A stretch of 64,000 nt of DNA from Metabacillus litoralis. GTDB taxonomy: Bacteria > Bacillota > Bacilli > Bacillales > Bacillaceae. Positions 1-64,000 of the stretch are shown here, piece by piece. Under the pieces are notes generated by a model. It searched no databases. It was not told the origin of the DNA and worked only from the letters and a program-made list of their open reading frames with translations. The stretch's first letter is position 1. Each line of letters opens with the position of its first letter. The stretch lies in the NCBI RefSeq assembly GCF_007994985.1, contig NZ_VOQF01000005.1:62001-126000 (forward strand), in the 5' to 3' direction. Both the position numbers and the translations under genes were made by a program.

Positions 1-178
1 GAAGCTATCTATTGAACAGAGAATTCTTGCGTATCATTTTCAGGGAGTAAGATATGATGTAGGTGACAAACTGGGTTTCATTAAAGCGACAATAGACTTT
101 TCATTACAGCGTGAAAATTTAAAGTATGATTTAATGAAATATTTAGAACAAGTTGTAGCTAACAAACAACACATATAA
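1..178 (+). CDS. gtaB: UTP-glucose-1-phosphate uridylyltransferase, C-terminal end (partial)
   Basis: Only the last 58 codons lie in the window, read from base 2 to the TAA at 176-178. The tail contains GVRYDVGDKLGFIKA followed by a helix rich in Leu and Gln, the conserved C-terminal signature of GalU/GtaB pyrophosphorylases. The family makes UDP-glucose from UTP and glucose-1-phosphate in the cytoplasm. The next gene, a UDP-glucose dehydrogenase starting 30 bases on, uses that product, so the two are probably co-transcribed. The catalytic N-terminal part is outside the window, so activity cannot be judged. Confidence 0.88.
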   Translation, partial: KLSIEQRILAYHFQGVRYDVGDKLGFIKATIDFSLQRENLKYDLMKYLEQVVANKQHI

Positions 179-207
179 TACTAATGATTCCTTTGGGAGG
201 GAAGATC

Positions 208-1542
208 TTGAAAATCACTGTTGCGGGTACTGGGTACGTAGGTCTTGTTACAGGAGTTTCCTTAGCAGAAATTGGACATCAAGTAATTTGTTTTGATATA
301 AATGAGCAAAAAGTGAAAGAGCTTCAAGCTGGTCGATCACCAATATATGAACCTGGATTGGAAGAAATGCTTTGTAGTAACATGAACGGAAAACGAATAT
401 ACTTTACCTCAAATGCAGAATATGCTTATAAGGAGGCCGACTTGATAATTATTGCAGTTGGGACTCCAGAAAATGATGATGGTTCTGCTAATCTATCTTA
501 CGTACGTCTAGTAGCAGAGGATATTGCTAAGTATTCAAGACAAGAAGAGATTATTATTGTTACGAAGAGTACTGTTCCGGTAGGTACAAATGAGAAAGTA
601 AAGAAATGGGTAGATGAAGAGTCATCTAAAAGGTTCAAAAAAATACATATTGTTTCTAATCCAGAGTTTTTAAGAGAAGGTTCTGCACTTTATGACACAT
701 TTAATGGAGACCGAATAGTTGTTGGAACTGATTGTAAAGAAGTTGCAATGAAGATGGATGAGTTATATGGGCCTCTTAATATTCCTATTATACATACCGA
801 TATAGAAAGTTCTGAAATGATAAAATATGCTTCTAATGCTTTTTTAGCGACGAAAATTAGTTTTATAAATGAAATAGCAAATATTTGTGAAAAGGTTGGA
901 GCAAATATTGATGATGTATCAAGAGGGATTGGTATGGATCAGAGAATTGGTCCTAAATTTTTGCAGGCAGGCGTTGGTTATGGTGGCTCTTGTTTTCCAA
1001 AAGACACAAAGGCTCTTGTTCAATTAGCAGGTGACGTACATCATCGCTTTCACCTACTCGAAGCTGTTATTAATGTTAATAATAACCAGCCACTACTTCT
1101 CATACAAAAGGCAAGAGAGATTGTAGGTACCTTTGAGCATAAGAAAGTTGCTATACTGGGAATTGCATTTAAGCCTAATACAGATGATATTAGAGAATCT
1201 GCGTCATTGGTTTTAATTAAAGAACTTATTAATGAAGGAGCAATTATTACTGTATATGATCCGATAGCAACTTATTTAGCAAAACAGGTTTTAGGGGAAA
1301 ACGTATTGTATAGTTCGTCAATTGACGATGCGATTAATGATGCTGACATTACCTTTATTGCAACTGAATGGAAACAAGTAGTTAATTATCCATTAAATAA
1401 ATATGTAAGTTTAATGAAGGATCCAATTATTATTGACGGAAGAAACTGTTATCCTTTAGCTTCTATTAGAAAAGAGAACATTACTTATGTCTCCGTAGGA
1501 AGGGAAACACTTTATCGGGAAGACAAAATCGTAATCAAATAA
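208..1542 (+). CDS. ugd: UDP-glucose 6-dehydrogenase
   Basis: Oxidises UDP-glucose to UDP-glucuronate with NAD+, giving an acidic sugar for a surface polymer (TuaD/Ugd family). The N-terminal Rossmann motif is GTGYVG. The middle domain has NPEFLREG, and the active-site segment GGSCFPKDTKAL places the catalytic Cys near residue 262. The C-terminal UDP-binding domain has GIAFKPNTDDIRES. I chose the TTG at 208, six bases after GGGAGGG (195-201), rather than the ATG at 184, because it puts the Rossmann strand at the N-terminus as in the family. Length is 444 aa, usual for the family. It follows gtaB closely and ends in a terminator. Confidence 0.93.
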   Translation: MKITVAGTGYVGLVTGVSLAEIGHQVICFDINEQKVKELQAGRSPIYEPGLEEMLCSNMNGKRIYFTSNAEYAYKEADLIIIAVGTPENDDGSANLSYVRLVAEDIAKYSRQEEIIIVTKSTVPVGTNEKVKKWVDEESSKRFKKIHIVSNPEFLREGSALYDTFNGDRIVVGTDCKEVAMKMDELYGPLNIPIIHTDIESSEMIKYASNAFLATKISFINEIANICEKVGANIDDVSRGIGMDQRIGPKFLQAGVGYGGSCFPKDTKALVQLAGDVHHRFHLLEAVINVNNNQPLLLIQKAREIVGTFEHKKVAILGIAFKPNTDDIRESASLVLIKELINEGAIITVYDPIATYLAKQVLGENVLYSSSIDDAINDADITFIATEWKQVVNYPLNKYVSLMKDPIIIDGRNCYPLASIRKENITYVSVGRETLYREDKIVIK

Positions 1543-1558
1543 TCAGTGTAGATTAAGG

Positions 1559-1580
1559 CTGCCTCTTCAGGCAGTTTTTA
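1559..1580 (+). terminator. Rho-independent terminator after ugd
   Basis: Stem CTGCCT/AGGCAG with loop CTTC is followed by TTTTTA, 16 bases after the ugd stop codon. Confidence 0.85.
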
Positions 1581-1732
1581 TTTTGTAATCTAGCATATAT
1601 ATAGGAAAACCAATAAAAAAATAATGATTCGACAGGTTTTTATTAAATTCGCGTTTACTTTTGTGATTAGTTATTATAGTTTTAGTAAGGAAGATTCTTT
1701 TGCATGTAAAAATTGGTAAGGGAGCTGACTCC

Positions 1733-3001
1733 ATGTTTAAATTTGATGAGAATGTTTATGAAAGTAATTTACCGATACGATATGTATTTGAAGAAGGAAT
1801 ACAAAATACAGATTACTTAGTAGTTGTATTTTCAGGTTTTAATCCTCCCAATGCTAAACTAGCAAATAGTTATAACTATATAAGAACATTAAGAAACTTG
1901 GACTGTAATAAATTATTCATACTAGACAATTATGGTCCTCGAGGAAGTTATTATTTAGGTAATAAAGAAGATTTTCAAGTCGAATCTGCTATTGCATCAT
2001 TAATTAGTCATTTTTCAATGAAATATGGAATAAAGCAGAGAAATGTGATAACTGCAGGTTCTTCAAAAGGAGGTAGTGCTGCACTTTATTATGGACTTAA
2101 ATATCACTATGGACATATTATCGCTGGAGCGCCTCAAACAAAAATTGCTGACTATATTCAGAAAAACACAAAAGAAACGTATGAGTATATGCTTGGGGGA
2201 AATCCTGGAGAAGAAAACGTTAGAGAGCTTAACGAAATAATCTTTAAACAGATACATATCAATACTTTAACTAAAATATACCTTTTAACAAGTGAAAATG
2301 ATATCCAGTATAAACGCCATATAGTTCCATTTGTAAATAATATGGATAATTATGGGGTTAGGTATCAGTTAGAAGTAAATAATCAAATTGAAAATCATAA
2401 TGAGATAGCTGTTCATTTCCCTATGTATTTAATGAAAAATATGTCAAATATTATGTATGGGGTTAACATAAGTAAGCTAGAATTTAAGAAAGAAACTGCA
2501 ACAAGATGGAAACTAAATGTGGATTATGTTGTCGATGATAATAAAGAAGTTTTAGTGAAAATAGTAGTGAAAAAAAAGAACGAACTTATATCAGAAATAC
2601 CCGTTAAGGCAGAGACTTACTTTGATGTTAAGAATCTTAAATTAATTGGGTCAATGGTGCTAGATATTTTCTTTGTTATTGAAATAGATGGACAAGCTAT
2701 TTTTAATTTACCTATGGATAACCTATTTATTAGTAACGGTACTGTACTAGAAGGAGTAGAGTTCTCAATTAAAGAAGATAAAATATATTTTAAAATTAAT
2801 ATAGAAGATTCACCTAGTACTCAGTATGCCTATTATATAAGGAAAAATAATGTTGTAATAGATAAATTGATGTATCAAAATTCCAGGGAACTAATTTATC
2901 CACTTAAAGATATAGGGAAATACCAAGTTCATTATTTCATTCGTACTGGTGATGGAGAGAAGTTTAGTGACCGAACAAAAGTGATTAGGTACGATAATTA
3001 G
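1733..3001 (+). CDS. Alpha/beta-hydrolase-fold protein, Asp2/XcbB-like, surface polysaccharide locus
   Basis: Not a named B. subtilis gene. The N-terminal half has a hydrolase-like core: strand YLVVVFSGF, then LDNYGPRG and the nucleophile elbow GSSKGG (about residues 115-120 from the chosen start). This resembles Asp2 and XcbB/CpsF capsule proteins. The C-terminal 150 residues look like a beta-sandwich. There is no signal peptide, so a cytoplasmic site is expected. I prefer the ATG at 1733, eight bases after AAGGGAG. A TTG at 1700 behind AAGGAAGA would add 11 residues. The gene is followed 21 bases later by a methyltransferase and then a glycosyltransferase, which suggests a role in glycan or glycoprotein modification. 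The exact reaction is unknown. Confidence 0.6.
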   Translation: MFKFDENVYESNLPIRYVFEEGIQNTDYLVVVFSGFNPPNAKLANSYNYIRTLRNLDCNKLFILDNYGPRGSYYLGNKEDFQVESAIASLISHFSMKYGIKQRNVITAGSSKGGSAALYYGLKYHYGHIIAGAPQTKIADYIQKNTKETYEYMLGGNPGEENVRELNEIIFKQIHINTLTKIYLLTSENDIQYKRHIVPFVNNMDNYGVRYQLEVNNQIENHNEIAVHFPMYLMKNMSNIMYGVNISKLEFKKETATRWKLNVDYVVDDNKEVLVKIVVKKKNELISEIPVKAETYFDVKNLKLIGSMVLDIFFVIEIDGQAIFNLPMDNLFISNGTVLEGVEFSIKEDKIYFKINIEDSPSTQYAYYIRKNNVVIDKLMYQNSRELIYPLKDIGKYQVHYFIRTGDGEKFSDRTKVIRYDN

Positions 3002-3022
3002 ATAGAAATAGGAGTGTATGTT

Positions 3023-4054
3023 GTGAAGAAACCTATAGATCGAGTTAATGAAGCATATTCTGATGTTTTAGGAAATGCATTTGGAGAAAAAGTAAGAAAA
3101 CGTATCAATTGGATATGTAGTAAAGTCAAGGGACCAAATGTACTTGATGTTGGATGCTCACAAGGGATTGTTTCCATATTACTTGCAAGAGAAGGGAAAA
3201 ATGTATTAGGTATTGACTTATTACCAGAAGCGATAGAATATGCTAAGGAGGAGTTAGATAAGGAAGCACCTCCAACAAAAGAATTAGTGTATTTTGAAAA
3301 TGCAAATTTCATTACTTATCCTTATGGAGAAAGAAAATTTGACACCATAATATTTGGAGAGATTCTAGAACATTTAACTGATCCCAAAGAATTTTTAATT
3401 CATGCTAAAAATATTCTATCATCAAATGGAAGAATAATCGTCACAGTGCCTTTTGGAATTAATGATTATTTTGACCATAAAGGCACTTATTATCTAGGGG
3501 ATGTCTTGGAATTAGCTGACGGAGATCTTAAGATTACCGAAATAAAGTTTTTTGGGAAATGGATTGGAGCTATCTTCAAGAAGAATCCTGAAGAATTTGT
3601 TACTTTAGACTCGAATCTTATGAGAGAAGCAGAAAAAGCTTTTGAAAAAATTGAAAGAAAAGGTATTGAACAAAAGTTAGATCAGAATAGAGAGTTAGCG
3701 ACTCTTAAAAATCTGATTAAAGAGAAAGATGTGCAAATAAAGGAACTGGAAGAGCTTAAAGCAAACAGTGTAAATCAACTTACAACTGAAATTGATCGAC
3801 TAAAGGAAATAACAGAAAACTCCACTTTAGAGGACCGTAAAAGATTAGAAAGTGCAACAAACGCTCTTATAGAAGAAAAGAAGAGTAAAGTTATTCTTCA
3901 ACAGGAACTAATTGACACTTATAAATATGAAGAGAAATTGATAAAATCCTATAAGAAGCTAAGTAAAAAATATAATGCATTAAGTAAGTCAAAGCTAGGG
4001 ATTCTAGCTGTTAAGTATTGGCAATTTAAAAAGAGTTTGTTCAGGGGGAAGTAA
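3023..4054 (+). CDS. SAM-dependent methyltransferase with C-terminal coiled coil
   Basis: Class I methyltransferase. Motif I is VLDVGCSQG near residue 40, the acidic residue after strand 2 is in GIDLLPEA, and motif IV-like FGEILEHL follows (Methyltransf_11/23 type). Residues about 195-325 are rich in Lys, Glu and Leu and form a long coiled coil, which suggests oligomerisation or docking on a partner. The start is taken as GTG 3023, eight bases after ATAGGAG. A GTG at 3014 lies inside that site. It sits in a three-gene unit with the Asp2-like hydrolase and the large glycosyltransferase (3-base gap), so it probably methylates a sugar in the same pathway. The substrate is unknown. Confidence 0.75.
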   Translation: MKKPIDRVNEAYSDVLGNAFGEKVRKRINWICSKVKGPNVLDVGCSQGIVSILLAREGKNVLGIDLLPEAIEYAKEELDKEAPPTKELVYFENANFITYPYGERKFDTIIFGEILEHLTDPKEFLIHAKNILSSNGRIIVTVPFGINDYFDHKGTYYLGDVLELADGDLKITEIKFFGKWIGAIFKKNPEEFVTLDSNLMREAEKAFEKIERKGIEQKLDQNRELATLKNLIKEKDVQIKELEELKANSVNQLTTEIDRLKEITENSTLEDRKRLESATNALIEEKKSKVILQQELIDTYKYEEKLIKSYKKLSKKYNALSKSKLGILAVKYWQFKKSLFRGK

Positions 4055-4057
4055 AAA

Positions 4058-6745
4058 TTGGATATTTCATCAATAGAAAATAGACTATTATTTGTCCAAG
4101 AAAAGAGAAGGCAACTATTAGAAAGTATTAACGATGAAAAAGAAATGATTAAGATTTTGGATTCAGGAAAAAAAATTGATGACTTTATGAATTATGTCCG
4201 AACTGGTACTACAGATACTATCAGCGGATATTTAGAATACCGTGATGAAGTAGCAGACAAGACATTTTTTGAAGATATAAAGCCAATTCTTGATCAGATT
4301 CCTAGTAGTAATGGGAGTCGTTATTATAACAAGCTAAACGTTAATATAGGAATAGTCGCAGATGAATTTTTATATTCATCATATAAAGATATTGCAAACT
4401 TCATTTATATAAATAGAGAAAACTATAAAGAGTATAAGGGGAAATTGGATCTTTTTATTTTTGCTAGCACCTGGCGAGGTCTTGACCAAAATTGGGAAGG
4501 TGTAGCAAATCTCAATTCTGAAAAGATAAGAAATGATCTTTTTGATATTCTAACTTATTATAAAAAAGATGGAGTTAAGACAATTTTTTATTCAAAAGAA
4601 GATCCAGTTAACTATGAACGTTTTATAGAAATTGCTCAGAAATGCGAATATGTATTTACTACTGCAAAGGAAGTTGTATCTACTTATAAAAAAGACTGTG
4701 GTCATGAGCGAGTTCATGTTTTAGAATTTGGAGTAAATCCCTTTTATCATAACCCAATAGGCATGAAGAAATTTCCGAAAAAGAAAGAAGTTCTTTTTGC
4801 GGGTTCGTGGTATCGGAAATATACCCACCGCCAGGAGGAAACATCGACCATTTTTAATGGAGTGATAGCTGGTGGGAAAGATTTGAAAATTATTGATCGT
4901 AACTTTAATCTGAACCATCCCAATTATTTTTTTCCAAAAGCTTATTTGCCATATATTTCTCCGTCTATTTCACATGATTATATACAAAAATTGCATAAAC
5001 TTTACGACTGGTCAATTAATTTAAATTCAGTCACGTTTAGTGAAACGATGTTTGCGAATAGGGTATTCGAACTTCAGGCACTTGGAAACCTCATTCTTTC
5101 GAATTACAGCGTTGGAATTAATAACAAATTTCCTAATGTATTTATTATTAACAACGAGGAAGAAGTTCCGTATATACTAAATCATTATACGGAAGAGGAG
5201 TTGTATAAACAACAAAGCTATGGTATCAGAAGAGTTATGTCAAGTGAAACGACATTTGATCGATTAACTTCCATAATGGATCTCGTTGACTTTAAATATG
5301 AACCAATAGTTAGAAAAATTGCAGTACTAGCCAAAGAAATTACACCGGACCTTCAGCGTGAGTTTGACAATCAGACATATAAAGATAAATTCTTATTTGA
5401 AGAAAATGATTTTTCAGAAGAGATGGTCAATGAATACCAAATGATTACATTCTTCAATCCTGAGTATTCTTATCATGAATTTTATCTAGAAGATATGATT
5501 AATGGCTTTAAATACACAGATAGTGACTATATAACAAAGGATAGTTATAAAGATGGTAATGGGTATGTAGAAGGTGCTCAACATGACTTTGTTCGTGAAA
5601 TGAAAGATAAATACCGTACTGTATTTTGGAGCAGTTCATTCAGTTATGAGACCCTAAAAGATTTAAACGCTCCTACTGTCTTGGAAAACGGCTATAGTGT
5701 TGATCCTTTTGAAATAGTTATGAGAAATCAAACGAATATTATCGAAGATAAATTAGAATATAATCTATCAGTTATAGTGCCAGTATATAACAATGGTCAC
5801 CATTTATTTAATAAATGTTTTATGAGCTTGCGTCGTAGTTCCATGTTTGATCAAATGGAGATCATATTAGTGGATGATGGATCGTCGGACCAAGATACGC
5901 TTATGTATATCAACAGAATTTGTAGAGACTACCCAAATGTAAAGAGCTATTTCTTTAAAGACTCGGGTAGTGGAAGTGCCTCGAGAGCTAGGAACAAAGG
6001 ATTTGAACTTTCTACAGCTAAATATGTCACATATTTAGACCCTGATAATGAAGCTGTAAATGATGGATACAGTAACCTTTATGAAATAATTAAGGAAGAT
6101 AAATTTGATATGGTTGTTGGAGATATTGTTCGCTTGGATAATGAAAAGAAAATTAAACTACCTTTTCACCGAGTGGCAATGAGGTTCGCTTTAGGTGATG
6201 TGATTACAGAACCGAAAAAATTCTTGGTAGATTCAAATTTAAAAGCACAGAGCATACAGGCCTTAATTGTACACCGTGATATTATTGGTAAAAATAATAT
6301 TAAAATGGTCATGAATGCTGCTGGGCAGGATACATTATTCTTCCATGAACTAATGCTCAATTCAAGTAGTATCAAGACAATTGATTTAGACATCCACATA
6401 TACTATGCGGCTGTAACTGGATCTGTAACTAATACCATTTCAAAAAGATTTTTCGAAAAGTATCTAGTTCTTGAGCATTATCGAATACCATTCTTAGAAG
6501 AACAAGGTTTGATGGATGCATATATTCAAAAACGCTTTAACTACTATTTTAAACACTGGTATATGAAGCGTGTTACTCGAATTAATGAAGAAGAGTTAGA
6601 AGCAGCAATTGATAAACTATATGAAATATTCAATTTGTATAAAAATCAACCGAGGTTGTTTGATGATGTTATAGATAAATTTGATAAGCTTTATCAAAAG
6701 AGAGATTACAAGGGAATTGTGAACCTTGTTAAAGAAAAAATATAA
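4058..6745 (+). CDS. Two-domain glycosyltransferase (CgeB-like GT plus GT2)
   Basis: An 895-residue cytoplasmic protein. Residues about 90-420 resemble the CgeB/Glyco_trans_1_2 family: FAGSWYRKY and a C-terminal GT-B motif around SETMFANRVFELQALG. From residue 569 there is a GT-A family 2 domain: LSVIVPVYNNG, the nucleotide-binding VDDGSSD, and YLDPDNE in the position of the DXD motif. Two catalytic folds in one chain imply stepwise addition of two sugars. The TTG start at 4058 has AGGGGGAAG just upstream, inside the end of the methyltransferase gene, so translation is probably coupled. The polymer is not identifiable. Tandem hairpins follow the gene. Confidence 0.8.
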   Translation: MDISSIENRLLFVQEKRRQLLESINDEKEMIKILDSGKKIDDFMNYVRTGTTDTISGYLEYRDEVADKTFFEDIKPILDQIPSSNGSRYYNKLNVNIGIVADEFLYSSYKDIANFIYINRENYKEYKGKLDLFIFASTWRGLDQNWEGVANLNSEKIRNDLFDILTYYKKDGVKTIFYSKEDPVNYERFIEIAQKCEYVFTTAKEVVSTYKKDCGHERVHVLEFGVNPFYHNPIGMKKFPKKKEVLFAGSWYRKYTHRQEETSTIFNGVIAGGKDLKIIDRNFNLNHPNYFFPKAYLPYISPSISHDYIQKLHKLYDWSINLNSVTFSETMFANRVFELQALGNLILSNYSVGINNKFPNVFIINNEEEVPYILNHYTEEELYKQQSYGIRRVMSSETTFDRLTSIMDLVDFKYEPIVRKIAVLAKEITPDLQREFDNQTYKDKFLFEENDFSEEMVNEYQMITFFNPEYSYHEFYLEDMINGFKYTDSDYITKDSYKDGNGYVEGAQHDFVREMKDKYRTVFWSSSFSYETLKDLNAPTVLENGYSVDPFEIVMRNQTNIIEDKLEYNLSVIVPVYNNGHHLFNKCFMSLRRSSMFDQMEIILVDDGSSDQDTLMYINRICRDYPNVKSYFFKDSGSGSASRARNKGFELSTAKYVTYLDPDNEAVNDGYSNLYEIIKEDKFDMVVGDIVRLDNEKKIKLPFHRVAMRFALGDVITEPKKFLVDSNLKAQSIQALIVHRDIIGKNNIKMVMNAAGQDTLFFHELMLNSSSIKTIDLDIHIYYAAVTGSVTNTISKRFFEKYLVLEHYRIPFLEEQGLMDAYIQKRFNYYFKHWYMKRVTRINEEELEAAIDKLYEIFNLYKNQPRLFDDVIDKFDKLYQKRDYKGIVNLVKEKI

Positions 6746-6761
6746 TGATTATCGCTATGGG

Positions 6762-6836
6762 GTTAAAGCAACAAATGCTTTAACTCAGAGTTTTTAAAAA
6801 GGCATTGGGAATGTTTTTATTCCTAATGCCTTTTTT
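6762..6836 (+). terminator. Tandem terminator hairpins after the glycosyltransferase unit
   Basis: First hairpin GTTAAAGCA/TGCTTTAAC (6762-6784) is followed by TCAGAGTTTTT. The second is stronger, AAAAAGGCATTGGGAAT/ATTCCTAATGCCTTTTTT (6796-6836), with a T-run on its 3' arm. Confidence 0.8.
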
Positions 6837-6900
6837 GATTTTCTGTGTCAATTTAATTGAGATATAAGTACATGAGTCCTATGGATTATATAATTCCATT

Positions 6901-6926
6901 TAATGTTTTCTGGATTTGGTCGATAT
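6901..6926 (+). promoter_or_regulatory. Candidate sigma-D promoter of the amidase gene
   Basis: TAAT at 6901-6904, a 14-base spacer and GTCGATAT at 6919-6926. The hag promoter at 49683 has the same -10 and the same spacing with TAAA as -35. A start near 6933 would leave a leader of about 18 bases. The -35 is one base off consensus. Confidence 0.5.
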
Positions 6927-6950
6927 AAAATAAAAAAATAGAAGGTCTAG

Positions 6951-8111
6951 GTGTGGAGTATGAAAAAAATTTTATTAATTTTAGTTGTTTGCAGTTTATC
7001 ATTAAATCCAATATTTACAAATGAAATAAAAGCTACTTCAAATGGAAAGAAAATTTGTATTGATCCTGGTCATCAAAAGAAGTGGAACAATGGAAAAGAG
7101 CCTATTGCTCCAGGTTCAAAGATGACAAAAACCAAGGTTTCATCAGGTACACAGGGGGTATTTACAAGTATTCCTGAATACGTATTTACACTCGATATTG
7201 GTCTGAAGTTAGAGAAGGAATTGAAAAAACGAGGCTATAATGTATTTTTAACTAGATCAAATCATGATGTGAATTTAAGTAACATTGATAGAGCTAAATT
7301 TTGCAATTCAGTAAAGGCAGACTTGACAATAAGAATACATGCTGATGGCAGCACAAATAAGAAAACAAACGGAATACATATTTTGTATCCAGAAGGTTCT
7401 TACACAAAAGCAATTAATAAACAAAGTAAAGAAGCTGCAATTAAAATTCTTGAGGAACTAATAAAATCAACAGGTGCGAAAAAGGCTAGTACTGATGGGC
7501 TTTCACCAAGATCTGATATTACCGGCTTTAATTGGGCTAAGTATCCTGTTGTTCTTCCGGAATTAGGTTATATGTCTAATGTAAAAGAAGATAAGAAATT
7601 AGCTACGCCTGCTTATCGAGAAAAGCTTGTATTGGGAATATCTAACGGAGTAGATAAATATTTTGATCTGAATATTGCAGCAAACCAGAAATACTTTAAA
7701 GCAAATAAACATTTACCTATTTATGATAATCGAAGTGGGGAATTAATTGAAGTTGGTAAAGTGTATAAAGGTCAAACGTATCCTATTATTAGCAGTAGCA
7801 ATTACTGGTACAAAGTGAAATTTGCAAATTATAATGGGTATATTCGCAAATCAAATACAAGACTTGTTACAAATCATAATTTGCGTAACTTAAATGTAAA
7901 ATTAAAGCCAAGCTCTAATAAGTTTGTAACGATAAAAGGAACGGCTGTAAAGGATAACTCATCGGGGAAACTTGTATCTTTTGTTACACTTCAAAAAGGA
8001 ATAGAATATCCAATTATAAAAGAATATAGTAAATGGTATCAAATTGAAATACTTGGGAGAATTGGATATGTTGCTAAGTTAGATACACAAAAGCTTAGTG
8101 GAGGAAAATAA
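6951..8111 (+). CDS. Secreted N-acetylmuramoyl-L-alanine amidase with one A-B SH3-like dyad
   Basis: Cleaves the bond between MurNAc and the stem peptide in the wall. A signal peptide is followed by an Amidase_3 domain with the zinc set His41 (DPGH), Glu76 (IPEYVF) and His130 (RIHADG), and the catalytic Glu204 (LPELGYMSN). The last 140 residues carry two SH3-like modules: an A type starting KYFKANKHLPIYDN and a B type with SKWYQIEILGRIGYV. The start is GTG 6951 behind AAGG. ATG 6960 is possible, but its only purine-rich site is too close. LytC-type autolysins of B. subtilis sit in the same genomic arc and use CWB2 repeats instead. Sigma-D control is suggested by the upstream motif. Confidence 0.88.
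   Translation: MWSMKKILLILVVCSLSLNPIFTNEIKATSNGKKICIDPGHQKKWNNGKEPIAPGSKMTKTKVSSGTQGVFTSIPEYVFTLDIGLKLEKELKKRGYNVFLTRSNHDVNLSNIDRAKFCNSVKADLTIRIHADGSTNKKTNGIHILYPEGSYTKAINKQSKEAAIKILEELIKSTGAKKASTDGLSPRSDITGFNWAKYPVVLPELGYMSNVKEDKKLATPAYREKLVLGISNGVDKYFDLNIAANQKYFKANKHLPIYDNRSGELIEVGKVYKGQTYPIISSSNYWYKVKFANYNGYIRKSNTRLVTNHNLRNLNVKLKPSSNKFVTIKGTAVKDNSSGKLVSFVTLQKGIEYPIIKEYSKWYQIEILGRIGYVAKLDTQKLSGGK
7687..8090 (+). repeat. A-B dyad in the amidase (1 unit)
   Basis: Protein-level repeat. An A module (YDNRSGELIEVG, then a Trp-Tyr position) is joined by a linker of about 20 residues to a B module (DNSSGKL, YSKWYQI, GRIGYV). It belongs to the same family as the repeats in the four enzymes at 18745-29229. 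Confidence 0.8.
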
Positions 8112-8302
8112 GCACTACTAAAAACATTTTTTAGAAGGTTCAGTTAACTTTCATAAAAATATTTACTCACTTTGTTTCTTAAGATTTGAATTTATAAAGT
8201 ATGTTTGATAGTGAGAAATTCATCAATTAATGTATCAACTAATGAATTAAGGGGAAAATGTCGAATAAAGTTAAAAAATCACTAAAAGTATTTATTTTTT
8301 AA

Positions 8303-8330
8303 TTGAACACATTATAATAAGTGGTATAAT
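8303..8330 (+). promoter_or_regulatory. Candidate sigma-A promoter of the UDP-ManNAc dehydrogenase gene
   Basis: TTGAAC (8303-8308), a 16-base spacer and TATAAT (8325-8330), about 70 bases before the ATG. The rest of the 288-base gap is AT-rich with no other clear signal. Confidence 0.55.
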
Positions 8331-8399
8331 TAGAAATTGGTATTTAGTTAATTGAAAATGAAAAGTTTCCATACGTAAAAGGAAAGTGGGGATTTATAA

Positions 8400-9683
8400 A
8401 TGAAAATATGTACAGTAGGGCTAGGTTACATAGGTTTACCTACGTCCATTATGTTTGCAAAACACGATGTTGAGGTAGTAGGAGTTGACGTAAAACCAGA
8501 GGTTATTGATTCTTTAAATGCTGGTAAGATTCATATAGAAGAGCCTGGTCTACAGGAAGCGCTAGAAGAAGTTGTCGCAAAAGGCACTTTCAAGGCTGCG
8601 TTGCAACCAGAAAAAGCAGATGCGTTTATTGTTGCTGTTCCAACACCAAATAACGATGATGAACATAAATCATGTGATTTGAATTATGTTCTTAGTGCAG
8701 TCAAGAATATAATACCATTTCTTAAACAAGGAAATGTGTTAATAGTTGAATCAACAATTGGTCCAAGAAGCATGGACGATTTTGTGAAACCGCTCGTTGA
8801 AGAAGCAGGTTTTGAAGTTGGGAAAGACATTTTCCTTGTTCACTGTCCAGAACGTGTACTTCCTGGTCAAATTATGCATGAATTAATATTTAATAACCGT
8901 ATAGTCGGTGGTATTACATCAGCTTGTACTGAAGCAGGTGCTATGGTATATAGCACATTCGTTCAAGGAGAAATTATCCGTACAGATGCTAAAACAGCAG
9001 AAATGTCTAAACTAATGGAAAATACATTCCGTGATGTAAATATTGCATTGGCTAATGAACTAACAAAGGTATGTAATGAATTAGATATTAATGCCTTAGA
9101 TGTTATTCAAATGGCTAACAAGCATCCACGTGTTAATCTTCATACACCTGGACCTGGAGTTGGTGGACATTGCTTAGCGGTCGATCCTTATTTTATCGTA
9201 GCAAAAGCTCCTGAAACAGCTAAGCTTATTAGTTTATCAAGAGAAATTAATGTTTCTATGCCACACTATGTTGTGGAAAATGTAAACTCTCTATTGGAAA
9301 ATGTAAATGGTAAAGTGGTCACTATATTCGGCTTAACCTATAAAGGAAATGTAGACGATATCCGTGAAAGTCCTGCAATGGAGATACTTGATTTACTTAA
9401 AGCAGAGGGTAATTATGAAATCCGTGCATATGATCCGCACGTTGAAAAGGATTTTGTTACAGGTGATTTAGAAGAAGCAGTTCATAACTCTGATTTAGTG
9501 CTGATATTAACGGATCATAATGAATTTAGAGAGCTTGACTGGGAAAAACTCGGTGCTATGAGTACAAAACAAATTTTTGATACAAAGAATGTAGTCAAGA
9601 ATGCAAGTGCTGAATTTAAATACATTAACTTTGGAAATCTGTACAGTGCATTGAAAAAGGAACAGAATAAAATCTACCAGTAA
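8400..9683 (+). CDS. wecC: UDP-N-acetyl-D-mannosamine dehydrogenase (WecC type)
   Basis: Converts UDP-ManNAc to UDP-ManNAcA with NAD+. The Rossmann motif is GLGYIG, with VPTPNN in the middle domain. The catalytic Cys258 lies in GVGGHCLAVDP, where WecC-type enzymes have GGHC and UDP-glucose dehydrogenases have GGSC. The C-terminal domain has GLTYKGNVDDIRESP. Length 427 aa is normal. GGAAAGTGGGG precedes the ATG. Its substrate would come from the UDP-GlcNAc 2-epimerase at 29312, and the ABC exporter lies directly downstream, so the product probably enters an exported acidic polymer. WecC-like sequences can prefer UDP-GlcNAc in some species, so substrate assignment is by family only. Confidence 0.85.
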   Translation: MKICTVGLGYIGLPTSIMFAKHDVEVVGVDVKPEVIDSLNAGKIHIEEPGLQEALEEVVAKGTFKAALQPEKADAFIVAVPTPNNDDEHKSCDLNYVLSAVKNIIPFLKQGNVLIVESTIGPRSMDDFVKPLVEEAGFEVGKDIFLVHCPERVLPGQIMHELIFNNRIVGGITSACTEAGAMVYSTFVQGEIIRTDAKTAEMSKLMENTFRDVNIALANELTKVCNELDINALDVIQMANKHPRVNLHTPGPGVGGHCLAVDPYFIVAKAPETAKLISLSREINVSMPHYVVENVNSLLENVNGKVVTIFGLTYKGNVDDIRESPAMEILDLLKAEGNYEIRAYDPHVEKDFVTGDLEEAVHNSDLVLILTDHNEFRELDWEKLGAMSTKQIFDTKNVVKNASAEFKYINFGNLYSALKKEQNKIYQ

Positions 9684-9691
9684 TGGTAGGG

Positions 9692-9724
9692 ACATGGACA
9701 CCCAAAAATAGCGTGTCCATGTTT
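9692..9724 (+). terminator. Terminator after wecC
   Basis: Ten-base perfect stem ACATGGACAC/GTGTCCATGT with a short T-rich tail. Confidence 0.75.
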
Positions 9725-9750
9725 TGCTTATTTTCTTAAATAAATAAGGC

Positions 9751-9775
9751 AGCAGGAGTCTATCCTGCTTTTTTA
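9751..9775 (+). terminator. Second terminator after wecC
   Basis: Stem AGCAGGA/TCCTGCT, loop GTCTA, then TTTTTT. Two strong stops isolate wecC from the ABC exporter genes. Confidence 0.8.
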
Positions 9776-9935
9776 TATTATTGAGTTTTAATGGATACAA
9801 TGGATTATTAAGTGATTAGATGATATTGTTATAATAAATATTAGAGATATATTATTTATTTACGTTAAATTTAAAAAAGTATTGTTTTAAGCTTTGAAAG
9901 TGGAAAATTAAACATAGGCTAGGGGAACTTTTTTT

Positions 9936-10721
9936 ATGAATGTACTTAAAAAGTTTTTAACTGAAATGATTGAAAATAAAGATTTAATACGGTATTTAAC
10001 AGTATTTGATTTGAAATCAAAGGTCGCAAGGACATACTTGGGGATATTATGGTGGGTATTAGATCCTTTACTATATATGGCAATCTTTTATTTACTAGTT
10101 CACGTAATCTTAGGGCGGGGTGGTCCAGATTATCCAATAATTCTATTTACAGCTCTAATCCCATTAAAATGGACAACTGCTTGTCTGGTAGATGCTACTA
10201 CTGCTATATCTGGTAAAGGGAGAATTATTAAGCAAATTTATGTCCCTAAAGTAATATTTGTTATGATTAGGTTACTTGTTAATACTTTCAAATTCGGAAT
10301 AAGTGCTGTTGTATTAATATTATTTTTACTCTTATATGGGGTACCTTTCCAAATGACGATGTTATATTTCCCTATTATTGTAATTGTGCATGCTTTAGTA
10401 CTATTGCCTGTAATGGTCATGTTTGCTCATTTAGGAATTTATTTTAAAGATATTAAAAATTTTATGCAATATGTAGCTCGTATGCTTTTGTACCTTTCTC
10501 CTGTGTTGTTTACACTGGATTCAGTGCCTAAGAAATTTGTTTCAATTTTCTATTTAAACCCAATGACAACTTTTATTGAATCATACCGTAATGTGCTTAT
10601 TTATGGTACTGAGCCGATGTGGGGGGCTCTTGGGGTAATTATATTAGTTTCATTTGTCATTTTGTACTTTGCTTTACGTCTGTTATATAAATACGAAAAT
10701 GAATATGCTAAGGTGATGTAA
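9936..10721 (+). CDS. ABC-2 type polysaccharide export permease (TagG/Wzm-like)
   Basis: Membrane subunit of a two-part ABC exporter moving lipid-linked surface polysaccharide or teichoic acid across the membrane. It has 261 aa with about six hydrophobic helices. The N-terminal amphipathic part contains FDLKSKVARTYLG, then WWVLDPLLYM, typical of TagG, Wzm and RfbA. The ATPase gene overlaps its stop codon (TAATG), so the two are translationally coupled. Close relatives export wall teichoic acid (TagG) or O-antigen-like chains, and the sequence does not decide between them. The locus has glycosyltransferases but no visible tagB or tagF polymerase, which leans towards a sugar polymer. Confidence 0.85.
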   Translation: MNVLKKFLTEMIENKDLIRYLTVFDLKSKVARTYLGILWWVLDPLLYMAIFYLLVHVILGRGGPDYPIILFTALIPLKWTTACLVDATTAISGKGRIIKQIYVPKVIFVMIRLLVNTFKFGISAVVLILFLLLYGVPFQMTMLYFPIIVIVHALVLLPVMVMFAHLGIYFKDIKNFMQYVARMLLYLSPVLFTLDSVPKKFVSIFYLNPMTTFIESYRNVLIYGTEPMWGALGVIILVSFVILYFALRLLYKYENEYAKVM

Positions 10722-11458
10722 TGAGCGACTCAATTATTGAATTAAAAGATTTATGGGTTTCCTATCCACGCCAGCAAGAAGGACTTATTCGAAACCCATT
10801 TAAAAAGAGAGTGAAAAAACCAGATTTTTGGGCTTTAAGAGGTCTAAACTTTGAAGTGAAAAAAGGAGAGGTACTTGGGGTCATAGGTCGTAATGGATCT
10901 GGTAAAAGTACTCTTTTAAAAATACTTAGTGGTTTAATTATTCCTGATCAGGGAGAATTTATTCAAAATGGTAAACGACCAATTCTTTTATCATTAGGTG
11001 CTGGGTTTGAACAAGATTTAACTGGAATTGAAAATATTTACTTGAATGGGCTCCTTTTAGGACAAACAAAAGAACAGATTGATCAAAAGATGGATGAAAT
11101 AATTGATTTTTCAGAGTTGGGTGATTTTGTTCATGAACCAGTGCGAACATATTCTTCAGGAATGAGATCTAGACTTGCCTTTGCTATTGCTATTACAATT
11201 GACCCGGAAATATTGTTAATTGATGAGGTGCTAGGAGTAGGTGACCAAGCCTTTAGAGAAAAAAGTAAAACAGCTATCTTAGAGAAAATTAAGCAAAATA
11301 GAACGGTTATTATTGTTACTCACTCACCTAGTTTAGTTCGTGAACTTTGTGATCGTTGTGTATGGATTCATGTAGGTGAGCAAAAAGCTGTAGGTGAAGC
11401 GAACCAAGTGGTTACAGACTACGTGAAATTTATGAATGAGGCTGCCAGAAAGAAATGA
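10721..11458 (+). CDS. ABC transporter ATPase for polysaccharide export (TagH/Wzt-like, short form)
   Basis: ATP-hydrolysing partner of the permease just upstream (one-base overlap). Walker A GRNGSGKST is near residues 56-64, the signature YSSGMRSRLAFA near 143, Walker B ILLIDEVLGVGD near 164, and the switch His is in VTHS. At 245 aa it lacks the C-terminal extracytoplasmic part of B. subtilis TagH and the carbohydrate-binding domain of Wzt proteins that read chain-end caps. Cap-independent export is therefore likely. The next glycosyltransferase overlaps it by four bases (ATGA). Confidence 0.87.
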   Translation: MSDSIIELKDLWVSYPRQQEGLIRNPFKKRVKKPDFWALRGLNFEVKKGEVLGVIGRNGSGKSTLLKILSGLIIPDQGEFIQNGKRPILLSLGAGFEQDLTGIENIYLNGLLLGQTKEQIDQKMDEIIDFSELGDFVHEPVRTYSSGMRSRLAFAIAITIDPEILLIDEVLGVGDQAFREKSKTAILEKIKQNRTVIIVTHSPSLVRELCDRCVWIHVGEQKAVGEANQVVTDYVKFMNEAARKK

Positions 11459-12702
11459 ATGTTATTATGCTATTATTTAAGGACGTTATCTATGACGCTA
11501 GAGTACAAAGAGAAGCAATATCTCTTGCAGAAGCCGGTCATAAGGTAGAGATTATCTGCGTAAAGGAATATGAATTAACCTTACCTAAACTTCATGAAAA
11601 TCTTAAGGTTGTTAGGTTAACTATATCTACAAAAGCAGTAAAACAAAAGTTAGTAAATTCATCTTCACGTACAAATGCATCTCAGAAAAGAAATATAGTG
11701 AAGAGTCTATTGTTTAAGCTTGTACAGAGACCGATTTTGAAGCTCTTAAAGGATTTATGGGCATATGATCAGTTTTACAAAAAATGTACTCAATATATTA
11801 TTCAACACCAGAAAAAATTTGATGTCATTCACTGTCATGATTTAAACACTCTTTCAGCAGGTGTAAAATTAGCTCATAAATATCAACTATACGTCGTTTA
11901 CGATTCACATGAATTATTCAATGAAATGGCTGGGAGAAATAAAGTCGATAGAATCTACGGCTATTGGATAGAAAAAAAATTAATGAAAAGAATCAATCAT
12001 CTTATCGTTGTCAATCCTTACGTCGAAGTAGAATTTAAAAGAATGTATGGAAATACTATAAAGTCGACTGTTATTCAAAACACTCCTATTAATACTTTAG
12101 AAGATCATGAAACTCGTAATGTACAAAAGTTAAGAGAAGTTTATGGTATGAATAATGAGGATGTCTTACTTATCTACCAAGGTGGATTGACTCCATTTAG
12201 AGGAATTGAGCTGATTATCAAGACTTTAAAACACTTATCAGATAATTATAAACTTGTAATAATGGGCTCTGGTAGATCGTTATTAACCCTCAAGGAGTTA
12301 ACAGACGAACTTCACTTAGGAGAAAGGGTGTTTTTTCATCCACAGGTACAAGCTTCAGATGTATTGCATTATACAAAACAAGCTGATATCGGCCTTGTAA
12401 TGTATGAAAATATTAGTAAAAACAACTATTTCTCAACACCTAATAAAATTTTTGAATACCTTCTTGCAGGTATCCCAACGATAGCCTCAAAGCATCCTGG
12501 GAAAGAATATATTGTAGAGGTTGAGCAAACAGGAATTTGTACTGATGAAAATCCCTTATCAATAGCTGCAGCTGTAAGGGAGATTATGAGTAACTATGAA
12601 AAATATGTGGCTAATTGTCTTTCTAAGCAGGATAAATATAACTGGAATTATGAAAGACAAAAATTACAAAAACTATATCAAGTTATTGAAAGTGAACTAT
12701 AA
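11455..12702 (+). CDS. GT4 family glycosyltransferase
   Basis: GT-B fold enzyme of 415 aa. The N-terminal domain has VIHCHDLNTLSAG. The donor-binding C-terminal domain has YQGGLTPFRGIELI and the EX7E-type segment FSTPNKIFEYLLAG. It adds a sugar from a nucleotide donor to a lipid-linked or growing glycan at the inner membrane face. It overlaps the ABC ATPase stop by four bases and therefore belongs to the exporter operon, so its product is probably the exported chain. A terminator hairpin follows. Donor and acceptor are unknown. Confidence 0.82.
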   Translation: MNVIMLLFKDVIYDARVQREAISLAEAGHKVEIICVKEYELTLPKLHENLKVVRLTISTKAVKQKLVNSSSRTNASQKRNIVKSLLFKLVQRPILKLLKDLWAYDQFYKKCTQYIIQHQKKFDVIHCHDLNTLSAGVKLAHKYQLYVVYDSHELFNEMAGRNKVDRIYGYWIEKKLMKRINHLIVVNPYVEVEFKRMYGNTIKSTVIQNTPINTLEDHETRNVQKLREVYGMNNEDVLLIYQGGLTPFRGIELIIKTLKHLSDNYKLVIMGSGRSLLTLKELTDELHLGERVFFHPQVQASDVLHYTKQADIGLVMYENISKNNYFSTPNKIFEYLLAGIPTIASKHPGKEYIVEVEQTGICTDENPLSIAAAVREIMSNYEKYVANCLSKQDKYNWNYERQKLQKLYQVIESEL

Positions 12703-12720
12703 TTTAAAAGTTAGAGTAAA

Positions 12721-12746
12721 AGGGAAGCTATTGCTTTCCTTTTTTA
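12721..12746 (+). terminator. Terminator between two glycosyltransferase genes
   Basis: Stem AGGGAAGC/GCTTTCCT with one G-T pair, loop TATT, followed by TTTTTATT. It lies just before the ribosome site of the next gene, so the downstream gene may also depend on read-through. Confidence 0.65.
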
Positions 12747-12765
12747 TTAAATGGAGGGAAAGCTT

Positions 12766-15504
12766 GTGAAACCTCAGTTATTAGCAAAAGGGTTTCTTTT
12801 TACCTTATCTTATCACTATTACCCTGCACAGAATCGTTTGTTAAGGCTCTATCTCGAGAGTGGAAAACCTTTAAATAGAGGACTACAGCTTATTTCAAAA
12901 GTAATAAAGTCCAAAAAAAGTGAAGTATTCATAGAGGCAATTCGAAGGTCAATCAGTCTAAGTGATAAGGAAAAACGAATAATCCAAGCTCGTACTTATC
13001 TACAGCTAGAATTATATGAGTATGCTTGGAATTCAATCAAGTCAATATCATCAACAGAATCCGATATTTTCATTCTAAAAGAAAAGATACTGTTTCAAAT
13101 GAGGGATATAGACGAGTATCTAATCTTATTAAAAGAGAAAAAAGAAGGTAGTAGTTTAACCTTAGAAGAAAAACAGGAGCTATTACTATTTGCAAGTCTT
13201 AAAGGGAAATGGGAACAGCGACATGATTTAGCCTTACTCTTTAAAATAGAGGAAATAAATCAAACTGGAGAAGTTTTATATCCAAATGAAAATCAAAGTA
13301 TAGATCAGTACTTAAAGCTTTATTCAGGTATTCATAAATATCAAGCTTTTTCATACTTAATGCAAAAATACGAACTAAATGTTGATGTTTACAAAGAATT
13401 AATCCAATTAGCTATAAAAGTTAATGATGATAATACAAGTTCTTTCTTACCTACTTCATCTACATTTATTCATGATCTCTATGCTGCTGAAAATGCGATT
13501 TGTAAAAATGATTATCTCTTTGCTTTTAATAAGATTATTGACGCATTTGAAAAAGGTGAAAGATCCTTATATTTGAAAAGTATGTTACTTAAAGTTCTGA
13601 AACATCAAGGGACGGGAGCGCAACATCAACAGAAAATAGCAAGAATGATTCAGACGGGCTTCTTAGATATAGTAAATACTGACTTTATTGATGTATTATT
13701 AAAACAAGAATCATCTGCATTCTTATTTCAATATGTAAAGGTAGAACAACTAACAATTGAAAAATTCAATGTATTTATAGAGGGACTTGTTAAATCAACA
13801 TCATCGATTCGGATAAAAGTAATAGAGGCCTTTTTAAATGTTTTATATCACTATGATTATCAACTACCACTTGATAACAAGTCTTTTGAGCTTCTTGAAG
13901 AGACCCCTTTAAAAAACCCACTCTATAAGGTTGTAAAAGGTAAGTGGTTAATTGATGAAAATAAAATAGATGAACTTGATTCTGTATTTAATTCTGGAAG
14001 AAAAAAATATTGGGTATATATGCAATTAATTGATTATGCTTTTGAAAAGGAAAAATACGGATTATCTTTAATGCTTGCAAACAAAGCAGTGAAAATCCGA
14101 TCTTTTGACCCTATATTAATTAGAAAGCTCGCAAGTATACATCATCGAATCGGTAATCTACGTGACAAATTAACTTATTTAAAAAAAATTAGGTTTTTAT
14201 TATTCGGTGCATTTCGTGCAGAATATAAGATAGCAAAAGATGAGATTTTACTATATGAAAAACTGTGGACTTGGGATCGACAAATTGAAAAAATTGATGT
14301 CGGAACGGAAATACTTCATGTATTGAATAAATCTTTGCCAGAAGTCAATGGTTATACCATTAGGAGTAAAGAAATTGTTCACCATCAAAAAAACTTAGGT
14401 CTGGAGCCGGTAGTTGTAACAAAATATGGTTGGCCAACAAAGCCAAGAGTTACAAGTCTTGAACATGAAATGATTGATGGGATTGATCATTATAGGTTAC
14501 ATTCTCCAAAGAATAGAATAAGATTAAATATTGTTCCTTTAAGTGACTATTTTTCTCAATATGCAGACGAATTCTTAGAATTGATTAGAAAGGTAAAGCC
14601 GAAAATAGTTCATGCCGCATCTAATTTTCAAAATGCATTACCTGCACTTATTGTTGCAAAAAAAGCCGGAATACCAAGTGTTTATGAAGTTAGGGGTTTA
14701 TGGCAGGATTCTACTGCAAGTAAAATTCCAGAGTTTGATGGATCTGATCGCTATTTAATGCAACAAAAATATGAGTTATACTGCTGTGAAATAGCCGATC
14801 GAGTAGTTGTTATTGGTGATAGCCTAGCAGCACACCTAGTGAATTTAGGGGTAAACCCGGGGAAAATCGATATTGTACCAAATGGTGTGGATACATCGGT
14901 GTTTTACCCACAAGAAAAAAATGTTGAAATTATTCAAAAATATAAGCTAGAACACAAAACCGTTTATGGATTTATTGGCTCGATTACAAAATATGAAGGT
15001 CTAAATGATCTACTCTATGCCTTCGCATTATTAAAAAAAGAAAAAAATAATATTCACTTTTTATTAATCGGAGACGGTCCAGCATTACCTCAAATTAGAG
15101 AACAAGTAGCAACTCTAAAGCTTACAAATAACGTAAGTATTGTTGGAAGAGTTCCACATACTGAGGTAAAGGATTTCTATTCTGTGATTGACATTTTTCC
15201 ATTCCCAAGAATTAATGCAAAAGTATGCCGCTTAGTAACACCATTAAAGCCATTTGAGGTAATGGCTATGGGTAAATTAGTAATGGTAAGTAATATTCCA
15301 GCTTTAAATGAGATGGTAATCCATGAGGAAACTGGCCTGATGTTTAATGCTGAAGATATACAAGCATTAAAAAGATGCCTTTCTCTAGCTCCCGAATATA
15401 AAGAATTAGGAATAGCTAGTCGAGAATGGGTAGTGAAGAATAGAGAGTGGTCAATACTAAGTAAGTTATATATTGATGTATATAAAAAAATTGAACGAAA
15501 TTAG
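12766..15504 (+). CDS. Large GT4 glycosyltransferase with N-terminal helical repeat domain
   Basis: A 912-residue protein. Residues 1 to about 500 are helix-rich, repeat-like (TPR-type spacing) and not a recognised enzyme. The C-terminal 400 residues are a GT4 domain: LHVLNKSLPEVNGYTIR, VYEVRGLWQDS, IVPNGVDTSVFYP, and a donor site around LVTPLKPFEVMAMGK. I chose GTG 12766, seven bases after GGAGGG, over the ATG at 12751 that overlaps the ribosome site. It follows the exporter-linked GT4 gene and precedes the acylation pair. The helical part may dock it to the other transferases or to a protein acceptor, which is inference only. Confidence 0.78.
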   Translation: MKPQLLAKGFLFTLSYHYYPAQNRLLRLYLESGKPLNRGLQLISKVIKSKKSEVFIEAIRRSISLSDKEKRIIQARTYLQLELYEYAWNSIKSISSTESDIFILKEKILFQMRDIDEYLILLKEKKEGSSLTLEEKQELLLFASLKGKWEQRHDLALLFKIEEINQTGEVLYPNENQSIDQYLKLYSGIHKYQAFSYLMQKYELNVDVYKELIQLAIKVNDDNTSSFLPTSSTFIHDLYAAENAICKNDYLFAFNKIIDAFEKGERSLYLKSMLLKVLKHQGTGAQHQQKIARMIQTGFLDIVNTDFIDVLLKQESSAFLFQYVKVEQLTIEKFNVFIEGLVKSTSSIRIKVIEAFLNVLYHYDYQLPLDNKSFELLEETPLKNPLYKVVKGKWLIDENKIDELDSVFNSGRKKYWVYMQLIDYAFEKEKYGLSLMLANKAVKIRSFDPILIRKLASIHHRIGNLRDKLTYLKKIRFLLFGAFRAEYKIAKDEILLYEKLWTWDRQIEKIDVGTEILHVLNKSLPEVNGYTIRSKEIVHHQKNLGLEPVVVTKYGWPTKPRVTSLEHEMIDGIDHYRLHSPKNRIRLNIVPLSDYFSQYADEFLELIRKVKPKIVHAASNFQNALPALIVAKKAGIPSVYEVRGLWQDSTASKIPEFDGSDRYLMQQKYELYCCEIADRVVVIGDSLAAHLVNLGVNPGKIDIVPNGVDTSVFYPQEKNVEIIQKYKLEHKTVYGFIGSITKYEGLNDLLYAFALLKKEKNNIHFLLIGDGPALPQIREQVATLKLTNNVSIVGRVPHTEVKDFYSVIDIFPFPRINAKVCRLVTPLKPFEVMAMGKLVMVSNIPALNEMVIHEETGLMFNAEDIQALKRCLSLAPEYKELGIASREWVVKNREWSILSKLYIDVYKKIERN

Positions 15505-15627
15505 TTGTAAGACTAGTTGTTTAAAAAGGTTTAGTTAAAGGAATGCTAAGTAAGATATATCTTAGTAACCTGTAACCTTTAAATTGTATATGTTTATTTT
15601 ATTCTTATGAAAGAGGTAGAAGATTAC

Positions 15628-17046
15628 ATGGTTTTTAGTAATTTAGTGTTCCTTTTTTTATTTCTGCCTATTGTTCTTACTGTTTATTTCATTTCGCCTC
15701 ATAGGCTTAGAAATTCAATTTTATTAATTGCAAGTCTTTTTTTCTATGCTTGGGGAGAACCTAAGTATGTAGCACTAATGCTTTTTTCGGTATTCATGAA
15801 CTATTTACTTGGTTTATTAGTGGAAGTAGCAACTTCAAAAAGGCGAAAGAAGCTTATTTTATCGTTAGCTGTGATTGGTAACCTTGTAATGCTAGGTTTT
15901 TTCAAATATATGAATTTTTTAGTGGCAAATTTAAACGCGCTTTTTAATTTATCAATTGAAATGGAGCCTATTCCATTACCTATAGGGATATCGTTTTTTA
16001 CCTTTCAAGCAATGAGCTATGTTATAGATGTGTATCGAAGAGATGCACCTGCACAAAGAAATTTGCTAGATCTATCTCTTTATATAGCACTGTTTCCCCA
16101 ACTGATTGCTGGACCAATCGTTAGATATAATACTGTTGCTGATCAAATAAAGAAGAGAATTACATCCTTCTCAAAATTCTCTGAGGGTGTTAGTCGTTTT
16201 ATTCTAGGATTAGCTAAAAAGGTTCTTATTGCTAATCCACTTGGTGGTGTGGCTGATGAAATATTCTCTATGCCTGCTGAGAGTTTATCAACAGGAACAG
16301 CTTGGATAGGTATAATAGCTTATACATTGCAAATTTACTTTGATTTTTCTGGATATAGTGATATGGCAATAGGGTTAGGCAAGATGTTTGGTTTCGATTT
16401 TGAGGAAAATTTCAACTATCCATATATATCGAGAAGTATTTCTGAATTTTGGAGAAGATGGCATATATCATTAGGAACATGGTTTAAAGATTATTTGTAT
16501 ATACCACTTGGGGGTAATCGTGTAAGCACATTTAAGATATACAGAAATCTCCTCATTGTGTGGACGATAACTGGCTTCTGGCATGGTGCAAGCTGGACGT
16601 TTATGGCATGGGGATTTTACTATGGTATTATCATATCTCTTGAGAAATTAGGGCTAGAAAAACTTATAAAATCTTTATGGAGACCTTTTCAACACCTTTA
16701 TGTCATATTGATTTTTATTATAGGATGGGTTTTCTTTAGAGCAGATAATTTTTCATATTCATTTGACTATTTGAGAATTATGTTTGGTGCTGGTGAAGTA
16801 TTAATCAGTCAAGAAACATTACTCTATATGGCTGATTATTGGATCGTTTTATTATTAGGTGTATTGTTTAGTATGCCTATATATCCCTTTATATCAAAAG
16901 CTATTCAAAAATTCACCATGAGAAATAAGGGACTTCAATTTGTAAAAGATATTCTTAGTACATTCATGTATCTTGTATTAATGATTGTAATTGCTATGTA
17001 TTTAGTAAATTCAACGTATAACCCATTTATTTATTTCAGGTTCTAA
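15628..17046 (+). CDS. MBOAT family O-acyltransferase (AlgI/DltB-like)
   Basis: Multi-pass membrane enzyme that passes an acyl, usually acetyl, group across the membrane to a sugar polymer. The N-terminus MVFSNLVFLFLFLP, the core SEFWRRWHISLGTWFKDYLY and the invariant His in FWHGASWTFMAWG are characteristic of AlgI-type MBOAT proteins. Length is 472 aa with about ten hydrophobic segments. ATG 15628 is preferred over 15607 because AGAGGTAG lies eight bases before it and the family starts with this Met-Val-Phe-Ser. It is paired with the DHHW protein gene 14 bases downstream, as AlgI is with AlgJ/AlgX. Confidence 0.9.
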   Translation: MVFSNLVFLFLFLPIVLTVYFISPHRLRNSILLIASLFFYAWGEPKYVALMLFSVFMNYLLGLLVEVATSKRRKKLILSLAVIGNLVMLGFFKYMNFLVANLNALFNLSIEMEPIPLPIGISFFTFQAMSYVIDVYRRDAPAQRNLLDLSLYIALFPQLIAGPIVRYNTVADQIKKRITSFSKFSEGVSRFILGLAKKVLIANPLGGVADEIFSMPAESLSTGTAWIGIIAYTLQIYFDFSGYSDMAIGLGKMFGFDFEENFNYPYISRSISEFWRRWHISLGTWFKDYLYIPLGGNRVSTFKIYRNLLIVWTITGFWHGASWTFMAWGFYYGIIISLEKLGLEKLIKSLWRPFQHLYVILIFIIGWVFFRADNFSYSFDYLRIMFGAGEVLISQETLLYMADYWIVLLLGVLFSMPIYPFISKAIQKFTMRNKGLQFVKDILSTFMYLVLMIVIAMYLVNSTYNPFIYFRF

Positions 17047-17060
17047 AGGGGTTTTCATTT

Positions 17061-18269
17061 ATGAAATTAAAGTATTTATTGCTGCCAACAGTTTTTCTAC
17101 TCTTTATCTTTGGACTAGGTTTCTTTTCGATTTCAACACCAGATAGAGAAATATCCAAATTAGAAAACCGTGGACTAACCCAATTGCCGGAGCTCACACA
17201 GACGTCAATTTTAACTGGAACATACTTTAAAGAATTTGAGGCATATTTTACTGATCAATTCTTTAACCGTGATAAGTGGGTAGAGCTTTATACAATTTGG
17301 GAAATGAAAATGGATAAAACATTTGTTAATGGCTATCACATCACAACAGATAATTGGATCATGCCACAGCCGTCAAATAGTTTTTACAAAGATAAATTGG
17401 AAAAGTCTGCCCAGTCATTAAATGAACTGGGCAGGGATCTTCAGCAACGAGGAACAGAGCTATATTATTTCCCAATGCCTGCGAAGGTCTTTGAAATGGC
17501 GGGTCTGCTACCTTCATATGTTCCAAAAGGAAAAGGAAAGGAAAGTACAGATTTTCTTTTATCAAACCTTGATCATAATGTTATAACAGGTGTGAACGTC
17601 TCAAAGAAACTAAATGAACAGATTTCCTTCGATGAAATGAAGAGTTATTATTTTAAAACAGATCATCATTGGAATATTAAAGGTGCATTCTTCGGGTACA
17701 AAATGATTCTAAATGAGATAAGTAAATCAAAACCAATTAAGTCTACTTTAAATATTGATGAGGAATATGATTTAGTCTGTGTTCAAGGTAGAGAATTAAT
17801 TGGGAGTTGGAATCGGAATTTACATATGCTTGTAGATGCTTCAGATGATGTGCCTTGCTATTATCAGCCTAAAAATTTCTTCTTAGAAGATATGGAATAT
17901 TACATAGGTGAAATCTTGAAGAAAAACAAGGTAGAGTTTAAAGATTATTATGCTTCTGGACTTCAAAAGGATATTAAAAAAATGGAGTATCATGATACTT
18001 ATGCTAATAATTATGCTGAGTTAAATATAGTAAATAAAACAGTCGAAAATAATGTTAAGGCTTTACTTATTAAAGATTCATATGCAAATCCACTTGTTCC
18101 ACATATTGCATCCTTATTTAAAGAAACAACGATCTTCGATCCAAGATATGATAAAAAAAGATCTACAATGGATCTACTGAAGAAAAGAAAATTTGATGTA
18201 GTCATAATTCTATATAACTCAAATAATTTAATTGGTGATATGTATAATTTTGATGAGCCTGCTAAATAA
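17061..18269 (+). CDS. DHHW/AlgJ-like SGNH acetyltransferase partner
   Basis: A 402-residue membrane-anchored extracytoplasmic protein. One N-terminal hydrophobic helix is followed by EISKLENRGLTQLPE, usual for AlgJ/AlgX/DHHW proteins, and by YYFKTDHHWNIKGA with the eponymous Asp-His-His-Trp. A late LLIKDSYANPLVPH segment supplies the Ser-containing block of the SGNH fold. In characterised pairs the MBOAT protein delivers acetyl groups and the SGNH protein transfers them to the polysaccharide. The close MBOAT neighbour makes that the likely role. The target polymer is probably the one made by the surrounding glycosyltransferases. Confidence 0.85.
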   Translation: MKLKYLLLPTVFLLFIFGLGFFSISTPDREISKLENRGLTQLPELTQTSILTGTYFKEFEAYFTDQFFNRDKWVELYTIWEMKMDKTFVNGYHITTDNWIMPQPSNSFYKDKLEKSAQSLNELGRDLQQRGTELYYFPMPAKVFEMAGLLPSYVPKGKGKESTDFLLSNLDHNVITGVNVSKKLNEQISFDEMKSYYFKTDHHWNIKGAFFGYKMILNEISKSKPIKSTLNIDEEYDLVCVQGRELIGSWNRNLHMLVDASDDVPCYYQPKNFFLEDMEYYIGEILKKNKVEFKDYYASGLQKDIKKMEYHDTYANNYAELNIVNKTVENNVKALLIKDSYANPLVPHIASLFKETTIFDPRYDKKRSTMDLLKKRKFDVVIILYNSNNLIGDMYNFDEPAK

Positions 18270-18370
18270 GGATACTATGGCAAACTAAATTAATTGTATT
18301 TTTTTGATTTGATTACTGTTTATAGGCTTTGCTAATCTGCTATCTTTAATGTTAATTATGAGCTGAAAAT

Positions 18371-18401
18371 AAAGGGAGCCCGAGATATAGCGGTTCCCTT
18401 T
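18371..18401 (-). terminator. Hairpin read best as a minus-strand terminator
   Basis: Stem AAAGGGAGCC/GGTTCCCTTT with one G-T pair. On the minus strand it is followed by a T-rich ATTTTC, and on the plus strand by GTTATG, so it suits the minus orientation and the remnant frame at 18420-18551. Confidence 0.5.
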
Positions 18402-18419
18402 GTTATGAATTTTTACTTT

Positions 18420-18551
18420 TCATACGGTAAGATATTCTACACCAATAGGATCAATAGATTGAATTTCTATTTTAATTTTCCTAGTAATTGTATTAAATGA
18501 ACCTTTATATATCAAATTGATAAAGGCACTAAGCTCAATATTTTTAATGTT
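18420..18551 (-). pseudogene. Possible decayed minus-strand gene, C-terminal remnant
   Basis: A 43-codon open frame on the minus strand ends at TGA (18420-18422) and is closed upstream by a TAA, with no usable start codon. It encodes a plausible strand-rich tail containing KIKIEIQSIDPIGVEYL, and the minus-strand hairpin at 18371-18401 follows it. This layout looks like the end of a lost gene. No family is recognised. Confidence 0.3.
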
Positions 18552-18744
18552 TTAGTGAGAACTCCTACATTTCAAAACTCCTATAAAAATTTTTCTTCTT
18601 ATTTAAAACTAAATTTAAAATCCAAATGAAATTCATGCAACTTGAAAGATAAATTGTTTATGGTTAAAAACAAGTCTTTACTATTAATATAATAATATTA
18701 TAATAGTATTTGTTATGTAAAAAAAGGAGGTATCTTGTAGGAAT

Positions 18745-21549
18745 ATGTCAAAAATACTAGTAAGACTTTTAATTTGCATCCTATTATTATCTAGTTCCAT
18801 AACTGGAATCCCATTACATCTTGCTTCTGCTCAAGAAAATATAGATAAAGAAAGATCTCCAGTTTTTATTACATTAAGAGATGATACGCCAATTATTAGT
18901 GAGCAAAATATAAAAATAGGAGAAATAAGTAAAGGTGCAACAGTTTATGGTTTTCAGTTAGAGACTGAAATCTATATTGACTGGTTTGGCAATCTAGTAA
19001 AAATTGATTCCGATTACGTTGAAAAGGTAGATAACGGAATTGAAGAAATACCAGTTCAGGATCAAAGTGAAAATATGGTTATAGCTGAAGAACCTTTTCT
19101 AGTAATAGATGATGATGGTGTACAAATTGCCAAAGTAAATGTCGGTTCGAGCTTTCAGTATGTAGAGCAGTTTGATAGTTATTTTTCAAGCGTTTTATTT
19201 AATAAAAAGGTATCTCTATATAGAGCAGACGATAAAATAGAGAAAGTAGATAATGCTGAAGTGATAGTACCAGAATCTACTAAACCAAATGATAATGAAC
19301 ATAAAAAAGTTTCTGTAAGTTCTCAAGTTACATTTAAGAAGTCAGACCCTTATTTTAAAGTGACAAATAGTGAAGTACCCGTTTATATAAAGGATTCAGG
19401 GAAGCTTAAACAAGTAGCAATTTTGCAAAAAGGTCATGTCTTTGAACGCTCCAATGATCATACAAGCTGGCATGAAATAACATTAGGTGGAAAGACAGCA
19501 TTTGTACATAAGGAAGGAACTACTCCATACCTCGGTGCAGCTGTTAATAATAGAGTAGGAACAAATAAATTCCTTAATCAACATATAACTTTTAAGGTGA
19601 ATACTGCAGTATATGATAATTCAACTGGTAGAAATGTCCATTTCGGAACTGTGAATAAAGACTTAAGAATACCAGTTTTAAGAGAGTATACTAATTGGTA
19701 TGCAATAGATTTATCCGGTCGTATTGGTTATATACAAAAGAAAAACGTTAATGCTGAGTTTTCTAGTAGTATAAAATATTTTGAAGTGTTAACCAATGAT
19801 GTAGTTGGATATAAGAAGGTAAATGGAGGACTTGTTGAAGTAACAAAACTGATGAATGGACAAGTTTATCCTCGTGTTAACGATTATACGAGTTGGCATG
19901 AAATAAAGTATGGTAATGGTACAATCTTTGTGAAAAAAGAAGGGACACGTCCAGCATCTGAGGATATGATTGAAAATGAAAATAATAAATACAAAAATAG
20001 TCCTTTTTTTGTAACATTAACTAACAACACATTTGTTTATGATAATTCTTCATCTTCACTAGTAAAATTTGGAGAATTATATAAAGGAAATAAGTACCCA
20101 ATTATTAGTGATCATGGAAAATGGATAAAAATCGATTTATCGAGTAGAATTGGTTATATAAAAAAGAGTGACACTTCGATAGAATTTTCTGAGGATATTC
20201 ATTATTTCACATCAACTATTGCTAATGTACCTGTTTATGATAATAGTAGTGGACAACTAGAAATTGTTGGATACCTTCGTTCTGGTGAAGTATATCATAG
20301 AACAAAGGATTATACGAGTTGGCATGAAATTCAATTTAACGATAAGCTTGCATATGTAGCAAAGGATTTGACAATTCCTGTTACAAGTCAATCTTACAGG
20401 AATCCTTCGAATAAATATAGCTCTGTTGGTTCTTTCAAAACTACAAAATTAACTGCGATCTATCATTATGTTGGTAGAGATTTAGTTCCGTTTGCTACTA
20501 TTGGTAAAAATAATCAGTATTCGTATGTTGAAGATCGTGGTAGTTATATTAAAGTCAACTTTGCAGACAGATATGGATATGTTAAGAAAAGTGATGTTGT
20601 AATTAACCTTCCTGTTGCGAAAGATTTAGTGAATCCTAGAGTCGTATATTCATATGAACAGATGCAAGCGGATATTAATGAAATTGTATCTGTTTATCCT
20701 GATTTAGCTAAAAAGGAAATAATAGGTAAATCTGTAGACGGTAGAAATATATACGCTGTGAAAATAGGTAAAGGACATACAGAGATACTGCTAAATGCTT
20801 CTCATCATGCCAGAGAATATCTTACTACAAATATTGTTATGGAAATGATGGATCAATACACTCAAGGATACGTAAAGAACACAAAAATTGACGGATACAA
20901 TATTAAAAGTATACTTGATAAAGCATCAATTTGGTTTGTACCTATGGTAAATCCAGATGGTGTTACCTTAGTGCAGAAAGGTCATAAGTCAACGAAGAAC
21001 CCTTCACAGGTGTTAGCAATAAATGGAGGGAAAACAGACTTTTCGGCATGGAAAGCAAATGTTCGGGGTGTTGATTTAAATCGCCAATATCCTGCGGGTT
21101 GGAATTATATCGTATCAGATCCGGGAAGACCTGCACCTCAAAATTATAAAGGACCAAAACCATTAAGTGAACCTGAAGCAAGAGCTATGTACGATTTTAC
21201 AAATAGTAAGGATTTTAAAACATCCGTTTCGTACCATTCTTCTGGGGAAATTATATATTGGCATTTTAAGCAAGGTCAGGAAAGAACTAATCGGGATCGA
21301 GAGATTGGGGAAATGATACAAGATAAAACAGGTTATGCATTAGTTACACCAAAATCAAATCCAAGTGGTGGAGGATTTACGGATTGGTTTATTTCTGCTC
21401 ATTTAAAGCCAGGATATACACCAGAAATATCACCATATGTAGGCCCGCGCCCAGTACCAATTAAGAGCTTTGACTCTATTTGGTCAGAAAATAAGACAAT
21501 AGGGATTATGCTTGCAGATGAAGCATATAAGAATCGAAATAATAGGTAA
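18745..21549 (+). CDS. Secreted M14 zinc carboxypeptidase with three A-B SH3-like dyads
   Basis: A signal peptide ends near HLASA. Residues 30-190 hold two divergent SH3-like segments, and residues about 201-623 hold three A-B dyads. The C-terminal 290 residues are an M14 metallopeptidase: zinc ligands His688 and Glu691 (HHARE) and His831 (SYHSSGE), substrate-binding VDLNRQYPAGW, and catalytic Glu894 (TPEISPY). The closest known role is gamma-D-glutamyl-diaminopimelate peptidase acting on wall stem peptides, as for Bacillus ENP1; a general carboxypeptidase is possible. AAAGGAGG lies 14 bases before the ATG, rather far, with a nearer TAGGA. A terminator follows. It is the first of four dyad enzymes. 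Confidence 0.88.
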   Translation: MSKILVRLLICILLLSSSITGIPLHLASAQENIDKERSPVFITLRDDTPIISEQNIKIGEISKGATVYGFQLETEIYIDWFGNLVKIDSDYVEKVDNGIEEIPVQDQSENMVIAEEPFLVIDDDGVQIAKVNVGSSFQYVEQFDSYFSSVLFNKKVSLYRADDKIEKVDNAEVIVPESTKPNDNEHKKVSVSSQVTFKKSDPYFKVTNSEVPVYIKDSGKLKQVAILQKGHVFERSNDHTSWHEITLGGKTAFVHKEGTTPYLGAAVNNRVGTNKFLNQHITFKVNTAVYDNSTGRNVHFGTVNKDLRIPVLREYTNWYAIDLSGRIGYIQKKNVNAEFSSSIKYFEVLTNDVVGYKKVNGGLVEVTKLMNGQVYPRVNDYTSWHEIKYGNGTIFVKKEGTRPASEDMIENENNKYKNSPFFVTLTNNTFVYDNSSSSLVKFGELYKGNKYPIISDHGKWIKIDLSSRIGYIKKSDTSIEFSEDIHYFTSTIANVPVYDNSSGQLEIVGYLRSGEVYHRTKDYTSWHEIQFNDKLAYVAKDLTIPVTSQSYRNPSNKYSSVGSFKTTKLTAIYHYVGRDLVPFATIGKNNQYSYVEDRGSYIKVNFADRYGYVKKSDVVINLPVAKDLVNPRVVYSYEQMQADINEIVSVYPDLAKKEIIGKSVDGRNIYAVKIGKGHTEILLNASHHAREYLTTNIVMEMMDQYTQGYVKNTKIDGYNIKSILDKASIWFVPMVNPDGVTLVQKGHKSTKNPSQVLAINGGKTDFSAWKANVRGVDLNRQYPAGWNYIVSDPGRPAPQNYKGPKPLSEPEARAMYDFTNSKDFKTSVSYHSSGEIIYWHFKQGQERTNRDREIGEMIQDKTGYALVTPKSNPSGGGFTDWFISAHLKPGYTPEISPYVGPRPVPIKSFDSIWSENKTIGIMLADEAYKNRNNR
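19346..20613 (+). repeat. Three A-B dyads in the M14 peptidase
   Basis: A modules contain YTSWHEI or HTSWHEI and end in a Lys/Thr-Pro segment. B modules contain YDNSTG-like and GRIGYI motifs. The order is A-B-A-B-A-B, each dyad about 140 residues. The third B module is the most divergent (RGSYIKV in place of the Trp motif). Confidence 0.82.
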
Positions 21550-21560
21550 GCCGATTCGGA

Positions 21561-21587
21561 GTCTAGTTAAAAACTAGGCTTTTTTTT
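21561..21587 (+). terminator. Terminator after the M14 peptidase gene
   Basis: Stem GTCTAGTT/AACTAGGC with one G-T pair, followed by eight T. Confidence 0.85.
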
Positions 21588-21728
21588 GATATATTAAGTC
21601 TCTTTAGTGTAATTATTTAATTTGAGAGAAAAAATTCCAAATATAATAGGGAAATTTGTCTTGTTTTGTTTATAATCGTGACATAGTATAATAGATAGGT
21701 ATTTAATGAAATTAAAGAGGAGGATAAT

Positions 21729-24700
21729 GTGATACAGAAATTTTTTACTAGAAGTATAGTATGGATGTTAGTAACTTTATTAATGATATCTAGTTTCCCT
21801 CAAAATATGTTAGCTGGAGAAGAAAAACAACCGCATCTGATTAAAGTTATTACCGATACAGAAATCAAGTCGAATGATGGCGTCAATATAGGTAAAGTAT
21901 ATAAAGACACATTACTATTTGTATCAAATATCCCTGGTGATAAGGAGAATCTATCCTTTCACTTTGGAGAGAAGGAAGCAACAATTCAAGTTGAATCTAC
22001 GGTTCAGGTAGAAACTAGTGACGAAATTTTAAAGCGTTACGAACTAGGCTTAAGCTATTCAGAATCTGTAGGGATGCTACTTTCTCATCAAAAAACGATT
22101 CCTTTTATGGATAATACAAATATTAATCGAGGATTAATTCAGCCTGGTGCTGAGATATTTGTACAAAAATTAGATGATTCCTATATCTATATTTTATTGG
22201 GTGGAATAGATTATATCGTTGACAGAACAGAATATGAAAGTTACTTTGTGCAACTAGAGTCTAATCTAAAGGATGAGAATTCAAGTGTAGTAGACTTAAA
22301 GGAAGAAAATAGTCATACTGATGAAACTCAAGTAGTAGAAGTTACGGAAGATTCCGATGCTATTGAAGATGATAAATTAGAAAACAGTGATACACTTGAA
22401 GAAAGTGAAGAAGATATTCAAGAAAAGGAAATAAAGGAAACTTTGGTAGAAGATACGGAAGTTGAAAATCAAAGCAGTCAACTACAATTAATGACTGCAC
22501 CCGAAAATGAAATATTTACAAAGAATACAAAGTATTTTAGGGTAACTGATGAACAAGTTCCTATTTATGATAATAGATCTTCCTCACTAAAGCTTGTTGG
22601 GTTTTTATCTAAAGGACAGGTTTTTCCAAGAACAAGAGATTATACTAGTTGGCACCAAATATCATATGGTGATTATTATGCGTATGTCCCGAAAAATGGG
22701 ACAGTGCCAAGTGAGAAATTGATTCAAAATGTTTATAGTACGTCATTACTAGTCACTAATACAAGAATGATTACCACATTAACTGATACACCAGTTTATG
22801 ATAATTCAACTGGTAAGTTAATTCAATATGCAACACTAGTAAAAGGTTTACAGCATACAATTATAAAAGAATACACAAGTTGGTACAGTGTCTTAGTTTC
22901 AGGACGTGTGGGGTATATTAGAAAATCACAAGCTGTGTCATCCTTTTTAAGTACGGATAGCTTCTTTAAAGTTGTTGAGGAAAAGGGTAAAACACCGGTT
23001 TATTCTGATCTTGCTGATAACTCAAAAATAATTGGTTACTTATACAATGGTCAAGAATACCCTCGCTTAGAGCAGCATTCTGGATGGCATGGAATTAAAT
23101 TCGGGAATGTTATTGGCTATGTTCATTCATCAGTAACTACCCCTGCAAATGGAAAGAGTATTAAGAATCTGAGTGATGATTCTGCTACAAATATTTCAAT
23201 TACGCCTCGTTGGGATTCAGTTGTGTATGACAACACAAAGCCAGGTCCATTAGTTCCATTTGCTGTTGTTAGAGATAATAAATCCTATAAAATTTTAAAA
23301 GAATATACTAGTTGGTATGCCATTGAAGTAGCAGGACGACTTGGTTATATTAGAAAAAAGAATGCCATAAGAGAATTTACAGATTCTGATAAATTTTTTA
23401 AAGTTGAAAAAGACAGTATACCAGTTTATGATAATCGTTCTGGAACACTAGTTATGGTAGGAAGTTTAGTTAAAGATCAAGTATACGAGCGAACAGCTAA
23501 TTATACTAGCTGGCATCAGATCCAATTTGGTGATTTCAAAGCATATGTACAAAAAGAAGGGACAACCCCTAGCTCAGATTCGGGGATAAAAAATTTAAAT
23601 ACGAAGTATCAAAATACTAAAAAGACTTTTACAGCTTTAAAAGACTTAGAAGTAAAGGATAATTCAACAAGTCCTTTAACGACTTTTGGCTTTATTAAAG
23701 AAGGGCAAAGCTATCCTGTTATAAGTGAAGGAGACAAATGGTGGGGGATTTTATTTGCAGGCCGTGTAGGCTATGTAAAAAGAGACTATGCACTAGGCGG
23801 TATTTATAAGGAAGTGTCTTATACTGATTATAATTATTCTCTAGAAACTATGATTAATAAACAGATGATGGTTAGTCCACAAACAGATAAATATAAGGTT
23901 CAATATGCATATGTTGCTGGCTATTTAATATCAGCTGTCGAAGAAAAGGATACGTATCCTAAATTAGCAACTGTTAAAGGAACATCAGGTGTTAATTTAA
24001 GATCAGCTCCGAATGCTAATTCAACGACATGGGTTTATAATAATGTACCATTTGGCAAAACGTTAACAATCGTTGATTATGCCGGAAACGGATGGTATAA
24101 AGTAGAATATCCGAGACATATTTTTGGTGGTTTTAGTAACGCGTACGAGTCAGATGTAAGGGAATACGTAGATCCGAATAATTTTGATATAAACACAAAG
24201 TCTATGTATCAATTTGTCTTACTTTCTAAGTTTGCTGGGGCCAATCCAACGGAGTTAAACAATCTATTGGATGGTAAAGGAATATTAGAAGGAATGGGAG
24301 ATGCTTTTTCTAAAGGAAGTAAACTAGCGGGGATAAATGAAATTTATCTTGTATCCCATGCATTGTTAGAAACAGGAAATGGTAAATCTACACTTGCAAC
24401 TGGCGTTAATTATAATGCACCAGATGGGAAAACATATAAAGTTTATAACATGTTTGGTATTAATGCAACAGATGGAAACGCAACTGCAAATGCTTCAAAA
24501 TTTGCTTATGAAGAAGAATGGTTTACTCCAGAAGCAGCCATTATTGGTGGAGCAAAATTCGTAGCAAATAGGTATGTTTACAACGGTTATGGTCAAGATA
24601 CAATTTATGAAATGCGTTGGAATCCTGCTAAACCTGCTACACATCAATATGCAACTGATGTAGGTTGGGCTGAAAAACAAACATCAAATTTTATGAATAT

Positions 24701-24755
24701 GTATAATAAATTAACAAGTTATCAACTATATTTAGATATTCCTAAATATCAATAA
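21729..24755 (+). CDS. Secreted endo-beta-N-acetylglucosaminidase with three A-B SH3-like dyads
   Basis: Hydrolyses GlcNAc-MurNAc glycan strands. A signal peptide is followed by an N-terminal segment (residues 35-170) and a very acidic linker (about 175-245, Glu/Asp rich). Three A-B dyads span residues about 265-690. A canonical SH3_3 module follows (GTSGVNLRSAPN). The C-terminal GH73-like glucosaminidase has INEIYLVSHALLETGNGKS, where the Glu is the expected acid catalyst, as in LytD. GTG 21729 is preceded by AAAGAGGAGG five bases away. At 1008 aa it is a major autolysin candidate. The acidic linker may space the enzyme from the membrane or bind cations, which is inference. Confidence 0.9.
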   Translation: MIQKFFTRSIVWMLVTLLMISSFPQNMLAGEEKQPHLIKVITDTEIKSNDGVNIGKVYKDTLLFVSNIPGDKENLSFHFGEKEATIQVESTVQVETSDEILKRYELGLSYSESVGMLLSHQKTIPFMDNTNINRGLIQPGAEIFVQKLDDSYIYILLGGIDYIVDRTEYESYFVQLESNLKDENSSVVDLKEENSHTDETQVVEVTEDSDAIEDDKLENSDTLEESEEDIQEKEIKETLVEDTEVENQSSQLQLMTAPENEIFTKNTKYFRVTDEQVPIYDNRSSSLKLVGFLSKGQVFPRTRDYTSWHQISYGDYYAYVPKNGTVPSEKLIQNVYSTSLLVTNTRMITTLTDTPVYDNSTGKLIQYATLVKGLQHTIIKEYTSWYSVLVSGRVGYIRKSQAVSSFLSTDSFFKVVEEKGKTPVYSDLADNSKIIGYLYNGQEYPRLEQHSGWHGIKFGNVIGYVHSSVTTPANGKSIKNLSDDSATNISITPRWDSVVYDNTKPGPLVPFAVVRDNKSYKILKEYTSWYAIEVAGRLGYIRKKNAIREFTDSDKFFKVEKDSIPVYDNRSGTLVMVGSLVKDQVYERTANYTSWHQIQFGDFKAYVQKEGTTPSSDSGIKNLNTKYQNTKKTFTALKDLEVKDNSTSPLTTFGFIKEGQSYPVISEGDKWWGILFAGRVGYVKRDYALGGIYKEVSYTDYNYSLETMINKQMMVSPQTDKYKVQYAYVAGYLISAVEEKDTYPKLATVKGTSGVNLRSAPNANSTTWVYNNVPFGKTLTIVDYAGNGWYKVEYPRHIFGGFSNAYESDVREYVDPNNFDINTKSMYQFVLLSKFAGANPTELNNLLDGKGILEGMGDAFSKGSKLAGINEIYLVSHALLETGNGKSTLATGVNYNAPDGKTYKVYNMFGINATDGNATANASKFAYEEEWFTPEAAIIGGAKFVANRYVYNGYGQDTIYEMRWNPAKPATHQYATDVGWAEKQTSNFMNMYNKLTSYQLYLDIPKYQ
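22520..23805 (+). repeat. Three A-B dyads in the glucosaminidase
   Basis: A-B-A-B-A-B order. The third A module (PVYDNRSGTLVMVG, YTSWHQIQFGD) is almost identical in its core to A modules of the subtilase gene, suggesting recent exchange or duplication between these genes. Confidence 0.82.
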
Positions 24756-24757
24756 GT

Positions 24758-24800
24758 AAAATAAACAGGAGCAACCATTTGGTTGCTCCTGTTTATTTTC
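24758..24800. terminator. Bidirectional terminator between convergent genes
   Basis: A perfect 19-base stem (24758-24776 pairing with 24781-24799), loop ATTT, A-run on the 5' side and T-run on the 3' side, so it works both ways. It overlaps the stop codon of the minus-strand subtilase gene. Confidence 0.9.
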
Positions 24801-27177
24801 TAACAAAACCAGTTCGACCAGCAATGTTAATTTCATACCAACTGGTATATCTTTTAACAATCGGATAAGTGACTCCTTTTTCTATTGTAAGGAATGGAAT
24901 GAGTTTTCCTGTTGAATTATCATATACGGTCTTCTCATTTGTTGTTTGGAAATATCCAGTCTTGTTTAACTGACTAGCTGTTTTTCCATGGAGAGTATTA
25001 ATTGGAATTGTTCCATGTTTTGAAACGTATCCATTAAAGTCACCAAATGATATTTGATGCCAGCTAGTGTAATCCTTTTCTCTTTTATATGTCTGACCCT
25101 TCTCTAAATATCCTACAATTACTAATGAGCCAGAGCGATTGTCATATACAGGTTGTGTTTCATTTGTCACCTTAAAATATTGATCTGATATGAGAAACTG
25201 AAGCGTCACCTTGTCCTTTTTAACATAACCAATTCGATCTGCAATAATAATAGATACCCAGCCTGAGTATTCCTTTACTATTGGAAGTTTTTCTCCTGCA
25301 AACAGAGTAGCAAAAGGAACAAGTTGACCTGATGTATTATCATAAACCTCTATATCCTCATTAGCAATAAAGGTTCTATCAATGCTGTAATTATTCCCTG
25401 ATAAATTTTTTAATGAATGTGAGAAAGCAACTGTTGTATAATCTTTTTGAATGTATACTGATTTATTTCCATATTGTATTTCATGCCATTGGTCAATTTC
25501 TTTTATTCTTCTGTATACTTCTCCTTTATTTAAAACGCCAACCTTAGTATTAGAATCAAACCGATTAGAAAGTATAGGAACATGATCAGAACTTACTGTA
25601 AAGAACTGGTCTGAAGAATTAAATTTGATTGTAATATCATTCTTTTGAACATAGCCAATTCTTCCCCCAAAATTAACGCCTATCCAGTTAGTATAATTTG
25701 TTGATATTGCGTATGTTGTACCGGATTTAATTATTCCAAAAGGTACAAGAGAACCAGAAGTATTGTCCAAAACAATAGAATCATTTAAAGCTAAAAATTC
25801 ACGGTTTGTTGTGTTTGATGTATTAGTTAAATTATTAAGATTATGACTAGATAACGGTAAAGTGTTGGTCTTCCTTACAAATGCAGAATAAGAGCCAAAA
25901 CGAATTTGATACCAACTAGTATAATGCCTTTCAATTTGATAAATCTGACCTTTTTCTAAATAGCCAACATTGACGAGAGAACCAGAACGATTATCGTATA
26001 CAGGTAGTTTATCTTCTAAAGCTTTAAAATACGGTGCATCTACTAGAATTGGTTCAGGATCTTTTTCTTCTGAAATAAAACTTTGAATAAGTCCATATCC
26101 ATATACTGTATCACGACCTGTAACTCCAAGATCTTCAACATTTTTTAATAGTAACGATCTGATTTCTTCATTTGTTTTAGTAGGATGCTTTTCTTTTAGT
26201 AAGGCTAAATAACCTGTGACATATGGAGTAGCCATAGAAGTTCCGTCCATATATTTGTATTGGTTATTTAAATACGTACTTCTCACTCTAACACCAGGCG
26301 CAGTTACTTCAAGTTGAGAACCTGTATTGGAAAAATTAGCAAGCTGCTTCTTGATATTAACAGCACCTACTGCTATAACATTTCTATTATTAGCAGGGAA
26401 ATTTATCGAATTCACACCTTCATTTCCTGCAGCACCTACTAGTAAGATATTATTCTTATACGCTTTATTTAAAAGCTCTGAGATAATAGGGTCACTGCCA
26501 CTAAAGCCAAAACTCATGTTAAGAATGTCCATTTTCTGTTCTATGGCCCAATCAATGGCATTTGCTAGTTCTGTGGTTGATCCTTCACCATTAGCATCTA
26601 AAATTTTTAGTGCATATATACTAGAACTATAAGCAACACCTAATGTACCAATATCATTATTTAAAGAAGCAATAATACCCGCAACATGCGTACCATGACC
26701 ATTTTCATCTTTATAATCTTCTGTATTGTCAATGAAATTTTTTCCACCTGAAACGTTAAGATCTGGATGGAATCTATCAATACCCGTATCGAGTATCGCT
26801 ATTTTAATGTTCTTACCAGTTAATGAAGCCCTTTGCATTTGCGGTACACCTATAGCATCATGTCCCCAGTCAATTGACTGTGTTGAAGAGATAGTTATTC
26901 CTGGTTTATCGATATTAACTAGTTTAATATCTTGGTTTTTTCGAAGTGCCTCTATTTCATTTAATGTCAATAATGCAGAATAAGCTGGCAGGGTGTCAAA
27001 ATAATAGGTTATTCTATCTGTAGGGATGAGTGTATGGTCAACTTTATCATTAAATAATACGGTAACCTTTTCATATTGTTCTTCAACTAATTCTTGTGCG
27101 TGCGTATTTGAGTACCCTAATGATAAAAGAATAAATATGATAATTGTTTGTAGAGAGTACTTTAAATGTGAGTGCAT
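24793..27177 (-). CDS. Secreted subtilisin-like serine protease with three C-terminal A-B SH3-like dyads
   Basis: S8 peptidase of 794 aa. A signal peptide ends near THAQ, and a short I9-like propeptide lies at residues 35-95. The catalytic triad is Asp130 (ILDTGID), His161 (HGTHVAG) and Ser314 (GTSMATP), with oxyanion Asn252. Residues about 380-794 are three A-B dyads running to the very last residue, so the dyads should anchor the protease in the wall. It may process wall proteins, including the neighbouring autolysins, but the substrate is unknown. It is the only dyad gene on the minus strand, divergent from the L,D-transpeptidase gene, with a good GGAGG site before its ATG. Confidence 0.9.
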   Translation of the reverse strand: MHSHLKYSLQTIIIFILLSLGYSNTHAQELVEEQYEKVTVLFNDKVDHTLIPTDRITYYFDTLPAYSALLTLNEIEALRKNQDIKLVNIDKPGITISSTQSIDWGHDAIGVPQMQRASLTGKNIKIAILDTGIDRFHPDLNVSGGKNFIDNTEDYKDENGHGTHVAGIIASLNNDIGTLGVAYSSSIYALKILDANGEGSTTELANAIDWAIEQKMDILNMSFGFSGSDPIISELLNKAYKNNILLVGAAGNEGVNSINFPANNRNVIAVGAVNIKKQLANFSNTGSQLEVTAPGVRVRSTYLNNQYKYMDGTSMATPYVTGYLALLKEKHPTKTNEEIRSLLLKNVEDLGVTGRDTVYGYGLIQSFISEEKDPEPILVDAPYFKALEDKLPVYDNRSGSLVNVGYLEKGQIYQIERHYTSWYQIRFGSYSAFVRKTNTLPLSSHNLNNLTNTSNTTNREFLALNDSIVLDNTSGSLVPFGIIKSGTTYAISTNYTNWIGVNFGGRIGYVQKNDITIKFNSSDQFFTVSSDHVPILSNRFDSNTKVGVLNKGEVYRRIKEIDQWHEIQYGNKSVYIQKDYTTVAFSHSLKNLSGNNYSIDRTFIANEDIEVYDNTSGQLVPFATLFAGEKLPIVKEYSGWVSIIIADRIGYVKKDKVTLQFLISDQYFKVTNETQPVYDNRSGSLVIVGYLEKGQTYKREKDYTSWHQISFGDFNGYVSKHGTIPINTLHGKTASQLNKTGYFQTTNEKTVYDNSTGKLIPFLTIEKGVTYPIVKRYTSWYEINIAGRTGFVRK
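24796..26040 (-). repeat. Three A-B dyads in the subtilase
   Basis: Order in the protein is A-B-A-B-A-B. Characteristic cores are PVYDNRSGSLV, YTSWHQI, VYDNTSGQLVPFATL and GRIGYV. The inter-module linkers contain Leu-Asn-Asn-Leu or Leu-Lys-Asn-Leu, also seen in the amidase and glucosaminidase. Confidence 0.82.
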
Positions 27178-27270
27178 ATTTGTATCCTCCTGCTAGATTA
27201 GAATGATATTTTAGTGCTTTTCTATTATAATAAGGTGACAGATCAAGTAAGTAGAAAACTGGAGGTACTA

Positions 27271-29229
27271 ATGAAACGTTTATTTTATATTATTGCTTTA
27301 ATCATTTCTTTCTTCTTTTCTTATCATTATAATGCTTTTGCGGCAGATAATCTTGTGACATTTACTGTAACTTCAGATACAGCAGACATATATGAAAAGA
27401 AAAACGGATCTTTAATAGTGATTGGAACATTAGCAAAAGACCAAACGTTTGCTAGTGAAGATGAATATTCAAGTTGGCATCAGTTCAGGATTGCAGGAAA
27501 AGAAATGTATATAAATAAAGGAGATACGACAACACAAACCAAACAAAAAAAATCAACACATATAAATCATACTGCAAGAGAGTTTACCCTTAACACTAAT
27601 GTTACAGTTTACGATAATTCAGGAAGTACTTTAAAGCCAATGGGTGTATTGAATGCAGGTTCAAGTTATAAATCTTTAAAGGAATATTCAAGCTGGATTA
27701 GCATTCAACTATCAGATCGGATTGGTTATATTAGAAAATCAGAGGTATCTACAGGATTTACGGCAAAAGACTCTTACTTCAAGGTTCTTGAAGATCTTAA
27801 TGTATATAAAAAAACTTCAAAAGGTCTTACTAAGGTAGGGATTCTTGAGGAAGGTCAAGTATATCCTCGTTTAAAAGGATTTACAGATTGGCATCAAATA
27901 CAATTTAACCAAGGCGAAGCATATGTTAACAAAGATAATACTATCCCAGTTAGTTCTTCTACTTTACGCAATGAAGTAAATCAATATGGAGACTCGACTT
28001 TCTTCGTGTCTACCACAAAACAAACTGTTATATATGACAATACATCTGGTCGGTTAACTCCTTTTGCGGAATTTTTAGATAATGTGACACTTTCAGTAGT
28101 AAAGGAATATAGTGGCTGGTATGAAGTGGATTTTGCAAACCGTAAGGGATTTATTAAAAAAGAAAATACAAAATTACTTTTCAGTAACGAGATAGGTTAT
28201 TTCAAGGCAAACGTTAATACTGGCATATATGTAAAAGGAAAATCAGGGCTTAAACATATAGGTACGATTCAAAAAGGGCAAGTATATCCAATTGAAAAAC
28301 ACTACAGTAGTTGGCTTGCTATTTCATTAAATGGAAAAATAGCATATATTCAAAAGTCTAAAACATCGCCAGTCCAAAATGGTTCATTAAAGAACGAAGT
28401 AAAACAAAAAGAAGTCTCTATTGGTACAATTAAAATGAATAAATCCACAATAGTTTATGATAATACGACAGGTAGTCTAGTTCCATTCGCTACTTTAAAT
28501 AACTCAACAATAGTAAATGTGACTCAAGCTTACACCGGTTGGTTTAAAGTAGAAATAGCAGGAAGATACGGATACATTAATAGAGAGAATGCAATATTTG
28601 AAAGTCACTTTGACAAGTATTTGATTAGTAAGAATATCGATTCTAAACAAATTCTTGTTGTGGAGTCAAAAAATAGTTCTTCTATTTATGCAACATTGAG
28701 TATGTATGAAAAAGAAGGAGATTCTTGGCGGAGAACCTTGAAGACAAGTGCTGTATTAGGAAAGAATGGTTCTAGTGGAAATAAACGTGAGGGCGATGGA
28801 AAAACACCTATTGGTTTATATCCTTTAAGAGATGCATTTGGCATAAAAACTAAGCCTTCTAAAGTTAACTACCCTTATACTAAAACTACTAAAAATGATT
28901 ATTGGGTCGATGATCCTACTTCATCTGATTATAATAAAGGAATAACATATAAAGGTGATCCTTCAACAAAGTGGAACTCTTTTGAAAGAATGTCAAACTC
29001 ACTTTATCAATATGGAGTTATTATTGGTTATAATGATGATCCAGTTATTAAAGGTAAAGGTAGTGCTATTTTCCTTCATGTCTGGAGAAACTCTGCTAGC
29101 CCAACACTTGGATGTGTTGCTATAGCAGAAACCAAGCTAGTTAATGTCCTTCAAAATTTAAAGGTGGAAAAAAATCCACATATCTTAATTGGGACAAAAG
29201 CCTCAAACCCCACTGTATATACTGAGTAA
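27271..29229 (+). CDS. Secreted L,D-transpeptidase (YkuD) with three N-terminal A-B SH3-like dyads
   Basis: Forms or remodels peptide cross-links in peptidoglycan through a catalytic Cys. The start is ATG 27271, after GGAGGT; an earlier in-frame ATG at 27214 has no ribosome site. A signal peptide (KRLFYIIALI) is followed by three A-B dyads (residues about 30-448). The YkuD domain occupies the last 190 residues: GDGKTPIGLYPL, His603 (FLHVW) and Cys615 (TLGCVAI). The usual YkuD motif has Ser-His-Gly-Cys; here it is Pro-Thr-Leu-Gly-Cys, so the second His is not conserved. L,D-transpeptidases of this wider (ErfK/YbiS) group are found in spore and vegetative walls. Confidence 0.88.
   Translation: MKRLFYIIALIISFFFSYHYNAFAADNLVTFTVTSDTADIYEKKNGSLIVIGTLAKDQTFASEDEYSSWHQFRIAGKEMYINKGDTTTQTKQKKSTHINHTAREFTLNTNVTVYDNSGSTLKPMGVLNAGSSYKSLKEYSSWISIQLSDRIGYIRKSEVSTGFTAKDSYFKVLEDLNVYKKTSKGLTKVGILEEGQVYPRLKGFTDWHQIQFNQGEAYVNKDNTIPVSSSTLRNEVNQYGDSTFFVSTTKQTVIYDNTSGRLTPFAEFLDNVTLSVVKEYSGWYEVDFANRKGFIKKENTKLLFSNEIGYFKANVNTGIYVKGKSGLKHIGTIQKGQVYPIEKHYSSWLAISLNGKIAYIQKSKTSPVQNGSLKNEVKQKEVSIGTIKMNKSTIVYDNTTGSLVPFATLNNSTIVNVTQAYTGWFKVEIAGRYGYINRENAIFESHFDKYLISKNIDSKQILVVESKNSSSIYATLSMYEKEGDSWRRTLKTSAVLGKNGSSGNKREGDGKTPIGLYPLRDAFGIKTKPSKVNYPYTKTTKNDYWVDDPTSSDYNKGITYKGDPSTKWNSFERMSNSLYQYGVIIGYNDDPVIKGKGSAIFLHVWRNSASPTLGCVAIAETKLVNVLQNLKVEKNPHILIGTKASNPTVYTE
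27359..28614 (+). repeat. Three A-B dyads in the L,D-transpeptidase
   Basis: A modules with YSSWHQF, FTDWHQI and YSSWLAI; B modules with YSSWISI, YSGWYEV and YTGWFKV. More divergent than in the protease and glucosaminidase, but with the same order and spacing. Confidence 0.8.
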
Positions 29230-29311
29230 GAGGAATTTGTAGAATATTGTAATTTGTGCTAATTTATGAAGAGAAACTTATTTTATAAAAATAAAAGGAG
29301 TATTTAATAAC

Positions 29312-30457
29312 ATGACTCGTAAAATAAAAGTAATGACAATATTCGGAACAAGACCTGAAGCAATTAAAATGGCACCACTTGTTCTTGAATTAGAAAAATA
29401 TCCAGAAGAAATTGAGTCAATTGTGACGGTTACTGCACAGCATCGTCAAATGCTTGATCAAGTTCTTGAACTATTTAAAGTAACACCAGATCATGATTTA
29501 AATATTATGAAGGATCGTCAAACCCTAACAGGTGTGACAACTCGTGCTCTAGAAGGTCTTGATGAGGTTATGAAGGATGTTAAGCCGGACCTTGTCCTTG
29601 TGCATGGTGATACGACAACTACATTTGTTGCCAGCTTAGCGGCATTATACAATCAAATTGCAGTGGGTCACGTTGAAGCTGGGCTGCGAACTTGGAATAA
29701 GTACTCTCCATTCCCTGAGGAAGTAAATAGACAAATTACTGGGGTTATCGCTGATCTTCATTTTTCACCAACGGATAAATCAGAACAAAATCTACTTCAG
29801 GAAAACAAGAAGGCTGAAACGATTTACGTGACAGGTAATACAGCGATTGATGCATTAAAAACGACTGTTAACGATTCGTACACTCATGAAGTCTTAGATA
29901 AAGTAGGGTCTGATCGAATGATTTTGTTAACGGCTCACCGTCGTGAAAATCTAGGTGAACCGATGAGAAATATGTTCCGTGCAATTAAGCGCCTTGTAAC
30001 AGAGCATGATGATGTTCAAGTCGTTTATCCAGTTCATTTAAACCCTGCTGTTCGTGAAGTAGCTGATGAAATCCTAGGAGATGATTCTAGAATTCATTTA
30101 ATTGAACCACTTGGTGTATATGATTTCCATAACTTTGCTTCACGTGCTTTTATCATTTTAACAGACTCCGGTGGTGTACAAGAGGAAGCTCCATCATTAG
30201 GTGTTCCAGTGCTTGTATTACGTGATACAACTGAGCGACCAGAGGGAATTGAAGCTGGTACGTTAAAGTTAGCAGGAACTGATGAAGAGACGATCTATTC
30301 AATGGCTTACGAGCTATTAAATGATAATGAAGCATATAACAAGATGTCTAAAGCTTCAAATCCATATGGAGATGGAAATGCTTCAAACCGCATTGTTAGA
30401 GCGATTCTTCATCATTTCGGCAAGCGAGACGAAAAACCGGAAGCCTTCCGACCATAA
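29312..30457 (+). CDS. mnaA: UDP-N-acetylglucosamine 2-epimerase (non-hydrolysing)
   Basis: Interconverts UDP-GlcNAc and UDP-ManNAc in the cytoplasm. The N-terminus IFGTRPEAIKMAPLV, the core HGDTTTTFVASLAA and HVEAGLRT, and the later LTAHRRENLG and LTDSGGVQEEAPSLGVPVL are all standard for WecB/MnaA. Length is 381 aa, as in the family, and AAAAGGAGT precedes the ATG. In B. subtilis mnaA (yvyH) supplies ManNAc for the TagA linkage step and lies in this same arc near gtaB and tagO. Here it could feed both linkage-unit synthesis and the ManNAcA made by the dehydrogenase at 8400. It is monocistronic. Confidence 0.95.
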   Translation: MTRKIKVMTIFGTRPEAIKMAPLVLELEKYPEEIESIVTVTAQHRQMLDQVLELFKVTPDHDLNIMKDRQTLTGVTTRALEGLDEVMKDVKPDLVLVHGDTTTTFVASLAALYNQIAVGHVEAGLRTWNKYSPFPEEVNRQITGVIADLHFSPTDKSEQNLLQENKKAETIYVTGNTAIDALKTTVNDSYTHEVLDKVGSDRMILLTAHRRENLGEPMRNMFRAIKRLVTEHDDVQVVYPVHLNPAVREVADEILGDDSRIHLIEPLGVYDFHNFASRAFIILTDSGGVQEEAPSLGVPVLVLRDTTERPEGIEAGTLKLAGTDEETIYSMAYELLNDNEAYNKMSKASNPYGDGNASNRIVRAILHHFGKRDEKPEAFRP

Positions 30458-30460
30458 AGA

Positions 30461-30500
30461 AAAAGACGACTTAGTTGATTTTTAACTGGTCGTCTTTTTT
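30461..30500 (+). terminator. Terminator after mnaA
   Basis: AAAAGACGAC/GTCGTCTTTT stem followed by further T. Confidence 0.88.
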
Positions 30501-30559
30501 TGTTTTTGTAACTTTTTTCCTTATTCACCGTCTGTTTAAGTGTAAAAGGAGGAGATTAA

Positions 30560-31306
30560 ATGAAAAAAATCGTATTCATTTTTATTCTTATATTTGGTTT
30601 AGTAGGTTGTTCAATTGAAACATCAAATACAACTAAAGATATAAAAAAACAACCAATTTTCTACGAAATAGAAAATAATGGACTTTTACTAAAAGCAGAA
30701 CTCTCAACCAATACTCTTGAACCTAATAAGAATTTAAAGATCAAAGCAACAGTAGAAAACATAGGTGATAAAGCTGTTCATTATAACAGTAGGTGCGGTA
30801 ATCCACTATGGATCTCTGCCGGATCTCCTACAGAACATTTGGGACTATGGGATGGCATTGAAAATAATACTGGGTGTAGAGACATCTATAATCCAGATGA
30901 TATTGTGTCGTTAGAACCTGGTGAAATTCTATCTAAGGAAATTACCTATCATCCAAAAATCATGGTAGATCAAAAAGATCTACTTGATGCTCCTGAAGGG
31001 GATTACAATGTCACTTTTTCACTTGATACAGAGGAGAAAATAAATTTGAATGGTCATTATCCAATTGTAGTAAAGGATACTGATTTTCCTTTACTTCCAA
31101 TAAAAGAAGCAATTGACGTAGCCAAACAACATCCAGAAGTGGTGAAGTGGATGAATCGAATAGACCAACAGTATGAAAGAGAAGAATCAATCCTTACTGA
31201 AGGGAAATGGCATATTATTTTTAAAAGCAATCATAGTCAATATGATCGAATCATTATTGCTGTAGACTATGAAACGGGTGAGGTGAGAAATATCCATGAA
31301 GAGTGA
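30560..31306 (+). CDS. Lipoprotein with a BsuPI-like domain
   Basis: A 248-residue predicted lipoprotein. The signal sequence ends in a good lipobox, LVGC. The mature N-terminal half has an all-beta pattern like the BsuPI/intracellular proteinase inhibitor domain (GLLLKAELSTNTLEP, LKIKATVENIGDKAVHY). The C-terminal 70 residues, ending VDYETGEVRNI, resemble a PepSY-type segment. An AAAGGAGGAG site precedes the ATG. Two Cys in the mature part may form a disulphide. The function is unknown. It could inhibit the secreted protease encoded nearby, but nothing in the sequence shows that. A terminator overlaps its stop codon. Confidence 0.7.
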   Translation: MKKIVFIFILIFGLVGCSIETSNTTKDIKKQPIFYEIENNGLLLKAELSTNTLEPNKNLKIKATVENIGDKAVHYNSRCGNPLWISAGSPTEHLGLWDGIENNTGCRDIYNPDDIVSLEPGEILSKEITYHPKIMVDQKDLLDAPEGDYNVTFSLDTEEKINLNGHYPIVVKDTDFPLLPIKEAIDVAKQHPEVVKWMNRIDQQYEREESILTEGKWHIIFKSNHSQYDRIIIAVDYETGEVRNIHEE

Positions 31307-31330
31307 GAATCTTTTTACTCTTTTGTTTGT
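31299..31330 (+). terminator. Terminator after the lipoprotein gene
   Basis: Ten-base stem AAGAGTGAGA/TTTTACTCTT with two G-T pairs, loop ATCT, followed by TTGTTTG. It begins inside the last codons of the lipoprotein gene. Confidence 0.6.
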
Positions 31331-31337
31331 AGTGTGA

Positions 31338-31514
31338 AATGGACGCTTTTCCGTAGGTCATAATGAGGCTATTCAAAACAATTCATCAGCAGATAAGCCT
31401 ACTAGTCTTACATTTAGAGTAAGCCATAAAGATAGTAGTATACAGGTAAAAAAAGATTTTGAGTATCCCTTTAGCTAAGAATTACCAAAAGAGCTTAATA
31501 ATAGAAGTTATTAA
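31338..31514 (+). pseudogene. Decayed small gene between two lipoprotein-like genes
   Basis: One frame reads protein-like sequence containing SLTFRVSHKDSSIQ, then a TAA at 31476, then continues with ELPKELNNRSY to a second TAA at 31512. There is no start codon and an in-frame TGA lies just upstream at 31335. This is best read as the remnant of a lipoprotein-type gene like its neighbours. The family is not recognised. Confidence 0.4.
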
Positions 31515-31551
31515 CCTATGATTTCGTCATAGTTAAAAAGGGAGGATATTT

Positions 31552-32049
31552 ATGAAGAACATTCAAATGAAATTACTGTTATTTATAATCGTTATAACAT
31601 CAATCTTTATTGCAGGTTATACTAATTCACAAAATAATTCTATGCCAGATGACTTTAATTTTAGTCTTAATTACGGAATAAATGGAAAACAAAAAATAGA
31701 TACATTTAATAATGTTGTTGTTAAAGACCTTGTTGAAGATGGAACAAAAGAAGCTAACATTTTACTTACTAAACGAGAAAAACAAATAATTTATGATGAA
31801 ATGATTAAACTGGATATAATGGGTGAATTAAATTTGGAGGAAGAAAAAGAGTGTGAAACACAGCCATCCTCCCTTTCGAAATGGAATATCCATATGAATG
31901 GGGAAACTAAAAGCTTTAATTATACAACTTTCTGTGAAATTCCAGATGATGCGCTAAATTTGATTAGACTTGAAGATTTTATTCACAGTATTATTTCAAA
32001 TAAAGAAGAGTATAAGGAATTACCTGATGCTAATGGAGCATATATGTGA
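31552..32049 (+). CDS. Small exported protein with a defective lipobox
   Basis: 165 aa preceded by AAGGGAGGA. The N-terminus is a hydrophobic signal (LLLFIIVITSIFIAG) after a Lys. At the place where a lipobox Cys is expected the sequence reads IAGYTNSQ, so Tyr (TAT) stands where Cys (TGT) would be; one base change would restore it. The mature part has no recognised domain and two Cys (ECETQ, FCEIP). It may therefore be secreted or held as a membrane anchor rather than lipidated. No clear family. Decayed frames flank it on both sides. Confidence 0.55.
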   Translation: MKNIQMKLLLFIIVITSIFIAGYTNSQNNSMPDDFNFSLNYGINGKQKIDTFNNVVVKDLVEDGTKEANILLTKREKQIIYDEMIKLDIMGELNLEEEKECETQPSSLSKWNIHMNGETKSFNYTTFCEIPDDALNLIRLEDFIHSIISNKEEYKELPDANGAYM

Positions 32050-32184
32050 TTTTTGTTGACCGGGTACGATAGGTGAAAATGAATGCGCCGCATTTTTGCT
32101 GTGCGATTTATGGTTGGGTAAAAATCGACAGATTTATCTAAATTTTTTAAACTAGTGGAATACTAATAAAAAGATTATAAAAGA

Positions 32185-32346
32185 ATGTTAGTTGAGCTAA
32201 ATTGGGTTATCACCTATCAGAGTGGAAATGGTGAAACGTATGAGTTATTTATACCAATTGACTCAGTAAAAGGGAAGATAGAGAACGTCACTGAAATTAT
32301 GTCTTACTTAAAAAAGTTTGAGATCAACAATCTCAAACTTTTTTAA
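32185..32346 (+). pseudogene. Small frame or C-terminal remnant before the terminator
   Basis: A 53-codon frame starting at ATG 32185 with no convincing ribosome site. It reads natural-looking sequence (WVITYQSGNGETYELFIP, then KIENVTEIMSYLKK) and ends inside the terminator hairpin. Upstream the frame continues for only five codons. I read it as the end of a degraded gene. The rest of 32050-32184 shows no coding pattern. Confidence 0.35.
32310..32344. terminator. Bidirectional terminator between convergent transcripts
   Basis: Perfect 14-base stem AAAAAAGTTTGAGA/TCTCAAACTTTTTT with loop TCAACAA. It serves the plus-strand remnant and the minus-strand glycosyltransferase gene. Confidence 0.85.
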
Positions 32347-32350
32347 TTGG

Positions 32351-33577
32351 TTATGTGTCTTGAAACTTCCTTTTGTTATTTGTCGTCAAATGCTCTAGAG
32401 TCTCAGCTAACTCATTCGCCTGAGTTTCCCGATTAAACGACTCCAGAAGCCGATTCTTAACATGCTGCTTTATTTCCTTTAATTGTTCTGGATGGCTTTG
32501 TGCATATTTTAATGCTCGAACAAATTCATCTGGATTTTCAGGCTCATAGTAAAATCCTGCTTTGTGCTTTTCAACAATTTCGCGAGCTTCACCATCTACA
32601 CCGATCAGCATCGGAGTTGACATCGACATATAGTCAAAGACTTTAGAAGGTATCGTGATTTCAAACAAAGGATGCTTTTTCAGAGATACAATTCCAATAT
32701 CAGCAGCTTCGTAATACCCTAAAAGCTCATCCTTTTTTTTGCTATCTATAAACATCACGTTTGAAAGGTTTCGAGATGTTGCTTGTTCCATTAGGGGCTG
32801 TTTCTCAACACCTTCACCGATGAACATAAAAGCAAATGTTGGGTCATCCTTTAGTAGTTCAGCAGCCATTATAACGGTTGACAAGCCTTGAGCCGCACCG
32901 ATGTTTCCAGCATATAGTACAAGAAATTTGCCTTCAATATTATATTTCGTCTTTAAAGAAAGTGATCCTTGTGACTGTGGTAATGAGTCCGGATTTACTC
33001 CATTTGGTATGACCGTAATCTTTTCTTCTGGTATTCCTTGGTCAATAAGACGCTGTTTATATCCTTGTGTTACAACAATAATGTGGTCTGCTTTTTTATA
33101 AAGAAAGCTTTCAAGCTTTCGAGCAAGATTTAGAAGTTTTTTATTTTCGAACTGTCCTAAAAGTTCGGCAAAGTCTACCCACAAATCCCGAATTTCGAAC
33201 ACGAATTTTGTTTTGTGTACTTTGCTTAAAAAGTAACCTGTTACTCCCTGAAATAATTGAGGAGATGTTGCATAGATAACATCAGGTTTTTTTATGAACA
33301 AGCCTGATAAACAGCTAGAAACCATAAAGGATAAGTAATTTGCAAGTCTACGTATTGAGCTTGTTTTTGTATCTCTTATACGAAAAGATCGATAAACAGT
33401 TAGATGGTTAACCTTTTCCTTTTTAAATACCTTTTTTATCGGCTTTGAATTAGGGAAGGTTGTTAGCACATGTACATCATGACCTAAGTTTGCTAGATTT
33501 GAACTCATATCATAAGCTCGTCCTTGTGCCGCACCTATTTCAGGTGGAAAATGCTGAGTAATATAGACTATTTTCAT
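32351..33577 (-). CDS. GT4 family glycosyltransferase (WbuB-like)
   Basis: 408 aa GT-B enzyme. The N-terminal MKIVYITQHFPPEIGAAQGR and FEIRDLWVDFAELLG match the WbuB/fucosaminyltransferase-like branch of GT4. The C-terminal part has VLYAGNIGAAQGLST and an acidic motif region around FEITIPSKVFDYMSM. The ATG at 33577, with AAAGGG upstream on the minus strand, is chosen over an in-frame upstream ATG at 33613. It is transcribed divergently from another GT4 gene, with about 100 bases between them that must hold both promoters. It probably acts on a lipid-linked glycan at the membrane; donor unknown. Confidence 0.85.
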   Translation of the reverse strand: MKIVYITQHFPPEIGAAQGRAYDMSSNLANLGHDVHVLTTFPNSKPIKKVFKKEKVNHLTVYRSFRIRDTKTSSIRRLANYLSFMVSSCLSGLFIKKPDVIYATSPQLFQGVTGYFLSKVHKTKFVFEIRDLWVDFAELLGQFENKKLLNLARKLESFLYKKADHIIVVTQGYKQRLIDQGIPEEKITVIPNGVNPDSLPQSQGSLSLKTKYNIEGKFLVLYAGNIGAAQGLSTVIMAAELLKDDPTFAFMFIGEGVEKQPLMEQATSRNLSNVMFIDSKKKDELLGYYEAADIGIVSLKKHPLFEITIPSKVFDYMSMSTPMLIGVDGEAREIVEKHKAGFYYEPENPDEFVRALKYAQSHPEQLKEIKQHVKNRLLESFNRETQANELAETLEHLTTNNKRKFQDT

Positions 33578-33675
33578 AGAAGACCCTTTCCATAAAAAAT
33601 TAGGAATTATCAATATTATAGTGTAAAGTATAAATGGAAAAGTTACAACTTGGATATGTAAAAGGATATGATATT

Positions 33676-34797
33676 ATGACGAAAATTTGTGTTTTAACAA
33701 CAGTTCATCATGCTTATGATGGACGAATTTACCATAAGCAATGTAAATCATTAAAAAATGCAGGCTATGATGTGACACTATTAGCACCTAAGCCTGACAG
33801 GGAAATAGCAAACGATGATATAAAGCTTGTTCCAATAGAGAAACCAAAGAAAGAGTGGAAAAGATTTTTACGTGCATTTACTGTTTTTCAAATGGCGAAG
33901 AAAACAAATGCCGATCTTTATCATTTTCACGATCCAGAGCTTTTGCCTGTTGGAGTATTATTACGTATTTTTACGAAGAAGCCAGTAATTTTTGATGTGC
34001 ATGAACACTACCCTAATGCAATAATGAGTAAGAAGTATTTGAAAAAGTGGATAAAGCATCCTGTTAGACTGGTTTATGAGTTGATCGAGAAAATATCACT
34101 ACCAATACTTTCAGGTGTGATCTATACAACTGAAGAAGTTGGTGAAAGATATCAACGGTATACATCATGTAAAATTGAAAACTATCCACTACCGGACATG
34201 TTTCCTCCTATTAAATCAGGATCCAAGGAGGAGGATTATATCTTATATTTAGGGGGTATTACCCCTATTAGAGGCATTGAAGAATTGGTAGTCGGATTTG
34301 CTCATGCTGTTAAGCTAAAGCCAGAAGCTAAGCTTGTATTTGTTGGAAGTTTCGAATCTACTGCCTTTGAAAAAAAAATTCATGAACTAGTTTTTGAAAA
34401 TGGATTAAAAGATAAAGTTTTATTTAAGGGTAAAGTTCCTTATGAAAAGATTGAAGAGCATTTGGCTAAGGCATCTATTGGTATTATTCCCTATTTACCA
34501 GTACCAAACCATTTAGTTTGCTTACCGAATAAACTTTTTGAATATATGGCAGCTGGAGTTGCAGTTATTGCATCAGATTTTCCTCATTATCGAAAAGTGG
34601 TAGAATCGTCTAATAGTGGATTGATGATAAATCCTGAACGACCACAATCCATAGCAAAAGCTATTCTCACTTTATTAGAGGATCCAGAACAGGTGAGAGT
34701 ATTAGGGGAAAGTGGAAAAGGAGCTTTCGCCGAAAAATATAATTGGGATATTGAAGAAAAAAAACTTTTAGCTTTTTATAAAAAACTTCTTAAATAG
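33676..34797 (+). CDS. GT4 family glycosyltransferase
   Basis: 373 aa GT-B enzyme. The N-terminal half carries DGRIYHKQCKSL and HFHDPELLPVG. The C-terminal half carries YLGGITPIRGIEEL and the donor-site segment CLPNKLFEYMAAGVAVIAS. The chosen ATG 33676 follows AAAGGA by nine bases; the earlier in-frame ATG at 33634 has no ribosome site. It lies between a divergent glycosyltransferase gene and tagO, so a role in extending the undecaprenyl-linked chain begun by TagO is likely. Acceptor and sugar are not identifiable. Confidence 0.82.
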   Translation: MTKICVLTTVHHAYDGRIYHKQCKSLKNAGYDVTLLAPKPDREIANDDIKLVPIEKPKKEWKRFLRAFTVFQMAKKTNADLYHFHDPELLPVGVLLRIFTKKPVIFDVHEHYPNAIMSKKYLKKWIKHPVRLVYELIEKISLPILSGVIYTTEEVGERYQRYTSCKIENYPLPDMFPPIKSGSKEEDYILYLGGITPIRGIEELVVGFAHAVKLKPEAKLVFVGSFESTAFEKKIHELVFENGLKDKVLFKGKVPYEKIEEHLAKASIGIIPYLPVPNHLVCLPNKLFEYMAAGVAVIASDFPHYRKVVESSNSGLMINPERPQSIAKAILTLLEDPEQVRVLGESGKGAFAEKYNWDIEEKKLLAFYKKLLK

Positions 34798-34876
34798 TAA
34801 ATTTTTCTTACTCATGTTTCTTCAATATGTTTTTGTCCTTTTGTTCATGCTAATAATAAACTTAAGAAAAAAACAA

Positions 34877-34904
34877 TTGAAAGTTAAAGAAAATTTGCTA
34901 TGAT
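34877..34904 (+). promoter_or_regulatory. Candidate sigma-A promoter of tagO
   Basis: TTGAAA (34877-34882), a 16-base spacer and TATGAT (34899-34904), 40 bases before the ATG. Confidence 0.6.
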
Positions 34905-34943
34905 GGAGGAAGTGTAAATTTCTCACTAAAGTGGGGGTAAACG

Positions 34944-36020
34944 ATGCATTCTTATATTGACTATATTGTAGCATTTATTCTTTCCTTTGCTGTAGCTGTT
35001 CTTATTACACCTTTGGTAAAGAAAATTGCGATAAAAATTGGTGCTACAGATCAACCAAATACACGCAAAATTCATAAGGAAATTATGCCGAGAATGGGTG
35101 GACTTGCCATTTTCATTGGTGTAATTGCTGGTTTTTTATATTTAAAACCCCAATCACTATATATGACTGAAGTAATTATTGGGGCATTCATTATTATTTT
35201 GATTGGAATTCTGGATGATCGCTTCACATTACAAGCACGTTATAAATTTTTAGGGCAGTTAATTGCAGCAATCGTTGTTGCTTCATCAGGCTTATTGGTA
35301 GATAAATTTACAATACCTTTTTTCGGAATTGTTCAGTTAGATTTTTGGAGTTATCCTGTAACTGTTTTATGGATTGTTGCGATAACAAATGCCATCAATT
35401 TAATTGATGGTCTAGATGGCTTAGCTGCAGGTGTATCATCAATTGCTATGACGAGTATTCTTATTATGGCGTTTGCAGATTCTCAAATTGTTGTTATAGC
35501 TCTATGTACGATATTAATTGGTAGTTCATTAGGTTTTCTTGTTCATAATTTTTACCCAGCAAAAATATTTATGGGTGATACGGGCGCTTTATTTTTAGGG
35601 TACTCAATCTCTATTATTTCAATGTTAGGATTGTTTAAAAACCTTACATTATTCAGCTTTGTTATTCCAATTATTGTCTTAGCTGTTCCGATTTTCGACA
35701 CAGTTTTTGCGATAATTAGGAGATTTTTAAATAAACGAAGTATAGCAGCTCCAGATAAGCTGCATCTCCATTATTGCCTTGTAGATCTTGGCTTCAGTCA
35801 TAGAACATCTGTATTGATTATCTATTTCTTTAGCGCATGCTTTGGCTTTTCGGCGATAATCTTCTCAAATGCAACCTTATGGCTTTCATTGCTTCTTATG
35901 ATGATCTTATTGCTTGCGATTCAGTTTATTGCAGAATTAGTTGGTTTAATTGGCATGAACCGTAAACCACTCATTAATACATTTAGAAGATTAACAGCTG
36001 ACAAAAAGCCGGATAACTAA
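34944..36020 (+). CDS. tagO: Undecaprenyl-phosphate N-acetylglucosaminyl-1-phosphate transferase
   Basis: Starts wall teichoic acid and other wall glycopolymers by moving GlcNAc-1-phosphate to undecaprenyl phosphate at the membrane. It has 358 aa with about ten transmembrane helices. Signatures are DQPNTRKIHKEIMPRMGG, the DD pair in GILDDR, NLIDGLDGLAAG, KIFMGDTGALFLG and the cytoplasmic His loop LHLHY. These define the MraY/WecA/TagO family, and the HKEIMPRMGG form is TagO-like. Position next to an LCP gene, yvyE and degSU is the same as in B. subtilis. A strong terminator shared with the convergent LCP gene follows. Confidence 0.93.
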   Translation: MHSYIDYIVAFILSFAVAVLITPLVKKIAIKIGATDQPNTRKIHKEIMPRMGGLAIFIGVIAGFLYLKPQSLYMTEVIIGAFIIILIGILDDRFTLQARYKFLGQLIAAIVVASSGLLVDKFTIPFFGIVQLDFWSYPVTVLWIVAITNAINLIDGLDGLAAGVSSIAMTSILIMAFADSQIVVIALCTILIGSSLGFLVHNFYPAKIFMGDTGALFLGYSISIISMLGLFKNLTLFSFVIPIIVLAVPIFDTVFAIIRRFLNKRSIAAPDKLHLHYCLVDLGFSHRTSVLIIYFFSACFGFSAIIFSNATLWLSLLLMMILLLAIQFIAELVGLIGMNRKPLINTFRRLTADKKPDN

Positions 36021-36063
36021 AAAAGCAGGTGAGACGATTTAGTAAAATCGTCCACCTGCTTTT
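36021..36063. terminator. Bidirectional terminator between tagO and the LCP gene
   Basis: Long hairpin AAAAGCAGGTG/CACCTGCTTTT enclosing a second inner stem GACGAT/ATCGTC. T-runs on both strands. Confidence 0.88.
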
Positions 36064-36064
36064 C

Positions 36065-37102
36065 TTATTGCTCACTTGATGAAGTTGAATCAAATTCATC
36101 TGTTGGTTCAGTGTCACCTGATGATAAACCACTTGTTTGCATTCCTAAGTGTGATTTAAGGATATCTTGTGTTTCAATCACACTTTCTTCTTCAGGTAAC
36201 CAATATGATATACCATCAATATACTCGCCAACACCATCTAATTTAATTGTTTCTATATTACTTGTGCTAAAGTTTGAATATTTTTGATAAAAACCTAACA
36301 GCTCTGACACTTTCATGTTTGTTTCGACATTTTTACCTACTTCATCAGTTAGTTGATCTACTTTAAAAAGTGTACCAGCAGAAGCAACCTCTTTAATAAC
36401 TGCTTTGACAACCTCTTGCTGTCTTTCATTACGCCCAATATCGTTATTCGGGTCTTGCATACGCATTCTTGCATAAGCAAGTGCATATCTGCCGTCTAAT
36501 TCCATAGGACCTTCATAAAATTCAAGAACTTCAGCTTTGCGATCATCGCTATTTTGAGTGAAGTCGAAAGGTACATTAACTGTTATGCCACCTACAATAT
36601 CCACAATATTTTTAAATCCATCAAAGTTAACAGTTGCATAATAATCAATTGGGATTTCAAGGAAGTCTTCAACAGTCTCTATTGTTAATTCTTTTCCGCC
36701 CTTTGAGAAGGAGTGATTTATTTTGTCCAAACCTTCTTCTGGAATTTCGACTCGCGTATCACGTGGAATACTTAAAAGCTTCATTGATTGATCTTTAGGA
36801 TTAAAGGTCGCGACCATTAATGTATCTGAACGACCACCTTTTCCTCCACTTGAATAATCTTCAACACCTAGAAGTAATATAGATACAGGATCATTTGAAA
36901 TATTGACAGCATAATCACGAAGTTTGGATTTATCTCTGCCTAAATCATCATAAGAATCATTAGCGGCATCCATTGTTTGGTAAAAAACATAGCCGATATA
37001 TAGGCCGACACCTATAAATAACAGAAGAAATAATCCTAAAATGCGTCTTAATATCGGACGTTTCTTCTTCTTTTTCACTTTCTTCATATCTTTTCTATTC
37101 AT
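36065..37102 (-). CDS. tagU: LCP family (LytR-CpsA-Psr) glycopolymer ligase
   Basis: 345 aa type II membrane protein: a very basic N-terminus, one transmembrane helix (LGLFLLLFIGVGLYIG) and an extracytoplasmic LCP domain. Typical motifs are LLLGVEDY, RSDTLMVATFNP, LLSIPRDTRVEIP, HSFSKGG and ALAYARMRMQDPNNDIGRNERQQ, whose Arg and Asp residues bind the lipid pyrophosphate. LCP enzymes attach teichoic acid or other glycopolymers to peptidoglycan. B. subtilis has three paralogues (TagT, TagU, TagV), so the exact symbol is by family and position. The C-terminus is a Ser/Glu-rich tail. A GAGGAG site precedes its ATG, and it lies 19 bases after yvyE in a two-gene unit. Confidence 0.85.
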   Translation of the reverse strand: MNRKDMKKVKKKKKRPILRRILGLFLLLFIGVGLYIGYVFYQTMDAANDSYDDLGRDKSKLRDYAVNISNDPVSILLLGVEDYSSGGKGGRSDTLMVATFNPKDQSMKLLSIPRDTRVEIPEEGLDKINHSFSKGGKELTIETVEDFLEIPIDYYATVNFDGFKNIVDIVGGITVNVPFDFTQNSDDRKAEVLEFYEGPMELDGRYALAYARMRMQDPNNDIGRNERQQEVVKAVIKEVASAGTLFKVDQLTDEVGKNVETNMKVSELLGFYQKYSNFSTSNIETIKLDGVGEYIDGISYWLPEEESVIETQDILKSHLGMQTSGLSSGDTEPTDEFDSTSSSEQ

Positions 37103-37121
37103 AAAATTTCTCCTCAGTTAA

Positions 37122-37760
37122 TCAAATTTCTACCTGCTCCTCCAAATAAGTAACATCACCTTCAGAAATTTCACTTTTCCCATTCGTCAGCTCTGTCATC
37201 CATTCGAAAAAAGCATGCTTTTTCTCTTCTTCTACATAGGCTTCCACTTCAACGTCATTTAAATAATGAATTTCCTTTAACAAATATGTGGAAGAACGTA
37301 ATTCATTTTCCACTTTCCCCAACCATGTATAGTCAATCTTCGTATGCATCACACGCATGAGCTTTCTTTCGACAATTCCTGCTGCTTGTAGTCCTTCTGA
37401 AACGGATTTACCATAAGCACGAATTAATCCTCCACCACCAAGTTTAATGCCACCGAAATAACGGGTAACAACTACTACTGTATCTTTGAGGTTTTTCTTT
37501 TTTAGAACCTCTAGCATCGGAACACCGGCTGTACCAGTTGGTTCACCATCATCATTCGCTTTTTGAATGGAATTATGTTCGCCAATTAAGTAGGCAGAGC
37601 AATTATGATTTGCATCATGATGCTGCTTTTTTATTTTTTGAATAAAGCTTATCGCTTCTTCTTCAGTTGTGGCCCTTTGTGTATAGCAAATAAAACGGGA
37701 TTTCTGGATAATTATTTCATGCTCTCCATAGCCTTTTACGGTATAATAATGTGAAAGCAT
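37122..37760 (-). CDS. yvyE: YigZ/IMPACT family protein
   Basis: 212 aa cytoplasmic protein. The N-terminal UPF0029 domain contains NHNCSAYLIG, KANDDGEPTGTAGVP and VVTRYFGGIKLGGGGLIRAYG, the invariant IMPACT/YigZ signature. The C-terminal 60 residues form the DUF1949 ferredoxin-like domain. The ATG at 37760, seven bases after AGGAGGTG on the minus strand, is better than the in-frame ATG at 37784, which precedes that site. YvyE sits beside degS in B. subtilis as well. The biochemical role is unsettled; eukaryotic IMPACT acts in translational stress, and a nucleic-acid or ribosome link is often proposed. Confidence 0.9.
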   Translation of the reverse strand: MLSHYYTVKGYGEHEIIIQKSRFICYTQRATTEEEAISFIQKIKKQHHDANHNCSAYLIGEHNSIQKANDDGEPTGTAGVPMLEVLKKKNLKDTVVVVTRYFGGIKLGGGGLIRAYGKSVSEGLQAAGIVERKLMRVMHTKIDYTWLGKVENELRSSTYLLKEIHYLNDVEVEAYVEEEKKHAFFEWMTELTNGKSEISEGDVTYLEEQVEI

Positions 37761-37945
37761 GCTTGTACACCTCCTGACAAGCAAGCAAATTTAGAATAGC
37801 ATATTTCTTTATTATAAAACGACATTTTTTTTACTTCAAATGTTATTAATGTGACAAACTAAAAAGAGTGAGATTTTACGTCGGTTTTTTCGCGGTAAAT
37901 CTCGAGTATCTTTTTATTATATACATACTAAGCGGAGGGAAAAAA

Positions 37946-39112
37946 ATGAACTCCAACAAGAAAATGGATAGTAAAATACTTGATGAAGTCTTGGATAAAA
38001 TGATTTCGACTGTTGATGGAAGTAAGGACGAAATTTTTCAAATAGGTGAACAATCTAGAAAACAGTATGAAGGATTAGTTGAAGAACTTAGAGATATAAA
38101 GATTCAGGTAGGAAAAGTCATAGAAGAAGGTGATAAGCTAGAGGTTCATGCTCGTTTTGCGCGAAATCGCCTATCACAGGTTAGTAAACACTTTAAGCAG
38201 TTTTCAGAAGAAGAGATACGTGACGCTTACGAGAAGGCTCATAAGCTACAGGTTGAGCACTCTATGCTTCAACAGCATGAAAAGCAGCTTAGAGACCGTC
38301 GTGATGACTTAGAGCGCCGTTTGCTTGGGTTACAGGAGATTATCGAAAGATCTGAGGCTCTTGTTAGTCAGATAACGGTAGTGCTAAACTATTTAAGTCG
38401 TGATTTACGTCAAGTAGGTTTGCTTTTAGAAGACGCACAACAAAAGCAAGATTTTGGTTTACGGATTATTGAGGCTCAGGAGGAAGAAAGAAAGCGAGTT
38501 TCTAGAGAAATTCATGATGGACCTGCACAAATGCTAGCAAATGTGATGATGCGTTCTGAATTGATTGAGCGTATTTATCGTGAGCGTGGTGCTGAGGAAG
38601 GCTTCAAAGAAATTCGCAACTTAAGGACGAATGTTCGTAATGCTTTATATGAAGTAAGACGAATCATTTATGACTTAAGACCAATGGCTCTAGATGACTT
38701 AGGGCTTATCCCAACCCTCAGAAAATATATGAACACGATCGAAGAATATAATGGAAAAACGAAGATTACTTTCCAAAGTGTTGGGGAATTGAATGATCAC
38801 CGTTTACCATCAAGATTTGAGGTTGCTTTGTTTCGCTTAGCACAAGAAGCTGTTACAAATGCTTTAAAGCATGCTGAAGCTACAGAAATTACGGTTAAGG
38901 TAGAAGTAACAAAAGAAACCATCACGCTTGTGATAAAAGATGATGGTAAAGGTTTTGACATGAAGAAAAAAGTGGCAAATAAAGATAAGAAATCATTTGG
39001 CTTAATCGGTATGAAAGAGCGAATTGATCTTCTAGATGGAAAAATGACAATGGACTCTAAAGAAGGACTAGGGACTTTTATCATGTTTCAAGTTCCAAAT
39101 CAAGTAGGATAA
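37946..39112 (+). CDS. degS: DegS sensor histidine kinase
   Basis: Cytoplasmic kinase of the DegS-DegU system, which steers exoenzyme production, competence, motility and biofilm. It has 388 aa against 385 in B. subtilis. The N-terminal 180 residues are a coiled-coil sensor. HisKA_3 follows, with phospho-acceptor His190 in SREIHDGPAQML, then the HATPase domain (AQEAVTNALKHA, IKDDGKGFD, FGLIGMKERI). No membrane helix. The ATG at 37946 has GCGGAGGG just upstream; an in-frame ATG at 37868 would add 26 unrelated residues. The response regulator gene degU follows after 87 bases. Confidence 0.96.
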   Translation: MNSNKKMDSKILDEVLDKMISTVDGSKDEIFQIGEQSRKQYEGLVEELRDIKIQVGKVIEEGDKLEVHARFARNRLSQVSKHFKQFSEEEIRDAYEKAHKLQVEHSMLQQHEKQLRDRRDDLERRLLGLQEIIERSEALVSQITVVLNYLSRDLRQVGLLLEDAQQKQDFGLRIIEAQEEERKRVSREIHDGPAQMLANVMMRSELIERIYRERGAEEGFKEIRNLRTNVRNALYEVRRIIYDLRPMALDDLGLIPTLRKYMNTIEEYNGKTKITFQSVGELNDHRLPSRFEVALFRLAQEAVTNALKHAEATEITVKVEVTKETITLVIKDDGKGFDMKKKVANKDKKSFGLIGMKERIDLLDGKMTMDSKEGLGTFIMFQVPNQVG

Positions 39113-39199
39113 AGCTTATATCCGACATAATTTGGACTAAAGACATATTGACGGGTTTACTAGTAAATAGAATAGAATAGTACTGTGGGGAGGCATAAC

Positions 39200-39886
39200 A
39201 TGAAAACGAAAATAGTAATTATTGATGATCATCAGTTATTTCGTGAAGGTGTAAAACGAATTTTAGATTTTGAACCAAGCTTTGAGGTTGTTGCAGAAGG
39301 TGATGACGGTGAAGAAGCTTTAGCGATTGTAGAAGCTCATAAACCAGATGTTGTGATCATGGATATTAATATGCCAAAAGTAAATGGTGTTGAAGCAACA
39401 AAGCAGTTAATTGAAGCAGATGAAGATAACAAGATCATTATTTTATCCATACATGATGATGAAAATTATGTAACACATGCATTAAAAACAGGTGCAAGAG
39501 GTTACCTATTAAAAGAAATGGATGCTGATACACTTATTGAAGCTGTGAAGGTCGTTGCAGATGGTGGATCATATTTACATCCTAAGGTAACACATAATCT
39601 TGTGAATGAATTTAGAAGGCTTGCAACATCAAGTGGACAAGCTACCCCAACGCAACCTTTACAACCAGAAATTCGACGTCCATTACATATTCTTACTCGC
39701 CGTGAATGTGAAGTTCTACAAATGCTAGCAGATGGAAAAAGCAACCGCGGAATTGGTGAAGCATTGTTCATTAGCGAAAAAACAGTAAAAAACCATGTAA
39801 GTAATATTTTACAAAAAATGAATGTAAATGATCGTACTCAAGCTGTTGTATATTCTATTAAAAATGGCTGGGTTGAAGTGAAATAG
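39200..39886 (+). CDS. degU: DegU response regulator
   Basis: NarL/LuxR-type regulator of 228 aa (229 in B. subtilis). The receiver domain has the acidic pair in VIIDDHQLF, phosphorylated Asp55 in VIMDINMPK, and Lys in LLKEMD. The C-terminal helix-turn-helix is [20 protein letters not shown], then [13 protein letters not shown]. The ATG 39200, six bases after GGGGAGG, is the right start; a GTG at 39185 overlaps that site. In B. subtilis phospho-DegU controls degradative enzymes and flagellar and competence genes, several of which lie just downstream here. A terminator follows. Confidence 0.96.
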
Positions 39887-39898
39887 ATTTTAGACTAC

Positions 39899-39930
39899 AA
39901 GGCAGACTCGGGTAATTAGGGTCTGTCTTT
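39899..39930 (+). terminator. Terminator after degU
   Basis: Stem AAGGCAGAC/GTCTGTCTT with one G-T pair and TTT following. Confidence 0.75.
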
Positions 39931-40053
39931 TACGTCTAGAAATTTGTAAAAGTAATTGGTGCTTCGTGACAAACTTGTGTCATAATAGAAAGGGAATGAT
40001 ACATATAATACGGAAATAGAAATGATTAATATGTACAAGGAAGGAATTTTACC

Positions 40054-40896
40054 ATGAAAACGGCTATTGTAACTGATAGTACAGCATATATCCCTAAAGA
40101 AATTCGTGAAAAACATAATATACATATGATTCCTCTTAGCGTAATTTTTGGCGCAGAAACGTATGCGGAGGAAGTGGAAATTTCATCTGAGCAATTTTTT
40201 GCAGAAATGAGAGAAAAGCAAGAGCTTCCCACTACTTCACAGCCTTCTGTTGGTATGTTTGTTGAGTTGTTTGAAGACTTAGCAAAAGAGTATGATGCTG
40301 TGATTTCGATTCATCTTTCAAGTGGAATTAGTGGTACTTTCAATGGTGCTGTTACAGCTAGCGAGATGGTTGATACAATAAAGGTTTATCCCTTTGATTC
40401 GGAAATTAGTTGTATGATCCAAGGGTTTTATGCTCTTGAAGCAGCAGATATGGCGAATGAAGGAAAAACACCAGATGAAATAATGTCTCGTTTAAATGAA
40501 ATGAAGCAGTCAATGCGTGCTTATTTTATGGTAGATGATTTGACGAACCTACAACGTGGGGGACGTCTTAGTGGTGCACAAGCGTTGATAGGAAGTATTT
40601 TACAGGTTAAACCAATTCTGCATTTTGAAGAAAAACTCATTACTCCTTTTGAAAAAATTCGCACAAAGAAAAAAGCATTAAACAGAGTGTATGAGCTTTT
40701 TCATGAAGACGCTAGTCTGGTTGTGCCAATGCGAGCAGTTGTTATTCATGCAAATCGCCCAGAGGAAATCGAAATCATTAAACGTGATCTTGAAGCGAAA
40801 TATCCTCATGTTGAATTTATGACAAGCTATTTTGGTCCTGTTGTTGGTACTCACCTTGGTGAGGGAGCGATTGGGTTGGGCTGGTATAAGAAATAG
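40054..40896 (+). CDS. degV: DegV family fatty-acid-binding protein
   Basis: 280 aa. It begins KTAIVTDSTAYIP, then has PTTSQPSVGMF, HLSSGISGTF with the fatty-acid-contacting Ser, DDLTNLQRGGRLSG, and the C-terminal YFGPVVGTHLGEGAIG. These are the defining DegV (EDD fold) blocks. In Gram-positive bacteria such proteins bind acyl groups for fatty acid kinase. In B. subtilis degV lies between degU and comFA, as here. AAGGAAGG precedes the ATG. It is separate from degU because of the terminator between them. Confidence 0.95.
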   Translation: MKTAIVTDSTAYIPKEIREKHNIHMIPLSVIFGAETYAEEVEISSEQFFAEMREKQELPTTSQPSVGMFVELFEDLAKEYDAVISIHLSSGISGTFNGAVTASEMVDTIKVYPFDSEISCMIQGFYALEAADMANEGKTPDEIMSRLNEMKQSMRAYFMVDDLTNLQRGGRLSGAQALIGSILQVKPILHFEEKLITPFEKIRTKKKALNRVYELFHEDASLVVPMRAVVIHANRPEEIEIIKRDLEAKYPHVEFMTSYFGPVVGTHLGEGAIGLGWYKK

Positions 40897-41037
40897 TTCC
40901 TAGTTGGATGAATAGGGATATGAGAGGGAAGTACGAATGGTGTGGTACTTTCTTCCTGTATTTCCGTTAAATTATGGACAGGTCCTAAAACTTGCTTCAT
41001 ACTATTATTATAGACAGATTAAGGAGGTCCAACTCTA

Positions 41038-41238
41038 ATGAATACTACTTCCAACAACACACTACAATCAAGTAAAGATGAGGTAAAACGTACATATCGT
41101 CATTGGACAACTCTTGAAGATCGCAAGCTTTTACAACTTCGTGCAAGTGGATTGAAGTTTAAGACGATTGCTGAGCAGCTTTGCCGTACCCCGATTAGCG
41201 TCGAAAAACGCTTTCGTAAAATTTATAACAAAAAATGA
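41038..41238 (+). CDS. Small SANT/Myb-like helix-turn-helix protein before comFA
   Basis: 66 aa, with AAGGAGGTCC upstream of the ATG. Residues 20-62 (YRHWTTLEDRKLLQLRASG, then KTIAEQLCRTPISVEKR) follow the SANT/Myb-like or GcrA-like pattern: a Trp, an acidic turn, a short Leu helix and a recognition helix ending in Arg and Lys. A DNA-binding role is likely. Its stop overlaps the ribosome site of comFA, with ATG eight bases on, so the two are co-translated. It could regulate the comF operon or act with the ComF DNA-uptake proteins. B. subtilis has no gene of this kind immediately before comFA to my knowledge. Confidence 0.7.
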   Translation: MNTTSNNTLQSSKDEVKRTYRHWTTLEDRKLLQLRASGLKFKTIAEQLCRTPISVEKRFRKIYNKK

Positions 41239-41246
41239 GGTGAAAC

Positions 41247-42719
41247 ATGCGTTTTCTATTGAAGGAAAATGTCCTCTCCCCCGTGTTTTCACATCATGAT
41301 GGCTTACCAATATCAAAACATTCAAACATCCCTCAAATATCAATGCAACATCACTTTTCCTATTCAAAACAACTTCAAGAATTTCTCTGTGGGAAGGAGT
41401 TACTATCTACAGAAATTTCTTTCTCCTTTGAAGAATTATTTTCTCATTATCAAAATGGCTTTGTTCGGCTGAATTACGGTATTCTACTTGAAAAGGGCCG
41501 AAGAACATGCAACAGATGTGGTAATAAAGATGAATCATTTTTTGCCTTTTTTGATTGTGCAAAATGTGGAGAACCGAACTGTTATTATTGCAGAAAATGT
41601 GTGATGATGGGGCGTGTTAGTGAATGTACACCACTATTTAGCTGGTGTGGACCAAATGCTACAAGTTCCGAGAAGGTTAAACTGCAATGGAATGGCAGTT
41701 TATCAAAAGGGCAGACAAAAGCTTCTAATGCTGTTATCCAGACTGTTAATACAAATGGAGAACTTCTAGTCTGGGCAGTTTGTGGAGCTGGTAAGACAGA
41801 GGTGTTGTTCAAAGGACTTGAATCAGCATTAGGTCAAGGAAAGAAAGTTTGCATTAGCACACCTCGTACTGATGTTATTCTAGAATTAGCTCCACGTTTG
41901 AAAAAGGTTTTTCCGACTATTGAGATTTCAGCACTATATGGAGGAAGTGAAGATCGAAATAAACAATCATCCCTTTATATCTCTACAACACACCAACTCC
42001 TTCGATATAAAGAAGCCTTCGATTGCGTCATTGTTGATGAAGTTGATGCCTTTCCATATACAGCGGACACATCCCTTCAATTCGCTGTGAAAAAATCCCG
42101 AAAGCAAGAAAGCTCTCTTATTTATTTAACAGCAACACCATCTAAGCAATGGAAAAAAGAAGTGCAACAAAAGAAGCGCAATGCTGTGAAGATTCCATTA
42201 CGTTATCACGGTCATCTTCTACCTGTACCAGAGTTTATGTGGTGTGGAAATTGGAAGAAGCGACTTATGAAAGATCTGCTTCCCAAAAATGTCGAGAAAT
42301 GGTTGGTTAGTAGGTTGCAAAGTGAAAAACAGGCATTTTTATTTGTTCCGTCTGTTTTAGTTATCCCAAAGGTTGTAGGTATTCTTAAACAACTTGATGA
42401 TCGAATTGAAGGAGTTCATGCAGAGGATCCTAATCGACGTGAAAAAGTAAATTTATTTAGAAATGGAACGATTCCAATCATAGTTACTTCAACAATTTTA
42501 GAAAGAGGGGTAACCATTCCAAACAGTGATGTTGCTATTTTGGGAAGTGAGGATGAAATTTTTACAGAAAGTGCTCTTGTGCAAATTTCAGGAAGGGTTG
42601 GCAGAAGTGCCTCTCATCCAACAGGTACGATAACATTTTTTCATTTTGGTAAAACAACAGCAATGATAGAAGCAAAAAAACATATAGAGAAAATGAATAA
42701 AGCAGCAAAGAAACAGTGA
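41247..42719 (+). CDS. comFA: ComFA late competence DNA translocase
   Basis: ATP-driven DEAD-box-like helicase that pulls transforming single-stranded DNA through the membrane. 490 aa. The N-terminal zinc finger has Cys pairs CNRCG, CAKCG, CYYC and C. Walker A is GAGKTEV, the DEAD-box equivalent VDEVDAFPY, motif III LTATPS, and motif VI SGRVGRSASHP. The start ATG 41247 follows GAGGTG, which overlaps the stop codon of the SANT-like gene. ComFB and ComFC follow after a 102-base gap, which is longer than in tight operons and contains no terminator that I can see. Confidence 0.95.
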   Translation: MRFLLKENVLSPVFSHHDGLPISKHSNIPQISMQHHFSYSKQLQEFLCGKELLSTEISFSFEELFSHYQNGFVRLNYGILLEKGRRTCNRCGNKDESFFAFFDCAKCGEPNCYYCRKCVMMGRVSECTPLFSWCGPNATSSEKVKLQWNGSLSKGQTKASNAVIQTVNTNGELLVWAVCGAGKTEVLFKGLESALGQGKKVCISTPRTDVILELAPRLKKVFPTIEISALYGGSEDRNKQSSLYISTTHQLLRYKEAFDCVIVDEVDAFPYTADTSLQFAVKKSRKQESSLIYLTATPSKQWKKEVQQKKRNAVKIPLRYHGHLLPVPEFMWCGNWKKRLMKDLLPKNVEKWLVSRLQSEKQAFLFVPSVLVIPKVVGILKQLDDRIEGVHAEDPNRREKVNLFRNGTIPIIVTSTILERGVTIPNSDVAILGSEDEIFTESALVQISGRVGRSASHPTGTITFFHFGKTTAMIEAKKHIEKMNKAAKKQ

Positions 42720-42821
42720 CTATATTACCAAAAATTTGAAGATAACTTTTCAACTTTCCATTGTTGTGGCATAATAATCTAAAATTGCTTACAATTTGCG
42801 AAACTGGGGAGATCAAATGTA

Positions 42822-43103
42822 ATGGTCATTAACGCAATGGAACGTATCATGAAGGACTTATTAGATGAATATAAAAATCGCTTACAATTATCCTGCACGT
42901 GTGACGAATGTTTAGATGATATTTTAGCTTTAACATTGAATAAAACCCACCCACGTTATGTAACAGATTCTGATAAGATAATGTATGTTAAGGCGGAGTT
43001 TGTTGACAAGCAAAATATGACATCTTTATTTGTTAAGCTTGCAGAATGTGCAAAAATTGTTTCAGACAAACCAACGTGTAAAATGACAACAAAAGGAGAA
43101 TGA
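42822..43103 (+). CDS. comFB: ComFB late competence protein
   Basis: 93 aa small cytoplasmic protein. The N-terminal MERIMKDLLDEYKNR helix, the Cys cluster CTCDECLDDI and the segment HPRYVTDSD match ComFB, a zinc-binding alpha-helical protein whose role in DNA uptake is not settled in Firmicutes. GGGGAG lies ten bases before the ATG. Its last codons overlap the comFC start (ATGA), so the two are coupled. Confidence 0.92.
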   Translation: MVINAMERIMKDLLDEYKNRLQLSCTCDECLDDILALTLNKTHPRYVTDSDKIMYVKAEFVDKQNMTSLFVKLAECAKIVSDKPTCKMTTKGE

Positions 43104-43798
43104 GAACTATTTTTTGTTTAATTTGTCATGAAGAATTTTCCCAGCAAGTAACTTGGACGAGCTTGCTTTTATCATCAGATCAGCAAATGTGTGGTGAGTG
43201 TTATGATTCACTGCAGAAAATAACTGGTTCTACTTGTTCGAGGTGTTTTAGACCGCAAGAAAGTGATGAAATTTGTAGTGATTGTCAGAGGTGGAACGCT
43301 GATGAGCAATGGCAAAACGTGATCCGAAAAAATGTCTCTGTTTTTCACTATAATGATGCAATGAAAGATATACTAGCAGCCTATAAGTTTCGTGGTGATG
43401 CAGAATTAGTGAAGGTTTTTCAAAAGGATTTTCTTGCTAGTTTTAAAAAATATTATTCTTCATATAAAATAGATGGAGCAGTACCCATCCCATTAAGTGA
43501 AGAACGGTTATATGAGCGTGGCTTTAATCAAGCAAAGTTGCTTGCGAACAAACTTCCCCTTCCACAACTAGATATCCTCCAACGAACACATCATGAAAAA
43601 CAATCGAAAAAATCCCGCCAACAGCGAATAACAGCTTCAAACGTGTTTTCTCTAAAGAATTCAAGTAAAATAGGTAATAAGAAACTACTATTAATAGATG
43701 ATATTTACACAACAGGTAGTACACTTCACCATGCTGCCAAAGTGCTTATTGATCATGGAGCGGAAACTGTTTATTCTCTTACATTAATTAGAAGCTAA
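43100..43798 (+). CDS. comFC: ComFC phosphoribosyltransferase-like competence protein
   Basis: 232 aa. The N-terminal double zinc-finger region has CLIC, CGEC, CSRC and CSDC. The C-terminal type I phosphoribosyltransferase domain has the PRPP motif LLIDDIYTTGST and GFNQAKLLA. ComFC works with ComFA and the single-strand handling proteins during transformation. It starts within the comFB stop (four-base overlap). The sigma-D promoter for the flagellar block begins inside its last codon. Confidence 0.94.
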   Translation: MRTIFCLICHEEFSQQVTWTSLLLSSDQQMCGECYDSLQKITGSTCSRCFRPQESDEICSDCQRWNADEQWQNVIRKNVSVFHYNDAMKDILAAYKFRGDAELVKVFQKDFLASFKKYYSSYKIDGAVPIPLSEERLYERGFNQAKLLANKLPLPQLDILQRTHHEKQSKKSRQQRITASNVFSLKNSSKIGNKKLLLIDDIYTTGSTLHHAAKVLIDHGAETVYSLTLIRS

Positions 43799-43822
43799 AA
43801 ATTCTCAAAAACATGCCGATAT
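43796..43822 (+). promoter_or_regulatory. Sigma-D promoter before yvyF
   Basis: TAAA (43796-43799), a 15-base spacer and GCCGATAT (43815-43822), a perfect match to the sigma-D consensus. The -35 overlaps the comFC stop codon. Confidence 0.9.
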
Positions 43823-43859
43823 AATAACTAGATACCGAACCGGATAGGAGAATGAATAT

Positions 43860-44282
43860 ATGGGAGAATTAGCTAATTGCCCAAAATGTAATACGTTATT
43901 TATAGAAACACAATTTAGAACAGTTTGTGATGCATGCTTCAAGCAGGAAGAAAAAGATTATGAAACAGTTTATGCTTTTTTAAGAAAGCGTGAAAATCGT
44001 AAAGCACTTTTACATGAAGTAGTGGAGGGAACTGGAGTACGTGAAGAATTAATTCTGAAGTTTATTCGTAACGGAAGAATTCAACTGTCTAACTTTCCTA
44101 ATTTAGGCTATCCTTGTGAAAAGTGTGGAAAAACGATAAGAGAAGAAAAACTCTGTGAAGGCTGTAAAAAAGATATTCACAAGCAGATTCATCAAATGGA
44201 GCAGGTCGAAATGATTAGTGAGCGAAATAAGGAGCACACTCCTAAGTCAACATATTACTCAAATAGTACTAAAAATAGATAA
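43860..44282 (+). CDS. yvyF: YvyF flagellar operon zinc protein
   Basis: 140 aa. Four CXXC pairs (CPKC, CDAC, CEKC, CEGC) make two zinc ribbons, with a helix-turn-helix-like middle (LLHEVVEGTGVREELILKF). This matches the TIGR03826 flagellar-operon family. It lies between comFC and flgM as in B. subtilis and has its own consensus sigma-D promoter. A regulatory role in flagellar gene expression is proposed in the family, but the target is not known. Confidence 0.9.
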   Translation: MGELANCPKCNTLFIETQFRTVCDACFKQEEKDYETVYAFLRKRENRKALLHEVVEGTGVREELILKFIRNGRIQLSNFPNLGYPCEKCGKTIREEKLCEGCKKDIHKQIHQMEQVEMISERNKEHTPKSTYYSNSTKNR

Positions 44283-44287
44283 AAAAC

Positions 44288-44314
44288 TAAATAAATTCTC
44301 GGGAAATCCGATAA
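44288..44314 (+). promoter_or_regulatory. Sigma-D promoter of flgM
   Basis: TAAA (44288-44291), a 15-base spacer and TCCGATAA (44307-44314), two bases off the consensus -10. It lies just after the yvyF stop. Confidence 0.8.
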
Positions 44315-44359
44315 AAACTATAGATAAATGTGCGATGGTAATGAAAGTGAGGGTTAATC

Positions 44360-44623
44360 ATGAAAATTAATAATCTAGGTTCAATGGGTGTAAACCCTTA
44401 TAAACGAAATTTAGAAAAAAGTGCAGATGCTGCAACAAAATCGCAGAAGAAGGAAGATAAAGTAGAGATTTCTTCAAAAGCAATTGGGCTTCAACAAACA
44501 AATGAAGTAACGAAAGCTAGACAGGAAAAGGTTCAAGCGATTAAGACTTCTTTAGAGAGTGGTAACTATACGATTGATCCAAAGGCGATTGCTAAAGGAT
44601 TAGTTAATTTTTATAAGAACTAA
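44360..44623 (+). CDS. flgM: FlgM anti-sigma-D factor
   Basis: 87 aa. Binds sigma-D and blocks it until the hook is complete. The N-terminus KINNLGSMGVNPYK, the middle DKVEISSKA and the C-terminal helices VQAIKTSLESGNY and KAIAKGLVNFY are the FlgM pattern; the C-terminal half holds sigma-D. GTGAGGG precedes the ATG. Because its own promoter is sigma-D dependent, it closes a negative loop. Confidence 0.95.
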   Translation: MKINNLGSMGVNPYKRNLEKSADAATKSQKKEDKVEISSKAIGLQQTNEVTKARQEKVQAIKTSLESGNYTIDPKAIAKGLVNFYKN

Positions 44624-44653
44624 TAAGGTTCACCAATAAATGGAGGGTTATGA

Positions 44654-45139
44654 ATGGTAGTAGAAAAGTTAATGAATACATTAGATAAACTGTTACAGCT
44701 ACATGAAAATCTCTATCAAGTAGCCCTTCAAAAAACAGACTATCTAAAACAAAATAACGTAGAAGAGTTAAAAGAGCTGCTGAAAAAGGAGCAAATGTTT
44801 GCTCAAGCCATTAAACAAATTGAGACAGAACGGATTCAGCTATCAGCAGAATTTTTAAATCGTGAGCAAGACTTAACACTTTCAGCTTGTATTGAAAAAG
44901 CAGAAGGTAAACATAAAGAAAAACTTGAACAAGTTGCTAGTGATTTTTCGAAAACAATGGACAAGCTGAAAGCAGCCAATCAGTTAAATCGTGAATTAAC
45001 ACATCAAGCTCTTCAATTTGTTTCGATTTCATTAGACATGTTAATGCCTCAAGAAAATATCACAAACTATCAACGACCGGACGCAAGCAATGCACCATCA
45101 GATAAATTAAGACGATCATTATTTGATTCACAAGCATAA
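44654..45139 (+). CDS. flgN: FlgN chaperone for hook-associated proteins
   Basis: 161 aa helical protein. Residues 1-130 (LMNTLDKLLQLHENLYQVALQK, split by short turns) follow the FlgN coiled-coil pattern. It holds FlgK and FlgL in an export-ready state. It follows flgM by 30 bases and precedes flgK by 17 bases. Known as yvyG in B. subtilis. The C-terminal tail is disordered and polar. Confidence 0.92.
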   Translation: MVVEKLMNTLDKLLQLHENLYQVALQKTDYLKQNNVEELKELLKKEQMFAQAIKQIETERIQLSAEFLNREQDLTLSACIEKAEGKHKEKLEQVASDFSKTMDKLKAANQLNRELTHQALQFVSISLDMLMPQENITNYQRPDASNAPSDKLRRSLFDSQA

Positions 45140-45156
45140 CGGAGGGAGGAAAAACA

Positions 45157-46716
45157 ATGACATCTACATTTTATGGATTAGAAACGGCAAAACGTGGAAT
45201 GTTCACACAACAAAGTGCCTTAAGCACAACGGCACACAATGTGGCGAATGCAAATACACCAGGCTACACACGTCAACGCGTTAATTTTGTCCAAACAGAG
45301 CCGTATCCACCAACATCGAAAAACAGCCCGAATATTCCTGGTCAATTAGGAACAGGTGTAAAGGCTGGAACGGTAGAGCGTGTGAGAGAGGGCTTTTTAG
45401 ACATCCAGTATCGAAGTGAAAATAATAAACTAGGATACTGGGATTCTCGTGCTAATGCATTAGAAAAAATGGAAGAAATCATGAATGAACCATCTGATAC
45501 AGGTTTATCAATCACGATGGACCGCTTTTGGCAATCACTACAGGATTTAGCTTTAGATCCAACAAACGCTGGTGCACGTTCGGTAGTGCGTGAGCGTGGA
45601 GTTGCGTTAGCTGAAACATTTAACTATTTATCTACTTCTTTACAGTCAATTCAGGGTGATCTGAAAAATGAGTTGAATGTATCTGTAAAGGAAATCAATT
45701 CACTTGCAAACCAAATTAATAATGTAAACAAGCAAATTTCTGAAATTGAACCACATGGTTACTTACCAAATGATTTATATGATGAACGTGATCGCTTAAT
45801 CGATCAGCTTTCTTCTTTAGCAAATATTAAAGTGACGAATACTCCATCAGGTGGTAATGCAATAGATATCGCAGAAGGTTCAGTAACGATTGAACTTGTT
45901 GATGATAATGGTAAGTCGCTTGGTACACTTGTCGATTCAAAATTTAAACGAGCGAATGAATTTAAAGTTGGATATAATGCTGACAATGGTCTAGTAGAAT
46001 CTGTCACAATAGGTTCGAAAAAGATGGATATTTTAGAATTTAACAGCACTGGAAAAATTAGCAGCTTAATAGATTCTTATGGATATACGTATGAAAGCAA
46101 CAACACTGTGTTTGAAAAAGGTCTATTTCCTGACATGGTAGGAAAGCTAGACACAATGGCATTTGAATTTGCTAAGCAATTTAATGAAACTCACCGTGAA
46201 GGTTGGAGTATTGAAGATTACAACAATGGAGCACAAACACCTGTTGATTTCTTTTCATTTGGTGCTACAACATTAACAAATCCGACTGGTGCTTCATCAT
46301 TACTACAAGTATCAAAGGATATCATTGAGTCGACTGATCATATTGCAGCAGCATTTCCTAATTCAACAGGGAACGTGACGATTGGGAATAGTGCGAATGC
46401 TATTCGACTAGCGGAAGTGAAAAATAGTACCTTTAGGATTGGAAATGAAACAACTACATTCCAAAACTACTACGAAGGAATTATCGGTGGAATGGCAGTA
46501 GATGCTCAAGAAGCGGAACGTTTAACAACAAACAGCCAAACATTAAGAGATTCTGTAGATACTCGAAGACAATCAGTAAGTGCTGTATCATTAGATGAAG
46601 AAATGACAAACATGATTCAATTCCAACATGCATATAACGCATCAGCACGAATGATCACAATGCAGGATGAAATTTTAGATCGGATTATAAATGGAATGGG
46701 ATTATCAGGAAGGTAG
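45157..46716 (+). CDS. flgK: FlgK hook-filament junction protein 1
   Basis: 519 aa. The N-terminal heptads have STFYGLETAKRGMFTQQSALS and HNVANANTPGYTRQRVNF. The C-terminal end has SLDEEMTNMIQFQHAYNASARMI. Both ends form the coiled coil that sits at the top of the hook, and the variable middle is surface-exposed. It is exported by the flagellar type III system with FlgN. CGGAGGGA precedes the ATG. Confidence 0.97.
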   Translation: MTSTFYGLETAKRGMFTQQSALSTTAHNVANANTPGYTRQRVNFVQTEPYPPTSKNSPNIPGQLGTGVKAGTVERVREGFLDIQYRSENNKLGYWDSRANALEKMEEIMNEPSDTGLSITMDRFWQSLQDLALDPTNAGARSVVRERGVALAETFNYLSTSLQSIQGDLKNELNVSVKEINSLANQINNVNKQISEIEPHGYLPNDLYDERDRLIDQLSSLANIKVTNTPSGGNAIDIAEGSVTIELVDDNGKSLGTLVDSKFKRANEFKVGYNADNGLVESVTIGSKKMDILEFNSTGKISSLIDSYGYTYESNNTVFEKGLFPDMVGKLDTMAFEFAKQFNETHREGWSIEDYNNGAQTPVDFFSFGATTLTNPTGASSLLQVSKDIIESTDHIAAAFPNSTGNVTIGNSANAIRLAEVKNSTFRIGNETTTFQNYYEGIIGGMAVDAQEAERLTTNSQTLRDSVDTRRQSVSAVSLDEEMTNMIQFQHAYNASARMITMQDEILDRIINGMGLSGR

Positions 46717-46726
46717 GTAAATTAAC

Positions 46727-47605
46727 ATGCGCGTAACACAAAGTATGCTAGCATCTAATTCGTTACGAAACTTAAGTAACAGTTATTCCAATATGGGCAA
46801 ATACCAAGATCAATTAGCTACAGGTAAGAAAATTAACCGACCTTCTGATGATCCTGTTGTGGCGATTAAGGGAATGTTTTATCGGACGAACTTGACTGAG
46901 GTTGAGCAGTATAAGCGAAATTTGAATGAAGCTTATCAGTGGATGGAGAGTTCTGAGCAGGGAATTGAGCATGTAACTAAGGTTACTCAGCGTATTCGAG
47001 AGCTATTAGTTCAAGGGCAAAATGGTACCAACACTCCAGAAGGTTTAAAAGCGATTGCAGTAGAGATTGGTCAACTGAAAGAGGATATTGCTGGTGTAGC
47101 TAATACACAGGTTGCTGGAAGGTACATTTTTAATGGAACAATGACGGATGTTAAGCCAGTAGCTGTTAATGCAGATGGATCATTTACTCATGAAATGAAT
47201 ACCGAACCAATTAATGTTGAGGTTTCAAAAGGTGTGCAGCTTAAGGTTAATGTTAACCCAACAAAAGTATTCGATACGGATTTTTTTAATACATTACAAG
47301 CAATTGAAGATGGATTAAATAGTGGAAGTTTAGAAGGTTCTGATTTATTAAGTAAGCTAGACGGTCATTTTGAAAAAATATCTGCTGAACGATCAGAGAT
47401 AGGTGCAAGATATAATCGCCTTGAAATGATTGATGCTAGACTTCAAGATCAAGAAATTATTGCAAGTAGAATACTTTCTGAAAATGAAGATGCTCATATA
47501 GAACGTGTGATATCAGATTTGACGATTCAAGAAAGTATCCATCGTGCATCACTTGCTGTAGGTTCAAAGGTCATCCAACCTACTTTAATTGATTTCTTAC
47601 GATAA
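46727..47605 (+). CDS. flgL: FlgL hook-filament junction protein 3
   Basis: 292 aa flagellin-like protein. The N-terminus is MRVTQSMLASNSLRNL with TGKKINRPSDDPV. The C-terminus LTIQESIHRASLAVGSKVIQPTLIDFL is typical of FlgL. It links FlgK to the first flagellin subunits. The GGAAGG site overlaps the flgK end, with a ten-base gap. A terminator follows. Confidence 0.96.
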   Translation: MRVTQSMLASNSLRNLSNSYSNMGKYQDQLATGKKINRPSDDPVVAIKGMFYRTNLTEVEQYKRNLNEAYQWMESSEQGIEHVTKVTQRIRELLVQGQNGTNTPEGLKAIAVEIGQLKEDIAGVANTQVAGRYIFNGTMTDVKPVAVNADGSFTHEMNTEPINVEVSKGVQLKVNVNPTKVFDTDFFNTLQAIEDGLNSGSLEGSDLLSKLDGHFEKISAERSEIGARYNRLEMIDARLQDQEIIASRILSENEDAHIERVISDLTIQESIHRASLAVGSKVIQPTLIDFLR

Positions 47606-47632
47606 GAATACACTTTAACAACACTAACTTTT

Positions 47633-47666
47633 AGGTCTGACACTATATTTGAGTCAGACCTTTTTA
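47633..47666 (+). terminator. Terminator after flgL
   Basis: Stem AGGTCTGAC/GTCAGACCT followed by TTTTTAA. It lies directly before the ribosome site of yviE, so yviE depends on read-through or a weak promoter not seen. Confidence 0.82.
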
Positions 47667-47681
47667 ATAGGAGTGAAATTC

Positions 47682-48260
47682 GTGAATATCCCTCAAATTC
47701 GTTTGCAAAGTGTATCAGCACAGATAGGTATACATACTACTAATGCAAAATTAAATATTGAACAAAAGCAAGCGAACCTATCTATTCAGCAAAAGCCTGC
47801 AGAAATACAAACCAAAACGACCCCATCAAAGCTGACAATCGACCAAACAGAAGCTTGGGCTGATATGGATTTAAAACATATTTTTAGAAGGATAGAGGAT
47901 GCCGCACAACAAGGCTATAATGACTTATTATCTGGAATTAGTAGAAGGGTTCAAGAAGGAGAACAACTTATGGAAATTGAGAAAGGTGGCAATGCTATTG
48001 CTGACATTGCGAAGCAAAGGACTCAGGAGCAATCACCTCCAGTTAATATTCGCTTTATCCCAACTGCAGGAAGTGTGAAAATTAGTTATGAGCCGGCAAA
48101 AGTCAATATTAAAGTGAATGTAAATAAGCCGATAATTGATGTAAGAGTTAATAATCCAACTTTTGAATACCAACCTGGTTCTGTAATAGTAGATTTAAGA
48201 AGAAGAAATGATTTAACAATAGATTTTATATCAAATAAGGTAGGGGCAAAAGTTCTGTGA
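47682..48260 (+). CDS. yviE: YviE (DUF6470 family)
   Basis: 192 aa. The sequence is rich in Gln and Lys with short beta repeats (IGIHTTNAKLNIEQKQANL, PAKVNIKVNVNKP) and no signal peptide. The match is to YviE by length and by position between flgL and fliW. GTG 47682 is chosen, eight bases after AGGAG; a TTG at 47649 lies inside the terminator. The family is linked to flagella by context only. The 3' flank holds a decayed gene. Confidence 0.85.
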   Translation: MNIPQIRLQSVSAQIGIHTTNAKLNIEQKQANLSIQQKPAEIQTKTTPSKLTIDQTEAWADMDLKHIFRRIEDAAQQGYNDLLSGISRRVQEGEQLMEIEKGGNAIADIAKQRTQEQSPPVNIRFIPTAGSVKISYEPAKVNIKVNVNKPIIDVRVNNPTFEYQPGSVIVDLRRRNDLTIDFISNKVGAKVL

Positions 48261-48313
48261 AAACTATTTAAAATCCACAGTAATCTCCTAGTTATTAGGA
48301 AGGAGGTCTCGCA

Positions 48314-48550
48314 ATCGATCTTAACAATCATGTTAATGATAATAGTGTAGGTTAACAAGGGGAAGGAGATAAAACGACAATAGACTATTGTTATGTTCAT
48401 TTTACACCTTGTTCATGTTTGGGCCAAGAGTCTCCCTTCGCCGGTTGTTGAAAATGCAAGGATTCTGCTAAACAAAAAGCTAAGCAGATCACTGTTCTAA
48501 ATTCCATTTTAGAAATCAGGAATGTATTAACTCAATTGGGGTTTTATTGA
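48314..48550 (+). pseudogene. Decayed Cys-rich small gene between yviE and fliW
   Basis: A strong ribosome site AAGGAGGT (48300-48307) stands six bases before ATC at 48314, where a start codon would be. The frame then reads on for 78 codons with only two stops (TAA 48353, TGA 48449) to TGA 48548. Between them it encodes DYCYVHFTPCSCLGQESP and, after the TGA, KCKDSAKQKAKQ and a helix ending ILEIRNVLTQLGFY. The composition is protein-like, and the lesions are a lost start and two nonsense changes. I do not recognise the family. Confidence 0.45.
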
Positions 48551-48931
48551 AATTAATTCCTCTCTTTCTTAGTTATCGATTGAATTTTCCTTTGATAATA
48601 CAAACAGTCATTATTTTTTCACTTGAAAAAGTGAGATCTATTCTATCTTTTAACTTTACATTTACAATAGCTTTTTAACTTGAGGCACTTTAAACCTGGT
48701 AGAATTCGAATTACCTGAAATTAAACTTCATAAATCCTATTTATTAGTTAATAATTGAGTTTGCAACTTGTTATAAACCTTTTGTAAGTTTTTGGTATGT
48801 GGTTGTTAACCGTGCTGTTAACCAAAAATCAGGGATGGCATTTTTTTTGCATTTAAATCCATTTAAATCAAGGGATTAGCCTATTAATATAAAAGTTTTG
48901 ACAATATTATAAAGAAAAAGGAGAGTGACAA
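48551..48931. other. Non-coding gap before fliW
   Basis: No gene seen. Two GTTAAC palindromes 12 bases apart (48805-48810 and 48817-48822) could be a protein-binding site. No sigma-D consensus was found here, so fliW probably uses a sigma-A promoter I cannot place. Confidence 0.45.
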
Positions 48932-49369
48932 ATGGTCATTCAAACGAAATATCATGGAGAAATGAATTTAGATGAAAAGGAAGTTCTCCATTTTCCATCA
49001 GGTATTCCAGGCTTCTTAGAAGAAAAAAAATTCGTACTAGTACCGTTAGATCACAATTCACCATTTGTTATTTTACAATCGATACGATCAGCAGATTTAG
49101 GGTTTGTTGTCGTAAATCCTTTTGATTTTACACAAGAATATGAATTTAAATTATCTGATGGAGAAAAAGAACGTTTACAAATAGAAGATAATTTTTCTAT
49201 TTCAGTATATACAATCTTAACTTTAAAAGAACCTTTCGAAGAATCCACGGTAAACTTACAAGGTCCAATTATTATTAATGAAAACAAAAAGCTCGCTAAA
49301 CAAATCATTTTAAGTGACTCTACCTACACAACAAAACATAAACTGTTCATAGAAAAAACAGCCAAATAA
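48932..49369 (+). CDS. fliW: FliW flagellar assembly factor, CsrA antagonist
   Basis: 145 aa beta-rich protein. The blocks [19 protein letters not shown], split by turns, then [12 protein letters not shown] and LTLKEP match FliW. In B. subtilis FliW binds either flagellin in the cytoplasm or CsrA, so free CsrA rises when flagellin accumulates and shuts off hag translation. AAAAGGAGAG precedes the ATG, and csrA follows after 11 bases. Confidence 0.96.
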
Positions 49370-49380
49370 GGGGTGGAAGT

Positions 49381-49614
49381 ATGCTAGTGCTAACACGGAA
49401 GATAGATGAAGCGATACAAATAGGAGATGAAATAGAAATTAAGATTCTATCTCTACAAGGTGATCAAATTAAAATAGGAATAAACGCCCCTAAGCATGTT
49501 GAGATACATCGGAAAGAAATTTACTTATCCATACAAGAATCTAATAATGAAGCTGCTACTGTTTCTCCATCGATTTTAGATCAAATGAAAAGCCAAGATT
49601 TTAACCTTAAGTGA
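49381..49614 (+). CDS. csrA: CsrA translational repressor of flagellin
   Basis: 77 aa. The sequence [21 protein letters not shown], split at its turn, and [20 protein letters not shown] is the CsrA/RsmA dimer fold, with the RNA-binding Arg in the HRKEIY segment. It binds GGA motifs in the hag leader, two of which are visible upstream of hag. The last codons lie within its terminator. Confidence 0.97.
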
Positions 49615-49633
49615 TGATACTTAAGGTTTTTTT
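49603..49633 (+). terminator. Terminator after csrA
   Basis: Stem AACCTTAAG/CTTAAGGTT followed by TTTTT, beginning inside the csrA coding end. Confidence 0.85.
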
Positions 49634-49682
49634 ATTGCAAAAAAAAATCTTTTTAAAAATAAAAAAAATTTAAGATTTCTAT

Positions 49683-49708
49683 TAAACTTCTGCTAATCAA
49701 GTCGATAT
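49683..49708 (+). promoter_or_regulatory. hag: Sigma-D promoter of hag
   Basis: TAAA (49683-49686), a 14-base spacer and GTCGATAT (49701-49708). One base off the -10 consensus and one base shorter than the usual 15-base spacer. Confidence 0.8.
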
Positions 49709-49727
49709 ATATATTGTAAGGCAAACA

Positions 49728-49751
49728 AGCTAAAGGCGGCCGACTTTAGCT
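49728..49751 (+). promoter_or_regulatory. 5' hairpin in the hag leader
   Basis: Perfect 8-base stem AGCTAAAG/CTTTAGCT with loop GCGGCCGA, starting about 15 bases after the expected transcript start. Probably protects the mRNA 5' end. Confidence 0.6.
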
Positions 49752-49760
49752 AATATATAA

Positions 49761-49774
49761 CCACATGGATGTGG
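49761..49774 (+). promoter_or_regulatory. CsrA-binding hairpin in the hag leader
   Basis: CCACA-TGGA-TGTGG: a five-base stem with GGA in the loop, the preferred CsrA target. A second GGA is the ribosome site itself (AAGGAGG, 49789-49795), 15 bases on, so one CsrA dimer can bridge both, as in B. subtilis. Confidence 0.75.
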
Positions 49775-49804
49775 ACAAACCTAATTTCAAGGAGGAAATA
49801 TAAA

Positions 49805-50635
49805 ATGATTATCAATCACAATTTAAATGCAATGAACTCTAACCGTCAAATGGGAATTAACAACAACTCTGCTGCAAAGTCTATGGAGAAATTATCATCT
49901 GGTATGCGTATTAACCGTGCTGGTGATGATGCTGCAGGTTTAGCAATCTCAGAAAAAATGCGTAATCAAATCCGTGGAATGGATCAAGCTAGCCGTAACG
50001 GACAAGATGGTATTTCATTAATTCAAACAGCTGAGGGAGCTTTGAATGAAACACAAGCTATGCTACAACGTATGGCTGAACTGTATACTCAAGCATCTAA
50101 TGAAACTTTAACAGCTGATGATAACGATAAGATTCAGGCTGAAATAACACAATTACAAGGTCAAGTTCAAAATGTGGCTACTCAAACTAAGTTTAATACT
50201 AAGGAACTTTTGACAACGGCAGCTGCAACTACAGCTGTAGTATTTCAAGTAGGTGCAAATGCAGGAGAGACTATTTCTTTATCTCTATCGGATAATACAG
50301 CAGCTACTTTAGGGGTTGATGCAGGAACTTTAACTGCACTTGATGGTACAAATGCAGTTGCTTCTGCTAACTTAACAGCAGTTCAAACTGCAATTAATAC
50401 AGTTTCTACAAATCGTGCAAACCTGGGAGCAGTTCAAAATCGTCTAGAGCATACGATTAAGAATCTAAATAATGGTGCAGAAAATCTTCAAGCAGCTGAA
50501 TCTCGTATCCGTGATACTGATATGGCGAAAGAAATGATGGCCTTTACTCGTTCTAATATCCTTAACCAGGCTTCACAAGCTATGCTAGCACAAGCAAATC
50601 AACAACCACAAGCTGTATTACAATTACTTCGTTAA
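49805..50635 (+). CDS. hag: Flagellin
   Basis: 276 aa filament protein. The D0/D1 ends are conserved: IINHNLNAMNSNRQMG, then KSMEKLSSGMRINRAGDDAAGLAISEKM in pieces, and at the C-terminus ESRIRDTDMAKEMM, SNILNQASQAMLAQANQQPQ and LQLLR. The middle (about residues 150-205) is short and rich in Thr and Ala, giving Ser/Thr sites that could be glycosylated by the enzyme encoded next door. The ATG 49805 follows AAGGAGG by nine bases. A GTG at 49769 overlaps the CsrA hairpin and is not the start. Confidence 0.97.
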   Translation: MIINHNLNAMNSNRQMGINNNSAAKSMEKLSSGMRINRAGDDAAGLAISEKMRNQIRGMDQASRNGQDGISLIQTAEGALNETQAMLQRMAELYTQASNETLTADDNDKIQAEITQLQGQVQNVATQTKFNTKELLTTAAATTAVVFQVGANAGETISLSLSDNTAATLGVDAGTLTALDGTNAVASANLTAVQTAINTVSTNRANLGAVQNRLEHTIKNLNNGAENLQAAESRIRDTDMAKEMMAFTRSNILNQASQAMLAQANQQPQAVLQLLR

Positions 50636-50644
50636 TTTAGTAGG

Positions 50645-50676
50645 AGGACCTTAGTTAAACTAGGGTCCTTTCTTTT
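50645..50676 (+). terminator. Terminator after hag
   Basis: Long hairpin AGGACCTTAGTT/AACTAGGGTCCT with one G-T pair, followed by TTCTTTT. Confidence 0.85.
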
Positions 50677-50775
50677 ATATATGTACAATAATGTACTTGT
50701 ATACACTACAAGAAAATAAGGAATTATATTAATCATAATAATATAATTTTAAAAATGAAACGGAGTCGTATAAGT

Positions 50776-53757
50776 ATGAAACCATTTATTTCACTTTGTA
50801 TGATAGTTAGAGATGAAAGCAAAGTATTGAGAAAATGCTTAGAGTCTGTAACTGGAGTTGTAGATGAAATTATAATTGTAGATACAGGTTCTGAAGATAA
50901 TACAAAAGAAATAGCTAAAGAATATACATGTAACGTCTTTGATTATAAGTGGGATAATAGTTTTGCGAATGCAAGGAATTATGCTTCCACTTATGCTAAG
51001 GGAGAATGGATTCTAGTATTAGATGCAGATGAATATGTTGACCGAGAGAATCTTCATGAAGCAATTGAGGAAATTAAGCAAAAAAATAATAATTATGAAG
51101 TATTTTCTGTAAATGTTGTAAATTACACAGGTGCAACTGGAGAGGTAATAATTGAACATAAACCTACAAGAATTTATCGGAACTACATTGGGTTAAAATT
51201 TTACCGTTCAATTCATGAACAATTAAGAAATCAAGATAAATCAGATATTACTTATGGACTTTCTTCATTAAAAGTTTATCATACAGGTTATCTTACTAAG
51301 GTAGTGCAAGAAAAGAACAAGAGAAGCCGCAATATGTCTTTGTTACAGGAAGAGCTTAAATACGGTAGAGCATTTGACTTCTTCAATTTAGGAAATGAAT
51401 TAAGGCAAAGTGGTGAATATCAAGATGCTTTAGAGGCTTATATAAATGCATATGACAAGAAAGATAATACATCTTTAGACTGGGTACCTTTCTGTTTATT
51501 TTATATGACAGAGTGTTTAATTGATTTAGCTAGATTTGATGAGGCATTAAAAGTTATCGTGGATGCTGAAAATTTATATAATAATACTGTAGATTTTACT
51601 TACTTAAAAGGACTGATGTTTTTAATTCAAAAACGTTATGATGATGCAAAAGGTGTATTTTTAGATATTATATACAATAGAATGGAAACTGATGGGATAA
51701 TAATAAGTTCAGATTACAAAAGTTATTTACCAAATAGAAGATTAGGTTTTATCTTTGAACAAGAAGGAAATTATGAAGAAGCAATTAAGTATTACATTAA
51801 TGCATTAAATTATAATAAACTATGTCTTGATTCTTTATATAGAATTCTTATTCTTATGAAGAAGTTTCATTCAGAATCTGAAATGGTTCATTTCTTTTCT
51901 CAAAATATAATCAATAATAAAGGTACAAATTTCATAAAAAAGATATTGATCTTGGCTCTAAATCAAGGATTAACTGAGTTTTCAAAACTTATCTCTTATT
52001 ATTCAGAAGATTTTAAAAGTAACTCCATAATTAACACAAAGATAGATATAATAGATGGGAATTATAAAACCTTAACTTTAGATAAAAATTTGATATCAAA
52101 TCTAAAATTAGCCTTAAATAGTTCTATAGTTGAGACTGTAGATTTGTTTATTTTATATTTAGAGATGGATGTTTCAGAGAATAGGATAAATTTGGAAGAA
52201 ATCTTACGTGATACAGATCTAAGATTCTTAATAGATCTATTTAATCAACAATTAAGTGAAATTGAAGCAAATAATCTAGATGTTTATTTTTACGTAATGC
52301 AAAAATGTATCATTTTTAATAAGCTAAATATTATTGATTGGCTAGTAGGATTGAAAAAATTCTCAAATGTAAACATCGATAGGGAAATTGCGAATGTTTT
52401 TTTCTCTAATGGATATGAAGAATTGGGAATTGAATTTTATGAACATGCAGATGAAAATTATTTAAATGAGGATGATTATAATCAAATAGTTGAATGGTTA
52501 ATCAAACAAGAAAATTATGAGGAAGCTTATAGAATTTTAATCAATGCAAACACCAGGTTTGAAAATGACTTTAGATTTTATAAGCTTTTGATTACCATTG
52601 GGAAAAAATTAAACAAAGATATTAAGAATATTTCAAAGAAGGCATTGGAGTTATTTAAAGAAAGTGAATGGTTATATTCAAATATTCCGAATAACATTCA
52701 ATCTAATACTCAATTTGATAACAAATCTACGGGAAGTTTAGTCGAACTATTCAATAAGGCAAACGCATTATGTAAACAAAATAAGGATCTTGAAGCAACG
52801 GAAATTTATTTGGAATTGACAGCATCAAAGGAATTTTCTGCAGTTTCTTATTTTAAATTGGGAGAGATATTCAATCGTTCTGGACAAGTTATGGCTTCAA
52901 AAAAATACCACTTGAAAGCATTTGAAATGGATCCTAATTTAACTCAAAAAATTCTTAACCCTGATCATCCCGCACATAATTATATTTTTAATAATGTTGA
53001 TGAGCACATAGTAGATTGCTGTCCCTTATGTGACAATCAAGGATCACCATTTTCATCATATAATGCGGTTACTAGTATTGACTTTTTAGAGGGTTTTAAT
53101 CCAATTAGGTTATGGATGAGATGCGATGTTTGTCATCATCTTTATGCTAATAGTTATCCGAAGAACTTAGGTGAAATTCTCTCAAGATCTTCTTTCGATT
53201 TTAATTTAAATACTAACACAAACCTCTTTCCAATAATCGGTAATATAGTTTCTAAATTTAAGGAATTATCACCTGGTAATAGAATGTTAGAAGTGGGAGT
53301 TGGTGCGGGGGAGATGTCTGCCGTAGCAAAAGAGTTTTTATTTGATGTGACGGGAATTGATATTCGACCGGTATATGCTGAGAATATATCTAAGTTATTA
53401 AATATACCAGTATACTCTGTTGACTTTCATGAGTATCAAGCAGAAAATCTGTTTGATGTAATTTGTATGGGAGATGTAATAGAACATATAATCGATCCGG
53501 TTTCTTCAATAGAAAAGGCTTCAAGTCTATTAAATCGAAATGGAGTATTGTGGATTTCAACACCCAATTTTGAAAGTGCATTTTCGCTCGTTACAAAAGA
53601 TAAAGACCCAATGTGGAGAATAATAGAGCATTTAAACTACTTCTCTTTTAGATCATTAAAAAAGCTGCTCGAAAAATGTAATTTTAAGATAGTTGATTAT
53701 AAAGTATCATCACACTATAATGGCTCAATGGAAGTTACTGCAGTGAAATTAGATTAA
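50776..53757 (+). CDS. GT2 glycosyltransferase-TPR-methyltransferase fusion, candidate flagellin modification enzyme
   Basis: 993 aa. Residues 1-215 are a GT2 (GT-A) domain: SLCMIVRDESKVLRKCLES, VDTGSEDNT, and LDADEYV as the DXD block. Residues about 190-700 are helical with TPR-like pairs (SGEYQDALEAYINAY, EGNYEEAIKYYINAL). Near 745-785 is a zinc-type Cys set, CPLC and CDVC. Residues about 815-993 are a class I methyltransferase: MLEVGVGAGEM, then GDVIEHIIDP. It lies between hag and fliD, so glycosylation of flagellin or cap with a methylated sugar is the likeliest role. The start is ATG 50776 after CGGAGT; ATG 50755 would add seven residues. Confidence 0.8.
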   Translation: MKPFISLCMIVRDESKVLRKCLESVTGVVDEIIIVDTGSEDNTKEIAKEYTCNVFDYKWDNSFANARNYASTYAKGEWILVLDADEYVDRENLHEAIEEIKQKNNNYEVFSVNVVNYTGATGEVIIEHKPTRIYRNYIGLKFYRSIHEQLRNQDKSDITYGLSSLKVYHTGYLTKVVQEKNKRSRNMSLLQEELKYGRAFDFFNLGNELRQSGEYQDALEAYINAYDKKDNTSLDWVPFCLFYMTECLIDLARFDEALKVIVDAENLYNNTVDFTYLKGLMFLIQKRYDDAKGVFLDIIYNRMETDGIIISSDYKSYLPNRRLGFIFEQEGNYEEAIKYYINALNYNKLCLDSLYRILILMKKFHSESEMVHFFSQNIINNKGTNFIKKILILALNQGLTEFSKLISYYSEDFKSNSIINTKIDIIDGNYKTLTLDKNLISNLKLALNSSIVETVDLFILYLEMDVSENRINLEEILRDTDLRFLIDLFNQQLSEIEANNLDVYFYVMQKCIIFNKLNIIDWLVGLKKFSNVNIDREIANVFFSNGYEELGIEFYEHADENYLNEDDYNQIVEWLIKQENYEEAYRILINANTRFENDFRFYKLLITIGKKLNKDIKNISKKALELFKESEWLYSNIPNNIQSNTQFDNKSTGSLVELFNKANALCKQNKDLEATEIYLELTASKEFSAVSYFKLGEIFNRSGQVMASKKYHLKAFEMDPNLTQKILNPDHPAHNYIFNNVDEHIVDCCPLCDNQGSPFSSYNAVTSIDFLEGFNPIRLWMRCDVCHHLYANSYPKNLGEILSRSSFDFNLNTNTNLFPIIGNIVSKFKELSPGNRMLEVGVGAGEMSAVAKEFLFDVTGIDIRPVYAENISKLLNIPVYSVDFHEYQAENLFDVICMGDVIEHIIDPVSSIEKASSLLNRNGVLWISTPNFESAFSLVTKDKDPMWRIIEHLNYFSFRSLKKLLEKCNFKIVDYKVSSHYNGSMEVTAVKLD

Positions 53758-54491
53758 ATAATTAAAAATGAGTGAATCGATAGTAAAGTATAAGATTAAT
53801 GTTTCTCTCTCAATATTTCAGTATAGCTTGCTTATTATGATCATCAATTTAGCATCAGTAATCTTTAGATTCTTTTTGAATCGCATTATGGATACTTATC
53901 AAAACTTCTAAACCTTAGAAGGGAGTTCTGTAAATCTCTACCTTGTTGAAAGGTTCTGTTCAGGAAACATTTGTCCTAACTACTATAAGTTTAGGGGACG
54001 TTTCTGTAGAAGAGGTGTTATGACACTAAACAGTTTTTCGTCCTCTATTAATCATGAACTTTAGTAGCTATATTTCCATGTTGAGAGGAGAACTATTTTG
54101 TAAGTGCATTTTATTTATAATGTGATCACCCCATACTAATTCGGGATTCTTTACGATATTTTTTTAAAATCCTGAAAAATTTAAATTGAGTCCTTCATAC
54201 ACAATTTAAGGGTAAACTTAGTTTTGCTAGGGTCCTTTTTACAAAGATAAGAGTGATACTATCGATTATGTCATTGCTGTTAATCATTAGAAAATCTATG
54301 TAGATTTACGGATTTCCCATCTGTTTTTACTCATAATTTTAAGTGGTAATTTCCTCTAAACAAATGTTCATTTATTGGATTTCCTATTACCATCAAACTA
54401 GTAATTTTCTAACTTCACAAAACTTTATTGAAAACGTTCTTGCAATGCGGTGTTTTTTTATATAATGTGGCTAAAATTTTTTCTAATTCAC
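53758..54491. other. Long non-coding gap before fliD
   Basis: About 850 bases lie between the fusion gene and fliD. No complete gene. Short frames occur on both strands but none has a ribosome site. At 54227-54240 the sequence CTAGGGTCCTTTTT repeats the 3' arm of the hag terminator and is preceded by a TTAGTT-like segment, as at hag. This may be the trace of a lost gene with a hag-like end. Confidence 0.4.
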
Positions 54492-54518
54492 TGGATAATT
54501 TTTTTGGAAAACCGATAT
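54492..54518 (+). promoter_or_regulatory. Probable sigma-D promoter of fliD
   Basis: ACCGATAT (54511-54518) matches the -10, but the -35 position (TGGA or GGAT) is far from TAAA. The leader to fliD is about 90 bases. Confidence 0.5.
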
Positions 54519-54614
54519 AAATTCCATAAGTTAAATTGATCCAATAAAGGAACTTTTACTATTATTGAGTGATTGTAAGTCGATAATTAAAACGATTAGA
54601 GGAGGAAAGTAAGG

Positions 54615-56174
54615 ATGAGTATTACTTCAATAAGATTTTCAGGTTTAGCATCAGGTATGGACACTGAAAGTATGGTTAAGCAGCTAGTTGATTCTCAAAA
54701 AGGTAGACTAATTAAATTGCAACAAGCTAAAACACTTAATAATTGGAAAACTGATATTTACAGAGATGTTAATGCTAAACTTGCTAATTTTCGAAAAGCA
54801 ACAGAAAATTTAAGGCTTGAATCACCTTTTAATAAGCAAACCACATCTGTAAATAACGAAGAAAAGATAGGAGCAACTGTAACAGGTACACCATCGTTAT
54901 CTTCTTATACAATTACGGAAGCTACGATGGCGACAGATGCTAGGGCTGCATCAGCAAGTTTCACTTTGAACGTTCCACAAGATGGGAAAATCGGACAAAA
55001 CATTTCTTTTAACCTAAATGGATCTGCAACTGAAATTACACTCACTGCTGATGATACTATTTCTTCAGCGATTACAAAGATAAATAATGCTGGAACAGGA
55101 GTTAAGGCTTCATATTTTCAAGATGGTAATTCCATTATATTAACAAGTGATACCAAAACATCAACTGCTCAAGTAGAAATTACAAATTTAACGGTTGACG
55201 GGAGTACTGCTGCTACTTCGAATAACTTAGGTCTCTTTAATGGGATTATTGATGGTAGTACGGACACTTTTACTCCAAATAATGGTGTAACAGCTGCCAA
55301 AGGTCTTGATGCGGTAAATGCAAAAGTAGTCATCAATGGATTGACAATTAATCCTACTGGAAATAGCTTTTCTTTTGATGGAATACAATTTGATTTAAAA
55401 TCCAATATCACATCTGATCAACCAGTTACAGTTGAAACTAAGCAAGATACACAAGCTATTTTTGATAGTATTAAAACCTTCGTTGATAAATACAATGAAC
55501 TTATTGCTGATTTGAACACAAAGATAACAGAAAAGCAATATCGTGACTTTCCTCCATTAACTGATGAACAAAAAAGTGAAATGAAGGAACGAGACATTGA
55601 ATTATGGGAAGAAAAGGCAAAAAGTGGTTTGGTAACTCGTGATCCCTCAATATCTAGCTTTTTAAATGATCTTCGAAATAGTTTAATGACACCTGTAGCT
55701 AATGGTGATGAAGGATTCAAGATGCTATCTAATATTGGTATAACAACAAGTAAAAACTATCGAGAAAATGGCAAATTAGAGCTAGATGAAACAAAGCTTA
55801 AAGCTTCACTTGAAAGTAACTTAGAAAGTGTAAAAAAACTTTTTAGTTCTTCTAGTAGTATTACACAAGATAACACACTAACAAATAAGACAAAGCATGA
55901 TGAAAGTGGATTTGGACTTAGATTATATGAAAGGATAGGCCAAGGAATTACTGATTTAAGTAAAAAAGCTGGAGCGTTAACTTCTAGTATTGACGTAAAT
56001 AGTTTTATGGCCAAAGAGTTAAAGAATATAGAAAGTGGAATATTAAAAGAACAAGATAGAATGCAAAGGTTAGAGGATCGGTATTGGCAACAATTCCAAG
56101 CAATGGAATCAGCTATACAAAGAGCTAACTCCCAAAGTGGTTGGCTCGCACAGCAATTTAGTGGTGGTATGTAA
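54615..56174 (+). CDS. fliD: FliD filament cap protein
   Basis: 519 aa. The N-terminus SIRFSGLASGMDTESMVKQL and KLQQAKTLNNWKTDIYRDVN, and the C-terminal coiled coil MQRLEDRYWQQFQAMESAI with the end SGWLAQQFSGGM, are the FliD signature. It caps the filament and directs flagellin assembly. AGAGGAGG precedes the ATG. It is exported with the help of FliT, encoded downstream. In B. subtilis flaG comes before fliD; here flaG comes after. Confidence 0.96.
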   Translation: MSITSIRFSGLASGMDTESMVKQLVDSQKGRLIKLQQAKTLNNWKTDIYRDVNAKLANFRKATENLRLESPFNKQTTSVNNEEKIGATVTGTPSLSSYTITEATMATDARAASASFTLNVPQDGKIGQNISFNLNGSATEITLTADDTISSAITKINNAGTGVKASYFQDGNSIILTSDTKTSTAQVEITNLTVDGSTAATSNNLGLFNGIIDGSTDTFTPNNGVTAAKGLDAVNAKVVINGLTINPTGNSFSFDGIQFDLKSNITSDQPVTVETKQDTQAIFDSIKTFVDKYNELIADLNTKITEKQYRDFPPLTDEQKSEMKERDIELWEEKAKSGLVTRDPSISSFLNDLRNSLMTPVANGDEGFKMLSNIGITTSKNYRENGKLELDETKLKASLESNLESVKKLFSSSSSITQDNTLTNKTKHDESGFGLRLYERIGQGITDLSKKAGALTSSIDVNSFMAKELKNIESGILKEQDRMQRLEDRYWQQFQAMESAIQRANSQSGWLAQQFSGGM

Positions 56175-56207
56175 AGAAGCAGAGGTATTCCTTTGCTTCT
56201 TTTTTTA
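56174..56207 (+). terminator. Terminator after fliD
   Basis: Stem AAGAAGCAGAGG/CCTTTGCTTCTT with one G-T pair, loop TATT, followed by TTTTTT. Confidence 0.85.
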
Positions 56208-56216
56208 CCGTAATAC

Positions 56217-56243
56217 TAAAAATTAAATTGTAATTACCGATAT
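56217..56243 (+). promoter_or_regulatory. Sigma-D promoter of flaG-fliS-fliT
   Basis: TAAA (56217-56220), a 15-base spacer and ACCGATAT (56236-56243), one base off consensus. Confidence 0.85.
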
Positions 56244-56285
56244 ATACACTATACAGGGGTTTTATTACGAAGGGAGAAAACATGG

Positions 56286-56642
56286 ATGTCAATTGAAGGT
56301 ATTTCAAATCATTCTGTTGCAGTTAATTCAAATTATGTAAATGATGTACAAAATGCACAAAAGGATCAGTTGGAAACAATAGAGCCTAAGTTAGAAGAAT
56401 TCAATCAAGTAGTATCAAAAGAAAAGCTTGAAGAGGTTATCCATGGGTTGAATAATTTTTTAATACCTACCACAAATACAGCATTAAAATTTGAATTACA
56501 TGAAGAACTAAACACATATTATGTGAAAGTGATTGATGAAAATTCGAAAGAAATTATACGTGAAATTCCGTCAAAGAAATTACTCGATATTTATGCCTCA
56601 ATGACAGAGTTTTTGGGATTAGCGGTTGATAAAAAGGTTTAG
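56286..56642 (+). CDS. flaG: FlaG/YvyC filament protein
   Basis: 118 aa. The conserved C-terminal block LKFELHEELNTYYVKVIDE, then IIREIPSKKLLDIYASMTEFLG, defines the FlaG family. The N-terminus is variable. FlaG affects filament length in other genera. The ATG 56286 has GAAGGGAG upstream; an ATG at 56282 is out of frame. It is the first gene of a unit with fliS (18-base gap) and fliT. Confidence 0.93.
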   Translation: MSIEGISNHSVAVNSNYVNDVQNAQKDQLETIEPKLEEFNQVVSKEKLEEVIHGLNNFLIPTTNTALKFELHEELNTYYVKVIDENSKEIIREIPSKKLLDIYASMTEFLGLAVDKKV

Positions 56643-56660
56643 GATAATAAAAGGAGTGCA

Positions 56661-57065
56661 ATGAAAATGGCAATGAACAATCCGTATCAATCATATCAAT
56701 CAAATGCAGTAACAACAGCATCACCTGGTGAACTAACGTTAATGCTTTATAATGGATGTATAAAGTTTATCAAACTTGCCAAAAAAGCTATCGAAGAGAA
56801 AAATATTAGTGAAAAAAACACCAATTTGATTAAGGCACAAAATATTATTCATGAATTGATGGTTACGATAAACATGGATTATGAGATTTCCAAAAATATG
56901 TTAGCAATGTATGACTATATGAAGAATCGTCTTGTAGAAGTGAATATTAGTAATGACCTTGAAATTTTAGAAGAAGTTCAAGGTTATGTAGAAGAGTTTC
57001 GGGATACATGGAAGCAAGTGGTTCAAGTAAATCGTCAAAAACAACATAAAGGTGGACAGGCATAG
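56661..57065 (+). CDS. fliS: FliS flagellin chaperone
   Basis: 134 aa four-helix protein. NPYQSYQSNAVTTASPGELTLMLYNG, in pieces, with the later INMDYEISKNMLAMYDYM and LEEVQGYVEEFRDTWKQ, is FliS. It binds the C-terminus of flagellin before export and in B. subtilis helps FliW sense flagellin. AAAGGAGTG precedes the ATG. The last base of its stop codon is the first base of the fliT start. Confidence 0.96.
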   Translation: MKMAMNNPYQSYQSNAVTTASPGELTLMLYNGCIKFIKLAKKAIEEKNISEKNTNLIKAQNIIHELMVTINMDYEISKNMLAMYDYMKNRLVEVNISNDLEILEEVQGYVEEFRDTWKQVVQVNRQKQHKGGQA

Positions 57066-57415
57066 TGAATGCCGTACAAAAGTTATATGATACCAGTGTA
57101 GATTTACTATCTCTTTTAGAGAAGGATGCATCAAGTGAGGGCCGAGATCAGTTTATTCAAGAAATAGAGTCTTACTTGCAAGTTCGTGAAGAAATGATGA
57201 AAATGATAAATCCTCCATATACTCCTGAACAGAAGGATATAGGGAGCAAACTAATTGAATTAAATAAGAAAATTAACCTTCACTTAGCAGGTTTAAAAAA
57301 AGAGATTCAGGTTGATTTACGTAAACTAAATAATAATAAAATAAGCAAAAAAAAATATCAAGATGCCTATCAACCAGATACAATAAGTGGATTATTCTAT
57401 GATAAGCGTAATTAA
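57065..57415 (+). CDS. fliT: FliT flagellar export chaperone
   Basis: 116 aa helical protein. It begins at GTG 57065, overlapping the fliS stop by one base. The heptad-like helices YDTSVDLLSLLEKD and IQEIESYLQVREEMMK, and the C-terminal basic tail, match Bacillus FliT by pattern and position. It escorts FliD. No terminator is visible between this gene and the riboswitch downstream, so transcripts may run on. Confidence 0.88.
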   Translation: MNAVQKLYDTSVDLLSLLEKDASSEGRDQFIQEIESYLQVREEMMKMINPPYTPEQKDIGSKLIELNKKINLHLAGLKKEIQVDLRKLNNNKISKKKYQDAYQPDTISGLFYDKRN

Positions 57416-57513
57416 CTAAATTTATAAAAGTATATGAGTCAATAAAACTATAAATGGGAAAAGTTATTTCATAATAGTCATTAAGAACTATATATAACCC
57501 AGGATAAAAGTAT

Positions 57514-57519
57514 TATAAT
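57514..57519 (+). promoter_or_regulatory. Possible -10 element before the riboswitch
   Basis: TATAAT at 57514-57519, about 30 bases before the aptamer, without a clear -35. The rest of 57416-57547 is AT-rich and empty. Confidence 0.35.
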
Positions 57520-57550
57520 ATTGATATGCTACTAAACTACCAAGTGAAAA

Positions 57551-57632
57551 AGGCAAACCATCGGAAACGCTGGGACGCAAAGCTAAGGGCCTTCCTCATG
57601 AACTGATATTTCATGAATGGCAGCCGGTTGCC
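57551..57632 (+). ncRNA. Cyclic di-GMP class I (GEMM-I) riboswitch aptamer
   Basis: The hallmark blocks occur in order: GGCAAACC, CGGAAACGCUGGGACGCAAA in two pieces, AGCUAAGGGCC, and ATGGCAGCCGGTTGCC at the 3' end. GGCAA and TTGCC close P1. This is the GEMM-I consensus with tetraloop GAAA and its receptor-side GNRA arrangement. It senses c-di-GMP and here lies in the leader of the large FN3 protein gene. Confidence 0.92.
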
Positions 57633-57686
57633 ACAAGGAATCATAGTCTATCAACCTATGAACCTTGTAAAAGGTTTATTTTTTTA
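57633..57686 (+). promoter_or_regulatory. Riboswitch expression platform: terminator and antiterminator
   Basis: Terminator: AACCTT (57661-57666), loop GTAA, AAGGTT (57671-57676), then TATTTTTTT. Competing antiterminator: ACAAGG (57633-57638) and TCATAG (57641-57646) pair with CTATGA (57656-57661) and CCTTGT (57663-57668), using the terminator 5' arm. The two cannot coexist. Whether c-di-GMP turns the gene on or off cannot be read from pairing alone. Confidence 0.7.
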
Positions 57687-57716
57687 TGCCTTTTTCACAA
57701 AGAGAGGAAAAGGAAA

Positions 57717-60700
57717 ATGAGAAATTTATTTCGTTTAAAACTATTGCTTATCGCATTGGTGCTTCTAAGTTACCAGATAATTGTTCCGATTGGGAGCGTA
57801 TTTGCAACATCAGCTAATATGTTACCGCCAAGCAATCTTGCTGTAGAAAAGGTAACACCTGATGATGTGAAGCTAACTTGGAGCGCTGTATACGGAGCTT
57901 CTGGTTACCAAGTGTATGAGATTAAAGATGGACAAATCCTTCCTTTAGGGGAAGCGGAGTCGAACAGTTATACTGCCAATGATCTTGAAGAAGGTTATTA
58001 TGAGTACGTTGTATCAACATTAAGCTCGGAAGGTGAATCAGGTCCAAGTGCTCCTGTCTCAGTTACGATTGAATACCCAGAGATGACGGCACCCGGAACA
58101 TTCACGCAAACAATCAAAAATGGTAATGATATCGTATTGACCTGGGGTGCATCACAGTTTGTAGAAAAATATAATGTTTTTCAAATCTCAGGAGATGGTG
58201 AAAGGTCATTACTAACTTCTGTACCAGGCACAACTCACACAGTAAGTAATGCACAAGAAGGTAACTATTCATATGCTGTTTCTGCAGTAAATTCGTTATA
58301 TGGAGAATCGCTTCTATCAAATCAGCTTGATGTTGCGGTTGTTCACCCAACAATGATAGCACCAGAAAACTTTACGTATTCTGTGACAAATGGGAATGAC
58401 ATCACATTAAAATGGAATTCTGTTTCTTTTGCGGATAATTACAAGGTTTACCAAGTGATTGATGGTGAAAAGATTTTAAAGGATACAGTAACAAGTACTT
58501 CTTTAAAATTAACGAATGTTCCTGCTGGGGAATATATGTATGAAGTTCACTCAAACAGTAACCGCTTTGGCGAGTCAGAAAAGGGCAGTCAATTAAATGT
58601 AACAGTTGACTCTATTACAATGGCAACACCAAACGTTACGTACAAGCTACAAAATATTAATGATCTTACGTTAACATGGGGAAGCGTTTCTTATGCTAAC
58701 AGCTATAAAATTTATCAAATTATTGATGGAGAAAAAGTCTTACAAAATACAGTGACAGGATCAAGTATCACATTCAAAAACATGCCTGGTGGAGACTACA
58801 CATATGAGGTTTACTCATATAGCGACCGTTTTGCTGAATCAAACGAAGGTGGCAAGGTTTCGTTGCACGTAGAGACTGTTACAATGGCTGCACCAGAAAA
58901 CTTCAAATACGAAATTCAAAATGGGAACGATATCGTCCTAAGTTGGGATAGTGCTACAAATGCTGACAGCTATAAAATCTATCAAGTCATTGATGGTCAA
59001 AAGGTTCTGAAAAGTACCGCTAGTGGAACAACTGTCAGATATAGTAATCTACCTGAGGGCAACTACAGCTATGAAGTTCACTCGTATTCTAGTCGTTTTG
59101 GTGAATCAAATGAAAGCAGTACGCAAGCAATCACGCTTGTTCATCCTACGATGGAGCCACCGACTAATGTAGAAAAAACAATAAAAAGTGCTTCTAGCTT
59201 TACTATTAGCTGGGACCTGGCACCATATGCAACAAACTACAAAGTTTATCAAGTAGTTGATGGCAATGAAGTTTTAAAAAGCACTGTCACAGGGGCAGCT
59301 GTTTCATATAGTAACATAGCACCAGGAGATTACACATACGTTGTTTATGCGAACTCTTCGCGCTTTGGTCAGTCTGCTAGTGGTAGTAAGGTAACATTGA
59401 CACTAACGGGACTTACGATGGAAGCACCAACTAATTTGTCACATACAATTACAAATGGAAATGATATGACGTTAAAGTGGACAGGTGTTCAAAACGCGAA
59501 TGGCTATAACATTTATCAAGTAATCGATGGCGAAAGTGTTCTTCAAAAAACAGTAACAGGTACTTCTGTAAAGTTTACGAACATGCCTGCTGATAACTAT
59601 CAATATAAGGTTACTTCTTATTCAAATTTATACGGTGAATCTGAGGGGAATGCGAACGTAGAGATTTCTTTAGTTCACCCAACAATGGAAGCTCCTACAG
59701 ACTTTACCTATACAATTAAAAATGGAAATGATGTTGTGCTTAGCTGGAAATCAGTTGAGTATGCTAATACTTATAATGTTTATGAGATAATTGAAGGCGA
59801 AAAGAAATTAGTTAAATCAGTGTCATCATTATCTACAAGCATTGTGAATGTGGCAGAAGGTGATCATAAGTATGTTGTTCATTCTGAAAGCAGCCGTTTT
59901 GGTGAATCAATAAATAGCAGTGAAGTCTCTTTGGCTATGGTTCATCCAACGATGCAAGCACCAGGAAATGTATCACAAACAATCCTTAACGGAAATGATA
60001 TTTTATTAAAATGGGATGCTTCAGAATATGCAACGCTTTATAATGTGTATCAAGTCATTGATGATGAACTAGTTTTAGCAAAAACAGTAACAAGTACGTC
60101 AGTCAGATTTAATAATATGCCTGAGTCTGAATATGCGTATGTGATTCATGCCTTTAGCACACGCTTTGGTGAATCAGTTGAAGGAAGTAAGCAGTCTTTC
60201 ACGCTTGTTCATCCAACAATGCAGGCTCCAGCTAATCTTTCGGAAACGATTGTAAATGGTAATGATATTCGCTTGAAATGGATTGCTTCAGATTATGCAA
60301 CAAGCTATAATGTGTATCAAATTATTGATAGCGAGCGGGTTTTACAGAAAACCGTAACAGGTACAAGTGTCACTTTTGTCAATATGCCAGAAGGTGACTA
60401 CACATATGAGGTTCGTGCTGAAAGTAATCGTTTTGGTGAATCAGCAAATGGAATTGACCTTTCATTAACCCTTGTTCATCCAATCATGCAAGCACCAGAA
60501 AATCTAACAAAAAGTATTGTAAATGGAAATGATATTGTGTTGAAATGGAATGCTTCAACATATGCAACTGAATATAGAGTATACCAAATTGTTGAAGAAC
60601 AACTTGTATTAAAATCAAGTGTAAAAGGAACAACGGCAAGATTTAATAACATGCCAGAGGGAGATTACGAATATGTCGTTCATTCATATAGTAATCGCTT

Positions 60701-62336
60701 TGATGAGTCACCAAATGGAAGCTCTACCAACTTCACATTAACATGGCCTGTTGTTGAAGCACCGGTTATTTCAGCTAAAGTAGAAAATATAAACAATATT
60801 ACGTTATCTTGGCCTGTAGCAGCTTGGGCAAATGAATACCGTGTTTATCAAATCACAAATGATGAGAAAACATTAATTTATAAAGGTACTGCGCGAAGCT
60901 ATAAAGCTAATAATCTTTCAGAAGATACACATTCTTTTGAGGTAACAGCCTACAATACACGATTTGGTGAATCAACTGCTTCAAATCGTATAACAGAAAC
61001 AATTGTTTATCCAATTATGGAGCCGCCAACGGCAAGCTTGACTCTTGTAAGTGAAACAAGTGCAAGAATTAATTGGAATTTTATTACCTATGCAAATGGC
61101 TACAACATCTATGAAGTGATTGATGGAGAATTAGTGTTAATTGCTGAAAAAGTAAATAATTTAATGTATGCGCTCTTGAATTTAAGCTACGCAAATCATG
61201 AATATGTTGTCACGTCATACAGTAACTCGTTTGGTGAGTCTGAACCATCAAACATAGTACTGGCAAAGTTAATTTTAGATGAAGAAGCACCAGTTACAAC
61301 TGCTAAGGCACCAACTGAGTGGGTAAATCAAGATCAAGTCATCACTTTATCAGCTACAGACAATGAAACAGGAGTTGCGAAAACGTATTATTCAGTTGAT
61401 GGCAGTGATTTTGAAGAAGGCACTTCTTTTGAAGTAAAAGGAGAAGGTATCCACAATGTATCATTTTACTCAATTGACAAAGTGGACAACACTGAAAAAG
61501 TTCAAACAATTGAAGTGAAAATCGATCAAACAGCACCAGTGACAACTTCTGATGCACAAGACTTTTGGAGTATGGAAGATGTAACAGTGAACTTAACTGC
61601 AGACGATGGACAAAGTGGTGTTGCAAAAACCTTCTATTCTATTAATGGTTCTGACTATGTAAAGGGAACAGCCTTTAGATTAACGGAAGAAGGAATCCAC
61701 GAAGTGAAATTTTTCTCAATGGATCACGCAATGAATATAGAAGCGATAAAGACAATTGAAGTGAAAATTGATAAGACAGCACCAGTTGTAAATATGGATT
61801 TAGGTACTGAATACAAATTAGGTACTGACTTGGAATTATTCTACAATGCAGAAGATACTATTTCTGATGTAGTTATCGAGAAAATGATTGTTTCTTATCC
61901 TGATCATACTGATGGAAAAGAGATTGTGAATGGTACTTCTATTTCATTAGACAATCCAGGTACCTACAATGTAACAGTTATTGCAACAAATGGAGCAGGC
62001 TTAACAACAATAATTGAAAAACAATTTGTCGTGTACATTCCTGCAACCATTGATGTGACGGCTAAAGTCATTAAAGGTAATAAGGGAGTGTTTACAGTTA
62101 GAGTAGACTTACCAGCAGGATTTGATACAAAGGGATTTGAACTGGATAAAGCTACCGTGAATGGAGTAAACGCCCTAACAAGCAACAAGGGCTACTATAA
62201 CCAAGCGAAAATTGGACAATTCAAGTTTGAACGTTCTGACTTTACTTGGGATTCTTCAGAAGAAACACTTGTGTTCCGAGGATATCTTGATGGTTATTTA
62301 GTTGTTGGACAAAAGACTGTAAGAGTTCAGAAATAA
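57717..62336 (+). CDS. Giant secreted FN3-repeat surface protein, c-di-GMP-controlled adhesin candidate
   Basis: 1539 aa. A signal peptide (LLLIALVLLSYQIIVPIGSVFA region) is followed by 13 FN3-like domains of about 90 residues (about 40-1180), each with a VYQ-IDGE and FGES core. Two Ig-like repeats with DNETGVAKTYYSVDG and DGQSGVAKTFYSING follow, then about 150 residues of another beta domain ending VGQKTVRVQK. No LPXTG motif, transmembrane anchor or SH3 dyad is seen, so attachment is unclear. AGAGGAAAAGG precedes the ATG. The c-di-GMP riboswitch in its leader fits a role in attachment or biofilm, as for riboswitch-linked adhesins of other Bacillus. Confidence 0.87.
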   Translation: MRNLFRLKLLLIALVLLSYQIIVPIGSVFATSANMLPPSNLAVEKVTPDDVKLTWSAVYGASGYQVYEIKDGQILPLGEAESNSYTANDLEEGYYEYVVSTLSSEGESGPSAPVSVTIEYPEMTAPGTFTQTIKNGNDIVLTWGASQFVEKYNVFQISGDGERSLLTSVPGTTHTVSNAQEGNYSYAVSAVNSLYGESLLSNQLDVAVVHPTMIAPENFTYSVTNGNDITLKWNSVSFADNYKVYQVIDGEKILKDTVTSTSLKLTNVPAGEYMYEVHSNSNRFGESEKGSQLNVTVDSITMATPNVTYKLQNINDLTLTWGSVSYANSYKIYQIIDGEKVLQNTVTGSSITFKNMPGGDYTYEVYSYSDRFAESNEGGKVSLHVETVTMAAPENFKYEIQNGNDIVLSWDSATNADSYKIYQVIDGQKVLKSTASGTTVRYSNLPEGNYSYEVHSYSSRFGESNESSTQAITLVHPTMEPPTNVEKTIKSASSFTISWDLAPYATNYKVYQVVDGNEVLKSTVTGAAVSYSNIAPGDYTYVVYANSSRFGQSASGSKVTLTLTGLTMEAPTNLSHTITNGNDMTLKWTGVQNANGYNIYQVIDGESVLQKTVTGTSVKFTNMPADNYQYKVTSYSNLYGESEGNANVEISLVHPTMEAPTDFTYTIKNGNDVVLSWKSVEYANTYNVYEIIEGEKKLVKSVSSLSTSIVNVAEGDHKYVVHSESSRFGESINSSEVSLAMVHPTMQAPGNVSQTILNGNDILLKWDASEYATLYNVYQVIDDELVLAKTVTSTSVRFNNMPESEYAYVIHAFSTRFGESVEGSKQSFTLVHPTMQAPANLSETIVNGNDIRLKWIASDYATSYNVYQIIDSERVLQKTVTGTSVTFVNMPEGDYTYEVRAESNRFGESANGIDLSLTLVHPIMQAPENLTKSIVNGNDIVLKWNASTYATEYRVYQIVEEQLVLKSSVKGTTARFNNMPEGDYEYVVHSYSNRFDESPNGSSTNFTLTWPVVEAPVISAKVENINNITLSWPVAAWANEYRVYQITNDEKTLIYKGTARSYKANNLSEDTHSFEVTAYNTRFGESTASNRITETIVYPIMEPPTASLTLVSETSARINWNFITYANGYNIYEVIDGELVLIAEKVNNLMYALLNLSYANHEYVVTSYSNSFGESEPSNIVLAKLILDEEAPVTTAKAPTEWVNQDQVITLSATDNETGVAKTYYSVDGSDFEEGTSFEVKGEGIHNVSFYSIDKVDNTEKVQTIEVKIDQTAPVTTSDAQDFWSMEDVTVNLTADDGQSGVAKTFYSINGSDYVKGTAFRLTEEGIHEVKFFSMDHAMNIEAIKTIEVKIDKTAPVVNMDLGTEYKLGTDLELFYNAEDTISDVVIEKMIVSYPDHTDGKEIVNGTSISLDNPGTYNVTVIATNGAGLTTIIEKQFVVYIPATIDVTAKVIKGNKGVFTVRVDLPAGFDTKGFELDKATVNGVNALTSNKGYYNQAKIGQFKFERSDFTWDSSEETLVFRGYLDGYLVVGQKTVRVQK
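57830..61270 (+). repeat. Thirteen tandem FN3-like repeats (about 270 bp each)
   Basis: Protein repeats start with a Met/Ala-Pro segment and contain NGNDI-LKW, then YNVYQVIDGE-like and RFGES segments, and end in VHPTM. The middle copies are most alike at DNA level and the first and last two are divergent, so copy number could change by recombination. Confidence 0.85.
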
Positions 62337-62369
62337 ACGATTCTGTTCTCTACCGGTAAAAGCAGATAG

Positions 62370-62408
62370 AAATGAAAAACTCGTCTACTAAGGCGAGTTT
62401 TTTCATTT
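62370..62408 (+). terminator. Terminator after the FN3 protein gene
   Basis: AAATGAAAAACTCG/CGAGTTTTTTCATTT stem of about 14 bases, T-run within the 3' arm. Confidence 0.85.
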
Positions 62409-62520
62409 AATGAATGAATACAACATATATTATTAACACACCCTTAAAGTTCCCTGCACAAACTTAACCCAACCAAACAATCTTCTACAAAATTCACAAA
62501 ATTTTTCAAATTATTTTTTA

Positions 62521-62546
62521 GTTTAAGCAGGAGACAAGCAGGGAAA
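62521..62546 (+). promoter_or_regulatory. Sigma-B promoter of hpf
   Basis: GTTTAA (62521-62526), a 14-base spacer and GGGAAA (62541-62546), a near-perfect general-stress promoter. In B. subtilis yvyD is also under sigma-B. Confidence 0.85.
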
Positions 62547-62554
62547 TATAGAAT
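62529..62554 (+). promoter_or_regulatory. Possible sigma-H promoter overlapping the sigma-B promoter
   Basis: AGGAGAC (62529-62535), a 12-base spacer and ATAGAAT (62548-62554) resemble the sigma-H pattern (AGGA...GAAT). The B. subtilis gene also has sigma-H control. Confidence 0.45.
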
Positions 62555-62593
62555 TAGTACTACATAGCTTTATCATAAAGGAGGAGTTCAATC

Positions 62594-63148
62594 ATGAGAT
62601 ATAACGTCAGAGGGGAAAACATTGAAATAACTCCAGCATTAAGAGAGTATGCAGAAAAGAAGATTGGTAAGCTTGAAAGATATTTTGAAGAGTCAGTTGA
62701 CGCGAATGTGAATGTCAATCTGAAATATTATAATGATCAAGAATCTAAAATTGAAGTAACCATTCCAATGACAGATCTTGTCCTACGTGCTGAGGAATAT
62801 AACCAAGATATGTACGCAGCGATTGATCTTGTGGTGAATAAATTAGAACGTCAAATTCGTAAGCATAAAACAAAGGTTAACCGCAAACTTCGTGAGCAAG
62901 GTACACCAAAGTTTGTGTTTAGTAATTTTCAATCAGAGGATGCTGTACCAGATGCAATTGATGATGAGGATGAAGTTGTTCGTACAAAGCGCTTTAACCT
63001 AAAGCCGATGGATAGTGAAGAAGCTATTCTTCAAATGGACATGTTAGGTCACAACTTCTTTGTTTATACAGATGCTAAATCTAACAAAACAAATGTAGTG
63101 TACAAGCGGAAAGATGGAAAATATGGCTTGATTGAGCCTCAAGTATAA
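62594..63148 (+). CDS. hpf: Ribosome hibernation promoting factor, long form
   Basis: 184 aa (yvyD in B. subtilis). The N-terminal S30AE domain has RYNVRGENIEITPALREYAEKKI, split at its turn, and KLERQIRKHKTKVNRKLR. The C-terminal dimerisation domain has RTKRFNLKPMDSEEAILQMDMLGHNFFVY. The long form joins two ribosomes into inactive 100S particles in stationary phase and stress. AAAGGAGGAG precedes the ATG. The paired stress promoters upstream fit that role. Confidence 0.96.
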   Translation: MRYNVRGENIEITPALREYAEKKIGKLERYFEESVDANVNVNLKYYNDQESKIEVTIPMTDLVLRAEEYNQDMYAAIDLVVNKLERQIRKHKTKVNRKLREQGTPKFVFSNFQSEDAVPDAIDDEDEVVRTKRFNLKPMDSEEAILQMDMLGHNFFVYTDAKSNKTNVVYKRKDGKYGLIEPQV

Positions 63149-63155
63149 TATCATG

Positions 63156-63187
63156 GCGTCCTATTTATAGGGCGCTTTATTTTTTTT
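63156..63187 (+). terminator. Terminator after hpf
   Basis: Stem GCGTCCT/AGGGCGC with one G-T pair, loop ATTTAT, followed by TTTATTTTTTTTT. Confidence 0.8.
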
Positions 63188-63199
63188 TATAAAAAATTA

Positions 63200-63229
63200 T
63201 TGACAACAACCAAAGAAAGCGATTACAAT
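63200..63229 (+). promoter_or_regulatory. Sigma-A promoter of the LacI-family gene
   Basis: TTGACA (63200-63205), an 18-base spacer and TACAAT (63224-63229). The transcript would start inside or next to the first operator. Confidence 0.75.
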
Positions 63230-63232
63230 ACA

Positions 63233-63246
63233 TGTAACGGGTTACA
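63233..63246 (+). promoter_or_regulatory. LacI-family operator 1
   Basis: TGTAAC-GG-GTTACA, six-base arms, just downstream of the -10, so a bound repressor would block initiation. One base off the CcpA cre consensus. Confidence 0.65.
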
Positions 63247-63289
63247 CAAATGATACAAACGTATTAATTCAAATTTTTTTGAGATATTC

Positions 63290-63303
63290 CGTAACCGGTT
63301 ACA
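63290..63303 (+). promoter_or_regulatory. LacI-family operator 2
   Basis: Contains the perfect palindrome GTAACCGGTTAC (63291-63302). Its centre is 57 bases from operator 1, which would allow looping. Also one base off the cre consensus. Confidence 0.65.
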
Positions 63304-63346
63304 TATACGATCTACAATCGAGTGCAAGTTCATTGAGGTGTAAGTT

Positions 63347-64000
63347 ATGAGTACAATAAAACAAGTCGCTCAAGAGGCAGGGGTATCTGTTGCAACCGTT
63401 TCGAGAGTGCTAAATAGTAATGGATATGTGAATGAAGAAACACGTAAAAAGGTTTTACAAACAATTGAAAAATTAAATTACAAACCAAATGCGGTTGCGC
63501 GTAGTTTGTTTAAAAAACAGTCAAAAACGATTGCGTTAATTGTGCCGAATATATCAAATCCATTCTTTCCAGAAGTTGCACGTGCCATTGAAGATGTCAT
63601 GAGTGGTAAGGAATACACATTAATTTTGTGTAACTCTGATGATAAAGAAGAAAAAGAGCAGCATTATTTTGAAATGATGAAGCAGAAATATGTTGATGGT
63701 GTCATTATTGCAACTAGCACAGTGAGACCTAAATATATTGAAAAAAGCGGGATCCCAATTGTAGCTGTTGATAGATTTATTAATGAAGACATTCCATATG
63801 TTTCTGTTAACAATACTGCAGGCGCTATACAAGCAGTACGATATTTAAAAAGCACAGGTTGTAAAAAGATTGCGCATATTCGTGGTCCTGAATATATTCA
63901 TAACTCTGAAGAACGTTATCAAGGTTATTTAAAAGAAGTTCAAGGTGAAGGTTGGTTTCATCCAGAATTAATTGTAAATGGAAATTTCGAAAGTGAAACA
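63347..64000 (+). CDS. LacI-family transcriptional regulator, RbsR-like (partial, 3' end outside)
   Basis: 218 codons are present and the frame is open to the window end. The N-terminal helix-turn-helix IKQVAQEAGVSVATVSRVLN and hinge KPNAVARSLFKK are standard LacI. The periplasmic-binding-like domain begins IALIVPNISNPFFPEVARAIED. Similarity is greatest to RbsR-type ribose repressors, but the effector cannot be settled without the C-terminal half or the genes that follow. GAGGTG lies six bases before ATG 63347. Two operator-like palindromes in its leader suggest it represses itself and probably a sugar-uptake operon downstream. Confidence 0.9.
   Translation, partial: MSTIKQVAQEAGVSVATVSRVLNSNGYVNEETRKKVLQTIEKLNYKPNAVARSLFKKQSKTIALIVPNISNPFFPEVARAIEDVMSGKEYTLILCNSDDKEEKEQHYFEMMKQKYVDGVIIATSTVRPKYIEKSGIPIVAVDRFINEDIPYVSVNNTAGAIQAVRYLKSTGCKKIAHIRGPEYIHNSEERYQGYLKEVQGEGWFHPELIVNGNFESET

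Follow-up and report, generated by a model that had tools for sequence, protein, structure and literature searches.

Paired SH3-like modules as a putative wall anchor on five enzymes beside a polymer locus of Metabacillus litoralis

In C. difficile, the CWB2 domain (PF04122) is described as an anchor array shared by functionally varied proteins and encoded beside the PSII locus for the anionic polymer that it binds (PMC5842191). The staphylococcal Atl repeats R1ab, R2ab and R3ab are paired a-b half-open barrels with flexible linkers that serve an amidase and a glucosaminidase and bind LTA, according to a second account (PMC7679415). In Listeria, the SH3-like GW repeats of LygA, IspC and Auto bind glycosylated WTA in a repeat-number-dependent manner and their genes adjoin WTA glycosylation genes, as stated in a third (PMC10335673).

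The stretch analysed here, called the window, comprises 64,000 nt of Metabacillus litoralis (GCF_007994985.1, NZ_VOQF01000005.1 positions 62,001-126,000, forward strand), and all coordinates refer to it (Table 1). Like the CWB2 arrays, the A-B dyads of the window are shared by diverse enzymes and adjoin a polymer locus, with binding here presumed. In contrast, CWB2 has a toprim-like fold rather than an SH3b fold and occurs as three non-interchangeable domains rather than as one to six dyads; no CWB2 match was seen in the five proteins, nor any in the own genome at E <= 1e-15. The dyads resemble the Atl repeats in being paired modules, and the units that they are predicted to form may likewise have flexible joints. 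The Atl repeats, which we take to be of the GW type, differ in that they serve two chemistries in one protein and in that GW/SH3_8 (PF13457) matched neither the five proteins (E up to 1) nor any of 92 dyads (E up to 0.01). Listerial GW modules measure about 80 residues each and go with a ribitol-phosphate polymer, whereas the own genome yielded no homologue of TagA or of TagB/TagF (a B. subtilis control was positive for both), the genes expected of a classical poly(glycerol-phosphate) wall teichoic acid locus. The best reading makes the dyad a new SH3b counterpart of anchors such as CWB2/PSII or the Atl repeats, whose ligand would be a putative uronate-containing glycan from the neighbouring genes.

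Two module classes in alternation

The original prediction placed two SH3-like module classes in strict A-B alternation on five proteins. Profile searches with the first A/B profile pair, which iteration had cross-contaminated, bore this out with 26 modules in 13 dyads: two modules in the amidase and six each in the M14 protein, glucosaminidase, subtilase and L,D-transpeptidase, in the order A-B-A-B. The five open reading frames and the catalytic domains named earlier were likewise present in a profile scan (Amidase_3, M14, Glucosaminidase, Peptidase_S8 and YkuD). The start given for the L,D-transpeptidase, 27271, is not where its frame opens (27214, GTG), but it is an in-frame ATG preceding a signal-like segment, as judged by eye. 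Signal-like N-termini, also read by eye, suggest that the dyad enzymes are secreted; the subtilase is a putative wall enzyme. A sigma-D promoter common to the five genes was rejected, a consensus scan having given a candidate just upstream of the start at the amidase only.

Table 1. Positions of the dyad-bearing genes, dyads and polymer genes in the window
Feature	Positions	Strand	Details
Polymer genes	184..6745	+	UDP-sugar dehydrogenase 184-1542; Asp2-like 1700-3001; methyltransferase 3014-4054; glycosyltransferase 4058-6745
N-acetylmuramoyl-L-alanine amidase	6951..8111	+	Amidase_3 at ~7053-7655; one C-terminal A-B dyad
Amidase dyad 1	7692..8087	+	A 7692-7859; B 7923-8087
Polymer genes	8400..18269	+	UDP-sugar dehydrogenase (presumably WecC-like) 8400-9683; ABC exporter 9936-11458; glycosyltransferases 11455-15504; MBOAT 15607-17046; AlgX/DHHW-like 17061-18269
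M14 zinc carboxypeptidase-family protein	18745..21549	+	N-terminal region of ~200 residues; three dyads; catalytic match at the C-terminus, ~20668-21309
M14 dyad 1	19351..19749	+	
M14 dyad 2	19777..20175	+	
M14 dyad 3	20203..20598	+	
Glucosaminidase	21729..24755	+	N-terminal region; three dyads; C-terminal catalytic match ~24303-24704
Glucosaminidase dyad 1	22533..22934	+	
Glucosaminidase dyad 2	22962..23366	+	
Glucosaminidase dyad 3	23394..23792	+	
Glucosaminidase SH3_3	23985-24110	+	ordinary domain, extra to dyads
Subtilase	24793..27177	-	Peptidase_S8 match ~26092-26817; three C-terminal dyads
Subtilase dyad 1	25633..26031	-	source of A-B structure model
Subtilase dyad 2	25207..25605	-	
Subtilase dyad 3	24796..25179	-	runs to stop codon
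L,D-transpeptidase	27214..29229	+	three N-terminal dyads; YkuD match ~28732-29166; likely start 27271
L,D-transpeptidase dyad 1	27358..27747	+	
L,D-transpeptidase dyad 2	27775..28170	+	
L,D-transpeptidase dyad 3	28198..28593	+	
UDP-GlcNAc 2-epimerase-like gene	29312..30457	+	presumably MnaA; homologues tracked by phmmer and tblastn
Glycosyltransferases	32351-33613; 33634-34797	-; +	within 32351..37102
Glycos_transf_4 initiator	34944-36020	+	presumably TagO; within 32351..37102
LytR-CpsA-Psr ligase	36065-37102	-	within 32351..37102

Mean identity among the window modules is 0.39 for A-A, 0.37 for B-B, 0.27 for A-B and 0.25 for A and B inside one dyad. Spectral clustering blind to position recovered the odd or even place of 25/26 window modules. 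In relatives, its clusters equalled place for 436/436 modules (only uninterrupted arrays of at least four modules and of even number were used, odd ones being dropped), and 298/299 modules from these even arrays still matched once duplicates were removed and only core columns kept. Such position-blind clustering argues against the two classes having arisen by chance or drift. Average linkage recovered 24/26 in the window and was uninformative on the relatives' 436 modules (434 vs 2), and the window tree splits A from B by one change with weak support (57/29). Class-specific residues of the relatives' modules are Trp-His and Phe-Gly in A and Gly-Arg in B. With profiles restricted to the window's own 13 A and 13 B modules, steps between successive modules in relatives plus window were AB 139, BA 96, AA 5 and BB 1, and at order-level loci AB 116, BA 77, BB 4 and AA 0. 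The A-A or B-B steps fall in eight proteins in total; in the four from the first of these sets, the exceptional module has two close profile scores (38/31, 40/33, 32/31 and 61/65).

A linker of about 20 residues with a Leu-Lys-Asn-Leu motif had been described between A and B. The length held (17-22 residues in 13/13 window dyads), but the exact motif occurs in one linker only, that of subtilase dyad 2; a hydrophobic-x-Asn pattern, counted by eye, is found in 11/13. From B to A, 8/8 window linkers measure exactly 9 residues, a regularity absent from the original prediction. The number of exactly three dyads applies to four of the window enzymes and was rejected as a rule, because relatives carry 1 to 6 dyads per protein.

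Fold, family and charge of the dyads

In AlphaFold2 models, the A-B pair reached a pTM of 0.87 vs 0.62 for B-A at equal pLDDT (~93), from alignments of different depth (92 and 63 rows). The model gives A-B one fixed arrangement and B-A none; A-B may be a rigid unit and B-A a hinge. The fixed orientation in the model and the conserved alternation agree with the earlier proposal of one composite unit, which the dyad looks like. The modules are all-beta with a small beta-barrel fold in the models, and single modules align to 2krs, 2kt8, 2kyb and 9ovi; of 420 Foldseek rows, none of the 50 listed shares the two-module arrangement. For the B-A model, matches include the Lactobacillus SlpA/SlpX tandem domains 7qeh and 8alu, and also 8aol, at TMq 0.34-0.35. 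The SlpA/SlpX domains are described as LTA- or teichoic-acid-binding; they belong to S-layer proteins, not enzymes, and the whole-model similarity is low.

The SH3b superfamily (PF08239/PF06347) was matched over the curated cut-off through SH3_3 in the amidase and SH3_4 in the M14 protein, subtilase and L,D-transpeptidase; in the glucosaminidase, SH3_3 fits the extra C-terminal domain best rather than a module of the dyads. A single dyad may miss the SH3_3/SH3_4 curated cut-off narrowly. Among 92 dyads at E <= 0.01, SH3_4 matched 43/92 and SH3_3 27/92, PF03217 weakly touched 4/92, and EntFM_CwpFM (NCBIfam) matched 72/92, far below that model's cut-off. SH3_3 and SH3_4 recognise dyad modules and are, with the EntFM_CwpFM/EntA-D wall-binding regions, among the closest known families; the two-class alternating dyad is described by no Pfam or NCBIfam model among those met in these scans.

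The dyad arrays have a pI of 9.2-9.9 in all five proteins, and the remainder of the M14 protein, glucosaminidase and subtilase outside the arrays is acidic. Such charge would suit non-specific basic tails for any anionic wall polymer, an explanation made improbable by the conservation of both classes, their alternation and their class-specific residues across genera, and by some dyads of neutral or acidic character (pI as low as 4.5, with three species at medians of 6.4-6.9).

Polymer loci and proposed anchor exchange

A polymer made by the neighbouring genes had been proposed as the ligand. The link gains from the neighbourhood itself, from near-exclusion with other anchors and from block co-inheritance, but not from single-dyad proteins that stand away from polymer loci. 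At least one polymer marker, by thresholds set by the analyst, lay within ~10 kb at 19/36 order-level dyad loci vs 1/19 control regions, the controls being on contigs long enough only. The 36 loci come from 36 of 50 other carrier genomes, those with coordinates listed (G199, which equals L051, was left out), and at least two derive from genomes also in the named set (Salirhabdus, Salinibacillus). Multi-dyad loci had a marker in 17/24 cases and none in 7/24, whereas proteins with under four modules had none at 10/12 loci; at least five of these are polysaccharide deacetylases, which weigh against one ligand. TagO, LCP and MnaA alone give a weak contrast (11/36 dyad loci vs 1/19 controls, p 0.04), and one or another of them is found at 9/10 named dyad loci outside Metabacillus. 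Anchor genes adjoin wall-polymer genes in the window, as in CWB2/PSII, and in relatives at some loci but not all. Matches to PF04464 occur in four dyad carriers (G052, G062, G063 and G068), with a strong one in G068, which matches PF03808 as well. MBOAT/AlgX was not found in the fetched dyad loci of G063, G065, G058 and G052, and O-acetylation by these proteins was rejected as the defining partner of dyads. Polymer gene content varies among dyad loci, so a single exact glycan cannot be the ligand.

In Metabacillus, dyads, CWB2 and SbsC_C nearly exclude one another. Dyads occur only in TagO-positive genomes (9/16 vs 0/5 TagO-negative), and this correlation and that of exclusivity come from 21 related genomes with a Fisher p of about 0.045, uncorrected for phylogeny. 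CWB2 is present in 6/21, and the only genome that combines it with dyads is a MAG with a listed contamination of 7%. SbsC_C has 16-34 matches, exactly in the five TagO-negative genomes, where the M14 enzyme bears it in the place otherwise taken by dyads. G059 and G071 are TagO-positive and carry neither dyads nor CWB2 nor SbsC_C. Anchor-state labels, with G068 labelled as dyad though CWB2 is also present, are somewhat clustered (2/200 shuffles as low), whereas the dyad label alone is not (146/500). The block at 8.4-29.2 kb is nearest M. niabensis and the flank nearest G053/G058; the polymer-plus-dyad block, amidase excepted, differs from its flank in ancestry, and the fetched M. niabensis block lacks the amidase. 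Related bacteria seem to exchange the anchor type along with the polymer genes.

These observations bear on whether the modules instead bind peptidoglycan itself, through the stem peptide or cross-bridge, the polymer genes lying nearby merely since autolysin genes often do in Bacillales. SH3b arrays of the C. perfringens autolysin are proposed to bind peptidoglycan peptides (PMC8470621), another source names peptidoglycan as the ligand of SH3-3, -5, -6 and -7 (PMC5817068), and the single-dyad deacetylases away from polymer markers would fit as well. Near-exclusion with CWB2 and SbsC_C in one genus, co-inheritance with a polymer block whose ancestry is different and fusion of dyads to heparinase II/III would, however, be unexpected were the ligand common peptidoglycan, and they leave this explanation rather unlikely.

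Preferred with moderate confidence is the reading of the A-B dyad as a rigid two-SH3b wall anchor that holds enzymes on an anionic glycan, most likely the uronate polymer of the adjacent locus, and that is inherited with it as a block. Each dyad would be a mostly basic unit of ~133 residues, strung as flexible beads on secreted enzymes with A-B rigid and B-A hinged. Through avidity, one to several dyads would hold an enzyme non-covalently on a secondary wall glycan that is anionic, the likeliest candidate being the uronate-containing polymer of the adjacent TagO/LCP/ABC-exporter/UDP-sugar-dehydrogenase locus. The five secreted enzymes are probably held on the neighbouring polymer in this way, and the anchor would co-localise hydrolases (amidase, glucosaminidase, M14 peptidase), a cross-linker (L,D-transpeptidase) and a protease, with heparinase-type lyases and polysaccharide deacetylases added in relatives. 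Polymer genes and most anchor-bearing enzymes may be inherited and exchanged as a block. Wall binding, the ligand and co-localisation of the enzymes are all parts that we infer. More tentatively, and somewhat short of an even chance, the dyad could be a two-class SH3b code, new to description, that anchors proteins on uronate wall glycans; in Metabacillus the anchor family (dyad, CWB2 or SbsC_C) would switch with the polymer locus, serotype-like, so that the same enzymes, the M14 peptidase for example, receive another anchor at every change of polymer. If the preferred reading is right, a widespread family would join the short list of wall-targeting modules, one could test whether a switch of wall polymer in a lineage brings its surface enzymes a different anchor, and a defined, rigid pair of domains that binds a uronate wall glycan would make a useful probe and cell-surface display tag.

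Spread of the dyads

A profile search for single unpaired modules elsewhere in the own genome, named beforehand as evidence against the dyad, saw none, and 13/14 dyad-profile matches at E <= 0.001 lie inside this cluster. The 14th (L014, E 2.4e-9) is an amidase on another contig with what by eye seem five ordinary SH3 domains, which leaves the 13 window dyads as the only ones found in this genome; with this one weak extra match, scattered ordinary SH3_3 copies were rejected as extra dyads. Across the host's order, with the ten best candidates scored per genome, dyads occur in 51/397 sampled genomes and 37/136 sampled genera, joined to about ten enzyme chemistries. L054 (Cyclobacteriaceae, 30%) gave no module on the A/B profile scan and is excluded from the counts. 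Many SH3 domains bind peptides, and one module common to five enzymes would suit a scaffold, so that dyads might join the five enzymes into one complex as protein-protein modules. This is highly improbable, since in several genomes just one of the ten scored candidates matches as a dyad, hence no dyad-bearing partner seen there, and since in relatives dyads are replaced by other wall-anchor families, which points to the wall.

The dyad had further been called a mobile cassette. Near-identical arrays on adjacent glucosaminidase and heparinase-type lyase genes in two genera show that arrays have been copied between enzymes, as by a real cassette, and both N- and C-terminal placements occur. Recent mobility in the window did not hold up: for 12/13 window dyads the best match lies on the corresponding enzyme of M. 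niabensis or a related MAG, in a set of 143 pairs, also used for the pI and array-identity comparisons, that was cut by linker length and includes two B-A pairs with long linkers. The cassette is real, though stable inside Metabacillus.

Heparinase II/III domains, which we take to be uronic-acid lyases, are fused to dyads in four scanned ORFs, in G219 and, by coordinates, in G065. Heparinase is absent from G000, two strong ones occur in the dyad-less G071, and in B. pakistanensis a heparinase adjoining a dyad enzyme has no dyads itself. Among the open-access papers searched, none joined heparinase with teichuronic acid or SH3b with heparinase II, and those for Metabacillus with SH3 were unrelated. 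Phage origin of the dyads was rejected, there being no relative in IMG/VR (two peptide patterns) or among 50,697 phage records (tblastn, one dyad). A plasmid search returned three distant Priestia matches.

Two alternating module classes and their pairing

The genome is 4.88 Mb in size, and the window forms part of its contig C45. Five open reading frames of the window, with N-termini that look signal-like by eye, encode Amidase_3, M14, Glucosaminidase, Peptidase_S8 and YkuD domains. According to profile searches and alignment, these proteins carry 2, 6, 6, 6, and 6 SH3-like modules (26 in all) of two classes, A and B, in A-B order in all five. Within the window proteins the A-to-B linker spans 17–22 residues and the B-to-A linker is 9 residues long (8/8 cases); mean module identity is 0.39 for A-A, 0.37 for B-B, 0.27 for A vs. 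B and just 0.25 for A vs. B inside one dyad (A-B pair). On a module tree the A/B label changes once, with weak support. Position-blind spectral clustering recovered the odd/even place of 25 of the 26 window modules and of 436/436 modules from relatives, taken from even arrays with at least four modules; 298 of 299 modules from the relatives' even arrays still matched once the alignment was cut to 39 core columns and the modules were deduplicated at 70%. Class A is marked by Trp-His and Phe-Gly, and class B by Gly-Arg (Arg at 89%).

With window-built profiles, and the window included, adjacent modules made 139 A-B, 96 B-A, 5 A-A, and 1 B-B steps. A further 36 order-level loci gave 116 A-B, 77 B-A, 4 B-B, and 0 A-A steps, and the two linkers retained their lengths there, at medians of 21 and 10. 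Alternation is thus conserved rather than a local accident, and the original prediction of an A-B alternation shared by five enzymes was correct and is stronger than stated. The N-terminal regions of the M14 peptidase and glucosaminidase are possibly degenerate modules, because weak module scores occur there in some relatives (loci L059, L062, L063).

AlphaFold2 returned a pTM of 0.87 and a mean pLDDT of 93.1 for an A-B pair (alignment of 92 sequences) vs. 0.62 and 93.7 for a B-A pair, whose alignment depth differs (63 sequences). With pLDDT equal and pTM not, A-B is predicted to be a rigid unit enclosing the longer linker and the 9-residue B-A joint a hinge; the earlier proposal that the dyad is one composite unit is well supported. 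In Foldseek searches of the PDB, single modules match the bacterial SH3b domains 2kt8, 2kyb, 2krs, and 9ovi. None among the best 50 of 420 matches reproduces the whole dyad, the best TMq among them being 0.43 (3npf_A), and the best solved relatives by sequence are mostly single SH3b domains. Profiles did not place the dyads in the GW (PF13457) or CWB2 families. The dyads are members of the SH3b superfamily in a two-class paired form, of which no description was found in the open-access literature searched.

Positions of features (window coordinates unless a locus is named)
Feature	Position	Remark
Asp2 (accessory Sec) profile match	1700-3001	within polymer locus
Sigma-D-like -10, amidase	6901-6951	
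Amidase	6951	start
M14 peptidase	18745	start
Possible degenerate modules, M14	18745-19350	
Glucosaminidase	21729	start
Possible degenerate modules, glucosaminidase	21729-22532	
Terminator-like hairpin	24758-24799	19 pairs; between convergent glucosaminidase and subtilase genes
Subtilase	24793	minus strand
L,D-transpeptidase	27214	likely start 27271
Sigma-D-like -10, flagellin	49683-49769	
Glycosyltransferase-TPR-methyltransferase fusion	50755-53757	adjoins flagellin
Protein of 1539 residues	57717-62336	fn3 domain and several weaker matches; downstream of fliD
Salirhabdus arrays	L049 1069-2764, 5784-7478	heparinase vs. glucosaminidase
Virgibacillus arrays	L053 4349-6129, 8801-10581	heparinase vs. 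glucosaminidase
Distant dyad	L174 4001-4396	Priestia megaterium plasmid pBP01R2c

Occurrence and movement of the arrays

This cluster accounts for 13 of the 14 dyad-profile matches in its own genome, and the 14th is an amidase with apparently ordinary SH3 domains. Across the family, the profile finds matches (E <= 1e-15) in 9 of 80 genomes, all nine in Metabacillus (9/21 there). Order-wide, 51 of 397 genomes match, spread over 37 of 136 genera; among the carriers with names are Compostibacillus, Paucisalibacillus, Terrihalobacillus, Salinibacillus, Salirhabdus, Gracilibacillus, Pseudogracilibacillus, Virgibacillus, Bacillus salacetis, and B. pakistanensis. Beyond the window's five chemistries, dyads are found with heparinase II/III, a PGA_cap protein, a GH18 protein with LysM, and a beta-lactamase-like protein, and singly with polysaccharide deacetylase (5/5 such ORFs scanned; L137, L139, L141, L146, L151). 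Relatives carry 1 to 6 dyads per protein, so a fixed dyad number proved wrong. The distant dyad (31%) of P. megaterium lies in a protein annotated as cell wall-binding repeat-containing, with acyltransferase and glycosyltransferase genes nearby.

Dyad arrays are stable within Metabacillus. Identity between glucosaminidase dyads 1, 2, and 3 and their like-numbered counterparts in M. niabensis is 77, 75, and 76%. Of the 13 window dyads, 12 are best matched by a dyad on the same enzyme in M. niabensis or a related MAG (the amidase dyad lacks such a match), so that a recent local spread in the window proved wrong. Arrays have also moved between chemistries: those of the heparinase and glucosaminidase, on adjacent genes, share 97.5% identity across 1696 aligned bases in Salirhabdus and 96.4% across 1789 in Virgibacillus, and the proposed mobile cassette is well supported by these two genera. 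In a tree built from 143 pairs, enzyme labels change 43 times (79–86 in ten shuffles) and genome labels 81 times (108–116 shuffled); arrays thus mostly follow their enzyme, with exceptions. Three L,D-transpeptidases of relatives (L066, L068, L125) have an N-terminal catalytic domain and C-terminal dyads.

The neighbouring polymer locus and the putative ligand

Around the cluster lie genes for two UDP-sugar dehydrogenases, an ABC-2 exporter, several glycosyltransferases, MBOAT and AlgX/DHHW-like proteins, an epimerase-like protein, a TagO/WecA-type protein, and a LytR-CpsA-Psr (LCP) ligase. Outside Metabacillus, locus DNA of 9/10 named loci contains TagO, LCP, or MnaA homologues; none was found in that of Terrihalobacillus. 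At least one polymer marker was present in 19 of 36 order-level dyad loci vs. 1 of the 19 control regions lying ~150 kb from them (p 0.0004, Fisher), or 11/36 vs. 1/19 for TagO, LCP, and MnaA alone (p 0.04). Markers accompany 17 of 24 loci with a protein of at least four modules and 2 of 12 with fewer. Around the five single-dyad deacetylases no polymer marker was found in the locus DNA, which makes them an apparent exception to the association. In its proposed way of working, the dyad arrangement resembles the C. difficile CWB2 proteins, encoded next to the PSII locus (PMC5842191), the Atl R-ab repeats (PMC7679415), and the GW proteins, whose genes adjoin WTA glycosylation genes (PMC10335673).

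Array pI is 9.91 (amidase), 9.27 (M14), 9.29 (glucosaminidase), 9.20 (subtilase), and 9.35 (L,D-transpeptidase). The remainder is acidic in the M14 peptidase (5.49), glucosaminidase (4.55), and subtilase (4.89), and the other two proteins are basic throughout. Over 143 pairs the median pI is 9.28 and the minimum 4.5, with medians of 6.4–6.9 in three species. A polymer made by the neighbouring genes is a plausible but unproven ligand. Homologues of TagB/TagF (PF04464) and TagA/WecG (PF03808) were absent from the window's genome, with a B. subtilis control positive for both, which suggests that its polymer is probably not a classical glycerol-phosphate teichoic acid. Among other dyad carriers, PF04464 matches strongly in G068 and weakly in G052, G062, and G063, and PF03808 matches in G068. 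We infer that the polymer may contain uronic acid, because of the UDP-sugar dehydrogenases and the dyad-bearing heparinase-type lyases of relatives (four scanned ORFs, G065 by coordinates, and G219). Counting against a uronic acid are the lack of a heparinase in the window's own genome, two strong heparinases in dyad-less G071, and, in B. pakistanensis, a heparinase without dyads that adjoins a dyad enzyme.

Wall anchors in Metabacillus and the mosaic locus

Of 21 Metabacillus genomes, 16 have a TagO orthologue (E below 1e-100), and dyads are present in 9/16 TagO-positive and 0/5 TagO-negative genomes. The five TagO-negative genomes (G054, G055, G056, G057, G067; loci L069-L073) each have 16–34 matches to SbsC_C (S-layer SbsC type), which matches elsewhere in the genus once, in G070. 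Their nearest M14 homologues are 51–52% identical in the catalytic domain; the two scanned contain SbsC_C and no dyads, and in the remaining three genomes the coordinates of SbsC_C matches lie within those of the M14 ORFs. CWB2 (E <= 1e-15) occurs in six Metabacillus genomes, five without dyads plus G068, a MAG with a listed contamination of 7%. The CWB2 matches lie ~1–20 kb from a TagO-like gene on the same contig in G066, G069, and G068, and on different contigs from it in G053, G060, and G070. Neither dyads, CWB2, nor SbsC_C were found in G059 and G071. Overall, the three anchor families come close to excluding one another in this genus.

Across 8.4–29.2 kb, a block that begins with the WecC-like gene and ends with the L,D-transpeptidase, the proteins of the window have their nearest relatives in M. 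niabensis (61–95% identity) or a neighbour MAG, G053 being 24–68% identical or lacking the gene; the amidase was not found in the M. niabensis locus DNA compared. The 33.6 kb glycosyltransferase, TagO, LCP, YvyE, DegS, and DegU are closest to G053 or G058 (87–100%), vs. 77–93% to M. niabensis for this flank (33634-39886). The ancestry break falls between the L,D-transpeptidase and the 33.6 kb glycosyltransferase; MnaA (about 94%) and the glycosyltransferase at 32.4 kb (81–83%), alike in M. niabensis, G053, and G058, place it no more finely. In the DegS tree the sister of the window genome, a dyad carrier, is G053, which has CWB2; G058, another dyad carrier, branches next. Over the 21 genomes anchor type changes eight times, against a mean of about 10.5 in shuffles, and the dyad label by itself clusters no more than shuffled labels do. 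From the differing nearest relatives of block and flank and the anchor pattern on this tree, we read the polymer genes and anchored enzymes as probably having been replaced as one block.

Upstream of both the amidase and the flagellin gene lies GTCGATAT, a sigma-D-like -10; its presence at both suggests that amidase expression may be motility-linked. The glycosyltransferase-TPR-methyltransferase fusion perhaps serves flagellin glycosylation.
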